Below are positions 1-64,000 of a DNA stretch of 64,000 nt, one piece after another. This DNA is from Pedobacter nototheniae (GTDB taxonomy: Bacteria > Bacteroidota > Bacteroidia > Sphingobacteriales > Sphingobacteriaceae). The notes beneath the pieces are model-generated. The model did no database searches and was not told the origin of the DNA. It worked only from the letters and a program-made list of their open reading frames with translations. The stretch covers positions 124,001-188,000 of the forward strand of contig NZ_RQRS01000001.1 in assembly GCF_004335085.1 (NCBI RefSeq). The letters are read 5' to 3'. Positions within the stretch are counted from its first letter, which is position 1; every line of letters starts with the position of its first letter. A program made the translations under genes and the position numbers.

Positions 1-93
1 TCGCCTTTAAAGGCTCATCCTGATGCTAAAATTAATAATCCGCTGTTAATTAGGTTAAAAATGATGAAGTTGATTATTGAAAGTAATATCTAA
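1..93 (+). CDS. C-terminal end of an unidentified protein (partial)
   Basis: Frame 1 is open from the first base to a TAA at 91-93 and gives a 30-residue tail ending in KLIIESNI. The fragment is too short to assign a family. Its stop codon overlaps the stop codon of the convergent response regulator gene (TAG on the minus strand at 90-92), a tight tail-to-tail arrangement that supports both reading frames being real. Confidence 0.45.
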   Translation, partial: SPLKAHPDAKINNPLLIRLKMMKLIIESNI

Positions 94-446
94 CTTACAA
101 TTTTAATTAAATCGTCAAGATCGTAGGGTTTGGTTAGATATCCGTCAAAACACCTAAATAAAGGATTTCTAAAGTCTGAATCTGTAATAACTGCTGCTGT
201 AAATAAAATGACTTTAATCCCCTTAGTCTTGGAGTTGGTGCGCAAGTTTTCACAAATCTTTCTTCCATTCTGAACCTCTCCAATATTATAATCCATTAAG
301 ATTGTGTCAGGCTTAAAATTTTCAATATGTTCTTCAAGACCAATTGCATCAGGTAGAGCTAAAACATCGAAGTTACTTATTTCAAGCGCTAAGGTTGTTG
401 CTTCCAGTACCCCATAATCATCGTCAATCATTAATATTTTTTTCAT
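90..446 (-). CDS. Single-domain response regulator (CheY-like receiver)
   Basis: A 118-residue stand-alone receiver domain that would accept a phosphoryl group from a histidine kinase. Near the start is KKILMIDDDYGVLEA, which contains the acidic pocket. DTILMDYNIGE follows with the phospho-acceptor Asp, then the T/A and switch region VILFTAA, and finally the conserved Lys in YLTKPYD. I place the start at the ATG at 446, because the longer open frame adds 25 hydrophobic residues in front of the canonical beta-1 strand. There is no output domain, so it acts by protein contact or in a phosphorelay. No kinase gene is visible nearby; the truncated gene at 1-93 cannot be judged. Confidence 0.85.
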   Translation of the reverse strand: MKKILMIDDDYGVLEATTLALEISNFDVLALPDAIGLEEHIENFKPDTILMDYNIGEVQNGRKICENLRTNSKTKGIKVILFTAAVITDSDFRNPLFRCFDGYLTKPYDLDDLIKIVS

Positions 447-594
447 CTTAGCAGCAATAAGTATTGTGAGACTTTGAACAAGTATCTGCAAAGATTGTTT
501 TATAAAAAAAAACAGGCACAAAGCATGCTGCCTTGTACCTGTATCTAAATTAACGCTCTCAAGAGCAAATATATAAAACTTTCTGAAACTTCAA

Positions 595-643
595 TATCGG
601 CTAAATGTCCGATAAATTCAATTATCGGCTAATTACCCGATAA
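595..643. terminator. Two adjacent hairpins at the 3' end of the SRAP gene
   Basis: TATCGG at 595-600 pairs with CCGATA at 609-614, and TTATCGG at 622-628 pairs with CCGATAA at 637-643. The second hairpin overlaps the stop codon of the minus-strand SRAP gene (629-631). Neither is followed by a clear T tract, so termination is uncertain. mRNA stability or processing is an alternative. Confidence 0.35.
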
Positions 644-1336
644 TGGTTTGTATGCTTCTTGGACATTCCCTAATTTAATTAAATTTCGATCTACCCGATA
701 TGCAGCCATATTCCGGTCGTCACATCCAACTAAAAGATTGTCAATCTCTGGTTTAGCTAAAGATGGATTTATCCAAGAATCAATTTGATCATTATCCAAA
801 ATTAAAGGCATACGTTTTTTAGAGTTATGTATATCGGCCATTAATTCATTAGCTTCAGCAGTAACGATTGAGAAGGTTGTAAGCCACTCTTTAGTATCTG
901 GGTTTTGGTAATTAGAATATATGCACGCAAGGTTAAAATAAGGATGGGATTTTGGATGGATGAAATATGGAAGCTTGTCACCATCCACATGTTTATACTC
1001 ATAAAAACCGTTTACTGGCAATATTGCTCTGTTTTTGCCGATAGAATTTTTGAAAGATGGCTTTTCCCATAGTGTTTCAGACATTGCATTAAGAGTATTA
1101 TTACTCATTTTTAGCATGTCAGGAAAAGGCTTTTTCCAATTTGGGATTAATCCCCATTGCATTTTTTGTATTGCCCTGTTTTCACTTTGAGTTATTAAAG
1201 AAAGTGTGGGATGCACAAAACCTGAAACAATGTGGTAGGGATTGTATTCTTCAACATCTTCCTGGTACTTTGGATCTGCAGAATAATATTCTTTTAAATC
1301 CTCCAATTTTACTGCGTGGCTTACATAATAACACAT
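629..1336 (-). CDS. SOS response-associated peptidase (SRAP/HMCES/YedK family)
   Basis: A 235-residue protein of typical SRAP length. Family knowledge: SRAP proteins form a covalent thiazolidine link between Cys2 and abasic sites in single-stranded DNA, shielding them. The essential Cys2 is present (MCYYVSH), so the ATG at 1334-1336 is certain. Further SRAP motifs are NAMSETLWEKPSFKNSI, the glutamate in LPVNGFYEYKH, and the late His region MADIHNSKKRMPLIL. It is on the minus strand, just after the 149-residue gene. SRAP genes are common on plasmids and phages, which fits the mobile context. Confidence 0.92.
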   Translation of the reverse strand: MCYYVSHAVKLEDLKEYYSADPKYQEDVEEYNPYHIVSGFVHPTLSLITQSENRAIQKMQWGLIPNWKKPFPDMLKMSNNTLNAMSETLWEKPSFKNSIGKNRAILPVNGFYEYKHVDGDKLPYFIHPKSHPYFNLACIYSNYQNPDTKEWLTTFSIVTAEANELMADIHNSKKRMPLILDNDQIDSWINPSLAKPEIDNLLVGCDDRNMAAYRVDRNLIKLGNVQEAYKPLSGN

Positions 1337-1341
1337 ATTAT

Positions 1342-1791
1342 TTAATTTAGACCTATATCAAATATTTCATCACTACCGGCTTTTGTCAGAATCACATTCA
1401 GATGCTCGTCAAATTCGACCAGATCGTAAATAGAATCTCTAACAACAGATCCGAAATCATCTATATCAACTTCTGGGTGGCATACAACCATTATTGTTTC
1501 TTCGTCAGTAAATTCAACAGAAACAATGTTTTCTCTCCATTGCTCCTTAATTATCCTTGGAAAATTTTCTTTAAACTGCTTTTGCTGAAGGTGCCCTGAT
1601 AAAGTTTCTATTAATTGTTTTAACTCTTCGTTTTCAGTTGAAAACCCAAATTCTGATTCTGAATCCATCACCATTGAGCCAATAAAGTTTCCTTCTACAT
1701 GCACAAAGTAAATTTCATCATCAATATGGATGATAACATTTTGAGCAGTTTTTGCACCAAAAGGATGTATATTAAATGTGGTTGTAAGCAT
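1342..1791 (-). CDS. Conserved hypothetical protein, acidic, 149 aa
   Basis: Unrecognised. The protein is acidic and shows alternating beta strands (NVIIHIDDEIYFVHVEG, IMVVCHPEVDIDDFG). It has no signal peptide or membrane segment and no catalytic motif I can name. It lies 5 nt upstream of the SRAP gene on the same strand, so co-transcription is likely. The next upstream gene (1823-2125) is 31 nt away, suggesting one leftward operon from about 2.85 kb to 0.63 kb. Confidence 0.6.
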   Translation of the reverse strand: MLTTTFNIHPFGAKTAQNVIIHIDDEIYFVHVEGNFIGSMVMDSESEFGFSTENEELKQLIETLSGHLQQKQFKENFPRIIKEQWRENIVSVEFTDEETIMVVCHPEVDIDDFGSVVRDSIYDLVEFDEHLNVILTKAGSDEIFDIGLN

Positions 1792-1822
1792 GATAGTTAA
1801 ATCTAATTTAATAAATATTGTT

Positions 1823-2125
1823 TTACTTTTTCTTTAAATCATAATACTGATTTATTTTTTTTGTGTGTTCCTCAACAAATTTTGATGCTCTTAGAATTAG
1901 ATCGTTAGCTTTTTTAAGCCCTTCCCTAGGATCCATTAATATAAGTTGAGGGGCATTTGCTTTTCCTCTATGCACATTTATATCCTCATTGCTCCATATG
2001 AATTCTTCAGGGGTATACCATAACTTAGTGGTTTTACTATAAATCCAAAAATTCATTTTTTTTGCTTGTAATGCCAGATGCGCACGGTAATCTTTTGCGG
2101 GATCTGGAAGAGGCCCCCATGTCAT
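1823..2125 (-). CDS. Hypothetical protein, 100 aa
   Basis: Unrecognised. A basic N-terminal half containing KKMNFWIYSKTTKLWYTPEEF is followed by a helical, lysine-rich tail (LKKANDLILRASKFVEEHTKK). Its start overlaps the stop of the 120-residue gene upstream by 4 nt (2122-2125), so the two are translationally coupled and probably work together. No membrane segment. Confidence 0.6.
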   Translation of the reverse strand: MTWGPLPDPAKDYRAHLALQAKKMNFWIYSKTTKLWYTPEEFIWSNEDINVHRGKANAPQLILMDPREGLKKANDLILRASKFVEEHTKKINQYYDLKKK

Positions 2126-2484
2126 TCGAAGTCGGGATTTTTAACGCGTAGTAATTTTTCATACAACTCACCACCAATCTTAACTTTTATGCTAAATAGA
2201 AAAGATTCCCATCCAACAACTTTAAGAAACTCAGCTAAGCCTGGTTTAAGAATTTGATCTATTAATTTTGGCGCAACCTCAGTCAACTGTTTTCTAAAGA
2301 AACGATCAGTATATAAATCATTTAGAGCATGAAGGTTTATAAAAATATCTCCCCCATCAGATCCATCAACTTCAATTAAGCGATCTAAACTGATTATGAA
2401 AGGTCGCATCTTATCATTAAGCCAAAACCAGCTTTGTATTTGTCTTTCGAGGGCGGGCTTGTAGTTTCTGAAGTTCGTTTCCAT
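2122..2484 (-). CDS. Hypothetical protein, 120 aa
   Basis: Unrecognised soluble protein. It is rich in aromatic and acidic residues (SWFWLNDKMRPFIISLDRL, VDGSDGGDIFINLHAL). The 4-nt overlap with the following gene indicates an operon pair. No motif allows a functional call. Confidence 0.6.
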   Translation of the reverse strand: METNFRNYKPALERQIQSWFWLNDKMRPFIISLDRLIEVDGSDGGDIFINLHALNDLYTDRFFRKQLTEVAPKLIDQILKPGLAEFLKVVGWESFLFSIKVKIGGELYEKLLRVKNPDFE

Positions 2485-2551
2485 TTTCGGATCAATAAGG
2501 GCTTCAAAATTACTAATATATTTAGTAATTCAAAGAAAATAGAAAATACAA

Positions 2552-2854
2552 CTAACTAGAATAAATATCTGCTGATAAACTTCTTCTCACTTTTAGTTCT
2601 TCCCGAATTCTAATATGTGTTGTTAAATAAACATGAGAGTTTATTTCGTCAAGTTTCTCAACTCCTAAAATTATTTCATCAATTAACTCTTTGGATAGAT
2701 TGATTTTAGGGAGGGTTTTGAATGAGTTAGTATTGTAATATAAATACCCTGCAAATCTCTCTCCGATATGCAAAATGTTTTTATAATTACCAGCTCTTAT
2801 TACTATTAGTTCCCCGTTATGCTCAAATTTTACATATGATTTTGTGATTTTCAT
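2552..2854 (-). CDS. Hypothetical protein, 100 aa
   Basis: Unrecognised. Starts [22 protein letters not shown] and continues as a mixed alpha/beta protein. It is the first gene of the leftward group, with an AT-rich 150-bp gap separating it from the divergent lipoprotein gene at 3005, so promoters for both directions should lie there. Confidence 0.55.
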
Positions 2855-2933
2855 TTTGATTAAAGATTAAAAAGAATCAAAATTACTAATATTATTAGTA
2901 AATAGAATCAATAAAAATTAATTTCTGAATTTC

Positions 2934-2962
2934 TTGTTTTGCGGAAATAAAAATTATATTCG
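2934..2962 (+). promoter_or_regulatory. Candidate Bacteroidota-type promoter for the Tae4-like toxin gene
   Basis: TTG at 2934-2936 and TATATTCG at 2955-2962 resemble the Bacteroidota -33 TTG/TTTG and -7 TAnnTTTG boxes, with an 18-nt spacer. The boxes lie 43-71 nt upstream of the ATG at 3005. This is a pattern match only. Confidence 0.3.
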
Positions 2963-3004
2963 CTAAATCATCATCTCTCAAAATTTACTTTAACTAATTA
3001 ACTG

Positions 3005-4975
3005 ATGAACAAACTAACACTCTCTAAAGGCAAAGCTATGGCTTGCCTTGCTATTATGTGCCTATTTTTGGCGCAATCCTGTCGTAAAGATAATCTAATG
3101 CCAAATGCCTCAGATTCTGTCGAACGTGCAAAGAATTGGTATAATCAGAAATTCGATAAATCGACAAGTACTTTAATGTCTATTAATGGTTATTCTTTTC
3201 CTCTGGATATAAAACCCAAATGGAATGAGGTGCAGGCATCTAGATTGGACGATCAAACGGATATTTATATTGTTCCATTAGAAGTAGATGTTCCTCTCGA
3301 GCTAAGACAAACTATTAATCCGGTCTTAGTAATGCATGAAAAAGCAACTGGATATGAAGTAAAATCGATTAATGATGATCAAAATGCACATCGTATCCTT
3401 AAAAAAGACGAGACGAGATCATATGATGCCAAATCTTTATACCAAAAGGCCTTTGGAAGTGAGCAAAGAAAACTTAGTGATGTTAGCAATGTGGTGTTAA
3501 CAAATAAGTCAAGTGGAGGTAATATAAAATCAAGTTCTTCAAATACTCAAACTATTGCACAAAATAAAATTATGACTGGTGATCCTTCTAGTGTTGGGGG
3601 TGGGAAGTGTATAGATTGGTATTTAGTTACAAGAGATCAGGATGGTGTGATTATCTCTGAAGAATTTGTGGGCAGGACTTGTGGAATAGATGAAATGCCA
3701 GGTGGTGGCGGACCTGGTGGAGGACCTGGTACCTCAGGAAACCCTGCTGATTTCGGATTGGATCCAAAATGTCTAAATTGCCAAATCCTTGTGGATAATT
3801 TTGATGCATTTCTGCAATATTTAAAAACAATAAATTATATAGCATCCGATCCGTTTGGTACAACAGTAGAACTTAACGGAGTTTCATTCCATGGAACCAT
3901 GGTTGAAATACGTCTTAACGGAGCTTTAACAGGATCGTTTTTCACACCTGATTATAGTTATGATAGATATACGCCTGGGATTTACTACAGCGTAGGTTTT
4001 AGAGGCAGCGATGGATATGGGCCTGCTCCCAACTTTGGTTATGGTTTAACTGGACTAACCTTTCCAGTAACTTATTATAATGGAAAAACAAGTCTGTTTT
4101 TAATGCCTCCTGGAGGAGTTACCTATACAACTCCTGGACAAGATTTAATAAGTATTCTTAGTATAACCGATGTGAGCATAAAGTCATTCCTTGCTGCATC
4201 GCCTGATGTTAGTTCTGGAGTGTTGGAGTATTTGAGAATTAATGGCAAGACAGCAGAAACAATCGATTTTGCAAATTGGAGTGTCGGTTATTTATTTAAT
4301 AATAGAAATTTTGAAGAGTTTAAAAATGCTTTCTTAAATTTTAAGGCAGACGGTTCAGATGGGCCTGAAGATTTTGATGAGAATTATTGGAACGATCCAA
4401 ATCTTGTGATTCAGCAGCAAACCTTGCCAACTCTTTTTGAGTTTTCACTAGCTTATCCTAAATCTGGGTTTGGTAAAGCCGAATTTGAAATGTCAGCTCC
4501 TGAGGTATTCGATTTGGTTGGAGGCACTCCAAAAGCACTTCGTGATGCTTCGCTTTCCGATTCGGACCCATATAATAATAATACATATAGTAATGCATGT
4601 GCGCTAAGGGTTTCAAGAGCATTAAATTACTCAGGAGTGACTATTCCGGAAGTTTCAGGGACATATAAAGGCGGTGATGGTAAAAATTATTTTTTATCAG
4701 CTGCGAGTTTAAATGCTTGGATGACAAAAACATTCCCCCCTACAGCAAGCAATAGCGTTCGATTAACAGCAGCAAATGCTGGAAAAAATGGTGAAGGATT
4801 TGCTACAGCACTGAATGGATTAAATGGTATATATATAATGATTCCTAACTATCCGGGACCAACTTATTTTGGTGCCTCAGGACATGCAGGGTTTTATACT
4901 ACACCACCAGTGACACATTATTACTTTACTGCAAAAGGGGGGGTAAGTAAAATAACACTATGGAAATTACAATAA
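3005..4975 (+). CDS. Secreted lipoprotein toxin with C-terminal Tae4-like peptidoglycan amidase domain
   Basis: 656 residues. A lipoprotein signal peptide ends in the lipobox LAQSC (Cys26). Residues about 35-160 resemble the N-terminal region seen on many Bacteroidota secreted polymorphic toxins (AKNWYNQKF ... SLYQKAFG). A Gly-rich linker lies near 230-245, followed by a long central region of unknown type. The last ~130 residues match the Tae4 amidase layout: a catalytic Cys532 in NACALRVSRALN and His627 in SGHAGFY. Family knowledge: Tae4 enzymes cleave D-Glu-mDAP peptide bonds in peptidoglycan. No T6SS genes are in the window, so delivery is unknown. The gene right after it, starting 6 nt downstream, is a likely immunity gene. 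The catalytic assignment rests on motif recognition. Confidence 0.75.
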   Translation: MNKLTLSKGKAMACLAIMCLFLAQSCRKDNLMPNASDSVERAKNWYNQKFDKSTSTLMSINGYSFPLDIKPKWNEVQASRLDDQTDIYIVPLEVDVPLELRQTINPVLVMHEKATGYEVKSINDDQNAHRILKKDETRSYDAKSLYQKAFGSEQRKLSDVSNVVLTNKSSGGNIKSSSSNTQTIAQNKIMTGDPSSVGGGKCIDWYLVTRDQDGVIISEEFVGRTCGIDEMPGGGGPGGGPGTSGNPADFGLDPKCLNCQILVDNFDAFLQYLKTINYIASDPFGTTVELNGVSFHGTMVEIRLNGALTGSFFTPDYSYDRYTPGIYYSVGFRGSDGYGPAPNFGYGLTGLTFPVTYYNGKTSLFLMPPGGVTYTTPGQDLISILSITDVSIKSFLAASPDVSSGVLEYLRINGKTAETIDFANWSVGYLFNNRNFEEFKNAFLNFKADGSDGPEDFDENYWNDPNLVIQQQTLPTLFEFSLAYPKSGFGKAEFEMSAPEVFDLVGGTPKALRDASLSDSDPYNNNTYSNACALRVSRALNYSGVTIPEVSGTYKGGDGKNYFLSAASLNAWMTKTFPPTASNSVRLTAANAGKNGEGFATALNGLNGIYIMIPNYPGPTYFGASGHAGFYTTPPVTHYYFTAKGGVSKITLWKLQ

Positions 4976-4980
4976 AACTT

Positions 4981-5421
4981 ATGAGAAAAATATTAATTAT
5001 AAATGCCTTAATTCTATTTTCACTTTCAACATTTGGACAAGGTAAAGAAAATGAGAAAGAATGGATACAAACCTATAAAGACCAGGTTTTTTATAACGGT
5101 CTTTTGAAAGGCTTGGAAAGCAAAGAAGTAACAGACAAAATAATTAGTTTGGATAAATCATTTTATAATCCTGTATTTATAATTCTTCACGGAAAAGCTA
5201 TTAGTAAAGGGAGCGACTATTTAGTTGAAATGATAAGAAAAGACTCTATCGAAAGAGAGGGGCGTGTAGCAGAGCCTGCATCTGGAAGAAGACCTTTTTT
5301 GGTTGCTCTTCGATTTTATCAAAGCAAAAAACTTAACCAAATGGCGAAGGAAGAATATAATAAATGGATGAAAATACCCAATAAACAGAAGCTTATTAAT
5401 GAAGCTAATAAAGCATATTGA
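4981..5421 (+). CDS. Periplasmic protein, probable immunity partner of the Tae4-like toxin (Tai4-like position)
   Basis: 146 residues from the ATG at 4981. The open frame starts 7 codons earlier, but MRKILIINALILFSLSTFG is a clear Sec signal peptide and this ATG is 6 nt after the toxin stop codon. The mature part is small, predicted mostly helical and charged. It has TYKDQVFYNGLLKGLESKE, which resembles the helical opening of Tai4 immunity proteins. Family knowledge: Tai4 dimers sit in the periplasm and plug the Tae4 active site. The immunity role is inferred from position, export and size. Confidence 0.6.
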   Translation: MRKILIINALILFSLSTFGQGKENEKEWIQTYKDQVFYNGLLKGLESKEVTDKIISLDKSFYNPVFIILHGKAISKGSDYLVEMIRKDSIEREGRVAEPASGRRPFLVALRFYQSKKLNQMAKEEYNKWMKIPNKQKLINEANKAY

Positions 5422-5445
5422 AACTTTTCGATGGTTTAAATAAAA

Positions 5446-5472
5446 AATGCAGAGGTAGAGTTCCTCTGCATT
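5446..5472 (-). terminator. Strong hairpin; T tract on the minus strand
   Basis: AATGCAGAGG (5446-5455) pairs perfectly with CCTCTGCATT (5463-5472) around a 7-nt loop. Read on the minus strand the stem is followed by TTTTTTATTT, as in an intrinsic terminator for leftward transcription; the plus strand has no T tract. It could stop leftward phage transcription that continues past the MuF gene end at 6122. It also lies just after the immunity gene. Confidence 0.6.
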
Positions 5473-5620
5473 ATAACATTACTCTAACACTGTTCAAGCT
5501 TGAAATCTATCCCACGTTAATGTTATTCTTTACAAAACTCATTTAGCTAAGGATAGTTTAAAAATCTAAATCATAATACAGAGAAGTAAACATAAATGCA
5601 TTGAAAATGGATTATAGCAA

Positions 5621-5821
5621 ATGAAAAAAATAACAACCAAAGAAGATCTGGAAAAATTTAAGGTCGGCATCTTAGAAAGATTAGATATGGCTTTTAACTC
5701 AGGTTTGTATATTCGAAGCGAATCAACAATTCTTAATACTGCGAAATTTCAAAAACTTGAAATTAGAATTGAAATAAAAAATACGGATACCAGCAAGCCA
5801 GGCTTTGTAAGTCAAGGATGA
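5621..5821 (+). CDS. Hypothetical small protein, 66 aa
   Basis: Unrecognised. MKKITTKEDLEKFKVGILERL suggests an N-terminal amphipathic helix. It precedes the 92-residue gene by 20 nt on the same strand, so the two may form a small operon between the toxin pair and the phage late genes. Its size and position would suit an orphan immunity protein, but nothing in the sequence proves that. Confidence 0.4.
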   Translation: MKKITTKEDLEKFKVGILERLDMAFNSGLYIRSESTILNTAKFQKLEIRIEIKNTDTSKPGFVSQG

Positions 5822-5841
5822 AATCTTAATTTTATAGAATT

Positions 5842-6120
5842 ATGAAAACAATATTTGATTACAATCCAACCAATCCCGAATTAGTGGAGCTATTCGGATA
5901 TGATAAGAAGTCAGATTCGATGGCTTACGGCTTCTCCGTTTTACTATTGCCAGTTAAAGATTATAAGGTTGAAAATAGCGAAGAAGGCACATTGCTTGAC
6001 TTAGCTAAGCTGCTTGAGCATCGTGGCCTTGTTAAAGAAGCTGACGAAATATGGTCTAAGATTCCTGATATTGAAAGACAATACAGAGCCGGGCATGATC
6101 ATGTCTTAAACCCTCAATAA
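5842..6120 (+). CDS. Hypothetical protein, 92 aa
   Basis: Unrecognised soluble alpha-helical protein (LLDLAKLLEHRGLVKEADEIWSKI looks like a TPR-like helix pair). It ends 1 nt before the stop of the convergent MuF-metallopeptidase gene. MuF toxins often have an immunity gene next to them, so this is a weak candidate, but the opposite orientation argues against a simple toxin-immunity operon. Confidence 0.5.
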   Translation: MKTIFDYNPTNPELVELFGYDKKSDSMAYGFSVLLLPVKDYKVENSEEGTLLDLAKLLEHRGLVKEADEIWSKIPDIERQYRAGHDHVLNPQ

Positions 6121-6121
6121 A

Positions 6122-7927
6122 CTACTTTTTATGTTTCTCGAAAAACCTCATTAATTCAAATTGAATTGATCTATAATCCTTCATTAAGATTGGAGTAAGC
6201 TCTTCTAAGGCTGTCTTTTCTGAAATTCCATTTGCTTTTAGCCTTTTCCTAAAATCTTTTATCCAGTTGGTATAACCATAGCCCTTTTCTAAAATATTTT
6301 TTTTATTAACCGCTTTTCCACCCAGTGATTTAAGGAAATCGGTATAGGTATGTCTGGCAACAAATTGATTAACGGTTTCCATAGCTGCAGTTTGAGCCTC
6401 GCTGAGCTTTCTTGGTGGTGAAAGTGTTTTAGCGTGTAAAATTTCATGCCATAAAGCTTCTATTGAGTACTCCTGGTTAAATGTTAGATTAACTCCATTC
6501 TTTATATTTACTAATGCCTGTTTAAACTCGTTTGCCGGATTAAATCCGATGGTTAGGAATGTATTATTGCTAATGGTAATATCGGCTTTTCCTACCCATT
6601 CATTTGTTGAAGGCTTATAGCTGGCAGCATGCTGCATCATGAATGATCTAGAGTTTGTAAACTTAACAGATCCTAAGCCGGTTCTAAAGTTTTCCGGATT
6701 TTTTTGCGCGTATGCCAGCATGATACTTTCAATCTCCTTGTTTGTAGGCTGATCACCTTTAATAAAATTATTAAGATTGATAATATCGTCATCATCAATT
6801 TCTACAGCCTTACGTGGAGGTTTATCTTTTTTGGATTTAAAGTTTAAGCCCTTCTTAATATCCCCATCCTTAAAATTATCTTTTACCCAAAATGGGGTGT
6901 TTTTAACCTCTCTATCCTTATTGATATCTACCCATTCCTTAAAGCTATCCGGCACGTCATTAACGGAATTTTCGGAATTTCCTTTGGAATTATCGGAATT
7001 ACCGGAAAATTTCGCCCTTTCTTCACGGTCGATTTCATCTTGAGTTTTTAATATGGATACAGCGTGGCAGCGGCATTGCGGATGCCATCCGACAAACTTA
7101 AATTCTTTAGGATATTTGCCAGCTAAGGCAGCACACAGTTTGCAATGGTTAGGATTATTGCTTAGCCTGATCTCAATTCCAACAACGAAGTCTAATTGAT
7201 TCCAACGCTCGTAGTCAGCTGCTCTGTAGGCCATATTGGTTTCAGTTCTTGCAACACGAGCTGCATTCTTAAAAGAAGATCTGTAAACGCCTGTACCTGG
7301 ATTATAAGCTTCCATTGCTTTAGATGGAACAAGGCCTCCACGCTTATTTCTAACTCTGCGAAATATATTTGAAGGCTGTTTTAAATGGGTTTTTAATAAA
7401 TTGGCAATCTCAACGGCAGATTTACCTTCGCCAATACCAATATCTAAGGCAAGTTCTACCTCTGTTTTCTGATCATTGGCATAATTCCATATTCTTTCTG
7501 ATAATCCTAATCGTTTTGGACCGTCCTTTCTATTTTGGAATGCTTTTAAAGCAATTATATTTTGATTAGCATATTTTTCAATATCGGCTTTTGACAATCT
7601 GCTTTTTCCGAGAACGGCCTTGACGACCTCATCATTCTTTAAAGCAGAGAACTTCCATTCATCTTTAATTCCTGATTGAACGGTTGCTAAAGTATTGCCA
7701 TAAGTCACATTAATGATCTTATCCAGCTTCTCTTTCGTTTCAGGGTAATCTTTAAAACTGAAAAGCTTATCAAGGTTTACGTTTTTAATTGATGAGCCAA
7801 GCTTTGCATATTCGTCGAGTGCAGAACGAAATATAGCCTCAACCTTTTCAGCGTATTTTTCCATACGTGAAAGGTGCTGCTTTTCAAAACGAGCATCGTC
7901 AATGGTTATGAATTTACGCTTGGCCAA
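6122..7927 (-). CDS. Phage MuF/SPP1 gp7-like minor head protein fused to a C-terminal HExxH metallopeptidase-like domain
   Basis: 601 residues. The middle carries the MuF signature: ARVARTETNMAYRAADYERW, then NHCKLCAALAGK and HPQCRC with conserved Cys/His residues. Family knowledge: MuF proteins sit at the portal in the head. After a low-complexity Ser/Asn linker (about 305-325) comes an extra ~250-residue region containing H494-E-I-L-H498 in LWHEILHAKT, a zincin HExxH motif. MuF proteins with swapped C-terminal toxin domains are known from temperate phages, so this may be a phage-delivered effector. It follows the portal gene by 4 nt. Confidence 0.82.
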   Translation of the reverse strand: MAKRKFITIDDARFEKQHLSRMEKYAEKVEAIFRSALDEYAKLGSSIKNVNLDKLFSFKDYPETKEKLDKIINVTYGNTLATVQSGIKDEWKFSALKNDEVVKAVLGKSRLSKADIEKYANQNIIALKAFQNRKDGPKRLGLSERIWNYANDQKTEVELALDIGIGEGKSAVEIANLLKTHLKQPSNIFRRVRNKRGGLVPSKAMEAYNPGTGVYRSSFKNAARVARTETNMAYRAADYERWNQLDFVVGIEIRLSNNPNHCKLCAALAGKYPKEFKFVGWHPQCRCHAVSILKTQDEIDREERAKFSGNSDNSKGNSENSVNDVPDSFKEWVDINKDREVKNTPFWVKDNFKDGDIKKGLNFKSKKDKPPRKAVEIDDDDIINLNNFIKGDQPTNKEIESIMLAYAQKNPENFRTGLGSVKFTNSRSFMMQHAASYKPSTNEWVGKADITISNNTFLTIGFNPANEFKQALVNIKNGVNLTFNQEYSIEALWHEILHAKTLSPPRKLSEAQTAAMETVNQFVARHTYTDFLKSLGGKAVNKKNILEKGYGYTNWIKDFRKRLKANGISEKTALEELTPILMKDYRSIQFELMRFFEKHKK

Positions 7928-7931
7928 TTAA

Positions 7932-9359
7932 CTAATAACTTGTTTCAAAAACATTAGATTGAGAATCTGCTTTCTTCTCCTCAAGGATCTTATCATAATC
8001 ATCTTCATTGCCGCCCCAGTTCTTAACTGATTCCAGTTGAGAAATGAAAGGTTTACCGCCATTGGCCACTTGGAGCACTTGTGCTGCTGAAAGATCATCG
8101 GCGATCATATAAGGAGTGATTGTTGGCTTAATCTTCATTTTGGAAGCTTTTTTAAAGCCATTGTTATTCATTTCAGAAGCGTAGGCTCTGATAATCTTGT
8201 ATCTTCGCTGTAAGAAAGGGATAAAAATTTCTTCCTTATCCTTCACTTTTAAGTGAGCATCAAGGAACATCAACTTTAAAGCTATACCAGATAATGCACC
8301 AATGCCTTTTACGCTTTCAAAACTGATATCTGGCGTTTGAGTAATGGTATAAGCCATCTTGATAAGGTTATTCGCCTCGACCAAAAACGACTCTGGAGCA
8401 TGATCCCATGATAAGTATTCAGCTTTTGCATCCTTTTCACCTTGAATTACTGTATTGCTTGATCCTTTGGAACCAAATGACAGTATCCGGCCATTAACGA
8501 AGATCTTTGGTGCCGAATGGTAATCGTTTGTATCGCCAAGATTTGAAAACATTTTTTCAAGACGATCGATGATGCTTTCAATATCCTCAGTCTCCATTTC
8601 ATCCTGTCTAGCGTAAGCAATGGGAATCTTCTTGATTGGAATTTCCTCCCAATGGTCTTGAACCCACGCTCCATCCATAGATAGGCTCGATTGCTTCCAT
8701 CTGATAAGCTCTTCACTTGTGTAGGTTTCGAAATAGACTGTTTCAAGGTTAGGTTTCTTTATCTTAAACTCCCTGCTGAACGCTACCATATCACCGTATT
8801 CATCGAAATAAGGATATAATACATCTCCTTGATCAGGACTAAATAACTTTGATTTAAGCTTTCTTGAAGTCTTGAATCCATATTCCTCATGCTCTTCGTG
8901 TTCTACCGTAAACCAATATTCTGCAGCTTCGGTAAATGAAAATACTTTACGAGCTACGTTTTTGTTTAGGAACTCTTCTTTGTTGTCATCAAGAATTTCT
9001 TCCAGACAAACCATGAGTGCTTTTTCTTCTTCGCTTTCAGCATTATAATCCAGAACTACCGGATTGCCAAACAGGAATGACACGGCTCGTTTGATGATCA
9101 GTTTTTGGAGAGCGAAACCAATTCGATTGACCTTTTCTATTTTTGGTTCCCCCTTACCAGTTATATTACCAGCAGCATCTTTTTCTGGATTAGGATAAAT
9201 AATCTTGTCTTCTCTTTCGGTTGTACTGAATACCTTGTGACCTTTAACATTTAGTCTTTTTTCGAATAACTCAACCTTTGGTAGGGGATAAGGCCTCATT
9301 TTAAGATTAGCGATTATCGTGTCTATTTTCGCACCAGGTGCAATATCTTCAACTTTCAT
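7932..9359 (-). CDS. Phage portal protein (SPP1 gp6-like)
   Basis: 475 residues, a usual length for SPP1-type portals. Features that fit are the early basic segment QKLIIKRAVSFLFGNPV (the typical 'FlfG-P' region of gp6-like portals), the middle beta-rich part, and the late helical segment GIGALSGIALKLMFLDA. The portal forms the dodecameric ring through which DNA is packaged. It lies between large terminase (1 nt upstream) and the MuF gene (4 nt downstream), the standard terminase-portal-MuF order. Confidence 0.88.
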   Translation of the reverse strand: MKVEDIAPGAKIDTIIANLKMRPYPLPKVELFEKRLNVKGHKVFSTTEREDKIIYPNPEKDAAGNITGKGEPKIEKVNRIGFALQKLIIKRAVSFLFGNPVVLDYNAESEEEKALMVCLEEILDDNKEEFLNKNVARKVFSFTEAAEYWFTVEHEEHEEYGFKTSRKLKSKLFSPDQGDVLYPYFDEYGDMVAFSREFKIKKPNLETVYFETYTSEELIRWKQSSLSMDGAWVQDHWEEIPIKKIPIAYARQDEMETEDIESIIDRLEKMFSNLGDTNDYHSAPKIFVNGRILSFGSKGSSNTVIQGEKDAKAEYLSWDHAPESFLVEANNLIKMAYTITQTPDISFESVKGIGALSGIALKLMFLDAHLKVKDKEEIFIPFLQRRYKIIRAYASEMNNNGFKKASKMKIKPTITPYMIADDLSAAQVLQVANGGKPFISQLESVKNWGGNEDDYDKILEEKKADSQSNVFETSY

Positions 9360-9360
9360 A

Positions 9361-10923
9361 TTAAAAAACTCCTTCTAAGTCTTGTGGTGTATTATCAATT
9401 ATTGGATAGAAAGTGTTTGCAAGTGCATCAAACTCATCTGTTGATTTGCCTAAACGCTTTTTGATGTCGTCTTTCGCTTCAATGATGATCGTTCCATTAC
9501 TTTGAAACTTCCATTTTATTTCTGTTGCTTCCTCTGTTAAAGTGTTGCCAGGGGGAAGCATTGGATTCATTTTGTTTTTTGGATCAAGCCAGTCGCGAAC
9601 AGCCCAGAATAACCATGCACGCATGTTTGCAAACTTGTATTGGCCAGTAATATCTGTTAGAAACTCACCAAACTTATCCTTGGCAGCTTCAGAGTATTTA
9701 CAGCTATAAGCAATGTTTTCATAGCCCTGTTCCTCTAGTCGGGAATAAACTCCAGCTCCTTCGCCAATTGTGTCTATTTGAGCCGTTGAACCTGGATTGG
9801 AATCAAGAATGTTTTTTACTTTTCCAGCAATTTCCATGTGATTTGCTTTACCTCCAGAATTCGTTTTATAGAAATGGTCGACGAAGGAATCATACCTAGG
9901 GCAAAAAACAGAGCTGTCACGTCCCATACCCGCAACATCGACACCTAGCTTGAGCAATCCTTTATGAATTGCATTGTGGCCATTCTTTTCAACGTACTCA
10001 AGCCATCTATTTTGAGCAATTTCAATCCATTGTTCCGGAATTAAACTATCCTCGGATACTTTAGGAAACTTACCAAGTACTTTAATTCGGAAAATGTCTT
10101 CAGGTCGGTACCATTGTCCTTCAAACTCAAAGTCATCCTGAGTTTCGCTAATTTCATCAGGTCTAATTTTCGTACACCAGTTATCAAGCTTATCAGCTAC
10201 CCATTCATAATCAACTTGCCCTGGGATAATGGGCTTTTTCTCGATAACGTTAGGTGCTGTAAGAGAATTTAAGCGGAATTTATTCCAACGATCACCTTTT
10301 TGTGATTTAGCAGCATAACCGATTGTGACATTCGGGTTGAATACTAATAAAATTCTTGAATTACCCTGAAGGTTACCCTCAATAGCTCCGAAAGTATCAT
10401 CAGAAATACCTGATGCCTCAGTAATGGCAAACATTGTATTAACAGCATGAAAACCTGACCATGCTTCGTGGTTATGCTCATCAGCCTTGAAGCCTGTTAA
10501 AAACCATTCTTCATATTCTGTACGAACATCATAAGCATTTAATCTACCAGGCAGTTGAATGCCACGTTTTTTCGCCCGGTTATACAATCTAGATATCTCA
10601 GGCATCATGATGTTTTTAACCTGACGATCAGTAGGAGCAGTCAACGCTACTTTTGTATTGGCAATTAACTCACCTTTCTTGTTCCACATGGGCGTGAGGT
10701 TCATAAAGCAAACTGCCGCTACAGCTGTTACGAAATCTTTACCTCGTGCGGTGCCTGATGCTACGGTCGTTCGTGGATTGAACTGTACTGATGTCAAAAT
10801 TGCTTGCTGATCTTTGTCCAGCGAGACGCCCAATGCTTCAGCGGCAAACTTATTCCAGTCTTCCGTCCAAAGTTTAACTGCTGATCTGGCATTATCCTCG
10901 AATTTAGATGCTTGCTTGGTCAT
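9361..10923 (-). CDS. Phage terminase large subunit
   Basis: 520 residues. The N-terminal ATPase has a deviant Walker A, SGTARGKD, at 56-63. The C-terminal RNaseH-like nuclease opens with KLGVDVAGMGRDSSV, with the metal-binding Asp at 329. TerL drives ATP-dependent packaging and cuts the concatemer. It follows the candidate small subunit by 3 nt and precedes the portal by 1 nt. Confidence 0.88.
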   Translation of the reverse strand: MTKQASKFEDNARSAVKLWTEDWNKFAAEALGVSLDKDQQAILTSVQFNPRTTVASGTARGKDFVTAVAAVCFMNLTPMWNKKGELIANTKVALTAPTDRQVKNIMMPEISRLYNRAKKRGIQLPGRLNAYDVRTEYEEWFLTGFKADEHNHEAWSGFHAVNTMFAITEASGISDDTFGAIEGNLQGNSRILLVFNPNVTIGYAAKSQKGDRWNKFRLNSLTAPNVIEKKPIIPGQVDYEWVADKLDNWCTKIRPDEISETQDDFEFEGQWYRPEDIFRIKVLGKFPKVSEDSLIPEQWIEIAQNRWLEYVEKNGHNAIHKGLLKLGVDVAGMGRDSSVFCPRYDSFVDHFYKTNSGGKANHMEIAGKVKNILDSNPGSTAQIDTIGEGAGVYSRLEEQGYENIAYSCKYSEAAKDKFGEFLTDITGQYKFANMRAWLFWAVRDWLDPKNKMNPMLPPGNTLTEEATEIKWKFQSNGTIIIEAKDDIKKRLGKSTDEFDALANTFYPIIDNTPQDLEGVF

Positions 10924-10926
10924 TGG

Positions 10927-11505
10927 TTAATCTTCTAAAACGTTATTCTGTTGTAGGAAATCGTAAAAACCAACGTTTCCGCTTAATTCTTTCTTCTCCG
11001 GAGCATATAACCCTAAAAGTTTTCTTCGCTCTTGGCCTAACTTGGTTAGTTCCGCCTGGTACCTAGCATCTCCAAAGTTTATCTCATCCTTTTCGATCCT
11101 TTCAATGGCGGTCGTTGCTATCTTTTCAGAATCCACTATATTGCCGTTAGGCCCAACAGATTTTGCTTTACCGGCTATTCCTTTTTGTTTCTTACTTGTC
11201 GACTTATGGTCGATCTTAGACTTATCCCAGGCTTCCCACAATTCCACCTCTTGAGCATTGATCTTTTCAAGTTCTAATTGAACTGATAATTCAGTATTGT
11301 CAATCCTGGTACTTCTCCATTCATTCAGGAGAATATGAATATCTTTGTGTAGAGTGCTTTTTGAATAAGTAGCAAGTCCAAGACGTGACATAACCTGCTT
11401 ACGCATCGCATCATATCCGTAGCCCTTCTTATATAGCTCCGAAACTACTACAAGCCGCGCCTCCCTTATTTGTGTAGCTGTTCTGTTTCCCTTAACATTA
11501 CCCAT
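10927..11505 (-). CDS. Probable phage terminase small subunit
   Basis: 192 residues. The N-terminal third is basic and HTH-like (RTATQIREARLVVVSELYKK, MRKQVMSRLGLATYSKSTLHKDI). A charged helical middle follows, and the C-terminal tail ends YDFLQQNNVLED. It sits immediately before TerL, where TerS normally is. The assignment rests mainly on position, size and the DNA-binding-like N-terminus. Confidence 0.6.
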   Translation of the reverse strand: MGNVKGNRTATQIREARLVVVSELYKKGYGYDAMRKQVMSRLGLATYSKSTLHKDIHILLNEWRSTRIDNTELSVQLELEKINAQEVELWEAWDKSKIDHKSTSKKQKGIAGKAKSVGPNGNIVDSEKIATTAIERIEKDEINFGDARYQAELTKLGQERRKLLGLYAPEKKELSGNVGFYDFLQQNNVLED

Positions 11506-11506
11506 C

Positions 11507-12160
11507 TTAATCCCTCAACTTTGCATCTGGAAATTCCTCCACTATATCGCTCACGCGCCTTTTCACTTCGTCATAGTTCGCAAGATCACCATCAAATTCA
11601 ATTACTAATCTCACAACAGACTTCTTTTCCTTTTCTTCCGGCTCATCATCACCTCCATCTAAGCTGGTAAGGATCATTCCCCAATCTAAAAGATCGTCCT
11701 GATCCCATTCGTTTGCTAACAGATCATAATCATCGCTACCAAAACCAACATTATCCTTGATCATATATGCCTTAATTTGCTCAATTGTAGCTGACCTTGG
11801 GATAATCTTACAAGGAATGGTTTTAGTTGATCTTAACTCAGTAATTGCAGCAAGCCAGTCATTGAAGTTATCTTTTGATTGTTTCTCTTCAATAATCAAA
11901 GCAAATTCATCCTCAGACATTGATGAAGCCTCGACAACTGCTCTCAACCTCATATTCCCAGCTATAGCAACAAATTCATCTGCATACTCGACAACGAGGC
12001 ATTCTCGAAGCTCCAACATTTCTGGATGGTCGATTATCGATCTTACAAGCTTGGCAAAACGTTCATCTCTAATGAACCTGGGATTTTTTGGAATGCCAGC
12101 GATCTGACCAGTGTTAGGCCAGATTTTTAGGGTAGGTATTGATTGCGTAACGATTTCCAT
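11507..12160 (-). CDS. ParB/Srx-fold nuclease-like phage protein
   Basis: 217 residues. The N-terminal ParB-like fold is shown by IPKNPRFIRDERFAKLVRSI and the GNMR box at 68-71 (AIAGNMRLRAV). The C-terminal part is acidic with no methylase domain. Such proteins are common just before terminases in Bacteroidota and Firmicutes phages and are thought to bind or nick DNA near the packaging start. It begins the packaging operon. A conserved palindromic motif lies 20 nt upstream at 12181-12201. Confidence 0.75.
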   Translation of the reverse strand: MEIVTQSIPTLKIWPNTGQIAGIPKNPRFIRDERFAKLVRSIIDHPEMLELRECLVVEYADEFVAIAGNMRLRAVVEASSMSEDEFALIIEEKQSKDNFNDWLAAITELRSTKTIPCKIIPRSATIEQIKAYMIKDNVGFGSDDYDLLANEWDQDDLLDWGMILTSLDGGDDEPEEKEKKSVVRLVIEFDGDLANYDEVKRRVSDIVEEFPDAKLRD

Positions 12161-12180
12161 ATACGCAAAGATAATAATAA

Positions 12181-12201
12181 AACATATCTAAAGGATATGT
12201 T
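12181..12201. promoter_or_regulatory. Palindromic ATATC element upstream of the packaging operon
   Basis: AACATATC (12181-12188) and GATATGTT (12194-12201) form an inverted repeat with a 5-nt spacer, 20 nt upstream of the ParB-like start. A related element lies at 20329-20347, upstream of the replication gene. It may be an operator or a promoter -7 region. Confidence 0.4.
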
Positions 12202-12212
12202 TATGTCTAAAT

Positions 12213-12239
12213 AAAAAAGGCTTTTCAATTGCCTTTTTT
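12213..12239 (-). terminator. Intrinsic terminator after the MazF-like gene
   Basis: AAAAAAGGC (12213-12221) pairs with GCCTTTTTT (12231-12239). On the minus strand the GC-containing stem is followed by TTTTTTA. It overlaps the stop codon of the MazF-like gene and separates it from the packaging operon. Confidence 0.65.
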
Positions 12240-12569
12240 ATGTTGGTCAAGTAATTTTTCTATTTTGTCCATTAGACTCTCTGGGCACTCGCCTAGATAA
12301 CTATATATATCCCATTTAGTTAATTCTGCTGTTTCCGCTATGGATATATAGGTAGGTTCCCATAATCCCATCTCATTATATTCTTCAGAGTCCTTTTCAA
12401 TAAATATACACGGTCCATACTGTGATTTGTCTGTTTTTGTGCATTTGACAACAATATGATCGTCTATCGCGTCTTCTAAAAGCACCGCAGGGCGCTTTTT
12501 AGATTGATCAGGATCATCTTGATATGGAAAATAAACTAATAAAACATCCCCTCTCTTATACGCAGGCAT
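12225..12569 (-). CDS. MazF/PemK-like toxin family protein
   Basis: 114 residues, the usual MazF size. The start reads KRGDVLLVYFPYQDD, followed by KKRPAVLLED, matching the conserved GD.v.v.fp and kRPa.vl signatures of MazF/PemK endoribonucleases. No small antitoxin of the MazE type precedes it. The upstream gene is a 185-residue protein whose 3' end overlaps it by 14 nt. This makes it either an atypical TA pair or an orphan housekeeping-type PemK-like protein. Its own terminator suggests a cargo unit within the phage. Confidence 0.65.
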   Translation of the reverse strand: MPAYKRGDVLLVYFPYQDDPDQSKKRPAVLLEDAIDDHIVVKCTKTDKSQYGPCIFIEKDSEEYNEMGLWEPTYISIAETAELTKWDIYSYLGECPESLMDKIEKLLDQHKKGN

Positions 12570-13113
12570 TGTTTGGATAGAGAGTGTCGTAAATAGAATT
12601 GGACTCGCCTTTCCAATCAGATAAATCTACGTTTTTATATGATTGTTTTAATCGGTCAAATAAAACAGGATCCTTTGCTGGATCAATTCTTTCAGGATAG
12701 ACAGCAAACGTCATCATGTCCCCCATAGATTTGATTTGATTTAGATATTCTAGGGCAGATTTAACAAAGAATCTAGTAAAAGGAAGATTTTTCTTTTCTA
12801 GTTTAGAAATAACTGGAAGAAGCTTGCTCTCTAATGTTTTTATTGACCTAACAACTTTAGCCTCTGTTTTCATCTTTTCTCGTTCTTCAGCTCTATTAAA
12901 ATCAGCTTCAATTACTTTTAAAGCTTTTTTTAAGGCCAATGATTGAAAACGAATTGATACACCTAGGGAAAGTATATGAAAGGGTAACGTTACTGTAAGT
13001 CCTAATATTCCGAAATATTTTCTGATTGATTTCCTCGAAGATTGAAAATCTTCAAAAACCTGAGAGAATTCAGATAGTCGCTCGAATTGGTGGTTATGAG
13101 AAATGGTTGTCAT
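12556..13113 (-). CDS. Hypothetical protein with a hydrophobic segment, coupled to the MazF-like gene
   Basis: 185 residues from the ATG at 13113, which has the purine-rich sequence GAAGGAAG upstream; the open frame extends 16 codons further only by using TTG. A hydrophobic stretch (YFGILGLTVTLPFHILSLGV) may be membrane-associated. A Lys/Glu-rich helical region and a C-terminal domain with DPAKDPVLFDRLKQ follow. It is unrecognised. The overlap with the toxin gene suggests partnership, possibly as antitoxin or anchor. Confidence 0.5.
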   Translation of the reverse strand: MTTISHNHQFERLSEFSQVFEDFQSSRKSIRKYFGILGLTVTLPFHILSLGVSIRFQSLALKKALKVIEADFNRAEEREKMKTEAKVVRSIKTLESKLLPVISKLEKKNLPFTRFFVKSALEYLNQIKSMGDMMTFAVYPERIDPAKDPVLFDRLKQSYKNVDLSDWKGESNSIYDTLYPNNACV

Positions 13114-13182
13114 ATTATATTTTCTTCCTTCAACTGTAAGTAAATATAATTGGATAGCCAATTATATAGAGCATTAATTTAA

Positions 13183-13362
13183 TTAGGTAGAAGCCAAAGT
13201 TATACCATTTTTGCAAATTATAATAGTAAAGATAATGTAGTAGTTGAACTGAGTCTTAAAGAATTTGGTATTGATAATATTAGAAATGCTAAAGATATAG
13301 AAGCGGATTTAAATTTTGTTTTGAACCAAAATTTAGGCGCTAAGTGGTACGATCTCAATTAA
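13183..13362 (+). pseudogene. Possible start-less gene remnant
   Basis: An open plus-strand stretch without a start codon encodes a protein-like tail: VVVELSLKEFGIDNIRNAKD, then LGAKWYDLN and TAA at 13360-13362. Codon use looks coding. It may be the decayed 3' end of a cargo gene. I could not name the family. Confidence 0.25.
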
Positions 13363-13629
13363 AGTAATGGAAGTAGTAGATAGTATTACTTTTGATAGCA
13401 GAAGTCATTTAAGGAACTTTATGAATGCTACAATCTAATAATTTCTGATTGCAATTAATTTTTAATGTGACATTGTTATGACATTAAGTCTGCCTAACAA
13501 AATGCTTTAAACAGCATTTTATGGCTGATTTACTAGACGGTTTACAAAAATTACTCTAAATATTATCAGTAATTTATCAACAAAATCTGGCAATATATGG
13601 TAGGTCATATTGTGAATGTAAGTTCATAT
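13363..13629. other. Intergenic stretch in the cargo region
   Basis: No convincing gene. It has a 23-codon open frame (13367-13438) that may belong to the remnant before it, and a perfect inverted repeat AAAATGCT/AGCATTTT at 13499-13506 and 13513-13520 with a 6-nt loop. No clear T tract follows on either strand. Confidence 0.4.
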
Positions 13630-14574
13630 TTAGGATAGAAAAGGTTCGTATGCAGCTAGGTATTTTCCAAGCGGAGTCATACGTTCGCGTCTGTCCATAC
13701 TTGCTATACCCAATGCTTGCATGCGTGTTAATATCGACGAATTCATGCTTCCTCCATTTTCTTCAAAACTAATATACTTTTGGAAGTTTGCCCATTCGCC
13801 AGCATCTTTCAAGTCTTTCACTTTGTCTAAAATTGATATTGGAATAGGCATATCAGGTATTGAAGCTAGAACATTAGGGCTTAGTAACATTTTCAATAAG
13901 CTCTCAATTTGGTCGTTTGATATTTCTAGGGCATTCTTTTCCGATGCCAATATAGATTCGGTGATATCTAATTCAGTTTTTATTTGCTCATTGGAATCTC
14001 TTAAAGTTCTCGTTGTTGATCTTTCTGTTTGAAGGTTATTTTCTAGCTCGGCATTTGAATTTTGTAATGAAGCGATTTGATCCTGTTGGAAATTTATCGA
14101 ATCATTCTTGGATTGTATTTGTTCGGACTGAGCATCGTAGTCTTTCGAAAATGACCTTACTAATTTCCTCTGATCCTCATATTTCTCACTATATTCATCT
14201 CTTTCTTTAACTACATCTTCATGAACACTTCTTTCGACAACCTTCTTGTTTATAACCTTTCCAGTTATCCAAGGCATAAATCTGAAGTCTATAGTTAGCG
14301 AGAGGGTTCTGGTAGCCATTACAATTCCATAGCCGATTAGCATAATAATAACGGCAGTTATAATGTCGTGGACGAGGGACCAACCACCAAATTCAGCATT
14401 AGCTATAAGCCGGAGCGTTGCAACCTTTTCTGTGCGTGTGCAATCTTTGTCGAAATTGAATAACGTGTACCAAAACTCCCAATGGTGAATAATTAGTATG
14501 ACTGTTAATGTTCCAAAGAACGGACTGGTTAGTTTGTCCTTTATGTTTTGGAAGAAAGAATTTAAAAAGTCCAT
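13630..14574 (-). CDS. Membrane-anchored coiled-coil protein of unknown function
   Basis: 314 residues. Two transmembrane segments lie in the first ~90 residues (TLTVILIIHHWEFWYTLF; IITAVIIMLIGYGIVMATRT). A long coiled coil follows (about 120-225, rich in E/K/Q/S/N), then a C-terminal globular domain ending ILTRMQALGIASMDRRERM, which looks winged-helix-like. It is divergent from the PIN-like gene at 14653, with 78 nt between starts. The architecture fits a membrane sensor or anchor in a defence cargo module, but no family was recognised. Confidence 0.6.
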   Translation of the reverse strand: MDFLNSFFQNIKDKLTSPFFGTLTVILIIHHWEFWYTLFNFDKDCTRTEKVATLRLIANAEFGGWSLVHDIITAVIIMLIGYGIVMATRTLSLTIDFRFMPWITGKVINKKVVERSVHEDVVKERDEYSEKYEDQRKLVRSFSKDYDAQSEQIQSKNDSINFQQDQIASLQNSNAELENNLQTERSTTRTLRDSNEQIKTELDITESILASEKNALEISNDQIESLLKMLLSPNVLASIPDMPIPISILDKVKDLKDAGEWANFQKYISFEENGGSMNSSILTRMQALGIASMDRRERMTPLGKYLAAYEPFLS

Positions 14575-14652
14575 GAGTACGAAAATTTAGCTTGCAAAAT
14601 ACGACTTTACTTATCAAAGGCAAATCTTTATATTGCCAAAAATTAATCTCTC

Positions 14653-15927
14653 ATGGCAAAATCAGAAAAAGAAAATTTGGAAATTCTATATCCAACCTTT
14701 GGTTCTAAACGATTTAAACAAACTTTAAAATCGCATAAAGAAGTTTTAGATAGATACTATGCAGGATTTGATGAAGCGAAATCACTAAAGGGTGATTATA
14801 AGATATTTTTAGATACCAATGTTATTTTGAGAATTTATAGTACATCCTTTAAGGCCCGTGGAAAACTGCTCCAATTTTTTAAGGATTATGGATCACGTAT
14901 AGTTCTAACATCCCAAGTTCAATGGGAATTTGTAAAAAATAGAGAGAATGTAATTTCCCAATTCAATAACGAAGTAACCACCACTATACCGGATAATTTC
15001 AATAAGGATATAATTAATACGATAACAAGTTTTAGAAACAAAAATAAATCAAAACTTGTGGACTATCCAGATGTTGAGGTCAAACTTGAAAAACTGCAAA
15101 ATGATGCTGCAGATCTTTTGAAGTTGATTTCTGAATCAATAAGTGTGAAAAACATTTCTACAAATGAGATTATGTATAATGATGATTTTATCACAGAATT
15201 CCAAGGAATGGAGTTATTGGAACCCCTTGAAGAAAAGTTCATCAAGGAAATAAAAGCTGAGTTTGACTTATTCCTAAATACTTTGGATAAAAATGACATC
15301 GAAAAGCAGATATTTAAAACCTTTCCTGGTTGTTATGAAAAAAAGGAGAAGCAAGATGATCCTTATGGTGATTATATAATATTTCATGAAATGATGAAAT
15401 ATGCGCTTGAAAAACAGAAAGATATAATTTTTATAACAGAAGATGTTACAAAAGGGGATTGGATGCAAGTTGGTAAAAGCCCACACATCCACTATGTCGA
15501 AAACTTTTATCTTAATACTAAAAAACTTCTATACATACTTGATGGTGAGCGGACATTTGATTTATTATTAGATATTAATTTCAAGTCTTTGATACAATAT
15601 GACGCATCCATCAATAGTTTTACACCAATTAATAAACATACTTTACAACATTTTATTGACACATTTCCACCGTTTAATTCAGCTAAAAGCTATCCAGTAG
15701 GTGATCTTGAAGCAGAGGTAATCTATAATGGATTCGAAACAATCGAACAAATTAGAAATGTGTTAGCGATCATTTGGCATTATTACCCAGATATTGTATC
15801 ACAATTATCAACATATAGCAAGGTAGCGTTATTTAGGGCATCCATGACTTTAGCCGATGATAGTTATGAAATTGGTAGCGAGTATGGTGGTTACAACAGG
15901 GAATCTTTCCCGGTGACTTTAGATTGA
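14653..15927 (+). CDS. PIN-like domain protein (PIN_8/DUF4935-type), putative RNase
   Basis: 424 residues. A PIN-like fold is indicated by IFLDTNVILRIY with Asp54, the central helical insertion, and IIFITEDVTKGDWM with Asp264 and Asp269. Family knowledge: PIN proteins use a cluster of acidic residues and Mg2+ to cut RNA. The C-terminal ~140 residues are a separate domain with no recognised motif. It stands between phage packaging and phage early genes with the membrane coiled-coil protein on one side and a HEPN protein on the other, so it looks like defence cargo rather than a core phage function. Confidence 0.72.
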   Translation: MAKSEKENLEILYPTFGSKRFKQTLKSHKEVLDRYYAGFDEAKSLKGDYKIFLDTNVILRIYSTSFKARGKLLQFFKDYGSRIVLTSQVQWEFVKNRENVISQFNNEVTTTIPDNFNKDIINTITSFRNKNKSKLVDYPDVEVKLEKLQNDAADLLKLISESISVKNISTNEIMYNDDFITEFQGMELLEPLEEKFIKEIKAEFDLFLNTLDKNDIEKQIFKTFPGCYEKKEKQDDPYGDYIIFHEMMKYALEKQKDIIFITEDVTKGDWMQVGKSPHIHYVENFYLNTKKLLYILDGERTFDLLLDINFKSLIQYDASINSFTPINKHTLQHFIDTFPPFNSAKSYPVGDLEAEVIYNGFETIEQIRNVLAIIWHYYPDIVSQLSTYSKVALFRASMTLADDSYEIGSEYGGYNRESFPVTLD

Positions 15928-16202
15928 TCGAGGTTTCGAATACCACCTGAGCCAGCAAATTTGTCTGACTGTTGGCCGATTTAAGTGTTATTTAAAAACG
16001 TTGTTGACGGATGATAATTATTTGTTAAGGTATAATAAGTCCGTTTCAAATCCGAATTCATTAACAATCTTGCGATCAATCATGCTCATCTCGGGATCGA
16101 TTATGGAGATTATAATTTACCATTTTGAGTAATCACTGGATGTTAAGTATTCTAAAATTCAGATAAAAAAGTTTTTTATATTAGTCGAAATTATTGTCTA
16201 AA

Positions 16203-16919
16203 ATGCAAAAAAAGCCTCAAGAGTTACTCAACGAAGAAGACCCAAGATATCATGCTATAGGAATCTTAGGAGCGGGAACAGCTTGTCTAGCTACATCAGA
16301 GTTTATCGATAAAAAAACAGTGCATTTCTGTTTACCCTCAAGTCCTGCACTGTTTTTGAATTTAGCTTATAAAGCTAAAATGGAACTTGAGGTTATAGAT
16401 ATGAAGCAATGTTTATTAGAATTAGCGGACGCAGGAAACTCACCCCCTAAAACACATAAAATACTATTTGATTTTCTTGAATTGATGCTGGCACAAGCAA
16501 TCTTTTCATTTACGGCATTGGAATGCTTCGCTAATACATCAATTCCAAGTAATTATGTATTTAGAACCAAACGAGCCGATAAGAAGTTTATAGAAGAATA
16601 TGACAGCGAACAGATAGAGCGTAATTTAACGCTGGATGTTAAATTTGATAAAATTTTGCCTAATATATTTGAAGTTAAAAGTCCTTCTGGCACAAAATTA
16701 TGGGAAATCTATCAACAACTCAAAAAGTTACGCGATAGGTTAATACATTTAAAATCTAACGACATGTCTAAAACTGGCCCTGAGATAAAAACTATCTGGG
16801 GTGATTTAATCAGAAATCGCAACAGGGATTATGCTAAGCTTGCGTATGATTTGATAGGCTATTATTTGAAAGATAAGGATGGCATGAGATGGTTTAAAAT
16901 GTCCCCTTATAATGGATAG
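16203..16919 (+). CDS. HEPN-like putative ribonuclease
   Basis: 238 residues from the ATG at 16203; an upstream TTG at 16194 is the alternative start. A mostly alpha-helical protein carrying LKKLRDRLIHLKS near the C-terminus. R177-D178-x3-H182 fits the HEPN catalytic R(D/N/H)xxxH motif. Family knowledge: HEPN dimers cut RNA in many TA, abortive infection and CRISPR effectors. No MNT nucleotidyltransferase partner is nearby. With the PIN protein upstream it makes two putative RNases in one cargo patch. Confidence 0.55.
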   Translation: MQKKPQELLNEEDPRYHAIGILGAGTACLATSEFIDKKTVHFCLPSSPALFLNLAYKAKMELEVIDMKQCLLELADAGNSPPKTHKILFDFLELMLAQAIFSFTALECFANTSIPSNYVFRTKRADKKFIEEYDSEQIERNLTLDVKFDKILPNIFEVKSPSGTKLWEIYQQLKKLRDRLIHLKSNDMSKTGPEIKTIWGDLIRNRNRDYAKLAYDLIGYYLKDKDGMRWFKMSPYNG

Positions 16920-17050
16920 ACATTTTATTTAACTGGTTTTTATGCTTGCTTTTAAGGAAACCATATCTATGATTCCTGCATAAGGCACTTCCTTGTATAT
17001 CTCGTGATCAGAAAAGAAGTCGATAAAATGCTGTGCTAGTTATGATTCTT

Positions 17051-17434
17051 TCATAAAAATACTTTTAAATCTTGTCCGGAAACTGAGAAAATAAAATTTT
17101 GCAACTGGTGTAAATACCTAAACTTATCACCGAAATAAATTCCCCCAAATTCGGAATAATTAATGCCTATTTGGATTCTGCAGGTGAGCGTTAATGCTGA
17201 AACTTTGATTTTATAGTTGGGGTAATCAGATGCTTCAAATCCAGCCTTCAATAGTATTTGTTCTGTAACTGAAATTCCATCTATTTGACTTTCATGGACG
17301 CCCCATTCGCTATTGTTTTTTGACCAAAGCAAGCAAATGTGCTTACCTATTTCGCAAACAGGCAAATCAAAAGTCCCATTTACATTTGTGTGCCGGACTA
17401 TATTTCCGATTCTTAATTCGTTTGTCTTGATCAT
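17051..17434 (-). CDS. Phage conserved hypothetical protein
   Basis: 127 residues from the ATG at 17434; the open frame runs four codons further with TTG. The start is supported by GGAGGT at 17439-17444. MIKTNELRIGNIV is the opening of a small family I associate with Bacteroidota phages and prophages, whose function is unknown. Its start overlaps the previous gene's stop (TAATG), so the pair is translationally coupled. Confidence 0.65.
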   Translation of the reverse strand: MIKTNELRIGNIVRHTNVNGTFDLPVCEIGKHICLLWSKNNSEWGVHESQIDGISVTEQILLKAGFEASDYPNYKIKVSALTLTCRIQIGINYSEFGGIYFGDKFRYLHQLQNFIFSVSGQDLKVFL

Positions 17435-17706
17435 TAATACCTCCAATTCTTCTTGTTTTTTAATCCACCTTTGCGATTAATGCGATTAGTAAATTCAAAG
17501 GCGTGTTCAATCTCTATTTTTCCTAACTGATTCAGTTCAGAAACAATAATATCCTCTGGTGATATTTTTGTAGTTTCTTTGAAGGTATTTATTACTTTCT
17601 CTATCGATTCAACTTCTATTTCAAGGCCAGTTGCAGATTTTACCTTGGCTATTGCATCATGTATATGTGTTTCGTAATCCCCTATGATTAATATTTTCGT
17701 TTCCAT
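17434..17706 (-). CDS. Hypothetical phage protein, 90 aa
   Basis: Unrecognised. It begins METKILIIGDYETHIHDAI, a beta-alpha opening, and ends with a basic tail (INRKGGLKNKKNWRY). The ATG follows directly on AATCATAACAACA, a variant of the CAA-rich leader found in front of several genes of this prophage. It is coupled to the following gene by a 1-nt overlap. Confidence 0.55.
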   Translation of the reverse strand: METKILIIGDYETHIHDAIAKVKSATGLEIEVESIEKVINTFKETTKISPEDIIVSELNQLGKIEIEHAFEFTNRINRKGGLKNKKNWRY

Positions 17707-17718
17707 GTTGTTATGATT
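17706..17718 (-). promoter_or_regulatory. CAA-rich leader motif (variant)
   Basis: The minus strand reads AATCATAACAACA directly joined to the ATG of the 90-residue gene. It is a one-base variant of the AATCACAACAACAA motif seen at other starts in this prophage. Confidence 0.35.
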
Positions 17719-17780
17719 TTGTTTATTAAAGAGTTGCTGCTCTTGTTATTTATGAATTATTTCTCTAAAGGTTAGTTAAA

Positions 17781-17951
17781 TTAGGTAGGCCTGAATTCGT
17801 TCATTCGATCATAAATAATATGTGGATTTAAAACCGACTTAATGCGAATAAACTGAAGCATCAAATACAATTCTTTTGCCTCTGTCAGACTACATTTATG
17901 TTCACGGACAAGATCGTTGAAGTTGTGAAGCTTTTTTTTGTTGCTGTTCAT
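17781..17951 (-). CDS. Hypothetical small phage protein, 56 aa
   Basis: The open frame reaches back to 18041, but that would overlap the upstream Cys-rich gene by 85 nt. The internal ATG at 17949-17951 (MNSNKKKLHNFNDLVREHKC) leaves a 5-nt gap and gives a 56-residue, basic, helical protein. Function unknown. Confidence 0.45.
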   Translation of the reverse strand: MNSNKKKLHNFNDLVREHKCSLTEAKELYLMLQFIRIKSVLNPHIIYDRMNEFRPT

Positions 17952-17956
17952 AGCTT

Positions 17957-18214
17957 TTAGTTTTTGATATATTTTCCGCAACTCGGCCAGTTTACTTTGT
18001 GGTCTGTTGCCGGTCCGTTTGTGTCTTTTCTTAAATCGCATTTATAGTATCGTTTTCCATAAGATTTGCAATACAAATGCAAACATGTTTTACACCTAGT
18101 TCCTTCTGGCCCTTTCCCGTAAGCTCCAACACAAGGATTGATTTTTAGTGATCCAGATTTGTTCTTGCGATTTACTGCATTGACTGAAACATCATTTCCG
18201 AATAAGTCTTTCAT
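17957..18214 (-). CDS. Small Cys-rich phage protein, putative metal-binding
   Basis: 85 residues with six cysteines, including CVGAYG, CKTCLHLYCKSYGKRYYKC and NWPSC. The spacing suggests a structural zinc site. Bacteroidota phages carry similar small Cys-rich proteins with unknown roles. It overlaps the nuclease gene stop by 4 nt (18211-18214), so it belongs to the same leftward operon. Confidence 0.6.
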   Translation of the reverse strand: MKDLFGNDVSVNAVNRKNKSGSLKINPCVGAYGKGPEGTRCKTCLHLYCKSYGKRYYKCDLRKDTNGPATDHKVNWPSCGKYIKN

Positions 18215-18606
18215 ATTTCGCTATTAAGAGATTTATTAGCAATTGTTTGTTTAATCAAATCAAGCGTTTCTTGCTTGTTTAGTTGCTCTGGAGTTCTTCT
18301 TATCACCGTCCAACCTAAAACGCTCGCTTGCGTGAGCTTTTCCATATCTCGTAAGATGTTTTGAGGACGGGAGTGAGCACCTCCACCTTTTAACCAGATA
18401 CCACCATCTTTTTCGATGGCAATCTTATGTTCGAGAATGGCGTAATCAAATCGCCAACGTCGGGTAGGATGGAAGCGATGTTCTGTCACGATATCAAGCT
18501 TCAGATCTGATCTGACAAGAGCACAAAAGAAGTCTGGACCTCTCTTTTTTTTCTTCTTTGCAGCGAGGTTCGAGCCCTTAGCGTTCGTTTTCAGTGCTTT
18601 AGCCAT
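18211..18606 (-). CDS. Phage PD-(D/E)xK-type endonuclease (VRR-NUC/DUF559-like)
   Basis: 131 residues. A basic N-terminus (AAKKKKKRG) precedes the nuclease core HRFHPTRRWRFDYAILEHKI with Asp54, then AIEKDGGIW with Glu65, the pattern of small restriction-like nucleases. A conserved ARG-rich helix and WTVIRRTPEQL follow. In phages such enzymes often replace RusA for Holliday-junction resolution. GGAGG lies at 18616-18620. Its start overlaps the end of the upstream gene by 8 nt. Confidence 0.72.
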   Translation of the reverse strand: MAKALKTNAKGSNLAAKKKKKRGPDFFCALVRSDLKLDIVTEHRFHPTRRWRFDYAILEHKIAIEKDGGIWLKGGGAHSRPQNILRDMEKLTQASVLGWTVIRRTPEQLNKQETLDLIKQTIANKSLNSEI

Positions 18607-19420
18607 TGTTTAGCCCCTCCATGAACACGTTCTTTTGTTTATCGATCATTTGGGTTAAATTAATGTCTTCCAGCACGATAGATTCGAAAAAGGCTTTTAG
18701 AGCCAGCTTTTTTGCCATGATGACAACCTGGTCTTTACAACCTCCCTCGGCAAGATGACTGATCATGTGGACGAGCTTATTGCGTGATTCTCTTTTGAAC
18801 TCTTTGGTTTTTTTGGATTCAAGCTGCTTTTTAAGCTCAACTTTAGCCTCGGCAATGAAGTCATATTTCTCCTCGATCGAGAATTGAATAAGCTTAATTC
18901 CATCGAGAAACGAGTATGCAGGGAGTGAGATTAGATCATAATCTCCTTTGGCTTTGAAGGTCTCAAAGGCGTTTAGGGCATTTCCTTTGGCGGTTTTGAA
19001 CTTGGTTTCGTTATCTGGCTCGTACTTGATTTCTGGCGCAGGAAGCGTTTTTCCGAGTTCTAATCGCTCTTTGCTCTCTAGGTATCCCTCGATAAACTGC
19101 TCACATGAAATCACGTTTAATCCGAAATATTCCCCGAATTTGCCTCGAATGCCACGAGCAAAAGCTTCGGGGATTTCGATTGCCCGGATGTTGTTGAGAT
19201 TTTCCTTTTTGCGAATGTTGTTGGTAAGCTCATTTACGAAATAATTCAAATCCTGATCGGGAATTGGTTTGTGGTTTAAATCGGCCATAGACTTCGCAAT
19301 GCCAATTTGAACCGCTTTGAAAATTGTCTGTTTTTCCTCTCGAATTGCTGGCAATTGGAGTAGGGGGTGGCTGTTTTGCTGAACGGCCAGTGTGCTGTTT
19401 GTTGTTGTGATTTGAGTCAT
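18599..19420 (-). CDS. Phage hypothetical protein of the replication module
   Basis: 273 residues, soluble and mostly helical (ARGIRGKFGEYFGLNVI resembles a segment seen in Bacteroidota phage replication-associated proteins). A strong GGAGG (19425-19429) is formed by the last codons of the upstream replication gene, and ATG overlaps its stop. The sequence AATCACAACAACAA appears 8 nt after the start. It is coupled to the gene before and overlaps the nuclease after, so a replication or helicase-loader accessory role is plausible but unproven. Confidence 0.55.
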   Translation of the reverse strand: MTQITTTNSTLAVQQNSHPLLQLPAIREEKQTIFKAVQIGIAKSMADLNHKPIPDQDLNYFVNELTNNIRKKENLNNIRAIEIPEAFARGIRGKFGEYFGLNVISCEQFIEGYLESKERLELGKTLPAPEIKYEPDNETKFKTAKGNALNAFETFKAKGDYDLISLPAYSFLDGIKLIQFSIEEKYDFIAEAKVELKKQLESKKTKEFKRESRNKLVHMISHLAEGGCKDQVVIMAKKLALKAFFESIVLEDINLTQMIDKQKNVFMEGLNNG

Positions 19421-20298
19421 TAGTCCTCCATCATTTTAATTTCTCCGACTTTCATTGCCGCATTGATTCCGCGATCGGTTTGCTGCCCGTTCGTGAATTT
19501 TTCTTTTTTTGCGGAACTTTTTTCTTTTTCCTCGTTTAACCGGAAGGTCCAGTTTTCTGCATTCCAGGCTCCATCTTCAAAACATTTTTTTTGATCGCCC
19601 AAAAATTTATAAAAACCGTGAGCGAATCCGCCAGAGAGTTCTTTGAAATCTTTGTAGGCGTCGAACTGTGTTCGGAAATAATTGAGCGTTCCAGAATTTT
19701 TTAAAGCAAAACAAAACTCATTTACGGTTCTGGCTTTATCAAAATTTTGCTGAACGGTGAACCCGAAAAAATTTAAAATTGAATCTTCGAGTTCATGGTC
19801 TCGGGAGGGTGTCGATTCCGTATTCCCTTCCCCTTCCTGTTCCCTTTCCCTTATTCCATTCCTTTCCCTTTCCCCTTCCTGTGATGCTAGCACGGTGTCG
19901 GCACTGTGCTTGTATGGTGCTTGGGTAAAAACAGGGTTAGGGATAGTGCTACGGGCTTCTTTGGTGTTTGGTTGTTGGTGCTTGACAAAGGAAAGAATTT
20001 TAATAAATGTGCTAGCACTGTTCTTGCACTGTGCTAGCATGGTGCTTTCACTGTTGGCGTTTTCAACTGAATATCTAAGAATAAATCCCGCATTTTGAAG
20101 GGCATTTAAGCCTTCATTAATGTCAAAATCATCATAAGGAAATATCTCGATTTTCAATCTTTTAGGACGATCTTCCAGCTTTCCTTCTCTGTCGGCCTGC
20201 GTCCATAATCCTATGAAGAGAAGTCTTACCATAGGAGATAACTCCGACAGATCCTCATGCTTAAAAAAGTCTGGTTTTATAGTTCTAATCCTTGCCAT
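19420..20298 (-). CDS. Phage replication protein (replisome organiser / DnaD-like)
   Basis: 292 residues. The N-terminus, ARIRTIKPDFFKHEDLSEL followed by VRLLFIGLWTQADREG, is the winged-helix opening typical of phage replication initiators that load the host helicase. A Glu/Arg-rich low-complexity linker near 150-175 (EGERERNGIREREQEGEG) separates it from a C-terminal helicase-binding-like part. It heads the replication operon; a palindromic element lies about 30 nt upstream (20329-20347). Confidence 0.72.
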   Translation of the reverse strand: MARIRTIKPDFFKHEDLSELSPMVRLLFIGLWTQADREGKLEDRPKRLKIEIFPYDDFDINEGLNALQNAGFILRYSVENANSESTMLAQCKNSASTFIKILSFVKHQQPNTKEARSTIPNPVFTQAPYKHSADTVLASQEGERERNGIREREQEGEGNTESTPSRDHELEDSILNFFGFTVQQNFDKARTVNEFCFALKNSGTLNYFRTQFDAYKDFKELSGGFAHGFYKFLGDQKKCFEDGAWNAENWTFRLNEEKEKSSAKKEKFTNGQQTDRGINAAMKVGEIKMMED

Positions 20299-20328
20299 TT
20301 AATTTACAATTTTAATGTTTTTATGTAG

Positions 20329-20347
20329 TATATCCAAAAGATATGTT
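20329..20347. promoter_or_regulatory. ATATC-type element upstream of the replication gene
   Basis: TATATCCAAAAGATATGTT at 20329-20347 is an imperfect palindrome related to the element at 12181-12201. The shared minus-strand core is AACATATC-N-TTT-N-GATAT. Both are 20-35 nt upstream of the first gene of a leftward phage operon. Confidence 0.4.
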
Positions 20348-20358
20348 GGTGTTGTTTT

Positions 20359-20613
20359 TTAGCTTGCCTGTCGAAGGATAATTCCGTCTGGATAGTTAGC
20401 CTTAGAATCTAATGTTACGCGTTCCTGTAGCTCCTTTGGGATGATTCCTTCATAGTATTTCCTGATGTGTCTCTCTATAGTGTAAGAACCAATTGAATAA
20501 GCTTGGGCAATCGCATCTATTGACTGCCCGTTAGCGTACAACTCAAAGATCTTAGCCAGGTCATTTGGGTTAATCCGAAATGAACCTGAAAGAGAATAAT
20601 ATCCGTTTTTCAT
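20359..20613 (-). CDS. Small HTH DNA-binding phage protein
   Basis: 84 residues. A helix-turn-helix is readable in PNDLAKIFELYANGQSIDAI, then AQAYSIGSYTIERHIRKYY, like resolvase/Hin-type HTH domains. It sits between the replication and PcfJ genes and is probably a regulator. Confidence 0.65.
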   Translation of the reverse strand: MKNGYYSLSGSFRINPNDLAKIFELYANGQSIDAIAQAYSIGSYTIERHIRKYYEGIIPKELQERVTLDSKANYPDGIILRQAS

Positions 20614-20655
20614 TTACTCAATTATTTACCATTCCTTAAAACTTTTTATTTTCCA

Positions 20656-20772
20656 ATGGGTTTAATCATCATGCAAAGCCTTGATTCATTTGAAAAATTA
20701 TTAATACTATTCCTGGTGATGGTGATAGTACTTGTTAGTGTTATCGGTGTTGGAGTTTATTTTGTGGTTTAA
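20656..20772 (+). CDS. Possible small single-pass membrane peptide, 38 aa
   Basis: An open frame with an ATG at 20656 (or 20671) encodes a short polar start (MQSLDSFEK) and then one continuous hydrophobic span ending VGVYFVV. It fills the only gap in this part of the phage, on the opposite strand. No ribosome binding site is evident, so it could be chance; a holin-like or toxic peptide would look like this. Confidence 0.3.
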   Translation: MGLIIMQSLDSFEKLLILFLVMVIVLVSVIGVGVYFVV

Positions 20773-20790
20773 ATGCTTCCAATATTAACC

Positions 20791-22161
20791 TTATGCCACT
20801 GCTCCAACTCTTTCCTGTAAGACTCTCTTTACTTTCATCGGTTTCAAACAGCGCCTAATCAAATTCAAATTCTTATTAACCAAATTTATTATCTGATCAT
20901 GATATGGTGTAGGCTTGTTATCGAAACCCCTTGATTGCATAATTTGCATCTTGGATAATGAAAGCTCGATCGTTTCAGCTGGAATACCGTTTACGGAGGC
21001 AGAAAAAATTAAGGAATCTTCCAGGCTGAAATAGTTATTTGTGAAAACACAATGAGTATGGATTTTTCCCTCCTGCTTAAACTCCTCCAATGTTTTAAGG
21101 ACACGAATAGATAAATCTCCATCAGTGAATAAGAGGCCAAAAAACCTGCCTTTTTCTTGGATGTACTTAGAACTATCCATTTCATCTTTAATATGCTTAA
21201 TTTCTGCTGATCTTGCTGCATTTCTTTCTTGTAAGATAGCATTTCGTGCTGCTCTGGCCTCATCCTCTACTCGGGTAATCTCTTGTTTTCGCTTAACCAG
21301 GATATCATGTTCATCCTTTAAATTTCTAGGACATACATATTTGGGGTTATGTAGATCCTGTTTAAAATAACTTGCTAACTCAAGGTAGTCTAACCAAGTT
21401 AAACCGTCCTTGACTTTGTAGTTGTTGCGAATAGCGATCTTGATTGAGTTCCAAAATTTGTAGACTTGGTGTTCCCTGTTTCCGACCCTGCAAGAAAGCA
21501 AATCAAATTGTCTGGCCTTGATCAGTGTTTCAGAAATGTTATCGTGAATTAGTTTTTTGAACAAGGTCAAAAGGTCGATGTCACTCACCCTTGAGGTAAA
21601 TCCATTACGCTTATAGATTGGTAGGCAGTTGAATTTTGGATAGACAAAATGCGTCCACGGATAGTAGTTTGTTCCCCTCCAGCTTCTACCGCTACCGCGA
21701 ATCTCCATATCTCCGGTATATGATTCATTGCCAATAAACTGCACCCTACCAACTATCGTTTCATTAAGGTCTGGAGTAAACCATTGTTGTACGATTTCGT
21801 GAGTCATTTGGCGGGCTTTTTCTCCCGCTCTGTGGTGTGACCAAATCTCAAAGTGCCTGATTACCTGGAAGCCGTCGACTACATCAACTATTGCCATTTT
21901 GTTCTTAGTTTGGCTAAATTTCTTTTTCTTGGTATCTACTATTCTCAATTTTATTCCGCATGCCGGACAAACCATGTTCTTTGCCTTTTTATCACCATCC
22001 CAAATATTTCCACAATCCAAACAGAATACATTTGACTTAGTACGGTATCCAATATGTTCAAGGCAGTTCTTAAATGCCCACTGCTCTTGTTCCTTTGTCA
22101 TCTTCGGTAAACCCTTGCTCAAGGAGTATACTCGATGTTGAAGTTTATTTGATGGTTTCAT
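20791..22161 (-). CDS. PcfJ-like protein with N-terminal zinc ribbon
   Basis: 456 residues. The N-terminal zinc ribbon has Cys47/Cys50 and Cys65/Cys68 (CLDC ... CPAC). The C-terminal part has the PcfJ-domain features THCVFTNNYFSLEDSLIFSA and the late ETIELSLSKMQIMQSRGFDN. PcfJ and PcfK were first named on a conjugative plasmid and occur widely in Bacteroidota mobile elements and phages; the biochemical function is unknown. Its start overlaps the PcfK-like stop by 1 nt, so the pair is coupled. Confidence 0.8.
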   Translation of the reverse strand: MKPSNKLQHRVYSLSKGLPKMTKEQEQWAFKNCLEHIGYRTKSNVFCLDCGNIWDGDKKAKNMVCPACGIKLRIVDTKKKKFSQTKNKMAIVDVVDGFQVIRHFEIWSHHRAGEKARQMTHEIVQQWFTPDLNETIVGRVQFIGNESYTGDMEIRGSGRSWRGTNYYPWTHFVYPKFNCLPIYKRNGFTSRVSDIDLLTLFKKLIHDNISETLIKARQFDLLSCRVGNREHQVYKFWNSIKIAIRNNYKVKDGLTWLDYLELASYFKQDLHNPKYVCPRNLKDEHDILVKRKQEITRVEDEARAARNAILQERNAARSAEIKHIKDEMDSSKYIQEKGRFFGLLFTDGDLSIRVLKTLEEFKQEGKIHTHCVFTNNYFSLEDSLIFSASVNGIPAETIELSLSKMQIMQSRGFDNKPTPYHDQIINLVNKNLNLIRRCLKPMKVKRVLQERVGAVA

Positions 22162-22547
22162 TAGAATAGAGATGTTTGTTTAGATGATACAGGTTTAACA
22201 ACTTTCAATGCAGGCTTTTTCGGAGCATCCTTTGCGGTATCACGACCACCCAATGGCAACTCTTTTTGTTTAGGTTTTTCAATTGTGTGGTTCACTATGA
22301 CTTTGCCACTTACGTTGCCCTTTACTTTTATATCATCCTCGTCGTAGTAGTGGACCGCCATATTAAAAATTTCTTCATCTGCGAAACCATTGCATCCGCT
22401 TGTTTTAACTGTTTCAAAGATGTAATTGATACAGTCATCGATATTTTTATTTGGCTTTTTCAGTGTTAAAGCAAATAGTGAATCGTTTTCACCACGTGAT
22501 TTTAAGTAATCACTAATTGTCTTTTGGAATGTTTCTGTAGCTTTCAT
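22161..22547 (-). CDS. PcfK-like protein
   Basis: 128 residues. FQKTISDYLKSRGENDSLFA, KNIDDCINYIFETVKTSGCN and GFADEEIFNMAVHYYDEDDI are the conserved PcfK blocks. The C-terminal third is Lys/Pro-rich and disordered, ending SKQTSLF. It is co-translated with PcfJ. The ATG is preceded by AATTACAACAACAA two bases upstream, the leader motif of this phage. Confidence 0.85.
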   Translation of the reverse strand: MKATETFQKTISDYLKSRGENDSLFALTLKKPNKNIDDCINYIFETVKTSGCNGFADEEIFNMAVHYYDEDDIKVKGNVSGKVIVNHTIEKPKQKELPLGGRDTAKDAPKKPALKVVKPVSSKQTSLF

Positions 22548-22549
22548 TT

Positions 22550-22563
22550 TTGTTGTTGTAATT
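22550..22563 (-). promoter_or_regulatory. CAA-rich leader motif at the pcfK-like start
   Basis: The minus strand reads AATTACAACAACAA, then AA and the ATG. One of six near-identical elements at gene starts in this prophage. Confidence 0.4.
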
Positions 22564-22618
22564 AAATAGATGGGTGATGTTGCTGCATCATAGTTCCCAA
22601 CTAAAAGTTTTTAATTAT

Positions 22619-23347
22619 TTAGCAATGGCACCCGTGATCAGGTAAAATCCATTCTTCGAAATATTCTATATCCAGGCTAATTTCAGATGAGGCTATTAAT
22701 AAACCTGCGATGTAGGATTGAAATTCATCCTTTAGGACATCTTTTACAAATGGCAGTTCCAAAGTGCAACCATCACATGATAATTTCATCGAGTGCTTGT
22801 ATGCATTACCATCATTTGGTAAGGATAGAAATTGGTATTTCCGTTGGTTTAGGGGTAAATCACGTGTAGCATACACACAATGTAAGGTTGCCGTGTAGGC
22901 TCTTATTCCATCGGTAATTTCCATTTCATACCATTTGTATTGGCTATTAAAATTTAATTGAAGATTATAATCATCACGATCAGGGCCTTTGTAAGTTGCA
23001 GCTGTCTCAACAAACTGTTTTAGGATATCGGACATCTTGATTTCTTTTTCTTGCCGAGTAAGAAATTTTGATACTAAGGGAACGAATGTTTTTGCAATTG
23101 CGGTATTGGCAATAGCATCAATCTCGTTCGAGATAGATTCATTTAATACCGCTATAATATCAGGCAATTCCATCTTATAGGATTCAACTCCTTTGCCATT
23201 TAGGTTATCTTCAATCGCTTTGCGATATGGAGAATTGTAGCCCGTATAGAAATCTTCAAGGGTTTTAAGGGCGCCCTTCATCGCAAACTCATTTGCTGCT
23301 TGTTGTAATTTCTCTATGTCGATTACTGGCAATATTTGATTATTCAT
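22619..23347 (-). CDS. Hypothetical phage protein, 242 aa
   Basis: Unrecognised. The first half is helical (AANEFAMKGALKTLEDFYTG), the second beta-rich with a Cys pair (SCDGCTLELPF) and a C-terminal HGCHC that might bind metal. It is 2 nt from the MBL gene upstream, so in the same operon. Position next to RecT-associated genes suggests an accessory role in DNA metabolism. Confidence 0.55.
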   Translation of the reverse strand: MNNQILPVIDIEKLQQAANEFAMKGALKTLEDFYTGYNSPYRKAIEDNLNGKGVESYKMELPDIIAVLNESISNEIDAIANTAIAKTFVPLVSKFLTRQEKEIKMSDILKQFVETAATYKGPDRDDYNLQLNFNSQYKWYEMEITDGIRAYTATLHCVYATRDLPLNQRKYQFLSLPNDGNAYKHSMKLSCDGCTLELPFVKDVLKDEFQSYIAGLLIASSEISLDIEYFEEWILPDHGCHC

Positions 23348-23349
23348 TT

Positions 23350-24084
23350 TTAAAATGGTGTTTTGCCAAATGGTATAACAATTCCGTTTTCAGCAACCGT
23401 TACTTTTTTGGCGGTTAAATCTTTAATTTCTTTTTTAAACCGGATAGCATGACTATTTCGGTCGCTTAGGTGGATCAGTACAATATTGTACACTTGCTTA
23501 AGATCATTTGCTTCGAGGAATTTCATGCATGTTTGAAGGCTCATGTGACTTCTCAATACCCTGTCCCGTAAAAAGCTTGGTTCTTCGCCAGCTTCTAATC
23601 GTTTTTGTAAAATGGTTTCGCAATAGTTTGCCTCGACAATAATGTTGTTCATCGATGGTAAACGGTATTCGCAATAATAGGTGTCGGTTATAAAGCAGAA
23701 TCTTCCCGTTTCTGGATGTTCAATCATGAAGCCCAGACAGGGCACGTCATGCTTTAAATCAAATGAGGACACTTTAAAGTTTCCAACCATAAATGTTTTT
23801 AAAGGCTGGATGTTATTAATCCTATGGCTTGCTATACCAAACGTGTCGCTCGTTTCCTTTAAGCAATAAACATCAATACCTGCAGCAGTAACCTCTTTCA
23901 CTCCTTTACAGTGATCTAAATGGCTGTGGCTTATCAGCATGCCTGCAACTTTCGAAATGTTAAAGTTTAATTCTTTTTTGATTTCATTGAATCTCACTCC
24001 ACACTCGATAAGTAATGCCTCATCATCGTTTTGGATGATATAGGCATTACCCTTGCTTCCAGTTCCTACTATGTGAAGGTTCAT
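23350..24084 (-). CDS. MBL-fold metallohydrolase (YycJ/WalJ-like)
   Basis: 244 residues. The metallo-beta-lactamase motif HSHLDH has His53, His55, Asp57 and His58. Further metal ligands are likely in LKHDVP, FITDT and the late IHLSDRN. Family knowledge: YycJ-like enzymes are probable DNA 5'-exonucleases, and phage-borne MBL proteins next to RecT can act as the exonuclease partner. The ATG overlaps the stop of recT by 1 nt, which supports a joint recombination role. Confidence 0.8.
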   Translation of the reverse strand: MNLHIVGTGSKGNAYIIQNDDEALLIECGVRFNEIKKELNFNISKVAGMLISHSHLDHCKGVKEVTAAGIDVYCLKETSDTFGIASHRINNIQPLKTFMVGNFKVSSFDLKHDVPCLGFMIEHPETGRFCFITDTYYCEYRLPSMNNIIVEANYCETILQKRLEAGEEPSFLRDRVLRSHMSLQTCMKFLEANDLKQVYNIVLIHLSDRNSHAIRFKKEIKDLTAKKVTVAENGIVIPFGKTPF

Positions 24085-25001
24085 TAGAAATTCGCTCTTC
24101 TTCCTGTTGAAACTGGTTCTTCTGCTGAGGCAAGTTCTTGCCCGACCTTTTCAAGTACCGATTGCTCTTTTTCTGGAAGTTCAGCAGGTACCACTGGCTC
24201 GTTGATTATTTGTGCATCTTCAAAATCAATTTCCTTAGTATTGGCATTTGATCTGATTTCATGGTTAACAACTTCGGATGCACGATCGCGAACAAGTGTG
24301 CTGTCATCAGTAGAGCCAACCTCAATTTTTAAAGCACGATTAATCACTGTTTTTTCGGCCATTTGATCAGGGAAGTTTTTGTGAGCAGGGGAGGATCCTT
24401 TGGAGCCACCTTGCGCCCAGGCTTTATGAATTTGAGGTAATGTCATGATTTCACAATCACGGGTACCATCAGTATAATTTACAATGGCCTAGGCGCCCAC
24501 GATCTTATCGGGGTTAATGTTTTTAAGCTCTTGCTTATGCTCTAAAATCCTTTTACGGCCTGTTTCAATATCATTTTCATATTTGAATATATCGCCTTCG
24601 TAGATCGTTACTGCATTTACTTCTTTTACGCCAGCTTCACGTTTAGCGATTGCTATTTTTCCGATGTAGCTGTCTTCTAAGCTTAATTTATTGCCGTATA
24701 CAACGAAATAACATTGTTTTTTAACTACACTTAGACCTTTGGTAACCATTTCTAAAAAAGCATTTGCAATACTCTCTTTAGTGCAAACCTCAATTGCTGG
24801 CTTGTCATTCCTGTCTGTGGTTTCCATAAGCATTAACCAGGCCGCACGTACAGCGTTTTCTGGAATGTAATTGGCGGGCAAAACTAATTCTCCGGTATTC
24901 TGAAAATCTGATACTCTTTTAAGAATGGAATCAACTGTTCCTTCCTGAAATTTTGCTGGTACTCTTGCTGCTGTTTGTTGTTGTGATTGTTCTGTTGACA
25001 T
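24084..25001 (-). pseudogene. recT: RecT-family single-strand annealing protein interrupted by an in-frame amber codon
   Basis: Minus-strand residues 1-170 (25001-24489) end in NPDKIVGA and TAG (24489-24491). The same frame continues AIVNYTDGTRDCEIMTLPQI and on to KNFPDQMAEKTVINRALK and the stop at 24084. Together this is one ~305-residue RecT. In RecT proteins the interrupted position is usually Tyr (GAY), so one base change (TAT/TAC to TAG) explains it. An ATG 15 codons after the stop (24446) could restart translation of a 120-residue tail. TAG is used as a normal stop elsewhere in the phage. This is either inactivation or a sequencing error. Confidence 0.85.
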
Positions 25002-25002
25002 T

Positions 25003-25167
25003 TTATTTGCTGATTTTTTGTTTAATTAAACATGTTCTGAATTCTACTACTGGCTGCACCATATTTATCCCAGTGCAATACTTTAATGTTGGGTGATCTG
25101 TTGCTTTATAAAATTTGCAATCATCACACCTGACAAGGGGGTAGGTGGTAGCCTTATTGGTTTTCAT
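25003..25167 (-). CDS. Small four-Cys protein, 54 aa
   Basis: The ATG at 25165-25167 overlaps the stop of the SbcC-like gene (TAATG); the stop is at 25003-25005, 1 nt before recT. The protein has RCDDCKFY, KYCTGINM and FRTC, four cysteines spaced like a small zinc ribbon. Perfect packing between two phage genes supports it as real. Function unknown. Confidence 0.6.
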   Translation of the reverse strand: MKTNKATTYPLVRCDDCKFYKATDHPTLKYCTGINMVQPVVEFRTCLIKQKISK

Positions 25168-27128
25168 TACGCTACCCTTAAAACTTTGTCTTCCGGTGAA
25201 ACGATTAGGCTGACGATCTGGCTATCAGTGGCAGGGATCATTGAGATACTTTCCCGGTTATCTAAAAAGATTGGTGCATAAACTTTAAAGTGATCCGATA
25301 AAGTGTTGATGACATCAATACCTGCCCAAATCTTACCTGCAGTATTTAGATCGCTAAAAGCGACATCTTTATACATTGTTTCGCAAGTCTCAACCGGATT
25401 GTTGTCAATGGTGTAGTCATACATTTTGAACTTAACATATTGGAACTTGCCGTTAATTCTTGCTTCAATAAGCTCAATTTTTGTTTTTGTGAAAGCGTCA
25501 ATATTGTACTCTATTTCTTCAAGTTGTGAAAGTTGTGTTGCATAGTTGCTTTCATCATCTTTTAGCTTTTGAATGCGTTCCTGGCCCTTAGTAATCGCTT
25601 CTGCAAGATTGATTTCCTTTTTTAAAGCATCCAGCTCTTGGTTTAGTTCAACCTTTTTGATTTTCAGCTCATCAGCTTCATTATCCTGTTTTTCAGACGA
25701 TGATTGCGATAAATCTTCTTCTGCCTTCAATAATTTTGAATTCACCTCCTGAAAAGCCTCAGATTTTTCAAATGCCTCAGAATCGAATTTAGTTGCAACA
25801 TTCTGGTTCACCTGATTAAAATTTACTAAAGCAAGTTTGGCGGCTTCTAACTCAGATTCAAGACCATTGATGGTGTTGGTCAATGTGGAAACCATTTGTT
25901 CGCATGCTTCGGATTCCTGTTTTAAAGCGATTCCTTTGGCCTCGATATCATCAAGGGCTTTGTTTTTATCCGCCATGAAATTCTTACGCATTTCAGACTT
26001 TTTACTCTGGATATCATCCGCTTCAAAATCACGTTTGCAAGTCGGACAACAGAATTCATTTTCATTGAATTCAAGTTCCTTACCATTAGTAGAATCGAAA
26101 AGCAAACGAAGATTATCTCTGCGAAGGTCCAATCCTTTTTTGGTGTCATTCTGACTATCCATAAGGATTTTTTTACTCCTTAAGTTTCGCTCAATATTTG
26201 CAATAGCATCACTCAACTCTGAACGAGTTGAAATAACCGAGTTGATCTTTTTGTTAAAATTACTTTCAGCAGTAAAGCGTAGATCCTGAATCTCAGTTTT
26301 GATTTTATGGATATTGCGCTGCTTATCCTGAATATTTTGCAAGTGTTCATTATTCGCCTTGGCTTTATCATTAAGTAAGGTGTCAATATCTGCTATACTG
26401 CTTTCAATGGCAAGCAGCTGATTTTTTAACGCTGCAAAATCTCTGCTCTCAGGTAATGCACGGCTAGCCTCGTCAATTCGGGTTGGGATAGCTTCTAATT
26501 CATCCTTTAACTTCTTTTTCTTCGCGTTAATTTCAGCTTTATAACCATCAAGGCCTTTGGAAGAAAAAATATTTACCAAGTCATTGAACTTACTGTTCGT
26601 GTTGGCTACGTCCTGATCTGATATCTCTCCAGCGAGTTTGAACAAAAACTCTCTTCTTTTCTTCCAGGGTAGCGTGTTAAAATAAAGTGCATTGGTAATC
26701 AGCTTGAAAACTGTTTCATCAACAATCTCATTAATTTTTGAAGAGAACTGGTTCGCTTGCATTGGAACATCATTCCAGTAAAATTCTTGTTCATTACCAG
26801 TATGGATAGCTCTTGTTGTTCCTTTTGGCTTGGTCCATTTCTCTTTGTAAATTCTTTTAATATTTACGATCTCATCATCTATTAAAAGTATTCCCTCAAC
26901 CTCATGCTCCTGGCGATTTAGCTCAGGGTGAACAGTATTTTTAATACCGAAATCTTTACGGTCATAACTGTCTTTACCAAAGAGTAACCAGTTAAAAGCA
27001 TCGAATACTGTGGTTTTACCTGCTTCGTTAGCCCCGAAAATGTCGGTTTTCTTTTTGAAATCAATGATCAGTTCTTTAATTCCTTTAAAGTTCCTGATGA
27101 TAAGTTTGTTTAAATTGATTGTTTTCAT
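25167..27128 (-). CDS. SbcC/Rad50-like SMC-type ATPase of the phage recombination module
   Basis: 653 residues. Walker A is GANEAGKTT at 32-40, within the SMC opening IIRNFKGIKEL. Long coiled coils (about 200-300 and 385-550) flank CCPTCKRDF, where Cys361-P-T-Cys364 is a Rad50-type zinc hook. The C-terminal head has the acidic APIFLDNRESIS, a Walker B region. Shorter than bacterial SbcC (about 1000 aa). No SbcD nuclease is nearby; RecT and the MBL enzyme may be its partners. AATCACAACAACAA lies 12 nt upstream of the ATG. Confidence 0.82.
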   Translation of the reverse strand: MKTINLNKLIIRNFKGIKELIIDFKKKTDIFGANEAGKTTVFDAFNWLLFGKDSYDRKDFGIKNTVHPELNRQEHEVEGILLIDDEIVNIKRIYKEKWTKPKGTTRAIHTGNEQEFYWNDVPMQANQFSSKINEIVDETVFKLITNALYFNTLPWKKRREFLFKLAGEISDQDVANTNSKFNDLVNIFSSKGLDGYKAEINAKKKKLKDELEAIPTRIDEASRALPESRDFAALKNQLLAIESSIADIDTLLNDKAKANNEHLQNIQDKQRNIHKIKTEIQDLRFTAESNFNKKINSVISTRSELSDAIANIERNLRSKKILMDSQNDTKKGLDLRRDNLRLLFDSTNGKELEFNENEFCCPTCKRDFEADDIQSKKSEMRKNFMADKNKALDDIEAKGIALKQESEACEQMVSTLTNTINGLESELEAAKLALVNFNQVNQNVATKFDSEAFEKSEAFQEVNSKLLKAEEDLSQSSSEKQDNEADELKIKKVELNQELDALKKEINLAEAITKGQERIQKLKDDESNYATQLSQLEEIEYNIDAFTKTKIELIEARINGKFQYVKFKMYDYTIDNNPVETCETMYKDVAFSDLNTAGKIWAGIDVINTLSDHFKVYAPIFLDNRESISMIPATDSQIVSLIVSPEDKVLRVA

Positions 27129-27140
27129 TGCTGTTATTTT

Positions 27141-27154
27141 TTGTTGTTGTGATT
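27141..27154 (-). promoter_or_regulatory. CAA-rich leader motif before the SbcC-like gene
   Basis: The minus strand reads AATCACAACAACAA, 12 nt upstream of the ATG at 27128, overlapping the stop of the 49-residue upstream gene. Confidence 0.4.
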
Positions 27155-27302
27155 AAATGGTGATCATTAATGCAAGTGCAATTGCTGCAAGGGTCATTAG
27201 GATAAAAACTACTCTATCTCCCTTGATCATTTCTTCCCTGCTTGGCTCGCGATACTTTCTTCTTTCCGAAGGTTCGCTGTAATTATTATGAGTTAATTTC
27301 AT
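27153..27302 (-). CDS. Small single-pass membrane protein, 49 aa
   Basis: The ATG at 27300-27302 lies inside the end of the Rha-like gene (17-nt overlap) and the stop is at 27153-27155. A charged N-terminus (SEPSERRKYREPSREE) is followed by a hydrophobic helix (VVFILMTLAAIALALMITI). It fills the gap between the two neighbours on the same strand, so it is probably real. Role unknown. Confidence 0.5.
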   Translation of the reverse strand: MKLTHNNYSEPSERRKYREPSREEMIKGDRVVFILMTLAAIALALMITI

Positions 27303-27675
27303 CTTTGAGCTGCTTAATGAATGTTTCTAACTGATGGAGGTTTTTGTTTATGAATCCAAGCTTACATGCTTCATCTGGAACCGGATGTTTCGCGAAAGCA
27401 TGGATAAACTCTGATCTTGCTTTATCTGCTATTGTTCCGCTTAACGCCGCTGTAATTGCTGTGAATCCGTCATATGTTACGTAGTAATCAAAGTTTACAT
27501 CCGTAGTTTCCTTGTTTGCTTTCTCAATCAGGTAGAAGTTTTTATTATAAAAACCTTCCGAAAAACCTGCTCTGTTTATAAAGCCTAAAACATCCTTTTT
27601 CTTTTTCCCAAATCGCTCGGCGACAATACTTGCTTTAGTGAAGGGGTAGTTCTTTCTTAATAATACCAGTTCCAT
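27286..27675 (-). CDS. Rha-family phage regulatory protein
   Basis: 129 residues. The N-terminal Rha-type domain is visible in KASIVAERFGKKKKDVLGFI and VTYDGFTAITAALSG. Family knowledge: Rha proteins of lambdoid phages interfere with growth in hosts lacking IHF and are thought to regulate. The start is backed by GGAGGAGG (27680-27687), formed by the last codons of the upstream gene, with ATG overlapping that gene's stop. Confidence 0.68.
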   Translation of the reverse strand: MELVLLRKNYPFTKASIVAERFGKKKKDVLGFINRAGFSEGFYNKNFYLIEKANKETTDVNFDYYVTYDGFTAITAALSGTIADKARSEFIHAFAKHPVPDEACKLGFINKNLHQLETFIKQLKDEINS

Positions 27676-27983
27676 TAGTCCTCCTCCATTACATAGTTAT
27701 TGTACCAGCTGTGCCTGTTACTCGTTTTGGACACTGTTTCAAGCTCCATTCTGGACAGCCTGATACTTGAAGTGTTGGTGCCGTCCTTGATCTTGGAAAT
27801 CAGTTTTTCCTTTAACCACCGATCAACCTGGGCACGGCCATACATTTTATATGCCTGTTGTTTACTCAGGTATGGAGTTAATAAACCGAGCTCTACAAGG
27901 GTTTTTTTAACACCGATTTCCATGCTCTCTGCCATAAGCCTCCTGATCTCATGTGCCTGAAGGGTGAACTCAATGTGCTGCAT
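27675..27983 (-). CDS. HTH DNA-binding phage protein
   Basis: 102 residues. LSKQQAYKMYGRAQVDRWLK, then EKLISKIKDGTN and SSIRLSRMELE, is a MerR/excisionase-like winged helix with a recognition wing. A perfect Shine-Dalgarno AAAGGAGGT lies at 27988-27996, unusual for Bacteroidota. It may be an excisionase or early regulator. Confidence 0.7.
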   Translation of the reverse strand: MQHIEFTLQAHEIRRLMAESMEIGVKKTLVELGLLTPYLSKQQAYKMYGRAQVDRWLKEKLISKIKDGTNTSSIRLSRMELETVSKTSNRHSWYNNYVMEED

Positions 27984-28242
27984 CTCGACCTCCTTTCATG
28001 ATAAATGCAAGGAATGCTGATCCTGTCATTAAATAGATATGAATAACCCAAGCGAAGAAATTCACATACCTATGATCAGGCTCGGCTGTAGATTTTACAA
28101 AGCGAATCCTGGTAGGGATGTCGCCATTTTCATCAATCCTGTGTGGATACCTGCAAATCACAGGAACCAAAGGCTTTTGATTAACGGCAGTTTGTTGCTG
28201 CAAGCTGCCGTTTTTTCTGTTGTTGCGATTGAATAATCTCAT
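27970..28242 (-). CDS. Small phage protein with C-terminal membrane segment
   Basis: 90 residues. A basic, Asn/Gln-rich N-terminus (MRLFNRNNRKNGSLQQQ) is followed by a soluble middle and one hydrophobic segment (FFAWVIHIYLMTGSAFLAFI). Its end overlaps the HTH gene by 14 nt. The ATG is fused directly to AATCACAACAACA, and a second similar copy lies in its first codons. Unrecognised. Confidence 0.5.
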   Translation of the reverse strand: MRLFNRNNRKNGSLQQQTAVNQKPLVPVICRYPHRIDENGDIPTRIRFVKSTAEPDHRYVNFFAWVIHIYLMTGSAFLAFIMKGGRDAAH

Positions 28243-28255
28243 TGTTGTTGTGATT
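28242..28255 (-). promoter_or_regulatory. CAA-rich leader motif fused to a start codon
   Basis: The minus strand reads AATCACAACAACAA, whose last A is the A of the ATG at 28240-28242. A degenerate copy (AATCGCAACAACAG) follows at 28217-28230 inside the gene. Confidence 0.4.
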
Positions 28256-28270
28256 GAGTTGCTGACTGGA

Positions 28271-28498
28271 TTATGCTGTTCTTGTGATTACCAGTACCTG
28301 GACCATTTTCTTTTTAACCTCGATCTCTTCCTTTCTCGTAGTGAACTTCCGCTCAGGGAATTTTAACTTTATCGTTCCGCTTATAAGAGAGGTGATGACG
28401 CGCATCTTCTCATACGGAGCGTTAAGCTGCTCTTCAGGTTCAAGGTCGGTGATCATATCAGTCCAAGTAGGTGCCTTTGTAATAGTTACGATTGTCAT
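28271..28498 (-). CDS. Hypothetical phage protein, 75 aa
   Basis: Unrecognised. A small beta-rich protein ending in basic strands (KFTTRKEEIEVKKKMVQVLV). It overlaps the LuxR-type gene by 4 nt (28495-28498) and is therefore translationally coupled to it as the second gene of the leftward early operon. Confidence 0.5.
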   Translation of the reverse strand: MTIVTITKAPTWTDMITDLEPEEQLNAPYEKMRVITSLISGTIKLKFPERKFTTRKEEIEVKKKMVQVLVITRTA

Positions 28499-29061
28499 AT
28501 GATGCCTTTTTTTTGTGCAAAAATTGCTAGCTCAACTTTTGATTTTAAGCCTGTTTTAATTCTTATGTTTTGTTGATGTGTACTTACTGTTTCTGTTGAT
28601 ATAGAAAGCCTGTCTGCAATAATTTTATCAGGTAAATTGATAAGTTTTAATATCGCTAGCTCCATTTTGGTTAAGTAGCCATTTGCAACCTTAAAGGCAG
28701 TACAAAGCTTTCCTTCGTGTTTACAGGTGCCTCTCAAACCGCAATCAAAATATTCGGCTTCATGAACCACTCCTTTAGTATCTATGTCTGGCTCGTCATC
28801 TATTCCTCCAAACCTGCAAATGATGTATTGTCTTATATAATCTTCATCAGCTAAGTTTTCCCACAGCGCGAGAGCTTTAATAGCATCCTCATGTTTTAGC
28901 ATATCGTGTTCTACGATATCTATTATCCAGCGTGGAATTTCTTCAAATACATATGTTCTTCCATCATGTACACAGTATACTTCATTTCTATGGACAAAGA
29001 ACTCCACGGCCTTATCTACAAGTCCTGCTATCAATCTGCTATTTTTGGTCGCGTTGTACAT
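28495..29061 (-). CDS. LuxR-type HTH transcriptional regulator of the prophage
   Basis: 188 residues. The C-terminal ~65 residues are a LuxR/FixJ HTH: LTKMELAILKLINLPDKIIA, then DRLSISTETVSTHQQNIRIK. Before it is a Cys cluster (CGLRGTCKHEGKLC) that may bind metal; there is no receiver domain. First gene of the leftward early operon, divergent from the CI-like repressor with the operators between, so it resembles the Cro/early-activator position of a lysogeny switch. Confidence 0.8.
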   Translation of the reverse strand: MYNATKNSRLIAGLVDKAVEFFVHRNEVYCVHDGRTYVFEEIPRWIIDIVEHDMLKHEDAIKALALWENLADEDYIRQYIICRFGGIDDEPDIDTKGVVHEAEYFDCGLRGTCKHEGKLCTAFKVANGYLTKMELAILKLINLPDKIIADRLSISTETVSTHQQNIRIKTGLKSKVELAIFAQKKGII

Positions 29062-29088
29062 TTAGTTATTATTTGGGATTGCCTCTTT

Positions 29089-29108
29089 AAATGTATATGA
29101 GTACATTT
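29089..29108. promoter_or_regulatory. Inverted repeat near the LuxR-type gene start
   Basis: AAATGTA (29089-29095) and TACATTT (29102-29108) form a perfect 7-bp inverted repeat with a 6-nt spacer. It differs from the AGAAATTTCT sites and so may be recognised by another regulator, for example the LuxR-type protein. Confidence 0.4.
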
Positions 29109-29135
29109 GTTTTTGTTATATAATACAAAAGTATA

Positions 29136-29190
29136 TAGAAATTTCTACACTTAAATAGAAAAATGTAGAAATTTCATTAGAAATTTCTAA
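29136..29190. promoter_or_regulatory. Triple AGAAATTTCT operator in the lysis-lysogeny switch
   Basis: Three sites share TAGAAATTTC: TAGAAATTTCTA at 29136-29147 (perfect palindrome), TAGAAATTTC at 29166-29175 (half changed), and TTAGAAATTTCTAA at 29177-29190 (perfect 14-bp palindrome), ending directly at the repressor ATG. TATATAAT upstream at 29117-29124 could be a -10-like box. The arrangement fits autorepression by the CI-like protein. Confidence 0.7.
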
Positions 29191-30003
29191 ATGTCTGAAA
29201 ATCAGGAAAAAAAAATTAAAGATCAGCACGAAAGATTAGGCTTGTTTCTGAAATATAGAGGTTTAAGTCTGAGGGAAGCTGAGCAAATGTTAATGGTTGG
29301 TAATGGTAGACTGGGAAAGATGGCTCAAAATGCAACCGCCTTCAAGCCTTTGTTTGTGGAGAAAATTCTAAATACTTTTCCCGATTTAAATGAGCATTTT
29401 TTCATCGACGGGATAACACCTATGGTTAGGCCTAATGATGAATATAAAAATCCTCGCCACGAGGCGGTGCCTATAAGCCTTTACCCGCAAAAGGATGATG
29501 ATGACGGGAAAAGTCTAAAGTTCCTATATGCTGCAGATGGAACAATGGGGATGAAGGTGAGAGTGGTTCCGGCAAAAGCTTACGCAGGATATCTAAGAGG
29601 GTTTGCAGATCCGGAGTACTTTGAAGACTTTGAATATGTTGTGATTGCTGTTGAGCAGGAGCATAGAGGGACGTATTTAGGATTTGAAGTTCGGGGTGAT
29701 AGTATGGTTTGCCTAGAAACTGCTGAATTGGCTGAACAAAGTATATTTCCTGGTAGAATAGCAATTGGGAGAGATCTTCCTCGTCATCAATGGATATATA
29801 AATTACACACCCATAATTATGATAATTGGGTAATTGTCCATAAAACGGAGGGTATACTTATAAAGCAAATCATTAAGCACGATGTTGAAGAAGGCATTAT
29901 TACTATTCACTCTTTAAATCCTGAATATCCTGATGAGGAGCTTTATTTAGATGAAGTAGAGCAAATATTTAGTGTGGTTCAAATTATAAAAAAAACTAGA
30001 TAG
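29191..30003 (+). CDS. CI-like phage repressor with S24/LexA-type peptidase domain
   Basis: 270 residues. An N-terminal HTH (LGLFLKYRGLSLREAEQML ... LNEHFFIDG) is followed by a linker and an S24 domain: the nucleophile Ser171 in FEVRGDSMV and the base Lys225 in GILIKQI. Family knowledge: DNA damage with RecA triggers self-cleavage and prophage induction. It is divergent from the early operon and faces three palindromic operators, so it is very likely the lysogeny repressor. The next gene follows by 1 nt. Confidence 0.88.
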   Translation: MSENQEKKIKDQHERLGLFLKYRGLSLREAEQMLMVGNGRLGKMAQNATAFKPLFVEKILNTFPDLNEHFFIDGITPMVRPNDEYKNPRHEAVPISLYPQKDDDDGKSLKFLYAADGTMGMKVRVVPAKAYAGYLRGFADPEYFEDFEYVVIAVEQEHRGTYLGFEVRGDSMVCLETAELAEQSIFPGRIAIGRDLPRHQWIYKLHTHNYDNWVIVHKTEGILIKQIIKHDVEEGIITIHSLNPEYPDEELYLDEVEQIFSVVQIIKKTR

Positions 30004-30004
30004 A

Positions 30005-30547
30005 ATGAAAAAAATACTATTACTAATATTGATTTTCCCATTTATTTTAAAGGGACAGGAGTTACAAAAGTTACAGCTTAATTATGACGGTTTTTCCAGC
30101 GTGCTTGACAGTACCAAAAAGTATGTTATAATTGATATACCCAATAAATCTAAGGCAGACCTCTATAAAAAATCTCAAGTTTATTTCTCCAAACTGTATG
30201 TGAATCCAAAAGAGGTAATGACTTTAATTGACGGTGAAAGCATTACTCTAAACGGAATAGATAAGAAAGCGGTCAAAATGAAAGTCCTTTATTTGAATCC
30301 AAGTTGGGATGTTAATTATACTTCAACTTATGAATTTAAAGATAATAAGGTTCGGATAAGTTTCTCAGTAAATAGATTATCAACCTATACTGGAGATATT
30401 TTTAGAGAAAAAATGATTGGGGATTTTTTCAATAAGAAAGGAATTGTGAGGGATGAAAAAAGTGTAAAAACTTTAAATGAATATGTCAATTCTGTAATTG
30501 AGACATATTATAAATCTATGATTAAAAGTGACGATGAAAATTGGTAA
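30005..30547 (+). CDS. Exported DUF4468-type protein (TBP-like fold)
   Basis: 180 residues with a Sec signal peptide (MKKILLLILIFPFILKG). The mature part follows the DUF4468 pattern: a conserved polar stretch KSKADLYKKSQVYFSKLY, then KEVMTLIDGESITLNGID, and beta strands. Function unknown; common in Bacteroidota. It starts 1 nt after the repressor stop, so it is expressed in the lysogen and could be a lysogenic-conversion (moron) gene. Confidence 0.65.
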   Translation: MKKILLLILIFPFILKGQELQKLQLNYDGFSSVLDSTKKYVIIDIPNKSKADLYKKSQVYFSKLYVNPKEVMTLIDGESITLNGIDKKAVKMKVLYLNPSWDVNYTSTYEFKDNKVRISFSVNRLSTYTGDIFREKMIGDFFNKKGIVRDEKSVKTLNEYVNSVIETYYKSMIKSDDENW

Positions 30548-30571
30548 GTTGTAATTTGATATTGAATATTT

Positions 30572-30850
30572 ATGGAACAACAAATTCAATGTTTGAATTG
30601 CGGTGGTTATAAAATAGTTTACGAAGATCGGAAGTACAAATTCAAAGTGGGTGTTTCGACTTTTATCATTGGAAGCTTGCTCTATTATATGGGTTATATA
30701 AATGAATCAGCCAGTAGTGGTTTTATTTCTCTTATTGCGATATGCCTGATTGGGGTAGGAATTGTTTACTTACTACTTGGATTTACACATAAAATTACCC
30801 GTTACAAATGCAAAACTTGTGGGAAAAAATGGGAATCATCTGATTTATAA
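30572..30850 (+). CDS. Small membrane protein with two zinc-ribbon half sites
   Basis: 92 residues. CLNCGGYK near the N-terminus and CKTCGKKW at the C-terminus flank two transmembrane segments (STFIIGSLLYYMGYI; ISLIAICLIGVGIVYLLLGF). The hairpin would bring both CxxC pairs together on the cytoplasmic side. Unrecognised; part of the repressor transcription unit. Confidence 0.55.
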   Translation: MEQQIQCLNCGGYKIVYEDRKYKFKVGVSTFIIGSLLYYMGYINESASSGFISLIAICLIGVGIVYLLLGFTHKITRYKCKTCGKKWESSDL

Positions 30851-30853
30851 ATT

Positions 30854-31270
30854 TTGAATAACGCCTCAATCAAAGAATGGATTTATGATGTTCAGCATTA
30901 TACTGTTGATCATATTAAACATGGAGAGATATGGTCTGACGATTTAATGCCGTTAGGTGGTTTTCATGTTAAGCCAAGGCCCTTGGAGTGTAAGGTTGAT
31001 GCCATTGAAATCAATAACCTGTTTTGCAATAAGGATGTCGGGGCTTTGGTTGGGATTTTAAACATAAATATTTTCCATACAGATTTGCCGCGCATAAATG
31101 AGCTCACTCAAATAGTTGAGTTAATAATGGAGGATGCATATGTGGAAGGTTTTGTTTTCCAGAAAGACTTTTCCCGGATGTTTAAAAATGGAAAGTATCT
31201 ATGGTATAATAATCTTCGGTACCATTATTCAATGAACAGAAAAGAATTTAGAGTTAGGTATGGGAATTAA
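30854..31270 (+). CDS. Hypothetical protein, 138 aa
   Basis: Unrecognised soluble protein. The upstream start is a TTG at 30854; there is no nearer ATG before the middle of the frame, so the start is uncertain. It contains aromatic-rich segments (EWIYDVQHYTVDHIKHGEIW; MFKNGKYLWYNNLRYHYS). It overlaps the following HTH gene by 11 nt. Confidence 0.45.
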   Translation: MNNASIKEWIYDVQHYTVDHIKHGEIWSDDLMPLGGFHVKPRPLECKVDAIEINNLFCNKDVGALVGILNINIFHTDLPRINELTQIVELIMEDAYVEGFVFQKDFSRMFKNGKYLWYNNLRYHYSMNRKEFRVRYGN

Positions 31271-31673
31271 TCTAAGGATAAAACAAGTAATAGATATAAA
31301 GTGCGGTGGAAGTCAAAGGACTTTTGCTGAAGTTATTGATGCAACACCCCAATATGTCGCAAAGCTTGTAAAAGAGGGTGGGAGTGTAGGTCTGGATCCT
31401 GTTACCAAAATATTAAAACTTTATCCGGATTTGAATGCCAGGTGGTTGATTTTGGGAGATGGAGAAATGATTGATAATACCGCTATAAATGAAGTTAAAT
31501 ATTTCCTGCACCAAAATATACAGGAAATGTTAAAGATTGAGCAGTACTTGCCATATATGACCGAACAAGAACTAAAAGAATATAAGAATGCAGCCACAAA
31601 CTTCACAGCTTACAATTACGACGACAACCAGCTTAAACGCTGGACTAACCTTGCTGACAAAAATGGAAAATAA
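31260..31673 (+). CDS. Cro/CI-type HTH protein
   Basis: 137 residues. The HTH-like start RIKQVIDIKCGGSQRTFAEV, then ATPQYVAKLVKEGG, is followed by LNARWLILGDGEM, a signature seen after the HTH of Bacteroidota phage repressors. There is no peptidase domain; the C-terminal half is helical and polar. Probably a DNA-binding regulator in the lysogeny region. Confidence 0.68.
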   Translation: MGINLRIKQVIDIKCGGSQRTFAEVIDATPQYVAKLVKEGGSVGLDPVTKILKLYPDLNARWLILGDGEMIDNTAINEVKYFLHQNIQEMLKIEQYLPYMTEQELKEYKNAATNFTAYNYDDNQLKRWTNLADKNGK

Positions 31674-31950
31674 AGAAGTTGTTTCTGAAGGTGTAAGATC
31701 AAAAGCTTACGATGTTCAAGTGAACGAGCGATTTTTTTTAGCCCTGGATAGACTTGAGCAATTAGGTAAGATTAAGAATATGTTCAATTTTTGCGGTGTT
31801 CATAATTTAATCTATCCCAATTTTCATAGAATGAGAAAGGAAAAGACCAGGACTCCTAGTTTCTATGTCATCAATATTTTATCCGAATCTTATGGTGTTT
31901 CAGTTGAATGGATCATCACTGGAAAAGGGGAGTGGTTAAGTAAAAAATAA
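31663..31950 (+). CDS. Second Cro/CI-type HTH protein, 95 aa
   Basis: The ATG at 31663 (MENKEVVSEGV) is preferred over the earlier start, because it gives an 11-nt coupled overlap with the preceding gene. NFCGVHNLIYPNFHRMRKEK, then SYGVSVEWIITGKGEW, matches the end of Bacteroidota CI-type HTH domains. It is paralogous in layout to the gene before it. Confidence 0.6.
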   Translation: MENKEVVSEGVRSKAYDVQVNERFFLALDRLEQLGKIKNMFNFCGVHNLIYPNFHRMRKEKTRTPSFYVINILSESYGVSVEWIITGKGEWLSKK

Positions 31951-32113
31951 AATGAATGAAACTAATAAAATGTGTAATACGTTAGTATGTTAGTAAATAA
32001 AGGAGAGTCAATCATCATTTAGATTCAATATAATTTGTATTTTAGGTATATATTACATTGATTTAACTGACAAGACGCCTATTCTATTTATTTTTGAATT
32101 ATAATTCAGTTAT

Positions 32114-32635
32114 ATGAAAATCGACCTTTTTGAATATTTTGTCAAGGAATTAATTACATGGTTTTGCGAATACTATGGAATTAGAGTTGACGAATTTAAT
32201 AACCATCCCAAAAATGATTTAAGTAAGTTGAAGGTAATTAAACTACATTTTTTTGCCTGTTCTACAGATCATCGAGCCTTAGATATATTTAATAGATTCT
32301 ATGCCATGCCTTTTGGTCATGTTGAAAGCGATGTTTATGATAATATTGACAACCTTAAACATTTTATAATATCTGATGACAATACCATTCAAACTTCTTC
32401 TACTCAAGATATCTTAGGTGACCCGATGAGGAATGAGATAATTATTAATATGGTAAGGAATCTAAAAGAAAGAAACAACGACTTAATTGCAGCAAAGGCT
32501 TTTGACCTTGTTGATATAAGTCATAGATGGTTTTCATGGGAATATACTTTTAGTGAAGCTAGGAAACTGGAGAGCTATTCGAAAGAAATTAGCCCTAGTC
32601 TTATTAAGCAGGAACTCAAATATTATACCTATTAA
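32114..32635 (+). CDS. Panacea/SocA-like (DUF4065-type) putative antitoxin
   Basis: 173 residues. IKLHFFACSTDHRALDIFNR, then FYAMPFGHVESDVYDNI, fits the Panacea pattern K.lyF...(h)l...g...f.A...GPVe..vy. Family knowledge: Panacea proteins act as antitoxins for many unrelated toxins, including membrane-acting ones. The stop overlaps the ATG of the following gene (TAATG, 32633-32637), typical of TA operons. The match is by pattern and moderately divergent, so the family call needs confirmation. Confidence 0.5.
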   Translation: MKIDLFEYFVKELITWFCEYYGIRVDEFNNHPKNDLSKLKVIKLHFFACSTDHRALDIFNRFYAMPFGHVESDVYDNIDNLKHFIISDDNTIQTSSTQDILGDPMRNEIIINMVRNLKERNNDLIAAKAFDLVDISHRWFSWEYTFSEARKLESYSKEISPSLIKQELKYYTY

Positions 32636-34530
32636 TGGAATCAAAGCTCTCAACTACTCATCTTCAGGAATTATTAATTAAGAAGTATTTTTATGTCGGT
32701 TGGACAACTGAATACTTGACTAAAACCGTACCAGATGCAACAGCATTACTAATAAATTCGATTCAGAATATTTCATTGGAAATTCTGAATTTTTATAACC
32801 TTTTCATTCTTAATGGAGATTATTGCCTTGAGTCTTATGTTAAATTTGATGAAGAATCTGAAAAACTAAAAGTATTCATTCAAGCAAGAATAATTGAGTT
32901 AAATGACTTGTTAACTCTTGATGTAACACTAGTCAGAAGAGGGCAAGTAGGTTTTTTAGAGAATGTCATTAGACCATTAGATAATATTATTGTTCCTGGG
33001 ATCACTTATCTTCTTAAGGACATTGAACGACAATTTTCCCTAACAAAAGACACAACTACTTTTAGAGTAGAAAAACAAAATAAAGATGTTTATAATTATA
33101 TAGTAGTAGGTAATACTGTAGAAATATTTAAGAGCAACCTTGCTATTGCTAATTTCGAACACTTCAATTATAGTTATACCGAGAATAATCTTATCAGCTT
33201 AATAGTAATACAAAAAAGGCTATTAGATTCTGGAATAAAGGAAACAGAGAATCCATTGCTAGCTCCATTACATGAGAAAGTTAACTTTCTTATAAAGAAA
33301 ATGGTTTATAGATTAAAATGCGATAAGAAAGATGAGTCGCTAGGTTTCTCTGTCGACCACTATAGTGTAATTCCAATAAATACTGATTCTTTTCCTGTCT
33401 CCCCACAGCTTCAAGATTGGATTGAAATTATAGATATTCATTATGATTTAGCTCCTGGGTTCCTACATCTTCAGAGGAAGCGAGTGGAAAGTTTTGATGA
33501 TTCGAACAATGAAGGTGATTACATATATTACCATGCATTAGCAAAGACGTATAAAGATGACTCTGCTAGTGTGGAGCAATTGAAAAATTTACGAACAGAG
33601 TTTTCGAAAGCAAAACTTGACGTGCCTAAGATTTTCAATAAGTTTGCCTTGCAAATAACAAGCAACTATTTATATAATAATCAGATCTCTCTCGCAACGG
33701 AACAAGCTAAAATAGAAAAGGCAACTTTTAGAGATGAGATATCTGACGATGTACGTGAGTTGCAGAATTTTCAAAATAAAACGTTTGTACATAATTTCTT
33801 TCCTTGGGAAAAAATCTGTTTGATTTTGGCCAACAAAATTGAAAAACTTTCGGACGATCTACTCAACAATACGAATTTTGAATTATTTAAAATTTTGCTT
33901 GAACAATATAGTAGTGTGTTAGGAAAATTCGAATATTGCTTCAAATGGTCTAAAGGTAAAAATTTTGTGCATTTTCAATTACCATTTGAACAGTGTAAAT
34001 CTGAGGTGAAAATTAATGTTCCAGGCTATGGAGAGCATAGGCTGTTTTTCTTTACTTCATTTGTGATCCCGCTAGATTATGTTAGTGAAGAACAAAAGCT
34101 CAATACAATGAAGCTTAACAAAATTAAATTTGACACTCTTTTAAATTCCTACGGAAAGTTAGCCGTTGTTGTTGATAATATAAATAAAACCGCTGATAAA
34201 GTAAGGAATACAGAACGACGTTCAATTGAAATATTAGCGATTTTCTCGGCAATATCTCTCTTTTCAGTTGGAACGATTCAGCTCTTAACCAACGTTGTTA
34301 TTGGGACCGATCCAATGTTGTTCTATAGAATGATAATTTCTTATGGTTACTGCCTTATTCTATTTGCTATTGTGATTTGGGTAATGACTAGGGAAAACGT
34401 TGGTAAGGTCGGAGCTTATCATTTTGTCCTTTTAGGCATAATAGCTATCACAGCAATTTTAGTAATATTCGCATTTTATAATTATGACCTCGTCGCAGTT
34501 GTAATGGAAAAAGCAAAGATTGAAAAGTAA
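32635..34530 (+). CDS. Large protein with C-terminal membrane domain, putative toxin/effector of the Panacea-like pair
   Basis: 631 residues. The first ~520 are soluble, helical and unrecognised. Three C-terminal transmembrane segments follow (EILAIFSAISLFSVGTIQLL; MIISYGYCLILFAIVIWVM; FVLLGIIAITAILVIFAFYN). It is translationally coupled to the Panacea-like gene and lies next to the attachment scar, the usual place for phage cargo. It may be a membrane-damaging abortive-infection effector whose soluble part senses infection. I know no family with this layout. Confidence 0.55.
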   Translation: MESKLSTTHLQELLIKKYFYVGWTTEYLTKTVPDATALLINSIQNISLEILNFYNLFILNGDYCLESYVKFDEESEKLKVFIQARIIELNDLLTLDVTLVRRGQVGFLENVIRPLDNIIVPGITYLLKDIERQFSLTKDTTTFRVEKQNKDVYNYIVVGNTVEIFKSNLAIANFEHFNYSYTENNLISLIVIQKRLLDSGIKETENPLLAPLHEKVNFLIKKMVYRLKCDKKDESLGFSVDHYSVIPINTDSFPVSPQLQDWIEIIDIHYDLAPGFLHLQRKRVESFDDSNNEGDYIYYHALAKTYKDDSASVEQLKNLRTEFSKAKLDVPKIFNKFALQITSNYLYNNQISLATEQAKIEKATFRDEISDDVRELQNFQNKTFVHNFFPWEKICLILANKIEKLSDDLLNNTNFELFKILLEQYSSVLGKFEYCFKWSKGKNFVHFQLPFEQCKSEVKINVPGYGEHRLFFFTSFVIPLDYVSEEQKLNTMKLNKIKFDTLLNSYGKLAVVVDNINKTADKVRNTERRSIEILAIFSAISLFSVGTIQLLTNVVIGTDPMLFYRMIISYGYCLILFAIVIWVMTRENVGKVGAYHFVLLGIIAITAILVIFAFYNYDLVAVVMEKAKIEK

Positions 34531-34633
34531 TAAAAGGCATATAAATATGTGTTTTCGTTACAAATGTTTTACAACTATAGTTTTCCGAATCTTGTATTTG
34601 CTTGTAATAAAGTTATTTGTGTTGTAGTACATA

Positions 34634-34680
34634 CTTCGCTGGCAGTGAAGAGGTGATCGGTTCGAATCCGATATTCTCCA
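34634..34680 (+). tRNA. 3' half of tRNA-Ala(GGC): attachment-site scar, not an intact tRNA
   Basis: Anticodon arm CTTCG-CTGGCAG-TGAAG (34634-34650, anticodon GGC at 34641-34643), variable loop, T arm ATCGG-TTCGAAT-CCGAT (34656-34672) and acceptor strand ATTCTCC plus A are all present. The 5' acceptor strand and D arm are absent from the upstream DNA. A 3'-terminal half followed by the gene's own terminator is what integration into a tRNA gene leaves at one end. The intact copy would be left of the window. Confidence 0.75.
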
Positions 34681-34685
34681 CCCTT

Positions 34686-34722
34686 AAAGGACAAAATACC
34701 GGACGTATTTTGTCCTTTTTTT
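34686..34722 (+). terminator. Strong intrinsic terminator after the tRNA fragment
   Basis: AAAGGACAAAATAC (34686-34699) pairs perfectly with GTATTTTGTCCTTT (34705-34718) around CGGAC and runs into a T tract. It is probably the original tRNA-Ala terminator and marks native chromosome to the right. Confidence 0.85.
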
Positions 34723-35268
34723 GTGGTCATATTTTTTTAATCAGGTATTATAGCTCTTTAAAAGAGTTGTTGTAGGATATGCTACCTATACATGTTATTG
34801 ATTAGATGCTCAATAATTTTGTTTGACGGACTTGAAATTTGGCCATATTGATGCAGACGATTAATTTATTTTGTGAAGTTCTTTTTTTTGAAGATATTGT
34901 GGGGTAAATAAAAACAAATTATGCACTCATATATTAATGCCTCAAATCCCTCCTTTTTTATAGATTTTTCTGAAGCTAGAAATAGACTCACTTACTAATT
35001 TCTGAATTAGTTTTAACATTTCTACTAAGGAAGTTGCTTGTCCAACTAAATCCAATTTTTGATGAATAAAAACAAAATTACATCAGTTGAGGAAAGACGG
35101 TTGTGTTAAACCATAATTAGAATGATAAATGTTGATATGTAACTTTTACAAAAAGGATTTTTGGATAGAAAAGGCCACAGTATAATTAGAAAACAAATGA
35201 AAACTAGGGAATATGCTTTTTTAGCTAAAAAATTCTCAACAGTAATAGAATAAACAAATAATAAACCT
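34723..35268. other. Intergenic stretch before the secretion locus
   Basis: AT-rich, without a convincing gene. It must hold the promoter for the pseudopilin operon that starts at 35269. I could not pick out unambiguous -33/-7 boxes. Confidence 0.5.
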
Positions 35269-35685
35269 ATGAATAGTGTATTAAGAAAGAAGTTAAAAGC
35301 ATACACACTAACTGAAATTTTGGTGGTTTTAGTGATAATAGGGATTTTGGTGCTTTTGGCGCTCCCCAATCTAATGCCTTTAATTACAAAAGCTAAAACT
35401 ACTGAGGCTAAATTGCAACTTGAGCATTTATCTAAATTAGAGCAATCTTATTTTTATGAGCATTCTAAGTATACAACTGATATGAATGAACTTGGCTTTA
35501 TTCAGGAGAAACTTTCTTCTGACGGAAAAGATGGAAAAGCGAATTATAAAATCGAAGTAGTTTCAGCAACAAATAATACTTTTACGGCTAAAGCTACGGC
35601 GGTTTCAGATTTTAATGGAAACGGAGTTTTCAATGTTTGGCAAATAGATCAAGACAAAAATTTAAAAGAAATTACTCCCGATTAA
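35269..35685 (+). CDS. Major pseudopilin, GspG-like
   Basis: 138 residues. The class III signal is short and basic (MNSVLRKKLKA), followed by YTLTEILVVLVIIGILVLLA with the Glu at +5 of the mature protein. Cleavage is expected between Ala11 and Tyr12; Ala instead of Gly at -1 is unusual. The C-terminal part has FNGNGVFNVWQIDQD, similar to the Ca-binding/conserved end of GspG. First gene of the locus; its stop overlaps the ATG of the peptidase gene. Confidence 0.82.
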   Translation: MNSVLRKKLKAYTLTEILVVLVIIGILVLLALPNLMPLITKAKTTEAKLQLEHLSKLEQSYFYEHSKYTTDMNELGFIQEKLSSDGKDGKANYKIEVVSATNNTFTAKATAVSDFNGNGVFNVWQIDQDKNLKEITPD

Positions 35686-36197
35686 TGTTGTTTTTAAAAA
35701 TATCAATTATCCTGGTTTTAGCTTTCATTTCTTTTCAAGATTTTAAAGATAGAGCTGTTTATTGGTTTCTTTTTCCAATATTAATAGTCCTTTTCATTTC
35801 GGAAAAGATAGCGCTCCTTAACTATCGTATAGTTTTTACTGACGCTTTTATATTAACAGGTTTTTTGCTTGTTCAACTTTTTTTTCTTTGGCTCTATTTC
35901 ACCATTAAAGCAAAACGAGCGGTTAACATCACAAATGATCTTTTAGGATGGGGAGATATTCTATTTTTATTTGTAACCTGCTTTTATTTTTCTCCCGTTA
36001 GTTATATTGCTTTTTATATTCTTACTTTAATCATCTCTATTTTCTTCGCATTTTTATGTAGGTTTATATATAAAAATGTTGAAGTAACCATCCCACTTGC
36101 CGGCATACAATCATTGCTTTTAATCGTCATTTTATTAACTGGAGGCTTACTAAAGCTAAACTTTCAATTTGATGAATGGATTAAGTATTTAATTTAA
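35685..36197 (+). CDS. Prepilin peptidase, A24 family (GspO/PilD-like, short form)
   Basis: 170 residues from the ATG at 35685, overlapping the pilin stop (TAATG). It is a polytopic membrane protein. The two catalytic aspartates of GxGD proteases are Asp19 (FQDFKDRAVYW) and Asp91 in LGWGDILFL. It lacks the N-terminal methyltransferase/Cys domain of PilD, as in TadV/FlaK-like short forms. It would process the four pilin-like proteins of this locus. Confidence 0.82.
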   Translation: MLFLKISIILVLAFISFQDFKDRAVYWFLFPILIVLFISEKIALLNYRIVFTDAFILTGFLLVQLFFLWLYFTIKAKRAVNITNDLLGWGDILFLFVTCFYFSPVSYIAFYILTLIISIFFAFLCRFIYKNVEVTIPLAGIQSLLLIVILLTGGLLKLNFQFDEWIKYLI

Positions 36198-36225
36198 ATT
36201 AAAGAAGAAATAACTAATAGAGGGG

Positions 36226-37656
36226 ATGGAAATTAAGTCTAAAATAGAACCGGAAATTATTCACATGGTAAGCAAAGACTTGGCTTGGAGTTATCATGTT
36301 GTACCTTTTAATGCGGATTCGGAATCTTTAAGCTTCTATTGTGTTGAAGATAAAGAAAAAGAGCTGTTTGATGAACTTGAAATTATTTTTGGAAAAAAAA
36401 TAATTCTTGAAGGTTTGCCATTGCAAGATGTAGAACGGCTTCTATCCATTCATTATTATTCAGAAAATAGTAAAGTTAAAAATAATACACAGGCAGAAGT
36501 TATTGCCGCAAATGATGATTTTTTATCCCAGTTAATTGCAGAAGCAAGGCAACTTAAAAGTAGTGATATACATATCGAATCTTATGAAAATAAGTGTCGT
36601 GTAAGGGTTAGGATAGATGGGATGATGGTAGAACGTTATCAAATTAGAAAGGAAGATTACCCTGCATTAATTAACAAAATTAAAATCATGGCTAATCTGG
36701 ATATCGCTGAGAAACGTTTACCTCAGGATGGCAGGATTAATTATAAAGCAGCAGGCTTATCATCTTTTGATATAAGAGTTTCAGTATTGCCAACTTTACA
36801 TGGCGAAAAAATAGTACTCCGTTTGCTTAATAATAGCAGCACCGATATAGATTTGAATACATTGGGGTTATCCAAAACGGATATGGAACATTATATGCAG
36901 GGCGTTCAGCGGCCAAATGGAATCATATTGATAAGTGGGCCAACAGGTTCAGGAAAAACAACAACTCTCTATGCCACTTTAAAATTATTAAATAAATCTA
37001 CTCGTAATATTTTAACGATTGAAGATCCGATTGAATATACATTAGAAGGTATAAACCAAGTGCAATTAAAGGAAAGTATAGGCCTGGGCTTTGCTTCAGC
37101 ATTGCGTACTTTTTTAAGACAAGATCCTGATGTAATCATGGTAGGAGAGATTCGTGATCCTGAAACGGCAAATATGGCAATTAGGGCTGCCCTTACTGGG
37201 CACCTTGTACTTTCAACAATCCATACCAACTCTGCTTGGGGTACAGTTTCCAGGTTAATGGATATGGGAATACCCGGGTTCTTAGTTGCCAATACTTTAA
37301 ACACAACTGTTGCACAGAGGTTATTACGTTTATTGTGCCCCAATTGCAAGGAAGAAGTAGATTTTGATTCAGCAAGTTATCCCAAGCAATTTAAGCCTCC
37401 TTTTACTGTATCTAAGCATCACATTGCGAAAGGTTGCACGGAATGTTTTTTTACCGGCTACAAAGGACGAAAAGCTGTATATGAAGTTATACCCGTTGAT
37501 GCAGAACTTGCTTTTGAAATTAAACAGGGCAATATGTCTGTAGAAACACAACTAAAATCAAGAAACATTAAAACACTTTCAGAAAACGCATTTAATCTTT
37601 TTATGATGGGTGAAACCACATTAGAAGAAATATTTCCATTATTGTTATCTATCTAA
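36226..37656 (+). CDS. GspE/PilB-type assembly ATPase
   Basis: 476 residues. Walker A is GPTGSGKT at 238-245. The Asp and His boxes follow (LTIEDPIEYTLEG; ALTGHLVLSTIHTN), and Walker B lies in DPDVIMVGEIRDPE. The C-terminal zinc site has Cys371/Cys374 and Cys404/Cys407, as in GspE/PilB but not PilT. It powers pseudopilus assembly from the cytoplasm. Its stop is immediately followed by the secretin ATG. Confidence 0.92.
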   Translation: MEIKSKIEPEIIHMVSKDLAWSYHVVPFNADSESLSFYCVEDKEKELFDELEIIFGKKIILEGLPLQDVERLLSIHYYSENSKVKNNTQAEVIAANDDFLSQLIAEARQLKSSDIHIESYENKCRVRVRIDGMMVERYQIRKEDYPALINKIKIMANLDIAEKRLPQDGRINYKAAGLSSFDIRVSVLPTLHGEKIVLRLLNNSSTDIDLNTLGLSKTDMEHYMQGVQRPNGIILISGPTGSGKTTTLYATLKLLNKSTRNILTIEDPIEYTLEGINQVQLKESIGLGFASALRTFLRQDPDVIMVGEIRDPETANMAIRAALTGHLVLSTIHTNSAWGTVSRLMDMGIPGFLVANTLNTTVAQRLLRLLCPNCKEEVDFDSASYPKQFKPPFTVSKHHIAKGCTECFFTGYKGRKAVYEVIPVDAELAFEIKQGNMSVETQLKSRNIKTLSENAFNLFMMGETTLEEIFPLLLSI

Positions 37657-39615
37657 ATGAAAAATAGAATTGCCATTTTATTCGCCGCACTCCTTTGTAT
37701 ATTTATTGTTCAGGTTAATTCTGCATTTGCTCAATATCCAAATAGCGCAGAACGATTGAAAGTAATTGAGGAAAGATTAAGGAATCTTTCTGTAATGGTT
37801 CCAGGACTAAACCAAAAAGTAGAATTATCCATGGCTGGAGCTTCTGCTCAAGAATTTTTAAGAGCATTGGCCCAATCGAGTAATCTAAATATTAATGTAG
37901 ATCCACTGATTAACTTTAAAGTTTATTCAAATTTTAAAGGCGAAACAGCACTAAATGTGCTTCTATTTATTTCTAAAGAATACGATTTGGATATAAATTT
38001 AATTGGGTCTATAATGTCTATTACAAAAGCTATTTCTCCGCGAGCCCCAGTGCCAGTGAAAGATATTAAAGTTAATTATATATCTGCTTCTGATAATTTA
38101 GGATTCGAATTAAATGGAGATTCTCTAAGCTTGGTAGCAAAAAAAATAAGTCAACTTTCGCAAAAGAATGTTGTTGTTCCAGTTGCATTACTTGGAAAGA
38201 AAGTGACTGCCTTTATTGCTGCAGCTCCTTTTGAATCAGCATTAGAAAAATTAGCATTCGCCAATGAGCTTAAACTAAATAAGACGAATGATAATGTCTA
38301 TATTTTTCAACCTTTAGAAGAAGGAGAAGAACTTTATATTAATGGTGAAAATACAACTGCTGTAAAAAGATCTAACAAACTAATGGGTGCCTCTGGTGGA
38401 TCATCTGTCGGGCAATCGGGAGGTTTTAATATTAGCAGTAGTAGAGATTCTAAAGGGAATAAAAGTATTAATGTTGATGCATTAAATACCCCAATTATTG
38501 ACCTGATTAAGTCAGCATCAATAGAGGCTGGTGTTAATTATTTCATTTATTCTGATATTAGGGGCGCTGTAACTACTCATTTAAAAAGCATTACATACGA
38601 TAGTTTTTTAACTGCATTATTTCAAGGATCAGACTTTACTTATAAGAAAGATAACGATGTTTATTTGATAGGAGATAGAAGGCTGGAAGGTTTGCGAGCC
38701 AATAGAATTGTTAAACTTCAGCACAGATCTATTGATACCGTTCAGGTAATGATCCCTTCTGAATGGAAAAAAGGTATTGAGATTAAAGAATTTCGTGAGC
38801 AAAACACGTTGCTTCTCTCAGGCTCAGCTCCACAAATAGAGGAAATAGAAAATTATATTCGTCAAATAGATAAAGTAATTCCAATGATTATGATTGAAGT
38901 TACTTTGGTGGATATTAGAAAAGGTAAAAGTGTTAAAACTGGGATAACAGCAGGAGTTTCTGATACCATTAAAACTGGCGGAACAATACTACCAGGAATT
39001 GATTATACATTTGGTTCTGGGTCTATTAACCGTTTATTATCTAAGCTTGGAAGTAACAATTCCATCAATTTAGGTAGAGTTACACCTAATTTTTATGTTA
39101 AACTTAATGCATTAGAAAATAATAGCAATGTAGAAATTAGGTCTGTCCCGAAATTGGCAACCTTAAACGGTCATAAAGCAAATTTAAGTATCGGAAGTTC
39201 CAGATATTATAGTCAGCGAACGCAAAATGTTATTCCCTCATTGAATGCGCAAACTGTAGTTACAGAGCAATTTACGGAAGTTAATGCAAATCTTGAAATT
39301 GAGATCAAACCTATTGTGTCAGGCGATGACCAGGTGACATTGAATATTGGGGTTAATATCTCTGATTTTATTGGAAACCCACCAGCTAATTCACCGCCAC
39401 CAAAATCTACAAGTAAGTTTACCTCCATTATTCGGGCTAAAAACGAAGATATGATTGTGCTAGGAGGCTTGGAACGCACTGAAAGTAGTGAATCCGGATC
39501 TGGCGTACCAATACTATCCAGAATCCCAATTTTGAAATGGTTATTTAGTAGTCGCGAAAAATCTAATAACAAAGTAGTAACACTCGTATTTATCAAACCA
39601 ATAATTATGTATTAG
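37657..39615 (+). CDS. GspD/PilQ-type secretin
   Basis: 652 residues. Sec signal peptide (FAALLCIFIVQVNSAFAQ), N-terminal STN/N0-like region (SMAGASAQEFLRALAQSSNL), repeated N domains, then the secretin core with MIMIEVTLVDIRKG, ENNSNVEIRSVPKLATLNG, and the terminal LGGLERTESSESGSGVPILS. It forms the outer-membrane channel. It directly follows gspE and is followed by the PilM/N-like gene after 1 nt. Confidence 0.9.
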   Translation: MKNRIAILFAALLCIFIVQVNSAFAQYPNSAERLKVIEERLRNLSVMVPGLNQKVELSMAGASAQEFLRALAQSSNLNINVDPLINFKVYSNFKGETALNVLLFISKEYDLDINLIGSIMSITKAISPRAPVPVKDIKVNYISASDNLGFELNGDSLSLVAKKISQLSQKNVVVPVALLGKKVTAFIAAAPFESALEKLAFANELKLNKTNDNVYIFQPLEEGEELYINGENTTAVKRSNKLMGASGGSSVGQSGGFNISSSRDSKGNKSINVDALNTPIIDLIKSASIEAGVNYFIYSDIRGAVTTHLKSITYDSFLTALFQGSDFTYKKDNDVYLIGDRRLEGLRANRIVKLQHRSIDTVQVMIPSEWKKGIEIKEFREQNTLLLSGSAPQIEEIENYIRQIDKVIPMIMIEVTLVDIRKGKSVKTGITAGVSDTIKTGGTILPGIDYTFGSGSINRLLSKLGSNNSINLGRVTPNFYVKLNALENNSNVEIRSVPKLATLNGHKANLSIGSSRYYSQRTQNVIPSLNAQTVVTEQFTEVNANLEIEIKPIVSGDDQVTLNIGVNISDFIGNPPANSPPPKSTSKFTSIIRAKNEDMIVLGGLERTESSESGSGVPILSRIPILKWLFSSREKSNNKVVTLVFIKPIIMY

Positions 39616-39616
39616 T

Positions 39617-40810
39617 ATGGTATCTGCGATAACAAATAACTGTATTGGGGTAGAACTTAAACTGATTTCAGAAGGAGAATACAGTTGCAGATTTTGCTTA
39701 GTAAACAGGTTACAAAACAGCTTGGATATTAGTTCGAAAAAAATTGTTAAAGGATCCTTAGCCACAGTTATAGAATCTTTACCAAAAAATTTCCCCATCG
39801 CCTTATGTTTAACTGGGAAGGGGTTGTTAAATAAAATAATAAATGAAGATGGTATCCAAGATGACGAAAATAGTTTAAAAACTGCATTTCCAGGTATTGA
39901 TTCAAAAGTATTTTACAAACAGATCTACCAGGAAAGTGCCTTGAAATTTTTTAGTATTGTTAGGCATTCTGTAGTCGATCCATTATTAGAAACATTTGAA
40001 AGGGCAGGTATAAAAATACTACAGCTTACACTCGGTCCCGTTGTAACTATTCAAATATGGAAGCAATTGAATATATATGGCCAAGAAATACGTTTTGATG
40101 GGCACTTGTTTATCTTATCCGACGAGAAAAAATTATCTGCTTATCAATACATTCCAAATAATAAAAATGAATTTTCAATTAAATTAGGACAAGAGTCAAT
40201 AGAAGAAGAATATATTGTTGCTTACGCTACAGCTTTTCAATTGATTTTACATAATCAGGTTGATGTAATAGAGGCAAATGTTAATAAAATTAAGAAAGAC
40301 TTTACGAAGCAGATTGAAAACTTTCGTCTAAAAAAGCAAGGTTTGGCTTTTATATTTTCTCTTTTTATTCTTCTACTATTAAGTTTTGGCATTTTTTCTT
40401 ACTATAACACAGATAACGAACGGTTAAGCAAGTTAGTTGGGAGTAATATAACTTTTAAGGACAACGTTGAACAGCTTAATCAGCAAATTTCTGAAAATGA
40501 GGTTTTATTAAAAAAAATTGGCTGGAATGGAGGATATAATTATGGCTTTTTACTGAACGAATTGGGTAAAAGCATGCCTAAACAGTTGGTTTTAACTACT
40601 ATTTCAATGAATGATTTTAAAACCGATGAAGAAAAATCAGCTTTGCAAACCAACATTAAAATTATGGGTAGCACAGATAATTTATCTGCCGTAAACAACT
40701 GGATTTTTTTATTGAAAGAAAAAAGCTGGATAAAATCAATTAAACTTTTGAAATACAATCAGCAGGAAGATAGTGATCTTTATCAATTTGATATATTATT
40801 AACGTATTAG
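39617..40810 (+). CDS. PilM/PilN- or GspL-like inner-membrane assembly protein
   Basis: 397 residues. A cytoplasmic N-terminal ~240 residues resembles the PilM/GspL actin-like domain in layout. One transmembrane helix follows (GLAFIFSLFILLLLSFGIFS), then a coiled coil (LNQQISENEVLL) and a periplasmic ferredoxin-like domain (NELGKSMPKQLVLTTISMN, the typical PilN opening). It therefore looks like PilM and PilN joined in one chain, as in GspL. It would link the ATPase to the periplasmic part. Confidence 0.72.
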   Translation: MVSAITNNCIGVELKLISEGEYSCRFCLVNRLQNSLDISSKKIVKGSLATVIESLPKNFPIALCLTGKGLLNKIINEDGIQDDENSLKTAFPGIDSKVFYKQIYQESALKFFSIVRHSVVDPLLETFERAGIKILQLTLGPVVTIQIWKQLNIYGQEIRFDGHLFILSDEKKLSAYQYIPNNKNEFSIKLGQESIEEEYIVAYATAFQLILHNQVDVIEANVNKIKKDFTKQIENFRLKKQGLAFIFSLFILLLLSFGIFSYYNTDNERLSKLVGSNITFKDNVEQLNQQISENEVLLKKIGWNGGYNYGFLLNELGKSMPKQLVLTTISMNDFKTDEEKSALQTNIKIMGSTDNLSAVNNWIFLLKEKSWIKSIKLLKYNQQEDSDLYQFDILLTY

Positions 40811-40811
40811 G

Positions 40812-41363
40812 ATGTTTGATAAACTTGATTATAGAAAGAAACAGATAGCACTTGCCTTTTCAGTTTTGCTATTACTTTATATTGCTTATCAATGCTCATT
40901 TAAAAATGCATTAGAGGCTTTTAGATTAAATAAGCAGCTAAGTAAAGAAAATATAAGTGCTTTAAGTGGAGAAGCAGGACAGCCCCAACTGGAAAGAAAA
41001 AGTGAGTTTTATTTAAAAGTTGTTAAAAGCTATAAAGTTAAAGGTGAAGACCATGAAAATTATCTCTGGCAGAGCCTTTCAGGAATGGCAATGGCTTGTC
41101 AGGTAAAGATTAGTTTTAACCAGGATACTCAAGCTAAGCAAGATACAACTGCCAATGTAGTATTGAAAAAGGTATTCTCTAATGAATTTAGTTTTACGGG
41201 GAACTATTTCAATCTAGTTAGATTGGCTGATACTTTAAGTAAAAGTACTGGGATTGGTAAAATTGCAAAACTTAAAATACACTTGAAAAAAAGTGATGGA
41301 ACTACTGCCAATAAAAATCAACCACTTATAATGGATTTAGCTTTGAAAGGCTTAATACAATAA
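40812..41363 (+). CDS. PilO/GspM-like protein
   Basis: 183 residues: a short cytoplasmic start, one transmembrane segment (IALAFSVLLLLYIAYQC), then a periplasmic part with a beta-alpha-beta fold and the conserved ending KGLIQ. It starts 1 nt after the PilM/N-like gene. Sequence similarity to PilO is weak; position and architecture carry the call. Confidence 0.65.
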   Translation: MFDKLDYRKKQIALAFSVLLLLYIAYQCSFKNALEAFRLNKQLSKENISALSGEAGQPQLERKSEFYLKVVKSYKVKGEDHENYLWQSLSGMAMACQVKISFNQDTQAKQDTTANVVLKKVFSNEFSFTGNYFNLVRLADTLSKSTGIGKIAKLKIHLKKSDGTTANKNQPLIMDLALKGLIQ

Positions 41364-41407
41364 TTTGAAAAGTTATTACCTATCTAAATAAATAATTACA
41401 TGCATTT

Positions 41408-42346
41408 ATGAAAAAATACCTCTTTTTAATCATTTTAAGTTCTTTCTTACTTTCTTGTAAAGAATTTATTGAACCGAGTCTTGAGCATCAAACAATTTCC
41501 CTGCTCGCTCCTCAAGATAAATTGGAAAGTAACAGTTATAACCAGATTTTTTGGTGGAATTTACATGAGGATGCTCTTAAATATCGTTTACAAATTGTTT
41601 CTCCAAAATTTGATGGCATTCAAAAACTTATATTGGATACACTTATTAAAAAGGATAAGTTTGCCTATACATTAGATCCTGGCATATATGAGTGGAGAGT
41701 ACGTGCAGAAAACGGAAGTAGTCATACAGAATATGTATCCCGCTCTTTAACAATTTATTATGCTGCTTTAAAAGATCAGGAACTACAGGTAAGCAAGCCA
41801 GCAAATGATTTATATACAAATAGCCCAACTTTGCCATTTGAATGGCTTAAACTATTTGGAGCAACTAGATATAGAATCCAAATTGACAATAACAATTTTG
41901 CTGATGAAAATAATCTGGTATTAAATGCAACTACTGATAATCTTCTATATAATTACACACAGATTAAAGATGGTAAATTTCAAGCGAGAGTAAGGGCCGA
42001 AAATGCGACAGAAAACTCGAAATGGTCTACGGTTAAATCATTTACCTATGATACAAGTCCACCAGCAAAAGTTACACTTTCAGCTCCAGCCAACGGTCAA
42101 ACAGTTTCCAAACCTGTTAAATTAACATGGATAGCCATAACCGATGCTGTAAAATATGAGGTAACTGCTTACAAAGACAATTCTACAATAGTATTTAGTA
42201 AAAGCTTTCCTGTTATAGTAAATACAAACAGTTATACATTTAATGAAGGCGTAAGTGGAGATAAAATAAGCTGGTCAGTAAAGGCTATAGATCAAGCAGG
42301 GAATATTGGAGCGGTAAGCGATTTATTTAGTTTTACGATTCAATAA
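41408..42346 (+). CDS. Lipoprotein with three FN3-like domains
   Basis: 312 residues. The lipobox is LLSCK (Cys17). Three fibronectin type III-like repeats each open with LxAP/SxPA and have W and Y core residues (IFWWNLHEDALKYRLQIV; LPFEWLKLFGATRYRIQI; LTWIAITDAVKYEV). It probably sits on the outer-membrane or periplasmic face near the secretin and may act as a pilotin-like or scaffold component, an inference from its place in the locus. Confidence 0.65.
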   Translation: MKKYLFLIILSSFLLSCKEFIEPSLEHQTISLLAPQDKLESNSYNQIFWWNLHEDALKYRLQIVSPKFDGIQKLILDTLIKKDKFAYTLDPGIYEWRVRAENGSSHTEYVSRSLTIYYAALKDQELQVSKPANDLYTNSPTLPFEWLKLFGATRYRIQIDNNNFADENNLVLNATTDNLLYNYTQIKDGKFQARVRAENATENSKWSTVKSFTYDTSPPAKVTLSAPANGQTVSKPVKLTWIAITDAVKYEVTAYKDNSTIVFSKSFPVIVNTNSYTFNEGVSGDKISWSVKAIDQAGNIGAVSDLFSFTIQ

Positions 42347-42348
42347 AA

Positions 42349-42849
42349 ATGAAAAATAAGAAGTTTACTTATTTGTTAATTGTATGCGTTTGTGCATTAT
42401 GGGGTGTCATTTTTTATCAAATTTATTTGAGATTAAATAATAATGACGAGGATATAATTATAACTCAAAAAGTAAAGAAAGCTGCCTACTTTAATATTCC
42501 AGATCACTCTAAGGAACAATTAAGTTTAAACTTTGATTACAGAGATCCCTTTTCCGATACGGAAAATAAAACGGCTCCTACAATACAATCTAAAGGCATT
42601 TCTATTGAAAATAAATTTCTTGCCACCCAACCAATAATTAAGCCACAAGTAAACTGGCAGGGCATTTTATATACGGGATATATCAAAAATCCATCAACCA
42701 AGAAAAAAATAGTTTTGATGCAACTTAACGGAAAACAAATTATGCTGGCTGAAGGGCAAATAGTGGATGGTTTAAAATTGCTTAAATATGCTGGTGATTC
42801 GGTTAAAGTACAATATCAAAATTCAACTAAGTTTATTATTTTAAAATAG
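42349..42849 (+). CDS. GspC/PilP-like inner-membrane protein
   Basis: 166 residues. An N-terminal transmembrane anchor (FTYLLIVCVCALWGVIFYQI) is followed by a flexible stretch with RDPF, a PilP-like mark, and a small beta domain (VNWQGILYTGYIKNPST, ... GQIVDGLKLLKYAGD) similar to the GspC homology region that binds the secretin. It follows the FN3 lipoprotein by 2 nt. Confidence 0.65.
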   Translation: MKNKKFTYLLIVCVCALWGVIFYQIYLRLNNNDEDIIITQKVKKAAYFNIPDHSKEQLSLNFDYRDPFSDTENKTAPTIQSKGISIENKFLATQPIIKPQVNWQGILYTGYIKNPSTKKKIVLMQLNGKQIMLAEGQIVDGLKLLKYAGDSVKVQYQNSTKFIILK

Positions 42850-42852
42850 AAT

Positions 42853-43476
42853 ATGCGGTTAAATATCATGTTAACATTGCCATTCATTTTGGCGTCGATA
42901 TCTGTTTCAGCACAAAAAGATAAGTATCATTTGGGTATGGAAAGTTATGAGCATACAGTAACCTTACCCGAAGAAAAAATTACTTTACATGTAGTAGAAG
43001 ATAATCAACTGAGGAGTTATACCGATTTAAATAAAACCTATTATTGGTATAGCAATAACCAAATAAAGACAACCCAAGGTGGTTTTAGCGGCAAATTATT
43101 AGACGGGCGCTTTAGCAGATTCTATTTAAATAAAAATTTAAAAGAACTGGGTGAATTTAATGCTGGTTTAAAAACAGGAACATGGAAGAATTGGGCAGAT
43201 AATGGAACCTTGCTAAAGGTAGTCTCCTATAAAAAGGGAACACCAAACGGAAAATTTTTCAATTATAAAGAGTCTGGTGCGCTGGCTGAAGAAGGAAAAT
43301 ACAAAGAAGGAAAAATAAATGGTTTATTTAAAAAATATATTAATCCAGATAGCGTGCAGATTTTGAAGTACAAAAATGGAATAATTGTAAATCAGCAACC
43401 TAGTAAAATAAGTAAATGGTTGAATGGTATTTTTCATAAAAAAATTAAAACAAAACCATCGAATAAACCTAAATAA
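42853..43476 (+). CDS. Secreted MORN/YwqK-like repeat protein
   Basis: 207 residues with a signal peptide (LPFILASISVSAQ). The middle has the repeated pattern N-G-x-x-x-G-x-W/F (LKTGTWKNWADNGTLLKVVS, GTPNGKFFNYKESGALAEEG), which resembles MORN-type repeats of YwqK-like proteins. A basic tail follows. It ends 9 nt before the first fibre gene, linking the machine genes to the fibre array. Function unknown. Confidence 0.6.
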   Translation: MRLNIMLTLPFILASISVSAQKDKYHLGMESYEHTVTLPEEKITLHVVEDNQLRSYTDLNKTYYWYSNNQIKTTQGGFSGKLLDGRFSRFYLNKNLKELGEFNAGLKTGTWKNWADNGTLLKVVSYKKGTPNGKFFNYKESGALAEEGKYKEGKINGLFKKYINPDSVQILKYKNGIIVNQQPSKISKWLNGIFHKKIKTKPSNKPK

Positions 43477-43485
43477 CAAAATGAT

Positions 43486-44226
43486 ATGAAATTAAAATCT
43501 TTATTGACACTCGCCTCTACATTATTCTCTCTCAACTCCTTTGCGCAAAGCAATACTTTTCCCACAACAGGAAATGTAGGAATTGGTACTGCTTCACCTA
43601 CCTCCTTATTACAAATAGGTGATTTTAACACCTCTGTTGCTTCGAAAGCACTTCTTATACCTGGTGTTTACAATTTTGAACAGTTAAGGCTTGGTCAGTT
43701 GGGTAATGGCAATTCAGCATTGGAAATGATTAATCACCGTGATAGGGAAAGCTCTTATGGAATAAGATTGATGACTAATGTAGATGTTGCAGGAGGACTG
43801 CAGTTTCAATATGCTTTAACAACAAGTAGTTATGAATCGTTGAGTTATCAAACCACTATGTTTATGGATTTGAACGGAAGAGTAGGCATAGGAACACTTT
43901 CGCCCAAAGAAAAACTCTCTGTGAATGGCAATATTCGCGCTAAAGAAGTTAAGGTAGAAGCAACAGGCTGGCCTGATTATGTTTTTGAACCAGGTTATAA
44001 AATTGGAACACTGGAAGAATTGGAAAGTTACATCAAAGCCAATAAACACCTGCCAGATATGCCAGGAGCCAAAGAAATTGAAGCTAACGGCTTGCAATTA
44101 GGAGAGATGGTAAAATTGCAGCAAAAGAAGATAGAAGAATTGACCTTGTATTTGATTGAAAAGGATAAAGAGATGAAAGCTTTAAAACAAGAAGTAGATA
44201 ATCTAAAACAAAGTAAGAACAAATAA
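43486..44226 (+). CDS. Fibre paralogue 1: exported tail-fibre-like protein
   Basis: 246 residues. Signal peptide (LASTLFSLNSFAQ), the fibre motif GNVGIGTASPTSLLQIGD, a short beta-rich head, a second VGIGTLSPKEKLSVNGNIRA block, then the conserved C-terminal module WPDYVFEPGYKIGTLEELES, HLPDMPGAKEIEANGLQLGE and a coiled coil. Family knowledge: the GIGT-KLxVNG block and the WPDYVF module are common in Bacteroidota fibre-like surface proteins. Residues about 33-168 are nearly identical to part of paralogue 3. Confidence 0.75.
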   Translation: MKLKSLLTLASTLFSLNSFAQSNTFPTTGNVGIGTASPTSLLQIGDFNTSVASKALLIPGVYNFEQLRLGQLGNGNSALEMINHRDRESSYGIRLMTNVDVAGGLQFQYALTTSSYESLSYQTTMFMDLNGRVGIGTLSPKEKLSVNGNIRAKEVKVEATGWPDYVFEPGYKIGTLEELESYIKANKHLPDMPGAKEIEANGLQLGEMVKLQQKKIEELTLYLIEKDKEMKALKQEVDNLKQSKNK

Positions 44227-44234
44227 AACCAGCC

Positions 44235-45227
44235 ATGAAAAGATATATCATAATACCCCTATTGTTGATTCTGTTTGGATCATATGTTCAAGCCCAAACA
44301 AAGTCTTTTTGGGTAAAGGGCGATTTGGATAAATTTTATCCTGTAGCATTTCAAGATAAGAACTGGTATAACCATGTGCCTACCGAAGTTGAAATCGGCC
44401 GATCTGATGTTCATGCTGATGCCAATTGGAAAGGTTCCTTAATGGCCAGGTTTAGATTTCATAATACCTTCTGGGGAAACGGCGCTCGTTTTTGGGATGT
44501 AGATATTATGCAAGAAACAAATTCACATAATGGTACAAACTTTATTAATGTTCCATTTATAGCAGGTTATATGGATGCCACTGTTAGCGGTAGTGCTGAT
44601 TTTGTTATCTGGCTAAGGGGAAATACCTCTTATAATTATCGCTCAAATGTAGAACAAAATCCTGTTGTGTATGATGGCGTTCAAAACCCTTTGCCCTACC
44701 AGCAAGTAAATGGCCCAGCACACGGCTTTAAAACCACAGTTGATAGCTATGTTAATTCTGCGGGGAAATCGGTGCAAGGATCCATCCAGTTATATGGTGC
44801 TGGCGTAAACTATATGAACGGTAGTTTAGGCATCGGCACCACCACGCCTGATGAAAAACTAGCTGTAAATGGTAAAATACATACACAGGAAGTACGGGTA
44901 GATATGAAAGGCTGGCCTGATTATGTTTTTGAACCAGGTTATAAAGTTGGAACACTGGAAGAATTGGAAAGTTACATTAAAGCCAACAAACACCTGCCAG
45001 ATATGCCCGGAGCCAAAGAAATTGAGGCTAACGGCTTGCAATTAGGAGAGATGGTAAAATTGCAGCAAAAGAAGATAGAAGAATTGAGCTTGCATTTGAT
45101 TGAGAAGGATAAAGAGCTGACGAAAAATAAAGAAGTCGCGAAATTACAAGGAGAGAAGCTTCAAAAATTAGAAGAGAGGCAAGAAAAGTTAGATATTATA
45201 CTAAAAAAACTGACAGGGAAAAAATAA
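44235..45227 (+). CDS. Fibre paralogue 2
   Basis: 330 residues. Signal peptide (LLLILFGSYVQAQ), then a unique ~170-residue head (SFWVKGDLDKFYPVAFQDKN ... SYNYRSNVEQNPVVYD) unlike the other paralogues. Next are LGIGTTTPDEKLAVNGKIHT and the type A C-terminal module shared with paralogue 1 (EPGYKVGTLEELES). The C-terminal coiled coil is longer. The head presumably decides what the fibre binds or builds. It follows paralogue 1 by 8 nt. Confidence 0.75.
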   Translation: MKRYIIIPLLLILFGSYVQAQTKSFWVKGDLDKFYPVAFQDKNWYNHVPTEVEIGRSDVHADANWKGSLMARFRFHNTFWGNGARFWDVDIMQETNSHNGTNFINVPFIAGYMDATVSGSADFVIWLRGNTSYNYRSNVEQNPVVYDGVQNPLPYQQVNGPAHGFKTTVDSYVNSAGKSVQGSIQLYGAGVNYMNGSLGIGTTTPDEKLAVNGKIHTQEVRVDMKGWPDYVFEPGYKVGTLEELESYIKANKHLPDMPGAKEIEANGLQLGEMVKLQQKKIEELSLHLIEKDKELTKNKEVAKLQGEKLQKLEERQEKLDIILKKLTGKK

Positions 45228-45234
45228 CCTAGAT

Positions 45235-46299
45235 ATGAAACAAAAAATCTTATTAGCCTTCTCGTTATTAGCTGGCCCTTTGGCTATGGCACAAAACACA
45301 TTTCCTAATAGTGGTAATGTAGGTATTGGTACTACAAGCCCTCAATACCTGATGCAAATGATGGGTGAGCATAACAGTACCCAATTTAATATGCGCTGGC
45401 CTCATGGAGATCCTCTTTATCAAGCAGACTTAATGCTGTGGGCAAGTGAACCAGGTATATCATATACTGGCGTCGGAATTGGGAATAATGTAATCAACGG
45501 CCCCTCTACTATCACCAGAATTTTAAATACTAAAGGAGCTTCGTATATGCGATTGTTAGACTCAGAGATTAGATTAAATGTTGTGCAGAGTAACGGAACA
45601 GATATAGCCGCATTAGCCATAAATCCTAACGGTAATGTAGGGATTGGTACTGCTTCACCTACCTCCTTATTACAAATAGGTGATTTTAACACCTCTGTTG
45701 CTTCGAAAGCACTTCTTATACCTGGTGTTTACAATTTTGAACAGTTAAGGCTTGGTCAGTTGGGTAATGGCAATTCAGCATTGGAAATGATTAATCACAA
45801 TGATAGGGCAAGCTCTTATGGAATAAGATTGATGACTAATGTAGATGTTGCAGGAGGACTGCAGTTTCAATATGCTTTAACAACAAGTAGTTATGAATCG
45901 TTAAGTTATCAAACCACTATGTTTATGGATTTGAACGGAAGAGTAGGCATAGGAACACTTTCGCCCAAAGAAAAGCTCTCTGTAAATGGTAACATTCGCG
46001 CTAAAGAAGTTAAGGTAGAAGCAACAGGCTGGCCTGATTATGTTTTTGAGAAAAATTATCCTTTATTAAGCCTGGAAGCAACCGAAAAGCATATTAAAGA
46101 AAAAGGATACTTACCCGGCATGCCATCGGCAAAAGAAGTTGAACTTAATGGATTGGAACTTGGTGAAATGGTTAAGCAGCTTCTTAAAAAACAAGAAGAA
46201 CTAACGCTTTATTTAATTCATCAGCAGAAAGAAATTCAAGCATTAAAAAAGAAAATAATTCAACAACAAAAACTCTTTCCAGCACGTAAAACAAAATGA
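45235..46299 (+). CDS. Fibre paralogue 3
   Basis: 354 residues. Signal peptide (LLAFSLLAGPLAMAQ) and three GIGT blocks. The head (about 35-130) is unique; the segment from DNA 45643 to 46049 is almost identical to 43582-43988 of paralogue 1. The C-terminal module is type B (EKNYPLLSLEATEKHIKEKG). It therefore looks like a recombinant between a paralogue-1 shaft and another tip. The ATG of paralogue 4 overlaps its stop by 4 nt. Confidence 0.75.
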   Translation: MKQKILLAFSLLAGPLAMAQNTFPNSGNVGIGTTSPQYLMQMMGEHNSTQFNMRWPHGDPLYQADLMLWASEPGISYTGVGIGNNVINGPSTITRILNTKGASYMRLLDSEIRLNVVQSNGTDIAALAINPNGNVGIGTASPTSLLQIGDFNTSVASKALLIPGVYNFEQLRLGQLGNGNSALEMINHNDRASSYGIRLMTNVDVAGGLQFQYALTTSSYESLSYQTTMFMDLNGRVGIGTLSPKEKLSVNGNIRAKEVKVEATGWPDYVFEKNYPLLSLEATEKHIKEKGYLPGMPSAKEVELNGLELGEMVKQLLKKQEELTLYLIHQQKEIQALKKKIIQQQKLFPARKTK

Positions 46300-47294
46300 A
46301 AAACTATCTAATTACAGCTCTTTTAGCATTTATGCTAATCAATCCATCTTTTGCATTCACAAAAGTTGAGAAGGTAAATAAAATACCATTATTTACCACT
46401 AATGAATATGAAACGTCTGTCACTTTCCCTGCAGGATATGCAATAGGTGATTATATCGAATTTGTCCGCGTTGATCCATATTCTGCAGGAGCTTCAGGAT
46501 ATTATAATATTTCAATATCTTACACAAGAGGTAACATAGCGGCAGCGGCAACCCATGTAGCAGCAATTTCACATGCGAATTCATCGCTTTGGCGCGAAAC
46601 GGGGCGTATTAACGACAATCAATATGTTGATAGATACCGTAACTTTACAATAGATTGTAACGGAGATTATTATGGTGGTACACCTCGGTTTCGGGTAAGG
46701 GCGGTGAATACATACGGAGTTTCAGAACCAATTACTGTTTATATAAAAGTAACATCCATTAACTTTAACGGTACATTCACGCCTTTAAGTACTACAGGAA
46801 ATGATTTAACGGTAACTAAGCTACAGCCCATGACTAATGAATGGGATTTATTTGTTGGTAATTTATACAGCACCGATGGCGCATCAATAGCTATAAAAGT
46901 CTTATCTAATGGTAATGTAGGCATCGGCACAACTACTCCAAAAGAAAAGCTCTCTGTAAATGGCAACATTCGCGCTAAAGAAGTTAAAGTAGAAACCAAA
47001 GACTGGCCTGATTATGTTTTCAAAAAAGATTATCCTTTATTAAGCTTGGAAGCAACCGAAAAGCATATTAAAGAGAAAGGATACTTACCCGGCATGCCAT
47101 CGGCAAAAGAAGTTGAACTTAATGGATTGGAGCTTGGTGAAATGAATAAACGCTTATTGCAAAAGGTTGAAGAACTGACCTTGCATTTGATTGCTGAAAA
47201 GAGATATTCCAACCAAGCAATCAACAAATTAAATGCTAAACTATCTGAACAAAATATACGTCTTAAAAGCTTGGAAAGAAAAAATAAACATTAG
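46296..47294 (+). CDS. Fibre paralogue 4
   Basis: 332 residues. Signal peptide (LLAFMLINPSFAFT). The ~190-residue head is a beta-rich domain of its own (AGYAIGDYIEFVRVDPYSAG ...). It is followed by GNVGIGTTTPKEKLSVNGNI and a type B C-terminal module with a different coiled coil (LLQKVEELTLHLIAEKR). The 4-nt overlap with paralogue 3 shows co-translation. Confidence 0.75.
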   Translation: MKNYLITALLAFMLINPSFAFTKVEKVNKIPLFTTNEYETSVTFPAGYAIGDYIEFVRVDPYSAGASGYYNISISYTRGNIAAAATHVAAISHANSSLWRETGRINDNQYVDRYRNFTIDCNGDYYGGTPRFRVRAVNTYGVSEPITVYIKVTSINFNGTFTPLSTTGNDLTVTKLQPMTNEWDLFVGNLYSTDGASIAIKVLSNGNVGIGTTTPKEKLSVNGNIRAKEVKVETKDWPDYVFKKDYPLLSLEATEKHIKEKGYLPGMPSAKEVELNGLELGEMNKRLLQKVEELTLHLIAEKRYSNQAINKLNAKLSEQNIRLKSLERKNKH

Positions 47295-47316
47295 TTCATA
47301 TTTTAATACAAACAAA

Positions 47317-48258
47317 ATGAAGTTTCAATATCGTATTTTATTACTCATTTTTTTATCTCTAAAAGTACTTTATGGATACTCTCAAACTGCAGAACAGCTT
47401 ACTGTGAGTGATACCAGAAGCTCAAATGAGCTACCTGGAAACTATAATCAAATTGCCCGATTCGATTTTAAGTTTAAATCAGTTGTAGGTATTCTGGGTG
47501 ATGGTTATTCAACAATGTTAACCATAGCACCTTGGTATGATGCTTCAGGAGGAGAAAATCATCAACTTAACTTTAGTAATAGCGGTATTTTGTACAGAAC
47601 AGGATGGCATGGAAATGAAAACTGGAACGCATGGAAAAAATTAGTGCTCGCTAATATAAATGGATCTATTCAGGCTGATGGTGGTGGAGCAGGATTACAA
47701 TTGAGACCAGCAGCAGCAGATCATGCTTATATAGAGTTTTATGCCCGGAGCATTAACCCAACTGCGAGGTCTGGATGGTTTGGATATGGAGGGCCAGGTA
47801 CCAATAATTTATGGGTTGAGAATGAATTAGAAGGAGGGAATATTAGTATTCTCACCAATAAGGGATACATAGGTATAGATACTCAAACACCAAAAGAGAA
47901 GCTTTCCGTAAATGGCAACATTCGCGCTAAAGAAGTTAAAGTAGAAGCAACAGGCTGGCCAGATTATGTTTTTGCTAAGAATTATGTATTACCAACGCTT
48001 ACCGAAACTGAAAAATACATTAATGAAAAAGGGCATTTACCGGGGATGCCATCTGCAAAAGAAGTTGAAAGCAATGGCTTAGCTATGAGTGAGATGTTTA
48101 AACTACAACAGCAAAAGATAGAAGAATTAACTATTTACCTTATAGAGAGTAAAAAGGAAGCAATACAGTTTAAAAGTGCACTAAAAGAATTGGACGATCA
48201 AAATAAAGCGCTTGAAAGAAAGGTTCTGAATATGCAGCATAAAAAATCAAAAAAATGA
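47317..48258 (+). CDS. Fibre paralogue 5, pyocin-knob-like head
   Basis: 313 residues from the ATG at 47317. The open frame begins further upstream inside paralogue 4, but MKFQYRILLLIFLSLKVLYG is the signal peptide. The head (LPGNYNQIARFDFKFKSVVG ... GWHGNENWNAWKKLVLAN) resembles the pyocin-knob receptor-binding fold. Next are IGIDTQTPKEKLSVNGNIRA and a type C C-terminal module (YVLPTLTETEKYINEKG). The 4-nt overlap with paralogue 6 indicates one transcript. Confidence 0.72.
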   Translation: MKFQYRILLLIFLSLKVLYGYSQTAEQLTVSDTRSSNELPGNYNQIARFDFKFKSVVGILGDGYSTMLTIAPWYDASGGENHQLNFSNSGILYRTGWHGNENWNAWKKLVLANINGSIQADGGGAGLQLRPAAADHAYIEFYARSINPTARSGWFGYGGPGTNNLWVENELEGGNISILTNKGYIGIDTQTPKEKLSVNGNIRAKEVKVEATGWPDYVFAKNYVLPTLTETEKYINEKGHLPGMPSAKEVESNGLAMSEMFKLQQQKIEELTIYLIESKKEAIQFKSALKELDDQNKALERKVLNMQHKKSKK

Positions 48259-49178
48259 GATTTAAAAAGATATTAATACTACTTGGCTTTGTTTTACTTA
48301 AATTGGTTGCAATAGCTCAAACAGATATTGGTAATCAGAGTTTAACAAAATTATCTGTTTTCGAATATTACAATCATACCACGCCAGAATGGATTAAGCT
48401 TTTTAGGATTAAAAATTATGATAATACGATGGGTTTTTGGGGTAAAGGGGGTGCTACTGGCCGTTTATATTTTGTCGATTATCAGGGTAATGGTGGATCT
48501 TATATCGATTTCAGCTTCCCTCAATCCATTAATAGTAACCTTAAACCCATATTGATATTAAATGGAGCATCAGCAGATAAAATAGAATGGTATGCTTTCT
48601 CTGGAAATGATGGCCCAGGGCAAAATTATTATGATGTTTATATTAAAACGCCGGAATATCACCTTGGACTTACATTTTTAATCAGAGGGGGAGATTATAA
48701 GCCTTATTTTACAGCCGATAGCCAACCTGCAACTCAGGCAATATGGAATTATCAGCTCTCTCCTCAATCCTTTAATTATTATAGTGGTAATGGTAATGTA
48801 GGTATTGGTACAATAACACCAAAAGAAAAACTCTCTGTAAATGGAAACATTCGCGCTAAAGAAGTTAAAGTAGAAGCAACAGGCTGGCCAGATTATGTTT
48901 TTGCTAAGAACTATGTATTGCCAACCCTAGCAGAAACTGAAAAATATATTAAAGAAAAGGGATACTTACCCGGGATGCCTTCTGCTATGGAAGTTGAAAG
49001 CAATGGCTTAGCTATGAGTGAGATGTTTAAACTGCAGCAGAAAAAGATAGAAGAATTAACTATTTACTTAATTGATAAAGAAAAGCAGATAAATAATCAA
49101 AAAAGTAAGATTGAAATGTTGGAAAAGGATTTCAAAGATTTAAAGAGGATGTTAAACGAATACTTAGGTGAAAAATAG
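48255..49178 (+). CDS. Fibre paralogue 6
   Basis: 307 residues. Signal peptide (ILLGFVLLKLVAIAQ) and a unique head (LTKLSVFEYYNHTTPEWIKL ... TFLIRGGDYKPYF). Next are GNVGIGTITPKEKLSVNGNI and a type C C-terminal module close to paralogue 5 (YVLPTLAETEKYIKEKG, AMSEMFKLQQKKIEEL). The DNA from the KEKLSVNG block onward is nearly the same as in paralogue 5. Confidence 0.75.
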   Translation: MRFKKILILLGFVLLKLVAIAQTDIGNQSLTKLSVFEYYNHTTPEWIKLFRIKNYDNTMGFWGKGGATGRLYFVDYQGNGGSYIDFSFPQSINSNLKPILILNGASADKIEWYAFSGNDGPGQNYYDVYIKTPEYHLGLTFLIRGGDYKPYFTADSQPATQAIWNYQLSPQSFNYYSGNGNVGIGTITPKEKLSVNGNIRAKEVKVEATGWPDYVFAKNYVLPTLAETEKYIKEKGYLPGMPSAMEVESNGLAMSEMFKLQQKKIEELTIYLIDKEKQINNQKSKIEMLEKDFKDLKRMLNEYLGEK

Positions 49179-49180
49179 AC

Positions 49181-50125
49181 ATGAAAAAACTACTTTATAT
49201 TTTAATTTTTGTCTGTATTGCAAAGAAAAATTTTGGACAGGAATTTCCAAAAACCATTTTTCTGGATGAAAGTACATTAATCAAAGAAACACAAACTACC
49301 ATGGTTAATGATGTTACAGCCAATAAAAGCAGTTGCATGTTCCGGTCTTCAGGTAGTTATCAAAACACTATGTGGTGGGGGCCATATTTTCATGTTGCTG
49401 CAGGAAATTACCTGGTACAATTCAGGTTAAAAGTAGCATCAAATGCCTCTTCAAATGATATTTTATCATTAGACATCGTTGGCTCATCTGGTGGTTTCGT
49501 TTATAAAAGAGTTTCACTAAAGCCCAATATGTTTAAAACAAATAACGAGTGGCAATTAATTACAATCTCGCTTAGCTTACCCGAAAATGAGAGCGCGGTA
49601 GAGATTAGGGGAATTAATTTTCAACCTGGCTTAACTGATTTGTACTTTGATTATGTGCAACTTGTACCAAATGATAATGTTGGTTTATTAACGGATGAAT
49701 TAACATTGGCAGGTAATGGCAATGTAGGCATCGGTACAACTACTCCAAAAGAAAAGCTCTCTGTAAATGGCAACATTCGCGCTAAAGAAGTTAAGGTAGA
49801 AACTACAGGATGGCCTGATTATGTATTTAAGAGTGATTATGTATTGCCAACCCTAGCAGAAACTGAAAAATACATTAATGAAAAGGGATACTTACCCGGA
49901 ATGCCATCGGCAAAAGAAGTTGAACTTAATGGATTGGAGCTTGGTGAAATGAATAAACGCTTATTGCAAAAGGTTGAAGAACTGACATTGCATTTGATTG
50001 AGAAGGATAAAGAGTTAAGCAAAGAAAAGGAAATGAATAAAGTTCAAAACGAAAGACTGCAAACGATAGAAGCATTGTTAAAGAAAATAATCGAGAAAAA
50101 TAATAACCATCATGAAAAAAATTAA
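49181..50125 (+). CDS. Fibre paralogue 7, CBM-like head
   Basis: 314 residues. Signal peptide (LLYILIFVCIAKKNFG). The head has the layout of a carbohydrate-binding beta-sandwich (YFHVAAGNYLVQFRLKVASN ... LTDLYFDYVQLVP). Next comes GNVGIGTTTPKEKLSVNGNI. The C-terminal module is a hybrid: a type C start (YVLPTLAETEKYINEKG) and a type B end (SAKEVELNGLELGEMNKRLL). It overlaps paralogue 8 by 14 nt. Confidence 0.73.
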   Translation: MKKLLYILIFVCIAKKNFGQEFPKTIFLDESTLIKETQTTMVNDVTANKSSCMFRSSGSYQNTMWWGPYFHVAAGNYLVQFRLKVASNASSNDILSLDIVGSSGGFVYKRVSLKPNMFKTNNEWQLITISLSLPENESAVEIRGINFQPGLTDLYFDYVQLVPNDNVGLLTDELTLAGNGNVGIGTTTPKEKLSVNGNIRAKEVKVETTGWPDYVFKSDYVLPTLAETEKYINEKGYLPGMPSAKEVELNGLELGEMNKRLLQKVEELTLHLIEKDKELSKEKEMNKVQNERLQTIEALLKKIIEKNNNHHEKN

Positions 50126-50759
50126 ACTCTTATTAGCCTTCTCGCTATTGGCTGGCCCAGTGGCTATGGCGCAAAACACCTTTCCAAATAGTGGTAATGT
50201 AGGCATTGGAACATTAAACCCGTCTTCGCAACTACAGGTTCAAGGAACAACAAACTATGCTTGGTTAACTCATTTTAGCAATACCGAAGCCAATGGTCAC
50301 AATATGTATTTTGGTTATGGCAATTCGAATACAACCAATTACGGCTTATTGATTACGGGCGGAAGGAACCTGCCTGGACAATTGGATTTTGGAGTAGAAA
50401 ATAAGTTCTATGTAATGGGCGATGGCAACGTCCTCATCGGCAAAACCTCCCAAACCAACCCCGCTTACAAACTCGATATTAACGGCAAAGCCCGCGCCAA
50501 CGAAATTGTGGTCAACACCACCGGAGCCGATTTTGTATTCGAAAACAATTATGAATTACGCCCATTAACCGAAATAGAAACCTTTGTAAAGCAAAACAAG
50601 CACCTGCCCGAAATCCCAACAGCCAAAACCATGCAAGAAGAAGGCGTAGGTGTAAGCGAATTGCAAACCAAACTTTTGCAAAAAGTAGAAGAACTGACTT
50701 TGTACATCATCCAACAACAAAAAGAGATTGATGAGTTGAAGAAGAAGTTGAATAAGTAG
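50112..50759 (+). CDS. Fibre paralogue 8, diverged last member
   Basis: 215 residues, the shortest. The signal peptide resembles that of paralogue 3 (LLLAFSLLAGPVAMAQ). The C-terminal module is distinct (YELRPLTEIETFVKQNKHLP, EIPTAKTMQEEGVGVSELQT). From about 50430 the DNA is visibly richer in C and G than its neighbours, so the 3' part may have a different origin. It closes the array; a 650-bp gap follows. Confidence 0.75.
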   Translation: MKKIKLLLAFSLLAGPVAMAQNTFPNSGNVGIGTLNPSSQLQVQGTTNYAWLTHFSNTEANGHNMYFGYGNSNTTNYGLLITGGRNLPGQLDFGVENKFYVMGDGNVLIGKTSQTNPAYKLDINGKARANEIVVNTTGADFVFENNYELRPLTEIETFVKQNKHLPEIPTAKTMQEEGVGVSELQTKLLQKVEELTLYIIQQQKEIDELKKKLNK

Positions 50760-51412
50760 GTGAGTTTAACGTGAGTTTTGGATGTAGATTATTGATTTTG
50801 AGCTAAAATTCACTTTCTGGTTAATGAAAAGGCTGCTTTTTGTCCTGGCCGGACGGGCTTTATTCTTTTTGGCATCAAAAAGAAACGAAAAATGCCGGCT
50901 GAAAATTTTTGTTTTTAAGTTTTTGCATGGGCTTGTTAGTGCATACCCAAAAATTTGTTAGGCCGGGTTAAAGTAGAACGAAGATTTTGTGCTTTGGCTT
51001 AGCTAGATGTAAATACATAAATCATGTTGAAAAGACCCAAACTAGTTAATTTACAGTTTTTAATACCCAAGAAAGAACTCGGCTTTGTTATACATAAGCC
51101 TTTTTGGTCTTGGCATACCTAAGGAAAGTATCAATGATATTAAATAGTGCCGATTTATACTGTTAAGTCAATAAAATTATCACTATCTCTTTCATATTCT
51201 TCAAATGGCATTAAAGTAGATGAACTAGCATCTAGAAGTTGGAATGAGCCGGATACTTAATGCTGTAGGAGTAATTACTCAACAGTACGCGATGATCCTG
51301 ATGAAATGTCTTCAAGTATACTTTAAACTTGTAATTCCCCATTAATTATAAGTCAACTTATTCATGACACTAGCTTAAATATTTTCCTTTATTAAATTTA
51401 AAGACACAAAAA
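50760..51412. other. Intergenic stretch with a repeat-like hairpin element
   Basis: No gene seen. A perfect 9-bp inverted repeat TTCTTTTTG/CAAAAAGAA (50863-50871 and 50876-50884, GCAT loop) lies in GC-richer sequence (about 50830-50920: CCTGGCCGGACGGGC ... AATGCCGGC) that resembles dispersed intergenic repeats of Sphingobacteriaceae. It may also end the fibre transcript. Confidence 0.4.
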
Positions 51413-51643
51413 ATGAATGTAAAATTTGTTTATTTACTATGGCATACTCATGTTGATGAAGAATTGCTTGGTGGTGAGGATATTAAATTGATTGGTATTT
51501 ATAGCACTGAAAATAAAGCAATGGCTGCACAGTCACGAGCTGAATTATTGGATGGATTTAAAGATTCTAAAGAAGGTTTTGAGATTTCTTGTAGTAAAAT
51601 CGATAATGATGAATGGATTTCAGGATTTATAACTGAAAAATAA
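51413..51643 (+). CDS. Small DUF7336-like protein
   Basis: 76 residues. VYLLWHTHVDEELLGGEDIK, then LIGIYSTENKAMAAQSRAEL and WISGFITEK, match the short DUF7336 pattern (YLL.H.........K.iGvYs...A..A......F). Function unknown. It has its own terminator directly downstream and appears to be an independent unit between the fibre array and the pseudopilins. Confidence 0.6.
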   Translation: MNVKFVYLLWHTHVDEELLGGEDIKLIGIYSTENKAMAAQSRAELLDGFKDSKEGFEISCSKIDNDEWISGFITEK

Positions 51644-51676
51644 AAGTCTAACCGTTAAGAGTTGTTAGGCTTTTTG
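51644..51676 (+). terminator. Intrinsic terminator after the DUF7336-like gene
   Basis: AAGTCTAAC (51644-51652) pairs with GTTAGGCTT (51664-51672, one G-T pair), followed by TTTTTG. Confidence 0.6.
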
Positions 51677-51686
51677 TTTATTCTGA

Positions 51687-52058
51687 GTAACAGTCGCAAT
51701 TGACTTGGTAACGTTCGTATATGACTTGGTAACGGTCTGGAACGACTTGGTAACAGTCTGGAATGACTTGGTAACGGTCGGGAATGACTTGGTAACGGTC
51801 ACAATTGACTTGGTAACGGTCACAATTGACTTGGTAACAGTCGCAATTGACTTGGTAGCGGTCGCAATTGACATGGTAGCGGTCGCAATTGACTTGGTAA
51901 CGGTCGGGATTGACTTGGTAACGTTCGTATATGACTTGGTAACGGTCGCAATTGACTTGGTAACGGTCGCAATTGACTTGGTAACGGTCGGGATTGACTT
52001 GGTAACAGTCGCAATTGACTTGGTAACGGTCGGGATTGACTTGGTAATCTTCTCTTGG
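51687..52058. repeat. Minisatellite: 17 tandem 21-bp units plus a partial unit
   Basis: Seventeen consecutive 21-bp units (consensus GTAACGGTCGCAATTGACTTG) run from 51687 to 52043, and a broken copy follows. Units fall into variants with CGCAATT, CACAATT, CGGGATT, TGGAA and TTCGTAT middles. Some are repeated in the same order, which points to block duplication. Because 21 is divisible by 3, open frames run through on both strands (heptads LVTVAID or TKSIATV). These are not convincing genes: no good start, extreme low complexity, and frames open both ways. Confidence 0.9.
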
Positions 52059-52241
52059 TTAAATATATAAGAAACGGGGGCTAGATTTCGACAGTTAATT
52101 TAATTTATATAGATTAATATGAGATCAAGTTGGATAATTCATTCTAACGACTTAGTTTTTTTTATCTTAGACCAATTAAAATATTAGGAATAACAGACTA
52201 AGTGGAACTATGATTGTCTGTAACTTACTTATCTATCTTAA

Positions 52242-53480
52242 ATGAAGCTCAAAGCAGGCGCCTTATATTTCTCAATTGTAATTGCATTTTTTATTGCAAT
52301 TATAAGTGCTTCATTAATTATGTTAGCTGCACACTATCGTTCTGCTCATTTGAAAGAGGTAAGGTATCAACGGTTGCAGAATAATTTAAATTCTGGTATA
52401 GATTTTTTACTTGCTGATGTAACGGATGTCGACTTATCAAAAAACGTCGATTTATTTAATGATAATCTAGATAGTGTAGAAATAAGCAAAAAAAAATGGG
52501 GCTTATACGATCTTTCTACTGTAAAAGCATTTACAAATAAAGATACACTGAGCCGGGTTTTCCTTGTTGGTTTAAATACCTCCAAGGATAGAAAGGTTTT
52601 ATATCTTGCTGATGAAGATAGACCGCTTTCTATAAGTGGTGAAACAAGAATTACAGGTGATGCAGAAATACCAAAATCAGGTATAAAACAATCTTATGCA
52701 GAAGGTAAGCCCTATACAGGCGATCAATTATTATATGGAAAGAAAAGCGATAGTGGAAGAAAGCTTAAAGAACTAGAAAATAAAAGGCTTAAATATTTAG
52801 AAGCATATTTTGACAATACCACCAAGAAATATCCAATATTGGGTGGTGCAGATTTACATAACGGTTTTAAAAATTCAACAAAAATATTTACAGTGCCTCC
52901 GGGAGCAGTATTAAATTCAAGTTTGAGCGGCAATATTATTTTGGTATCAGATTCTTCAATTATTATTTCAGCGAATGCGAAATTAGATAATATTCAAATA
53001 TTTGCACACACGGTAACTTTTGAGTCTGGCTTTAGAGGAAATTGTCAGGTTTTTGCCAGTGATTCTATCTTGGTTAAAAATGATGTAAAATTAAATTATC
53101 CTTCGGTTTTAGGTGTAATACGAAAAAAAGGCTCGGCCGATCAACCAAATATAACGTCAGGTGAAAATTTTGAAATGAATGGAATATTATTTAGCTATGA
53201 ACAAGTTCGTAGCTCCATGCAAACCATAATTTCATTGGGCAAAAAAGCAAAACTTAATGGCGAAGTATATGCTACAGGCTTAGTTAAATTAGACAAGGGT
53301 GTGGTTATATCAGGAAAAGTTTCTGCTAATAGATTTATTATGACAACACCTACATCACTATATGAAAATTTTTTAATTGATGTTACTTTTAACCGTAAAG
53401 CAAGAAGTAAATATTATTTAAGTTCGGCTTTATTTTCTGGTAATGAAAAAAACAACAAAATTTTAAAGTGGTTAAATTAA
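52242..53480 (+). CDS. PilX/GspK-like pilus protein with beta-helix-like domain
   Basis: 412 residues. An N-terminal hydrophobic helix after a short basic start (MKLKAGALYFSIVIAFFIAI) has pilin-like or anchor character but no Glu+5. The middle is a long beta-rich region with repeated short strands (SSLSGNIILVSDSSIIISAN, KNDVKLNYPSVLGVI, KAKLNGEVYATGLVKLDKGV), like a polymer-forming/bactofilin-type solenoid. It sits with the minor pseudopilins and may form the pseudopilus tip. Confidence 0.6.
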   Translation: MKLKAGALYFSIVIAFFIAIISASLIMLAAHYRSAHLKEVRYQRLQNNLNSGIDFLLADVTDVDLSKNVDLFNDNLDSVEISKKKWGLYDLSTVKAFTNKDTLSRVFLVGLNTSKDRKVLYLADEDRPLSISGETRITGDAEIPKSGIKQSYAEGKPYTGDQLLYGKKSDSGRKLKELENKRLKYLEAYFDNTTKKYPILGGADLHNGFKNSTKIFTVPPGAVLNSSLSGNIILVSDSSIIISANAKLDNIQIFAHTVTFESGFRGNCQVFASDSILVKNDVKLNYPSVLGVIRKKGSADQPNITSGENFEMNGILFSYEQVRSSMQTIISLGKKAKLNGEVYATGLVKLDKGVVISGKVSANRFIMTTPTSLYENFLIDVTFNRKARSKYYLSSALFSGNEKNNKILKWLN

Positions 53481-53487
53481 TCTTGGA

Positions 53488-53868
53488 ATGTTTTATAAAA
53501 AGGAGTATTTTAAATTAAAAAAGATTAAGCCAAAAAGTTTAGCCGCCTCTACTCTAGTAGAAGTATTAATAGCTATGGTTATTATTATGGTTGTTTTTAC
53601 CACTGCAATTCAAATTTTTAATAACGTACTATATAGTGGCGTATCGATAAAAAAAATACAAGTAGAACAACAATTAAACATTCTGACAAATTCCGTTAAA
53701 CAAAAAGGGTATCAGTATCAAAATGAACTTATTGTAGATAGTGTGGTATATAGTTTTAATATTGATAGTACACGTTTATCTGGATTAACCACAATGGAGA
53801 TTACTGGTAAACTAAATAATAAGATACTCGGGCGGACCCGGTTTATTTACAAAAATGATGAGCAATAG
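53488..53868 (+). CDS. Minor pseudopilin (GspI/GspH-like)
   Basis: 126 residues. A class III signal with a long basic leader (MFYKKEYFKLKKIKPKSLAA) is followed by STLVEVLIAMVIIMVVFTTA with Glu at +5. The soluble head is short. Ala precedes the expected cleavage site, as in the major pseudopilin here, suggesting the peptidase of this locus accepts Ala at -1. It overlaps the next gene by 14 nt. Confidence 0.78.
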   Translation: MFYKKEYFKLKKIKPKSLAASTLVEVLIAMVIIMVVFTTAIQIFNNVLYSGVSIKKIQVEQQLNILTNSVKQKGYQYQNELIVDSVVYSFNIDSTRLSGLTTMEITGKLNNKILGRTRFIYKNDEQ

Positions 53869-54334
53869 GCTAAAGGCATTTACCCTTATGGAAGTAACTG
53901 TAGCAATGTTGCTATCGGCAATTTGTATTACAATATGTTTTACTGCCTATGGTTTAATTCAGGATTACTATTCTAAATTTAGAATAAAGAATGAAACATC
54001 GGCTCAGTTAACCGATTTAAAACTGGTGATGGACAAGGATTTTTTAAAATCCAGATATGTAATCAAAACAGATGAAGGGCTTAAGCTTAAAAATGACAGC
54101 ACAGAGCTTAGTTATACGTTTGATGAACATAAAATTTTAAGAATAGTTCCAGGTCTGCATACCGATACATTTTTTGTTGAACTTAAAGATAAAGAGTTCT
54201 ATTTTGAAGGAAAATCTGCTGGAGTTGCAGATACCGTCGATTTTCTAAATTTAGGAATTAAGCTAAAAGGCTCAAGTACTGCGCTAAATTTACAAATTAG
54301 TAAGAATTATAGTGCCGTTGATTTATTTAAATAA
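53855..54334 (+). CDS. Minor pseudopilin (GspJ-like)
   Basis: 159 residues (start ATG at 53855 or 53858). The leader MMSNRLKA precedes FTLMEVTVAMLLSAICITIC with Glu+5. The soluble domain is about 120 residues. As in the other two pilins, Ala is at -1. It overlaps the previous gene, so both are made together and probably form the tip complex with the 412-residue protein. Confidence 0.8.
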   Translation: MMSNRLKAFTLMEVTVAMLLSAICITICFTAYGLIQDYYSKFRIKNETSAQLTDLKLVMDKDFLKSRYVIKTDEGLKLKNDSTELSYTFDEHKILRIVPGLHTDTFFVELKDKEFYFEGKSAGVADTVDFLNLGIKLKGSSTALNLQISKNYSAVDLFK

Positions 54335-54337
54335 TTT

Positions 54338-55477
54338 ATGCCATCAATAGATATTTCAGGATATAAGCAGAAGCCCAAAAAGATAAACCATTCATCTAAA
54401 AATGGATTATTGGAATTATTAAACAAGGATATTTCTTTTGGTAGTAGCCAGTTATCAGACAAAAAGAAAGAGGCATTTTATAATGAATTAGGTACTTTAA
54501 CTAGATCTGGGATAGATATTAAAACGGCTTTAGAGCTAACCTGCAGTTCTTATACTCAAGCAAAGGACTTAGAATTGTTTAAGAAATTACAAGCAGAGGT
54601 TGTTTCTGGTAAATCTCTTTCTGATGCCTTGAAGAATGAAAACAAATTTAGTAGCTATGAATATTTTAGTGTAAGCATTGGTGAAGAGACTGGTAGATTA
54701 GGTGAGGTACTTGGAGAGCTGGCTAAATATTATAAAAGTAAAATTACGCAACGAAGAAAAATTATAGGCGCAATTACATATCCGATTTTGGTGTTAAGTA
54801 CATCCCTTGCCGCTATCTTTTTTATGATCAAATTTGTTGTGCCAATGTTTGCTGATATATTTAAGCGTTTTGGGGGTAAACTGCCATATATTACCGCGTT
54901 AATTGTGAGTTTTTCTGATTGGTTGGATCGATATATATACCTCATTTTGTTTATTATAATTGGTGTATTAGTTTTTTATTTTATTAGTCGTAATAAACCC
55001 TGGTTTCAAAGGCTTTCAGCATTTATGGTACTTAAAATACCTGTAGTTGGAGAAATTGTGAAAAAGGTATATCTGGCTCGTTTTGCAAATACAATGAGAT
55101 TGCTAACAGGTACCAATATTCCCTTATTAAGTGCATTAGGAATGGTTAAACAAATGATTGTTTTCCACCCAATTGTAGATTCACTAAATGTAGCCGAAAA
55201 TGATATTCTACATGGTATGAGTTTGTCAGACTCACTTGCCAAGCATGAATTTTATCCTGTTAAATTTGTACAAATGATCCGGATAGCCGAAGAAGTAAAT
55301 AAACTTGAGTATTTTTTTGAACAGCTATCTACTCAATATACAGAAGAGGTGGAATATAAAACTAATGCTATTAGTGGCTTGTTAGAACCATTGATTATTA
55401 TTTTTCTCGGTCTGGCAGTTGGTGTTATTCTAATTGCAATGTATCTGCCGATGTTTCAAATGAGTAATAGTTTTTAA
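54338..55477 (+). CDS. GspF/PilC-type inner-membrane platform protein
   Basis: 379 residues. Two GspF repeats: FYNELGTLTRSGIDIKTALE, then YFSVSIGEETGRLGEVLGEL, and FANTMRLLTGTNIPLLSALG, then FVQMIRIAEEVNKLEYFFEQ. Three transmembrane segments lie near 155-175, 205-225 and the C-terminus (IIIFLGLAVGVILIAMYLPM). It anchors GspE and completes the machine whose other core genes lie 11-19 kb upstream. Confidence 0.9.
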   Translation: MPSIDISGYKQKPKKINHSSKNGLLELLNKDISFGSSQLSDKKKEAFYNELGTLTRSGIDIKTALELTCSSYTQAKDLELFKKLQAEVVSGKSLSDALKNENKFSSYEYFSVSIGEETGRLGEVLGELAKYYKSKITQRRKIIGAITYPILVLSTSLAAIFFMIKFVVPMFADIFKRFGGKLPYITALIVSFSDWLDRYIYLILFIIIGVLVFYFISRNKPWFQRLSAFMVLKIPVVGEIVKKVYLARFANTMRLLTGTNIPLLSALGMVKQMIVFHPIVDSLNVAENDILHGMSLSDSLAKHEFYPVKFVQMIRIAEEVNKLEYFFEQLSTQYTEEVEYKTNAISGLLEPLIIIFLGLAVGVILIAMYLPMFQMSNSF

Positions 55478-56070
55478 TAGTTAGTTTGGATCACAAATTC
55501 TTCTTCCTCCTAAAATAATTTTAATTCATATTAAAACCCATCGTAAACGATAAAAAAGATATTATTCACTAATTAGGGTTATACTAATTATTTTACTTGT
55601 TTTTTTAATCATAGGGTGAATAAGTTATAAATAATGCAATAAAAATTGAAACGAGATTCCTGCTGATTACTAAACGTGTTATTAACAATTCAAAAAATTC
55701 TTTATTTCAAAATCCTCGACTTTATTTAAATTAATAAAACTGAGGTTTAGCGATATAATACCTATATTTCAAATCTTTTAACTTAAAGAAGTTAAATATT
55801 GTATTTTGATAATGTGATTACTCTATTTACATTAGATTTATCTAAAAATCTAAGTAATGATCTCAATTAAATCCCACTCTTTGTCACTTTTACAGCCTGA
55901 CGACAGCTTTCCAATGTATGTGTTACAATTAAGGTCTTTTGTGTAAAGTCACTTCTGACCTTCATCATCCTTAATATTGTTTATTGACTTTGTTTTTAAG
56001 ACTTTTTCAAGGCTTATTAATGAAGCCTTTATTTGGATGGAACAAATAATTTTAAAAATTATAATATTTC
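55478..56070. other. Intergenic stretch before the RHS locus
   Basis: Very AT-rich with no convincing gene. A 7-bp hairpin AAGGCTT/AAGCCTT lies at 56009-56015 and 56023-56029, 40 nt before the RHS gene start. It could be a regulatory leader or a weak terminator. Confidence 0.4.
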
Positions 56071-59000
56071 GTGAAAAATCTAAAAATTCTTATTAAGCTC
56101 ATCTGTGCTACAGTAGTTTTATTTCAAATTGGTGTAACCAATGCACAAATCGTGAATGTAAGTCAGTCGTCGGGGGCGGCCACTATAAACATTCCAATAT
56201 ATACATTGACCCGAGGAAAAATTGTAGTCCCGATTTCTCTATCTTATTATGGTAATGGAGTTAGAGCAAAGGACATTGAGGGATCGGCAGGCATGAACTG
56301 GCAATTATCAGCAGGCGGAGCAATTACGCGAGAACTTAGGGATGTGCCCGATGATCTGGCTGATAATTCAAAGGGATGGATGTACAATAATAATGCAGCA
56401 AAGATTGGCAACTTTTTCATATTGAACGATGGTAATCCTGGTACATGCAATGATGAAAGCGCTGACCAGTCTTATATCAGTAATAATTTTGGGGATTTAT
56501 CTGATACAGAGCCGGACGTATTTAATATTAGTGTGCCTGGATTATCATGCAAGCTCATATTTGATGGAAACCATCAACCAAGGACTATTCCTTACAGGGA
56601 TATAAAAGTAAGTTATACCACAGATAATAATGGTATAAAAGCTTTACAATTATTAATGATAAAGGAATTACCTATAGTTTTAATGTTTCTGAATTAGTTA
56701 CCCGTAAGGCTTTTACCACCAACGAATCTGCAATACAGTTTTTTAAACGTAAGTATGATGTTTCAAAAGCTGTAAGTTTTAGAAGAAAATGGCTTCTGAA
56801 TTCGATCAAGGATAATAATGGAAACGAAATTACCTTTAAGTACGATTATTATATGAATGCCTATAGGGTGAGCCGTAAGAATTATGACCTCTATGTTGGC
56901 AACACCGTTAATAAGAGTTCTCAATTTTATATTGAGGATGCTGCATTTACAATGATGCTTACAGGAATTGATTATACAACAGATGATGTGCTGACCGGGA
57001 TTCCGAAATTTGCATTTACATATGTTTATAATTCGAGTACCTATATGCCGCTTCTCCAAGGGATATCAGGCCCCGGAAGAGCTTGGATACTTTCTTATGA
57101 TGAGGCCTATTCTATAAATAGTGATTATAAAAGATTTTTTTTAAGAGAATTTAGAGAATCTTCTGAAGATAGCCCTTTACGTTACCATTTTGATTATAAT
57201 GGGATTTCTGCAGGTCTCCAAAAGACAACAACTACACTTCCAGATTCAAGCTCTAAACAGCTCGACAGGTGGGGGTATTATAATGCATCCGCAGCAACCT
57301 CACTTATGCCTGAGGTATTTGTAAATCCGGTAACAACTGGTATGGAGAAATTAAGGTATGAACAAGTGCCCTCGCTTGCCGCGTATTACCCTTATTCCTT
57401 AAGTGGGAATTCCAGAACAGTTAATCTCGCTGCGTTAATTACCGGTAGCCTTGCAAAGGTTAGTATACTTGATGGAGGAACCACCGAAATTGAATATGAA
57501 TCAAATACTTATTTTGACCCTCAATCTGGAACCGATCCATACGGAAGTGGAATAAGAGTGAAAAAACTCACAACTTATGATATCACAGTTCCTGGTTTAC
57601 AGAAGGTAGTAGATTATAACTATGCAGATCCTGCTACGGGACATACTAGCGGTAGGGCATTATCACTTCCTGTATATGCTTTTATCAGGGCACAGCCATT
57701 TAGTCTCAATCCGGAAGCAGATTGGAAAAATTCAATTGTTCGTTCTGATGAAGACCTTTCTGAGGTGGATGATGGGATAATGTATGGTTTTTTTAAAGAG
57801 CGTGTTCCTGGACAAGGGTATATCACAGCTGAGTTTACGCTTCCAGCAACCCACTTTGACCTAACCAGTTCTTCAGACTGGAACCGGATTATAACTAATA
57901 TTGCCGGATGTAACGGAACAGGTGGTACACTCAATAATGATAGAGATTTATATCCGTTTGTGCCGAACATGGATATAAGTTTTGAGAGAGGAATGCCCAT
58001 AAGGCAGGCGGTATATAACGAAGCCGACCAAAAATTGTCGGAAACGCTATATAGTTTTTCGAGAACAGGAAATGCCATATACATCCCTGGATTTAAGCGA
58101 GAATATAATAGTGGCGTACTTGCTTATGCTAAGTATAAAATTCTAACTGGGGTAGAAAGCGCTATCCAACAAAAACAAGATTTTAGCTTTGATGTGGCTA
58201 GCGGCCAGCAACAACATAAAATAACTAGCTATTTCTATGAGGGTAACGGGCATCAATATCCAACAAAAATAGAGACCCAGAGTGGGGATGGGAAGTTGCT
58301 ACGTGTACTTACATCTTATACAAAGGACTATAATACATCCCTGTCAAACGATTCAGCTGCACTTGCCATAAGAAGTATGGTGTTAAAAAACATCAATGTA
58401 CCTATAGAGATCATTAATCAAGTTGAGCGGGCAGGAAATAGTAAAACAGTTTCGGCTAGCCTGACGAAATTCGCAATTTTCACCCCTGGTACTGAACAAC
58501 CTGCAAAAACGTTAATATTCAGAAATGCAACCGGGATAACAGACTTCCATCCCTCGAATATTCAATCTGGGGTTTTTGTAAGTGATGGAAGATACTATAC
58601 AACTGGAAATTTTACCGATTATAATGCGTACGGACAACTACTTTCAGCAAATGATGGGAAAGGTAATGTCAGTTCATCTATATATGATTATAATTCAAGA
58701 TTGGCTTTGGCTGGAATCAAAAATGCGAGACATGATGAAGTTCTCTATAGCAATTTTGAGGAGGGAAACCTCGCAGGTCTTTGGTTTGAGGCAAACGGAC
58801 AGGGCTCTGTTGATTCGCATACTGGTAAGCAGAGTGTAATTACAAATACTTCGGCGGTACTCTACCGGGACTTAAAGAAAAAATTGGGCGCTACAACCTA
58901 TATTTTGTCGGCCTGGATAAATTCTAATGCAGCCTCTATTCTTAACCTCACGGTAAGTGATGGCTCTGGTCAGCTTGTTTCCCGTTCAGTAAACATTATT

Positions 59001-59930
59001 TCGGCACCAGGTACCTGGAAATATTATCAGGTTAGGATACCTGTAAATGCTATTGGACCTAATTTTCGACTAAGATTATGGAGCACATCTAGTTTGCTGA
59101 TAGATGATGTAATTTTTAGACCTGAAGAAGCCGAGGTAGGAATAAGTAGTTACGACCTGCTTACACAAAACTTACTTGCAACCTATTCCTCAAATGGAAT
59201 AGGAGCCCGTTATGATTACGATGGTGTGAACAGGATAAAACATGTTTATGATCAGGATCGTAATATGGTGCAGAAAACCAGCTATATTTTAGGTGCAAAT
59301 CAAGACCGTTTTACGCCGAGAATTGCAACGGAAACAAACCAACTGGTTAATCAAACTATTAATTTTAGCATGGAAAATGATGCCGTAACTTCTGGTGATG
59401 GGATCACCTTCACTTGGAACTTTGGTGATGGAAGCCCTTCATTTACGGGTACATATGAAAGCTTAGTGCAACATACATACAGTGTGGCAGGCACTTATAC
59501 AGTATCACTCACCAAAACAGCACCCGTGTATGGATCTGTGAGTGTTACTAAAAATCTGATTGTCTCACAGCCACAGGTTATTGGAACCCAGCTAATAGCT
59601 GATTGGGACATGACGCTCACTTTCTATCAAAATAATCAGATCGTTAGACAGATTTCTCCGGCTGAATTGAGTTCGGGACCTGTTAGTATTTCTCCAGGGA
59701 TTTATACAGTTAGAATAGGTATTTCTGGGGCATACGCTACTTCAAATCCTTATGGGTTTAAAAGTATACAGTATTCAACAGTAGGGCCGAACAATACCAA
59801 TCTGTTCAAAAACTGTCTATCATCATCCCCAGGAGTGAATATCTACGAATTTGGTGTTGATCTCACAGGAAAAGAGAAACTATCCATCTCGGTGGCTAAT
59901 GAAGAATGCTCATTAGGACCAATAGAATAA
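56071..59930 (+). pseudogene. Secreted SpvB/RHS N-terminal-type protein with PKD domain, broken by a one-base frameshift
   Basis: Frame 1 from a GTG at 56071 gives a signal peptide (ICATVVLFQIGVTNAQ) and the SpvB/RHS-like opening SGAATINIPIYTLTRGKIVV ... GMNWQLSAGGAITRELRD. At the A run 56637-56640 the reading should continue as SFTIINDKGITYSFNVSELV in another frame; one missing A explains it. The rest runs unbroken to 59930: RHS-like beta-propeller sequence, a CBM-like domain (about 58740-59120), RYDYDGVNRIKHVYDQD, and a PKD domain (FTWNFGDGSPSF). Intact it would be ~1,287 residues. It probably pairs with the RHS-core protein downstream. Real lesion, phase switch and assembly error are all possible. 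Confidence 0.8.
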
Positions 59931-59954
59931 GGTATTATGATATCAGGAAAATTC

Positions 59955-62900
59955 ATGAAAAGATATTTAATCTATACAATTATTGTATTTACAGAAATTG
60001 TAATAAGTGCTTTGCCAGTTCTATCACAAAACAAAACGTTTGTTCAGCAGGAAGTGGTTAAGATTGAAGGCGTACTTACAGATGGGCAATTGAGTACCTT
60101 AACACCTTTACAAAAACAGGTGACTAGAACATATAGCGATGGTTTTGGACGCGTGCAACAGATAGTTGTAGCTGGAGGTAGTCCAAATGGTAAAGATCTG
60201 ATTCAGCATAAAAGCTATGACAACATAGGAAGAGAGTCTAAGATCTATCTGCCTTATGCATCTTTAAATAATAATGCTGCCTTCAGAAGCAATGCTGTCG
60301 CGGAACAAAATGCATTTTATAGTACAGCTGGCCAGAAGACGGCTACAGATTCCAGTCCCTTTTCTCAACAGGTATTTGAAAATAGCCCCTTGCAACGCGT
60401 ATTGCAATTGGGGTCTGTAGGTGCTGGTTTTCAGCCAGGCGAGCATTATAAAACCATGGCTTATGGTACAAATCTTTCTTCTGAAACAATTCGCAGATGG
60501 CAACCAGACGGCAACGATGCCGGAATATGGCCTGCTGGAACATTGGATGTAAGTATGATAACAGATGAAAGCGGTACGAAAACAGCCGTTTATACCGATG
60601 CGATGGGGCAAACGGTACTGAAACGACAATGGCTGGGTCAGGGTGGTATCAGCTGGCTAAACACGTTCTATGTTTATGATGACCTTGGGCAGCTTGTTTT
60701 TGCGATTCCTCCAAAAGCCTTTGCATTAATGGAGTCGCTAGGCAATTATACGTTATCGCAGCCTGAAGTAGCCAAATTAATCTTCAGTTATGTATATGAT
60801 GAAAAGGGAAGGCCGATAGAAAAAACAGTGCCTGGAAGTTCAGCAGTTTATATGGTTTACGATCGGATGGACAGACTTGTGCTGGCCCAGGATGGTAACC
60901 TCCGTACACAGGGAAAGTGGAATTATATTAAGTATGATAGCCGGCAAAACCCGGTGAGCCAGGGTATTTATAACGATGGAAGTAGTCGTACGGCAATGCA
61001 GGCTTATGTATCTGCCATTAATTACAATAATACTTATTTCGAAGTTCGAAACGGCGATGGAGCCACAGGCTTTTACACCAACAATACTTTTCCAGCGTCT
61101 AATATCGAACCATTAGCCTACAGCTACTTTGATAATTATGATCTGGATGGTAATGGCACACCTGATTATGTGTATCAAACACAGGGACTTAATGGCGAGG
61201 CTACAGCGACCGATTACATCAGTGGCTTGCCTACCATAATCAGGAAACGAACGGTTGGAACAGGGCTTTCCAATATATGGCTAAGCACAGTGATGTTTTA
61301 TAACCGTAAAGGGCAATTGATTCAAACATTGGGCAATAACCAGCTCAATGCTAACCTGGCTTCGGTTAAAACGCTGGTACGCGATTTTACCGGGAAGACT
61401 AAGCTAACTAAAATAATCCACGCAGGCGCTACAACTGTTACCATACAAACTGCCTATACTTTTGATCATATGGACAGGTTAAAAATAGTAGATGAAAGTT
61501 ATAACGGGGCGACTGCTGTAAGGGTTGCTGCCTACGAATACAATGAGATTGGCCAGCTGGTGGATAAAAAACTCCACAGCACCAATGCGGGGAGCAGTTA
61601 CCTGCAGTCGGTAGATTATCGCTACAACATCAGGGGGCAACTTACCAGTATTAATAACGGTAGTTTAACTGCTGATAGCAGGAATGACGACACCAATGAT
61701 GTATTTGGAATGGAATTGCTTTACGATCAAACCGATGCCAGCTTAGGGAATACGAGCTATTATAATGGAATGATTTCGGCGGTGAAGTGGAAAACCAATG
61801 CACCTGGTGTAACCAGCGGAAACGAAAAAAGTTATCGGTTTAATTATGATGCCTTATTAAGGTTAACGAGCGCAAATTATGCCGACCGCTCTGCAGGTAA
61901 TGGCTGGGGAAACATAGGTGCCTTTGACGAAAAAAATATCAGTTATGACCTAAACGGAAATATATTATCTTTACAACGCAATGCGATATTGAACGGGAAT
62001 ATCACTGCTGTTGATGACCTGAATTACAGTTATGATGGCAACAGGCTTAGCAATGTAGCTGATGGAGCCGGGGGAAGCTATAATGTATTTGGGTTTAAAA
62101 ACCTTACCGGATCGGTTAATTCTTATGTATATGCCGATAATGGAAACTTAACAGTTGACCCTAAAAAAGGATTAGGGCTTTCTTATAATGTCCTCAACCG
62201 GACTGAGCGAATCATGGTAAATACAGCTTCGGGCAGGTATATTGATTATACCTACGATGCAGGTGGGTCAATGATTCGTAAGCAGGCAATTGACAATGGA
62301 GCCCTGGTAAAAACCACAGATTACATCGAAGGCTTTGTTTATGAAAACGGAACATTGGCTTATTTTGGTGCAACTGAGGGAAGGGTAAGAAATGCTGCTG
62401 GCAATTTGAAACAGGAGTATATTATTAAAGACCAGCAGGGCAATGCCAGGGTAAGTTTTGAGGAGCAAAACGGTATAGCGGTGGTAAGGCAGGAAAACAG
62501 TTATTATCCTTTTGGCTTAAGCATGCCAGGTAATACAGTGCCAACAGCAGCCAATAAAAATCTCTATAACAGAGGAAGTGAGTGGCAAGATGATTTTGGG
62601 GATCTACCCGATTTGCAGCAAACGTTCTTCAGGATGTATGATGCAGCACTGGGCAGGTTTATAGCGGTTGACCCTATGGCTGAGGCCAGCGAAAGTTTTG
62701 GTACTTACCATTATTCTATGGATAACCCGGTGATGTTTAACGATCCGATGGGGGATTTGACACAGCAGGGAGATCCGGGAGGACGCAGTAATGAGCCGCA
62801 GGCCGTTAACTTTCATGGAGGCTATGGAAGGATAGGCGCTGGTTCCGGTAACCACTGGAGCGATGGTATAGGTTATGGAGACTGGAGTGCATGGAATGGA

Positions 62901-63611
62901 AGTGATAGTTACCGATGGGCAATTTCTCAAGGTTTTTCTGATACAAATGGTGTATTGAGCAAAACTGGTGAGGGAGGAGTGCAGTATGGATATAAAAGTG
63001 ATGGTAAATATGGTTATTGGTCAAATGATTCTATATTTCAAACGGGCACTACTAGTTATTTTAACGCTGTAACTGGGAAAGTTGAGCAAAGTGTGAACAC
63101 AGGTGATTTTGTTTCAACTTGGCATATGTTAAATGACGATCAGACTTGGAAAGATTTTGCTAATGGTACAAGTAAGGTCAATTGGGGCTTAACTTTAGGG
63201 ACTACTAGTTTGCAAAATATTTCTGGGTCTGTTAGATTGTCTACTGTAAAATTAGGTTTCAGCCCTAAATATTATAGTAATGCATGGACAGGGAATAGAT
63301 ATGCAAAAACCTTTAATGTCGGAAAAATAGGTGCTATTACTTCAAGAGGATTAGTAGTAGCAGGAATTGCAGTAGATGGATATAGCTGGTATAAAGGCGA
63401 TATTAGTGACAATAAGATGACGACTAATACAACGATGGCTCTATGGGGTCTAACAGGAGTAGGAACTGTTCCCTCAATATTTTATTTTGGAGCTGAGGCA
63501 TTTGTACCTGGTGGTTTTGAAGGATTAATGAATGGAGCTGAGCAAGGGTTTGCAGAAACAAAAAGAATTTTAGGACCAAGTTGGAGGCCCATGCCATTAG
63601 GAGGCAAATAA
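59955..63611 (+). CDS. RHS repeat-associated core protein with variable C-terminal tip (secreted)
   Basis: 1,218 residues from the ATG at 59955; an ATG six codons earlier is possible. Signal peptide (VFTEIVISALPVLSQ), a DUF6443-like opening (QVTRTYSDGFGRVQQIVVAG), many YD/RHS repeats, and the core end RMYDAALGRFIAVDPMAEAS, then YHYSMDNPVMFNDPMGDL. The ~290-residue tip after this is Gly/Tyr/Trp-rich and ends with a hydrophobic stretch (GLVVAGIAVDGYSWYKGD; MALWGLTGVGTVPSIFYFGA). Family knowledge: RHS cores form a shell that encloses a toxic tip. The tip's activity is unknown; membrane insertion is one option. Confidence 0.85.
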   Translation: MKRYLIYTIIVFTEIVISALPVLSQNKTFVQQEVVKIEGVLTDGQLSTLTPLQKQVTRTYSDGFGRVQQIVVAGGSPNGKDLIQHKSYDNIGRESKIYLPYASLNNNAAFRSNAVAEQNAFYSTAGQKTATDSSPFSQQVFENSPLQRVLQLGSVGAGFQPGEHYKTMAYGTNLSSETIRRWQPDGNDAGIWPAGTLDVSMITDESGTKTAVYTDAMGQTVLKRQWLGQGGISWLNTFYVYDDLGQLVFAIPPKAFALMESLGNYTLSQPEVAKLIFSYVYDEKGRPIEKTVPGSSAVYMVYDRMDRLVLAQDGNLRTQGKWNYIKYDSRQNPVSQGIYNDGSSRTAMQAYVSAINYNNTYFEVRNGDGATGFYTNNTFPASNIEPLAYSYFDNYDLDGNGTPDYVYQTQGLNGEATATDYISGLPTIIRKRTVGTGLSNIWLSTVMFYNRKGQLIQTLGNNQLNANLASVKTLVRDFTGKTKLTKIIHAGATTVTIQTAYTFDHMDRLKIVDESYNGATAVRVAAYEYNEIGQLVDKKLHSTNAGSSYLQSVDYRYNIRGQLTSINNGSLTADSRNDDTNDVFGMELLYDQTDASLGNTSYYNGMISAVKWKTNAPGVTSGNEKSYRFNYDALLRLTSANYADRSAGNGWGNIGAFDEKNISYDLNGNILSLQRNAILNGNITAVDDLNYSYDGNRLSNVADGAGGSYNVFGFKNLTGSVNSYVYADNGNLTVDPKKGLGLSYNVLNRTERIMVNTASGRYIDYTYDAGGSMIRKQAIDNGALVKTTDYIEGFVYENGTLAYFGATEGRVRNAAGNLKQEYIIKDQQGNARVSFEEQNGIAVVRQENSYYPFGLSMPGNTVPTAANKNLYNRGSEWQDDFGDLPDLQQTFFRMYDAALGRFIAVDPMAEASESFGTYHYSMDNPVMFNDPMGDLTQQGDPGGRSNEPQAVNFHGGYGRIGAGSGNHWSDGIGYGDWSAWNGSDSYRWAISQGFSDTNGVLSKTGEGGVQYGYKSDGKYGYWSNDSIFQTGTTSYFNAVTGKVEQSVNTGDFVSTWHMLNDDQTWKDFANGTSKVNWGLTLGTTSLQNISGSVRLSTVKLGFSPKYYSNAWTGNRYAKTFNVGKIGAITSRGLVVAGIAVDGYSWYKGDISDNKMTTNTTMALWGLTGVGTVPSIFYFGAEAFVPGGFEGLMNGAEQGFAETKRILGPSWRPMPLGGK

Positions 63612-63623
63612 AAAAAATGGATT

Positions 63624-64000
63624 ATGAAAATTAAAGAGGCATATTATTATTTTTATTATACTATTTACAAGGCTTGGAGTAAAAATTACAATCCCCTTCT
63701 AACCAATAGATTTAAAGCAGATATATGTATTACTGTTCTTCAAATATGGATGATAATTGCTTTATATGCTTATATGAGTATCTTCCTAGGTGTAAGGATT
63801 GAACTTTCAATCGGGCAGCCACTTGGTTTCATACCTTTCCTCTTAGCGTTTTGTACAACATTGTATTTTTTTACTTTTTCAAATAAATGGAAATCTTCTT
63901 TTGAAGAGTTTGAAAAATGGCCTAAGAAGAAAAAACGGATTGGAAGTTTAATTGTCTGGTGTGTTGTAATTTTTATTCTTTTTAACTTGGTTTTTTCAGT
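63624..64000 (+). CDS. Membrane protein, candidate immunity to the RHS tip (partial)
   Basis: An ATG at 63624 starts a frame that stays open to the window edge (over 125 residues). Three hydrophobic segments are visible (CITVLQIWMIIALYAYMSIF; GFIPFLLAFCTTLYFFTF; LIVWCVVIFILFNLVFS), with a basic/acidic loop between the last two (EEFEKWPKKKKR). It follows the RHS gene by 12 nt, the place where the cognate immunity gene normally is. A membrane immunity protein would suit a membrane-acting tip. Confidence 0.6.
   Translation, partial: MKIKEAYYYFYYTIYKAWSKNYNPLLTNRFKADICITVLQIWMIIALYAYMSIFLGVRIELSIGQPLGFIPFLLAFCTTLYFFTFSNKWKSSFEEFEKWPKKKKRIGSLIVWCVVIFILFNLVFS

What the first reader, a model, noticed from the sequence alone, without database searches (positions are those of the whole stretch)
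35269..55477. T2SS/T4P-like machine with an eight-gene fibre array inserted between its gene sets
The sequence directly shows pseudopilin, peptidase, GspE, GspD, PilM/N-, PilO- and GspC-like genes on one side and GspK/PilX-like, two minor pseudopilins and GspF on the other. Eight Sec-exported, fibre-like paralogues lie between them on the same strand, with overlaps of 4-14 nt or gaps under 25 nt. Such a placement suggests the fibres are exported through the secretin or assembled on the surface by the machine. No published system with this exact layout comes to my mind. The substrate link is inference.
Basis: partly seen in the sequence, partly recalled or inferred. Interest (0 to 1): 0.75.

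Follow-up and report, generated by a model that had tools for sequence, protein, structure and literature searches.

The report
Secretion machine carrying fibre and toxin genes
In a soil Pedobacter, a protein-export machine whose cargo is unknown has a row of eight surface-fibre genes inside its gene cluster and a two-part toxin-like gene pair right behind it; the same three parts recur together in many related bacteria, so the fibres and toxins are now testable candidates for what the machine exports.

Summary
At 35269-55477 a complete T2SS/T4P-like gene set (G-O-E-D-L-M, lipoprotein, C, MORN-like; K-I-J-F) flanks eight Sec-exported fibre paralogues on one strand. The fibres match solved Bdellovibrio 'mosaic adhesive trimer' fibres (E=6e-17). 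Their C-terminal ~100 residues are conserved (median 68% identity), their N-terminal parts unrelated (23%). Across 151 family genomes, machine-positive genomes carry fibres in 24/31 versus 14/120 and DUF6443-RHS in 30/31 versus 20/120. Nearly half of fibre clusters and a third of RHS clusters lie within 40 kb of gspE/F (expected 3%). Fibre genes sit at many different junctions of the machine operons. Denise et al. 2019 noted that this Bacteroidetes 'T2SS' branches with T4aP; its substrates are unsettled. Fibres plus RHS proteins are the best candidates. Export is inferred, not shown. Against a strict link: many copies lie elsewhere in the same genomes, and a secretin-free Pedobacter carries fibres with an enlarged RHS pair.

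The parts
35269..35685 (+). G-like major pseudopilin
   Evidence: Pfam N_methyl 1e-5, ComP_DUS 1e-7
35679..36197 (+). O-like prepilin peptidase (likely start 35679; ORF opens at TTG 35637)
   Evidence: no Pfam hit; same place between G and E in all loci
36226..37656 (+). E, assembly/secretion ATPase
   Evidence: T2SSE 2e-125; only ATPase of the family in the genome
37657..39615 (+). D, secretin
   Evidence: Secretin 5e-35, STN, Secretin_N
39617..40810 (+). L, PilM/PilN-like inner-membrane protein
   Evidence: PilN 2.5e-6
40812..41363 (+). M, PilO-like protein
   Evidence: position and conservation in relatives
41408..42346 (+). lipoprotein with Ig-like repeats, conserved beside C
   Evidence: weak Ig/Y_Y_Y hits, lipobox LLSC, conserved order Ig-C-MORN
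42349..42849 (+). C/PilP-like protein
   Evidence: position and conservation; no Pfam hit
42853..43476 (+). MORN-like exported protein
   Evidence: MORN_2 5e-6; conserved
43486..50759 (+). array of eight MAT-like fibre genes f1-f8 (43486-44226, 44235-45227, 45235-46299, 46296-47294, 47317-48258, 48255-49178, 49181-50125, 50112-50759)
   Evidence: profile to Bd2133 E=6e-17; f1 fold matches MAT fibres; mosaic identities
51413..51643 (+). small DUF7336 ORF, possibly the orphan partner of a lost RHS toxin
   Evidence: Pfam DUF7336 2e-7; role inferred
51687..52047 (.). 21-bp tandem repeat, 17 copies
   Evidence: TRF
52242..53480 (+). K/PilX-like minor pilin with beta-solenoid tip
   Evidence: AlphaFold model pLDDT 85; ice-binding solenoids and ComZ among best PDB matches
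53488..53868 (+). I-like minor pseudopilin
   Evidence: weak N_methyl
53855..54334 (+). J-like minor pseudopilin
   Evidence: N_methyl 3e-4
54338..55477 (+). F, inner-membrane platform protein
   Evidence: T2SSF 2e-43
56071..59930 (+). R1, first RHS-type gene, broken into two reading frames here (56071-56697 and 56853-59930)
   Evidence: both pieces match intact ~1100-aa R1 proteins in relatives; frame change seen
59937..63611 (+). R2, RHS protein with DUF6443, RHS core and variable tail
   Evidence: DUF6443 6e-34, RHS_repeat; Rhs_assc_core; profile to solved RHS proteins
63624..64000 (+). small membrane-protein ORF 13 nt after R2, cut by the window end; immunity candidate
   Evidence: position; no Pfam hit; role inferred

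Best explanation
The locus encodes the Bacteroidota T2SS-like machine (related to type IV pili) together with its candidate cargo: MAT-like surface fibres and a two-protein RHS toxin. Proposed mechanism: fibres and RHS proteins enter the periplasm by Sec and fold there (fibres probably as trimers, the RHS pair as a cage around the toxin tail). A pseudopilus with the beta-solenoid K protein near its tip, built by ATPase E and platform F, moves the folded proteins through secretin D. The fibres then show variable N-terminal heads on a conserved C-terminal base and bind target surfaces; the RHS pair poisons bound neighbours, and the gene after R2 protects the producer. Shown here: gene content, order, homologies, co-localisation, co-occurrence, head/base mosaicism, tail diversity. 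Inferred: co-transcription, export by this secretin, trimerisation, binding, toxicity, and that fibres and RHS act together.
For: Complete machine with all parts on one strand. Fibres in 24/31 machine-positive versus 14/120 machine-negative family genomes, DUF6443 in 30/31 versus 20/120, holding inside the genus (8/10 v 2/14; 10/10 v 6/14). 26/57 fibre clusters and 42/128 RHS clusters within 40 kb of gspE/F, expected 1.8 and 4.0. Fibre genes at at least seven different machine junctions, 143 of 158 on the machine's strand. Link of DUF6443 with the machine beyond the family. Fibre-R1-R2 runs with short gaps. MAT homology. Unrelated tails with toxin domains and small following ORFs. No T9SS sorting domain on the proteins scanned.
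Against: In the own genome 7 of 15 fibre copies and 5 of 6 DUF6443 proteins lie elsewhere. Ten fibre-positive, machine-negative genomes have no such secretin, and one of them (G078) holds fibre arrays with a large R1-R2 pair. Cytophaga machine mutants have a cellulose phenotype (PMC5553014). Location is not export.
Confidence: 0.5

Rival explanations
1. The machine exports the fibres only, as surface adhesins for attachment (for example to polysaccharides); the RHS pair is a passenger that spreads with the locus or leaves by another route.
For: Fibres lie inside the machine operons; Cytophaga mutants adhere poorly to cellulose (PMC5553014); most DUF6443 clusters lie away from the machine.
Against: DUF6443 presence follows the machine more tightly than fibres do (30/31 v 24/31), and machine loci without fibres still carry R1-R2 (L018, L029, L035).
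Confidence: 0.2
2. The locus is an insertion hot spot: fibre and RHS cassettes collect there for ease of recombination or shared transcription, with no substrate relation to the machine.
For: Cargo order and number vary strongly; fibre arrays recombine; the fibre-R1-R2 unit also exists without the machine.
Against: Genomes without the machine mostly lack the cargo altogether, which a mere hot spot does not predict; insertions keep the machine's strand and reading order.
Confidence: 0.2
3. [quoted passage not shown]
For: T9SS is the widespread two-step system of the phylum, and TANFOR toxin neighbourhoods are enriched in T9SS substrates (PMC7073777).
Against: No Por-type sorting domain on the 37 fibres scanned or on the R1/R2 proteins scanned; presence follows the T2SS-like machine.
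Confidence: 0.06

Closest known systems
Putative T2SS of Cytophaga hutchinsonii, Pedobacter heparinus, Flavobacterium (PMC5553014; PMC6668835)
   Same: Same components; P. heparinus genes 1100-1112 run G, E, D, platform, minor pseudopilins, F in a comparable order
   Different: Published accounts do not mention a fibre array or an RHS pair as part of the locus
Mosaic adhesive trimer (MAT) fibres of Bdellovibrio (PMC10769870)
   Same: GIGT...NG shaft motif, significant profile and fold matches, many paralogues with exchanged adhesive parts, secreted
   Different: Here the C-terminus is constant and the N-terminus varies (reverse polarity); short proteins; own C-terminal helical domain; linked to a secretin machine
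Rhs/YD polymorphic toxins, including T6SS Rhs effectors (Tse5) and Tc-type B/C proteins (YenC2)
   Same: RHS core, unrelated tails with toxin domains, small following gene; two adjacent proteins
   Different: Sec signal peptides, no PAAR or VgrG context, no A subunit; DUF6443 family with no paper held
TANFOR polymorphic toxins of Bacteroidetes (PMC7073777)
   Same: Large Bacteroidetes proteins with toxin tails and immunity genes
   Different: Different N-terminal domain; linked there to T9SS substrates, here to a secretin machine

Membership tests
Type II secretion system (canonical) | E, F, D, G, minor pseudopilins, L/M/C equivalents in one locus | tested here: met
   C, M, O, K assigned by position and structure only
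Type II secretion system (canonical) | GspE/D/F score above curated GspE/D/F cut-offs | tested here: not met
   E 485 of 630, D 121 of 351, F 237 of 424 bits
Type II secretion system (canonical) | secretes folded exoproteins through the secretin | not testable with these tools
   needs mutants
Type IVa pilus | retraction ATPase PilT beside PilB | tested here: not met
   a single ATPase of the family in the genome at E<=1e-3
Bacteroidetes T2SS-like group | gene set and order as in C. hutchinsonii / P. heparinus; branches with T4aP | tested here: inconclusive
   order agrees with the published table; no tree was built here
Mosaic adhesive trimer fibres | sequence and fold match to solved MAT shafts | tested here: met
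   E=6e-17 to Bd2133; 14 best Foldseek matches all MAT fibres, though with low TM-scores as expected for a monomer model
Mosaic adhesive trimer fibres | variable C-terminal tip on constant N-terminal base | tested here: not met
   opposite arrangement: N-part 23%, C-part 68% identity
Mosaic adhesive trimer fibres | trimeric surface fibre | not testable with these tools
   no multimer prediction offered
RHS polymorphic toxin | RHS core followed by unrelated tails, with small following gene | tested here: met
   the window's own tail has no Pfam match
T6SS Rhs effector | PAAR/VgrG context, no signal peptide | tested here: not met
   no PAAR domain in the R1/R2 scanned; signal-peptide-like starts in 39/51 R1 and 35/40 R2 by a crude test
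T9SS substrate | Por-type C-terminal sorting domain | tested here: not met
   none found
Phage tail fibre / prophage | phage structural neighbours; relatives in viral contigs | tested here: not met
   PHROG matches cover mainly the GNVGIGT shaft motif; only 3 of 80 IMG/VR matches cover the whole domain

The most novel reading that the evidence does not exclude
A secretion system distinct from the classical T2SS, derived from type IV pili, whose dedicated cargo is a fibre-guided, two-chain RHS toxin: mosaic fibres choose the target and the caged toxin is released or delivered next to it, a secretin-based counterpart to T6SS-delivered Rhs toxins, with fibre and toxin modules exchanged as cassettes.
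Probability: 0.3. Interest if true: 0.9.

Novelty: new variant of a known kind. Interest (0 to 1): 0.72.

Why it matters
The substrates of the Bacteroidota T2SS-like machine are unsettled: one knock-out study linked it to cellulose use and a phylogenetic survey suggested it could be a separate kind of secretion system. How Sec-exported RHS toxins leave Bacteroidota cells without a T6SS adaptor, and how MAT-type fibres reach and anchor on the cell surface, are also open as far as the papers read here say. The same loci tie these three questions together, and deleting one secretin gene would test them at once.

Tried and rejected
Prophage or tail-fibre island: rejected. T9SS export by sorting domain: not found. 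Type IVa pilus with retraction: no second ATPase. A known family for the fibre C-terminal domain: none in Pfam, NCBIfam or PHROGs. Pfam scan of 37 fibres for known lectin or adhesin heads: no recurrent head domain. Neighbours of the secretin-free variant in G078: no family over its cut-off for the 850-, 366-, 138- and 263-residue partners, so its exporter is unknown. Literature for DUF6443, or for fibres plus T2SS in Pedobacter: nothing held. A script for head/base identity failed once and was redone. The broken R1 frame was left as it is; only its pieces and intact relatives were searched.

Full report
What is there. The stated genes exist where the finding puts them. Block 1 (35269-41363) is G-O-E-D-L-M. 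Block 2 is a lipoprotein with Ig-like repeats (41408), C (42349) and a MORN-like exported protein (42853), then K-I-J-F (52242-55477). Eight fibre genes (43486-50759) lie inside block 2. Genes from 35269 to 50759 run on one strand with gaps of at most 44 nt. A 1.48-kb gap with a DUF7336 ORF and a 21-bp tandem repeat precedes K. Behind F follows an RHS pair: R1, broken into two reading frames in this assembly (56071-56697 and 56853-59930), and R2 (59937-63611) with DUF6443, RHS core and a tail, then a small ORF 13 nt later. G072, which is in the window's genus, has a contig of the same length (1,564,723) as a Pedobacter yonginense record, so the window is most likely from Pedobacter.

The fibres. 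Each begins with a Sec-type signal peptide (read by eye). The last ~100 residues are conserved (median pairwise identity 68%); the parts before are unrelated (median 23%), except f1 and f3 (94%). At DNA level f1 and f3 share 86% over 628 nt, yet f1's 3' end is closest to f2 and f3's to f4, a sign of exchange within the array. A profile of 37 fibres matches the solved Bdellovibrio fibre Bd2133 (E=6e-17) and its relatives. The model of f1 (mean pLDDT 80, C-terminal domain above 90, ending in a 41-residue helix) has only such fibres among its 14 best PDB matches, with low TM-scores as a monomer model of a trimeric fold would give. Those proteins are the mosaic adhesive trimers, surface fibres with swapped tips (PMC10769870). 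The polarity is reversed here: the C-terminus is the constant end.

The machine. Gene set and order agree with the clusters tabulated for Cytophaga and P. heparinus (PMC5553014). It falls below the curated T2SS and T4P cut-offs alike, and the genome has no second ATPase of the family. Denise et al. (PMC6668835) found that the Bacteroidetes system clusters with T4aP and raised a separate origin as a secretion system. The K protein has a pilin-type helix and a beta-solenoid; ice-binding solenoids and the Thermus ComZ pilin are among its best matches.

Is the placement recurrent? Yes. GspE was found in 31 of 151 family genomes. Regions around it were fetched and annotated; 26 of 30 show fibre genes, RHS genes or both in the stretch read. 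Fibres occur between M and Ig, MORN and K, Ig and C, E and D, before G, after M and after F, 143 of 158 on the machine's strand. L035 shows the uninterrupted order MORN-K with the RHS pair after F, so the window's array is most simply an insertion at that junction. Co-occurrence: fibres 24/31 versus 14/120 (p=2e-12), DUF6443 30/31 versus 20/120 (p=3e-17); inside the genus 8/10 versus 2/14 and 10/10 versus 6/14. Distance: 26 of 57 fibre clusters and 42 of 128 RHS clusters lie within 40 kb of gspE or gspF, against 1.8 and 4.0 expected. In other families of the class, machine and DUF6443 co-occur (38/59 versus 47/318, p=2e-14), and 14 of 50 listed DUF6443 hits lie within 40 kb of gspE, in 14 genomes. 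Hit lists were truncated and the tests treat genomes as independent, so p-values are indications only.

The reverse view. Of 79 named fibre loci, mostly Bacteroidota, 18 show three or more machine genes within 10 kb, 40 an RHS pair member, 45 either; for arrays of three or more fibres it is 27 of 32. R1 is preceded by a same-strand fibre in 24 of 53 cases and followed by R2 in 33 of 49. Fibre, R1 and R2 thus form a unit in their own right, often but not always at the machine.

The RHS pair. Forty-two tails share only the NNPxxxDPxG core and are otherwise unrelated; matches include Peptidase_M91, Ntox35, lipase and phospholipase A2-like domains. Nearly every R2 is followed within about 30 nt by a small same-strand ORF. 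The R2 profile matches solved RHS proteins including Tse5 and YenC2, and the C-terminal end of R1 matches RHS repeats. This is the architecture of polymorphic toxins. Most R1, R2 and fibre proteins have signal-peptide-like starts by a crude test.

Mechanism. A machine that moves folded periplasmic proteins through a secretin would suit both a trimeric fibre and a closed RHS cage; neither carries a T9SS sorting domain. I therefore favour export of both by this machine, and joint action of fibre and toxin against neighbouring cells. The first step is inferred from location and co-occurrence only; the second is weaker still.

What speaks against it. Seven of 15 fibre copies and five of six DUF6443 proteins of the own genome are elsewhere. 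Ten machine-negative, fibre-positive genomes also lack the secretin; one of them, G078, has fibre arrays with a 2140- and a 3047-residue RHS pair. Fibres read in three such genomes are longer (median 449 versus 305 residues). Either such variants use another exporter, or the machine is not needed. The Cytophaga phenotype shows that the group can have other roles.

Verdict. Observation confirmed and extended; interpretation partly supported. The recurring triad of T2SS-like machine, MAT-like mosaic fibres and two-chain RHS toxin is not described in the papers I could search, and it turns open questions into a simple knock-out test.

Noticed in passing
window 51687-52047: A 21-bp unit repeated 17 times (GTAACGGTCGCAATTGACTTG) between the fibre array and gspK, open in one frame as DLVTVAI repeats; function unknown.
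   Followed up: partly
window 51413-51643: Isolated DUF7336 ORF just after the array; may be the left-over small partner of an RHS gene once inserted there.
   Followed up: partly
window 56071-59930: R1 is in two reading frames; relatives have it intact. Sequencing error or a decayed gene cannot be told apart here.
   Followed up: partly
L047 (G000:C73:160827-164173): A second tandem array of four fibre genes in the same genome, away from any machine or RHS gene in 20 kb.
   Followed up: partly
L051-L053 (G078:C1:262000-321700): Pedobacter without the secretin: long fibres, unknown 850/366/138/263-residue partners and a giant R1 (2140 aa) - R2 (3047 aa) pair, perhaps a machine-independent variant.
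   Followed up: partly
   Followed up: no
L102, L144, L145: Close fibre relatives in MAGs labelled Neomarinimicrobiota, Opitutales and Chromatiaceae, outside Bacteroidota; horizontal spread or binning error.
   Followed up: no
alignment A3: One of 37 fibre proteins matches Shufflon_N (E=1e-5), the constant part of a recombining pilus-tip protein.
   Followed up: no
L017, L022, L023, L024, L027: Several draft contigs end within the cargo region after gspM, as expected if near-identical fibre or RHS repeats break short-read assemblies; the association may be underestimated.
   Followed up: no
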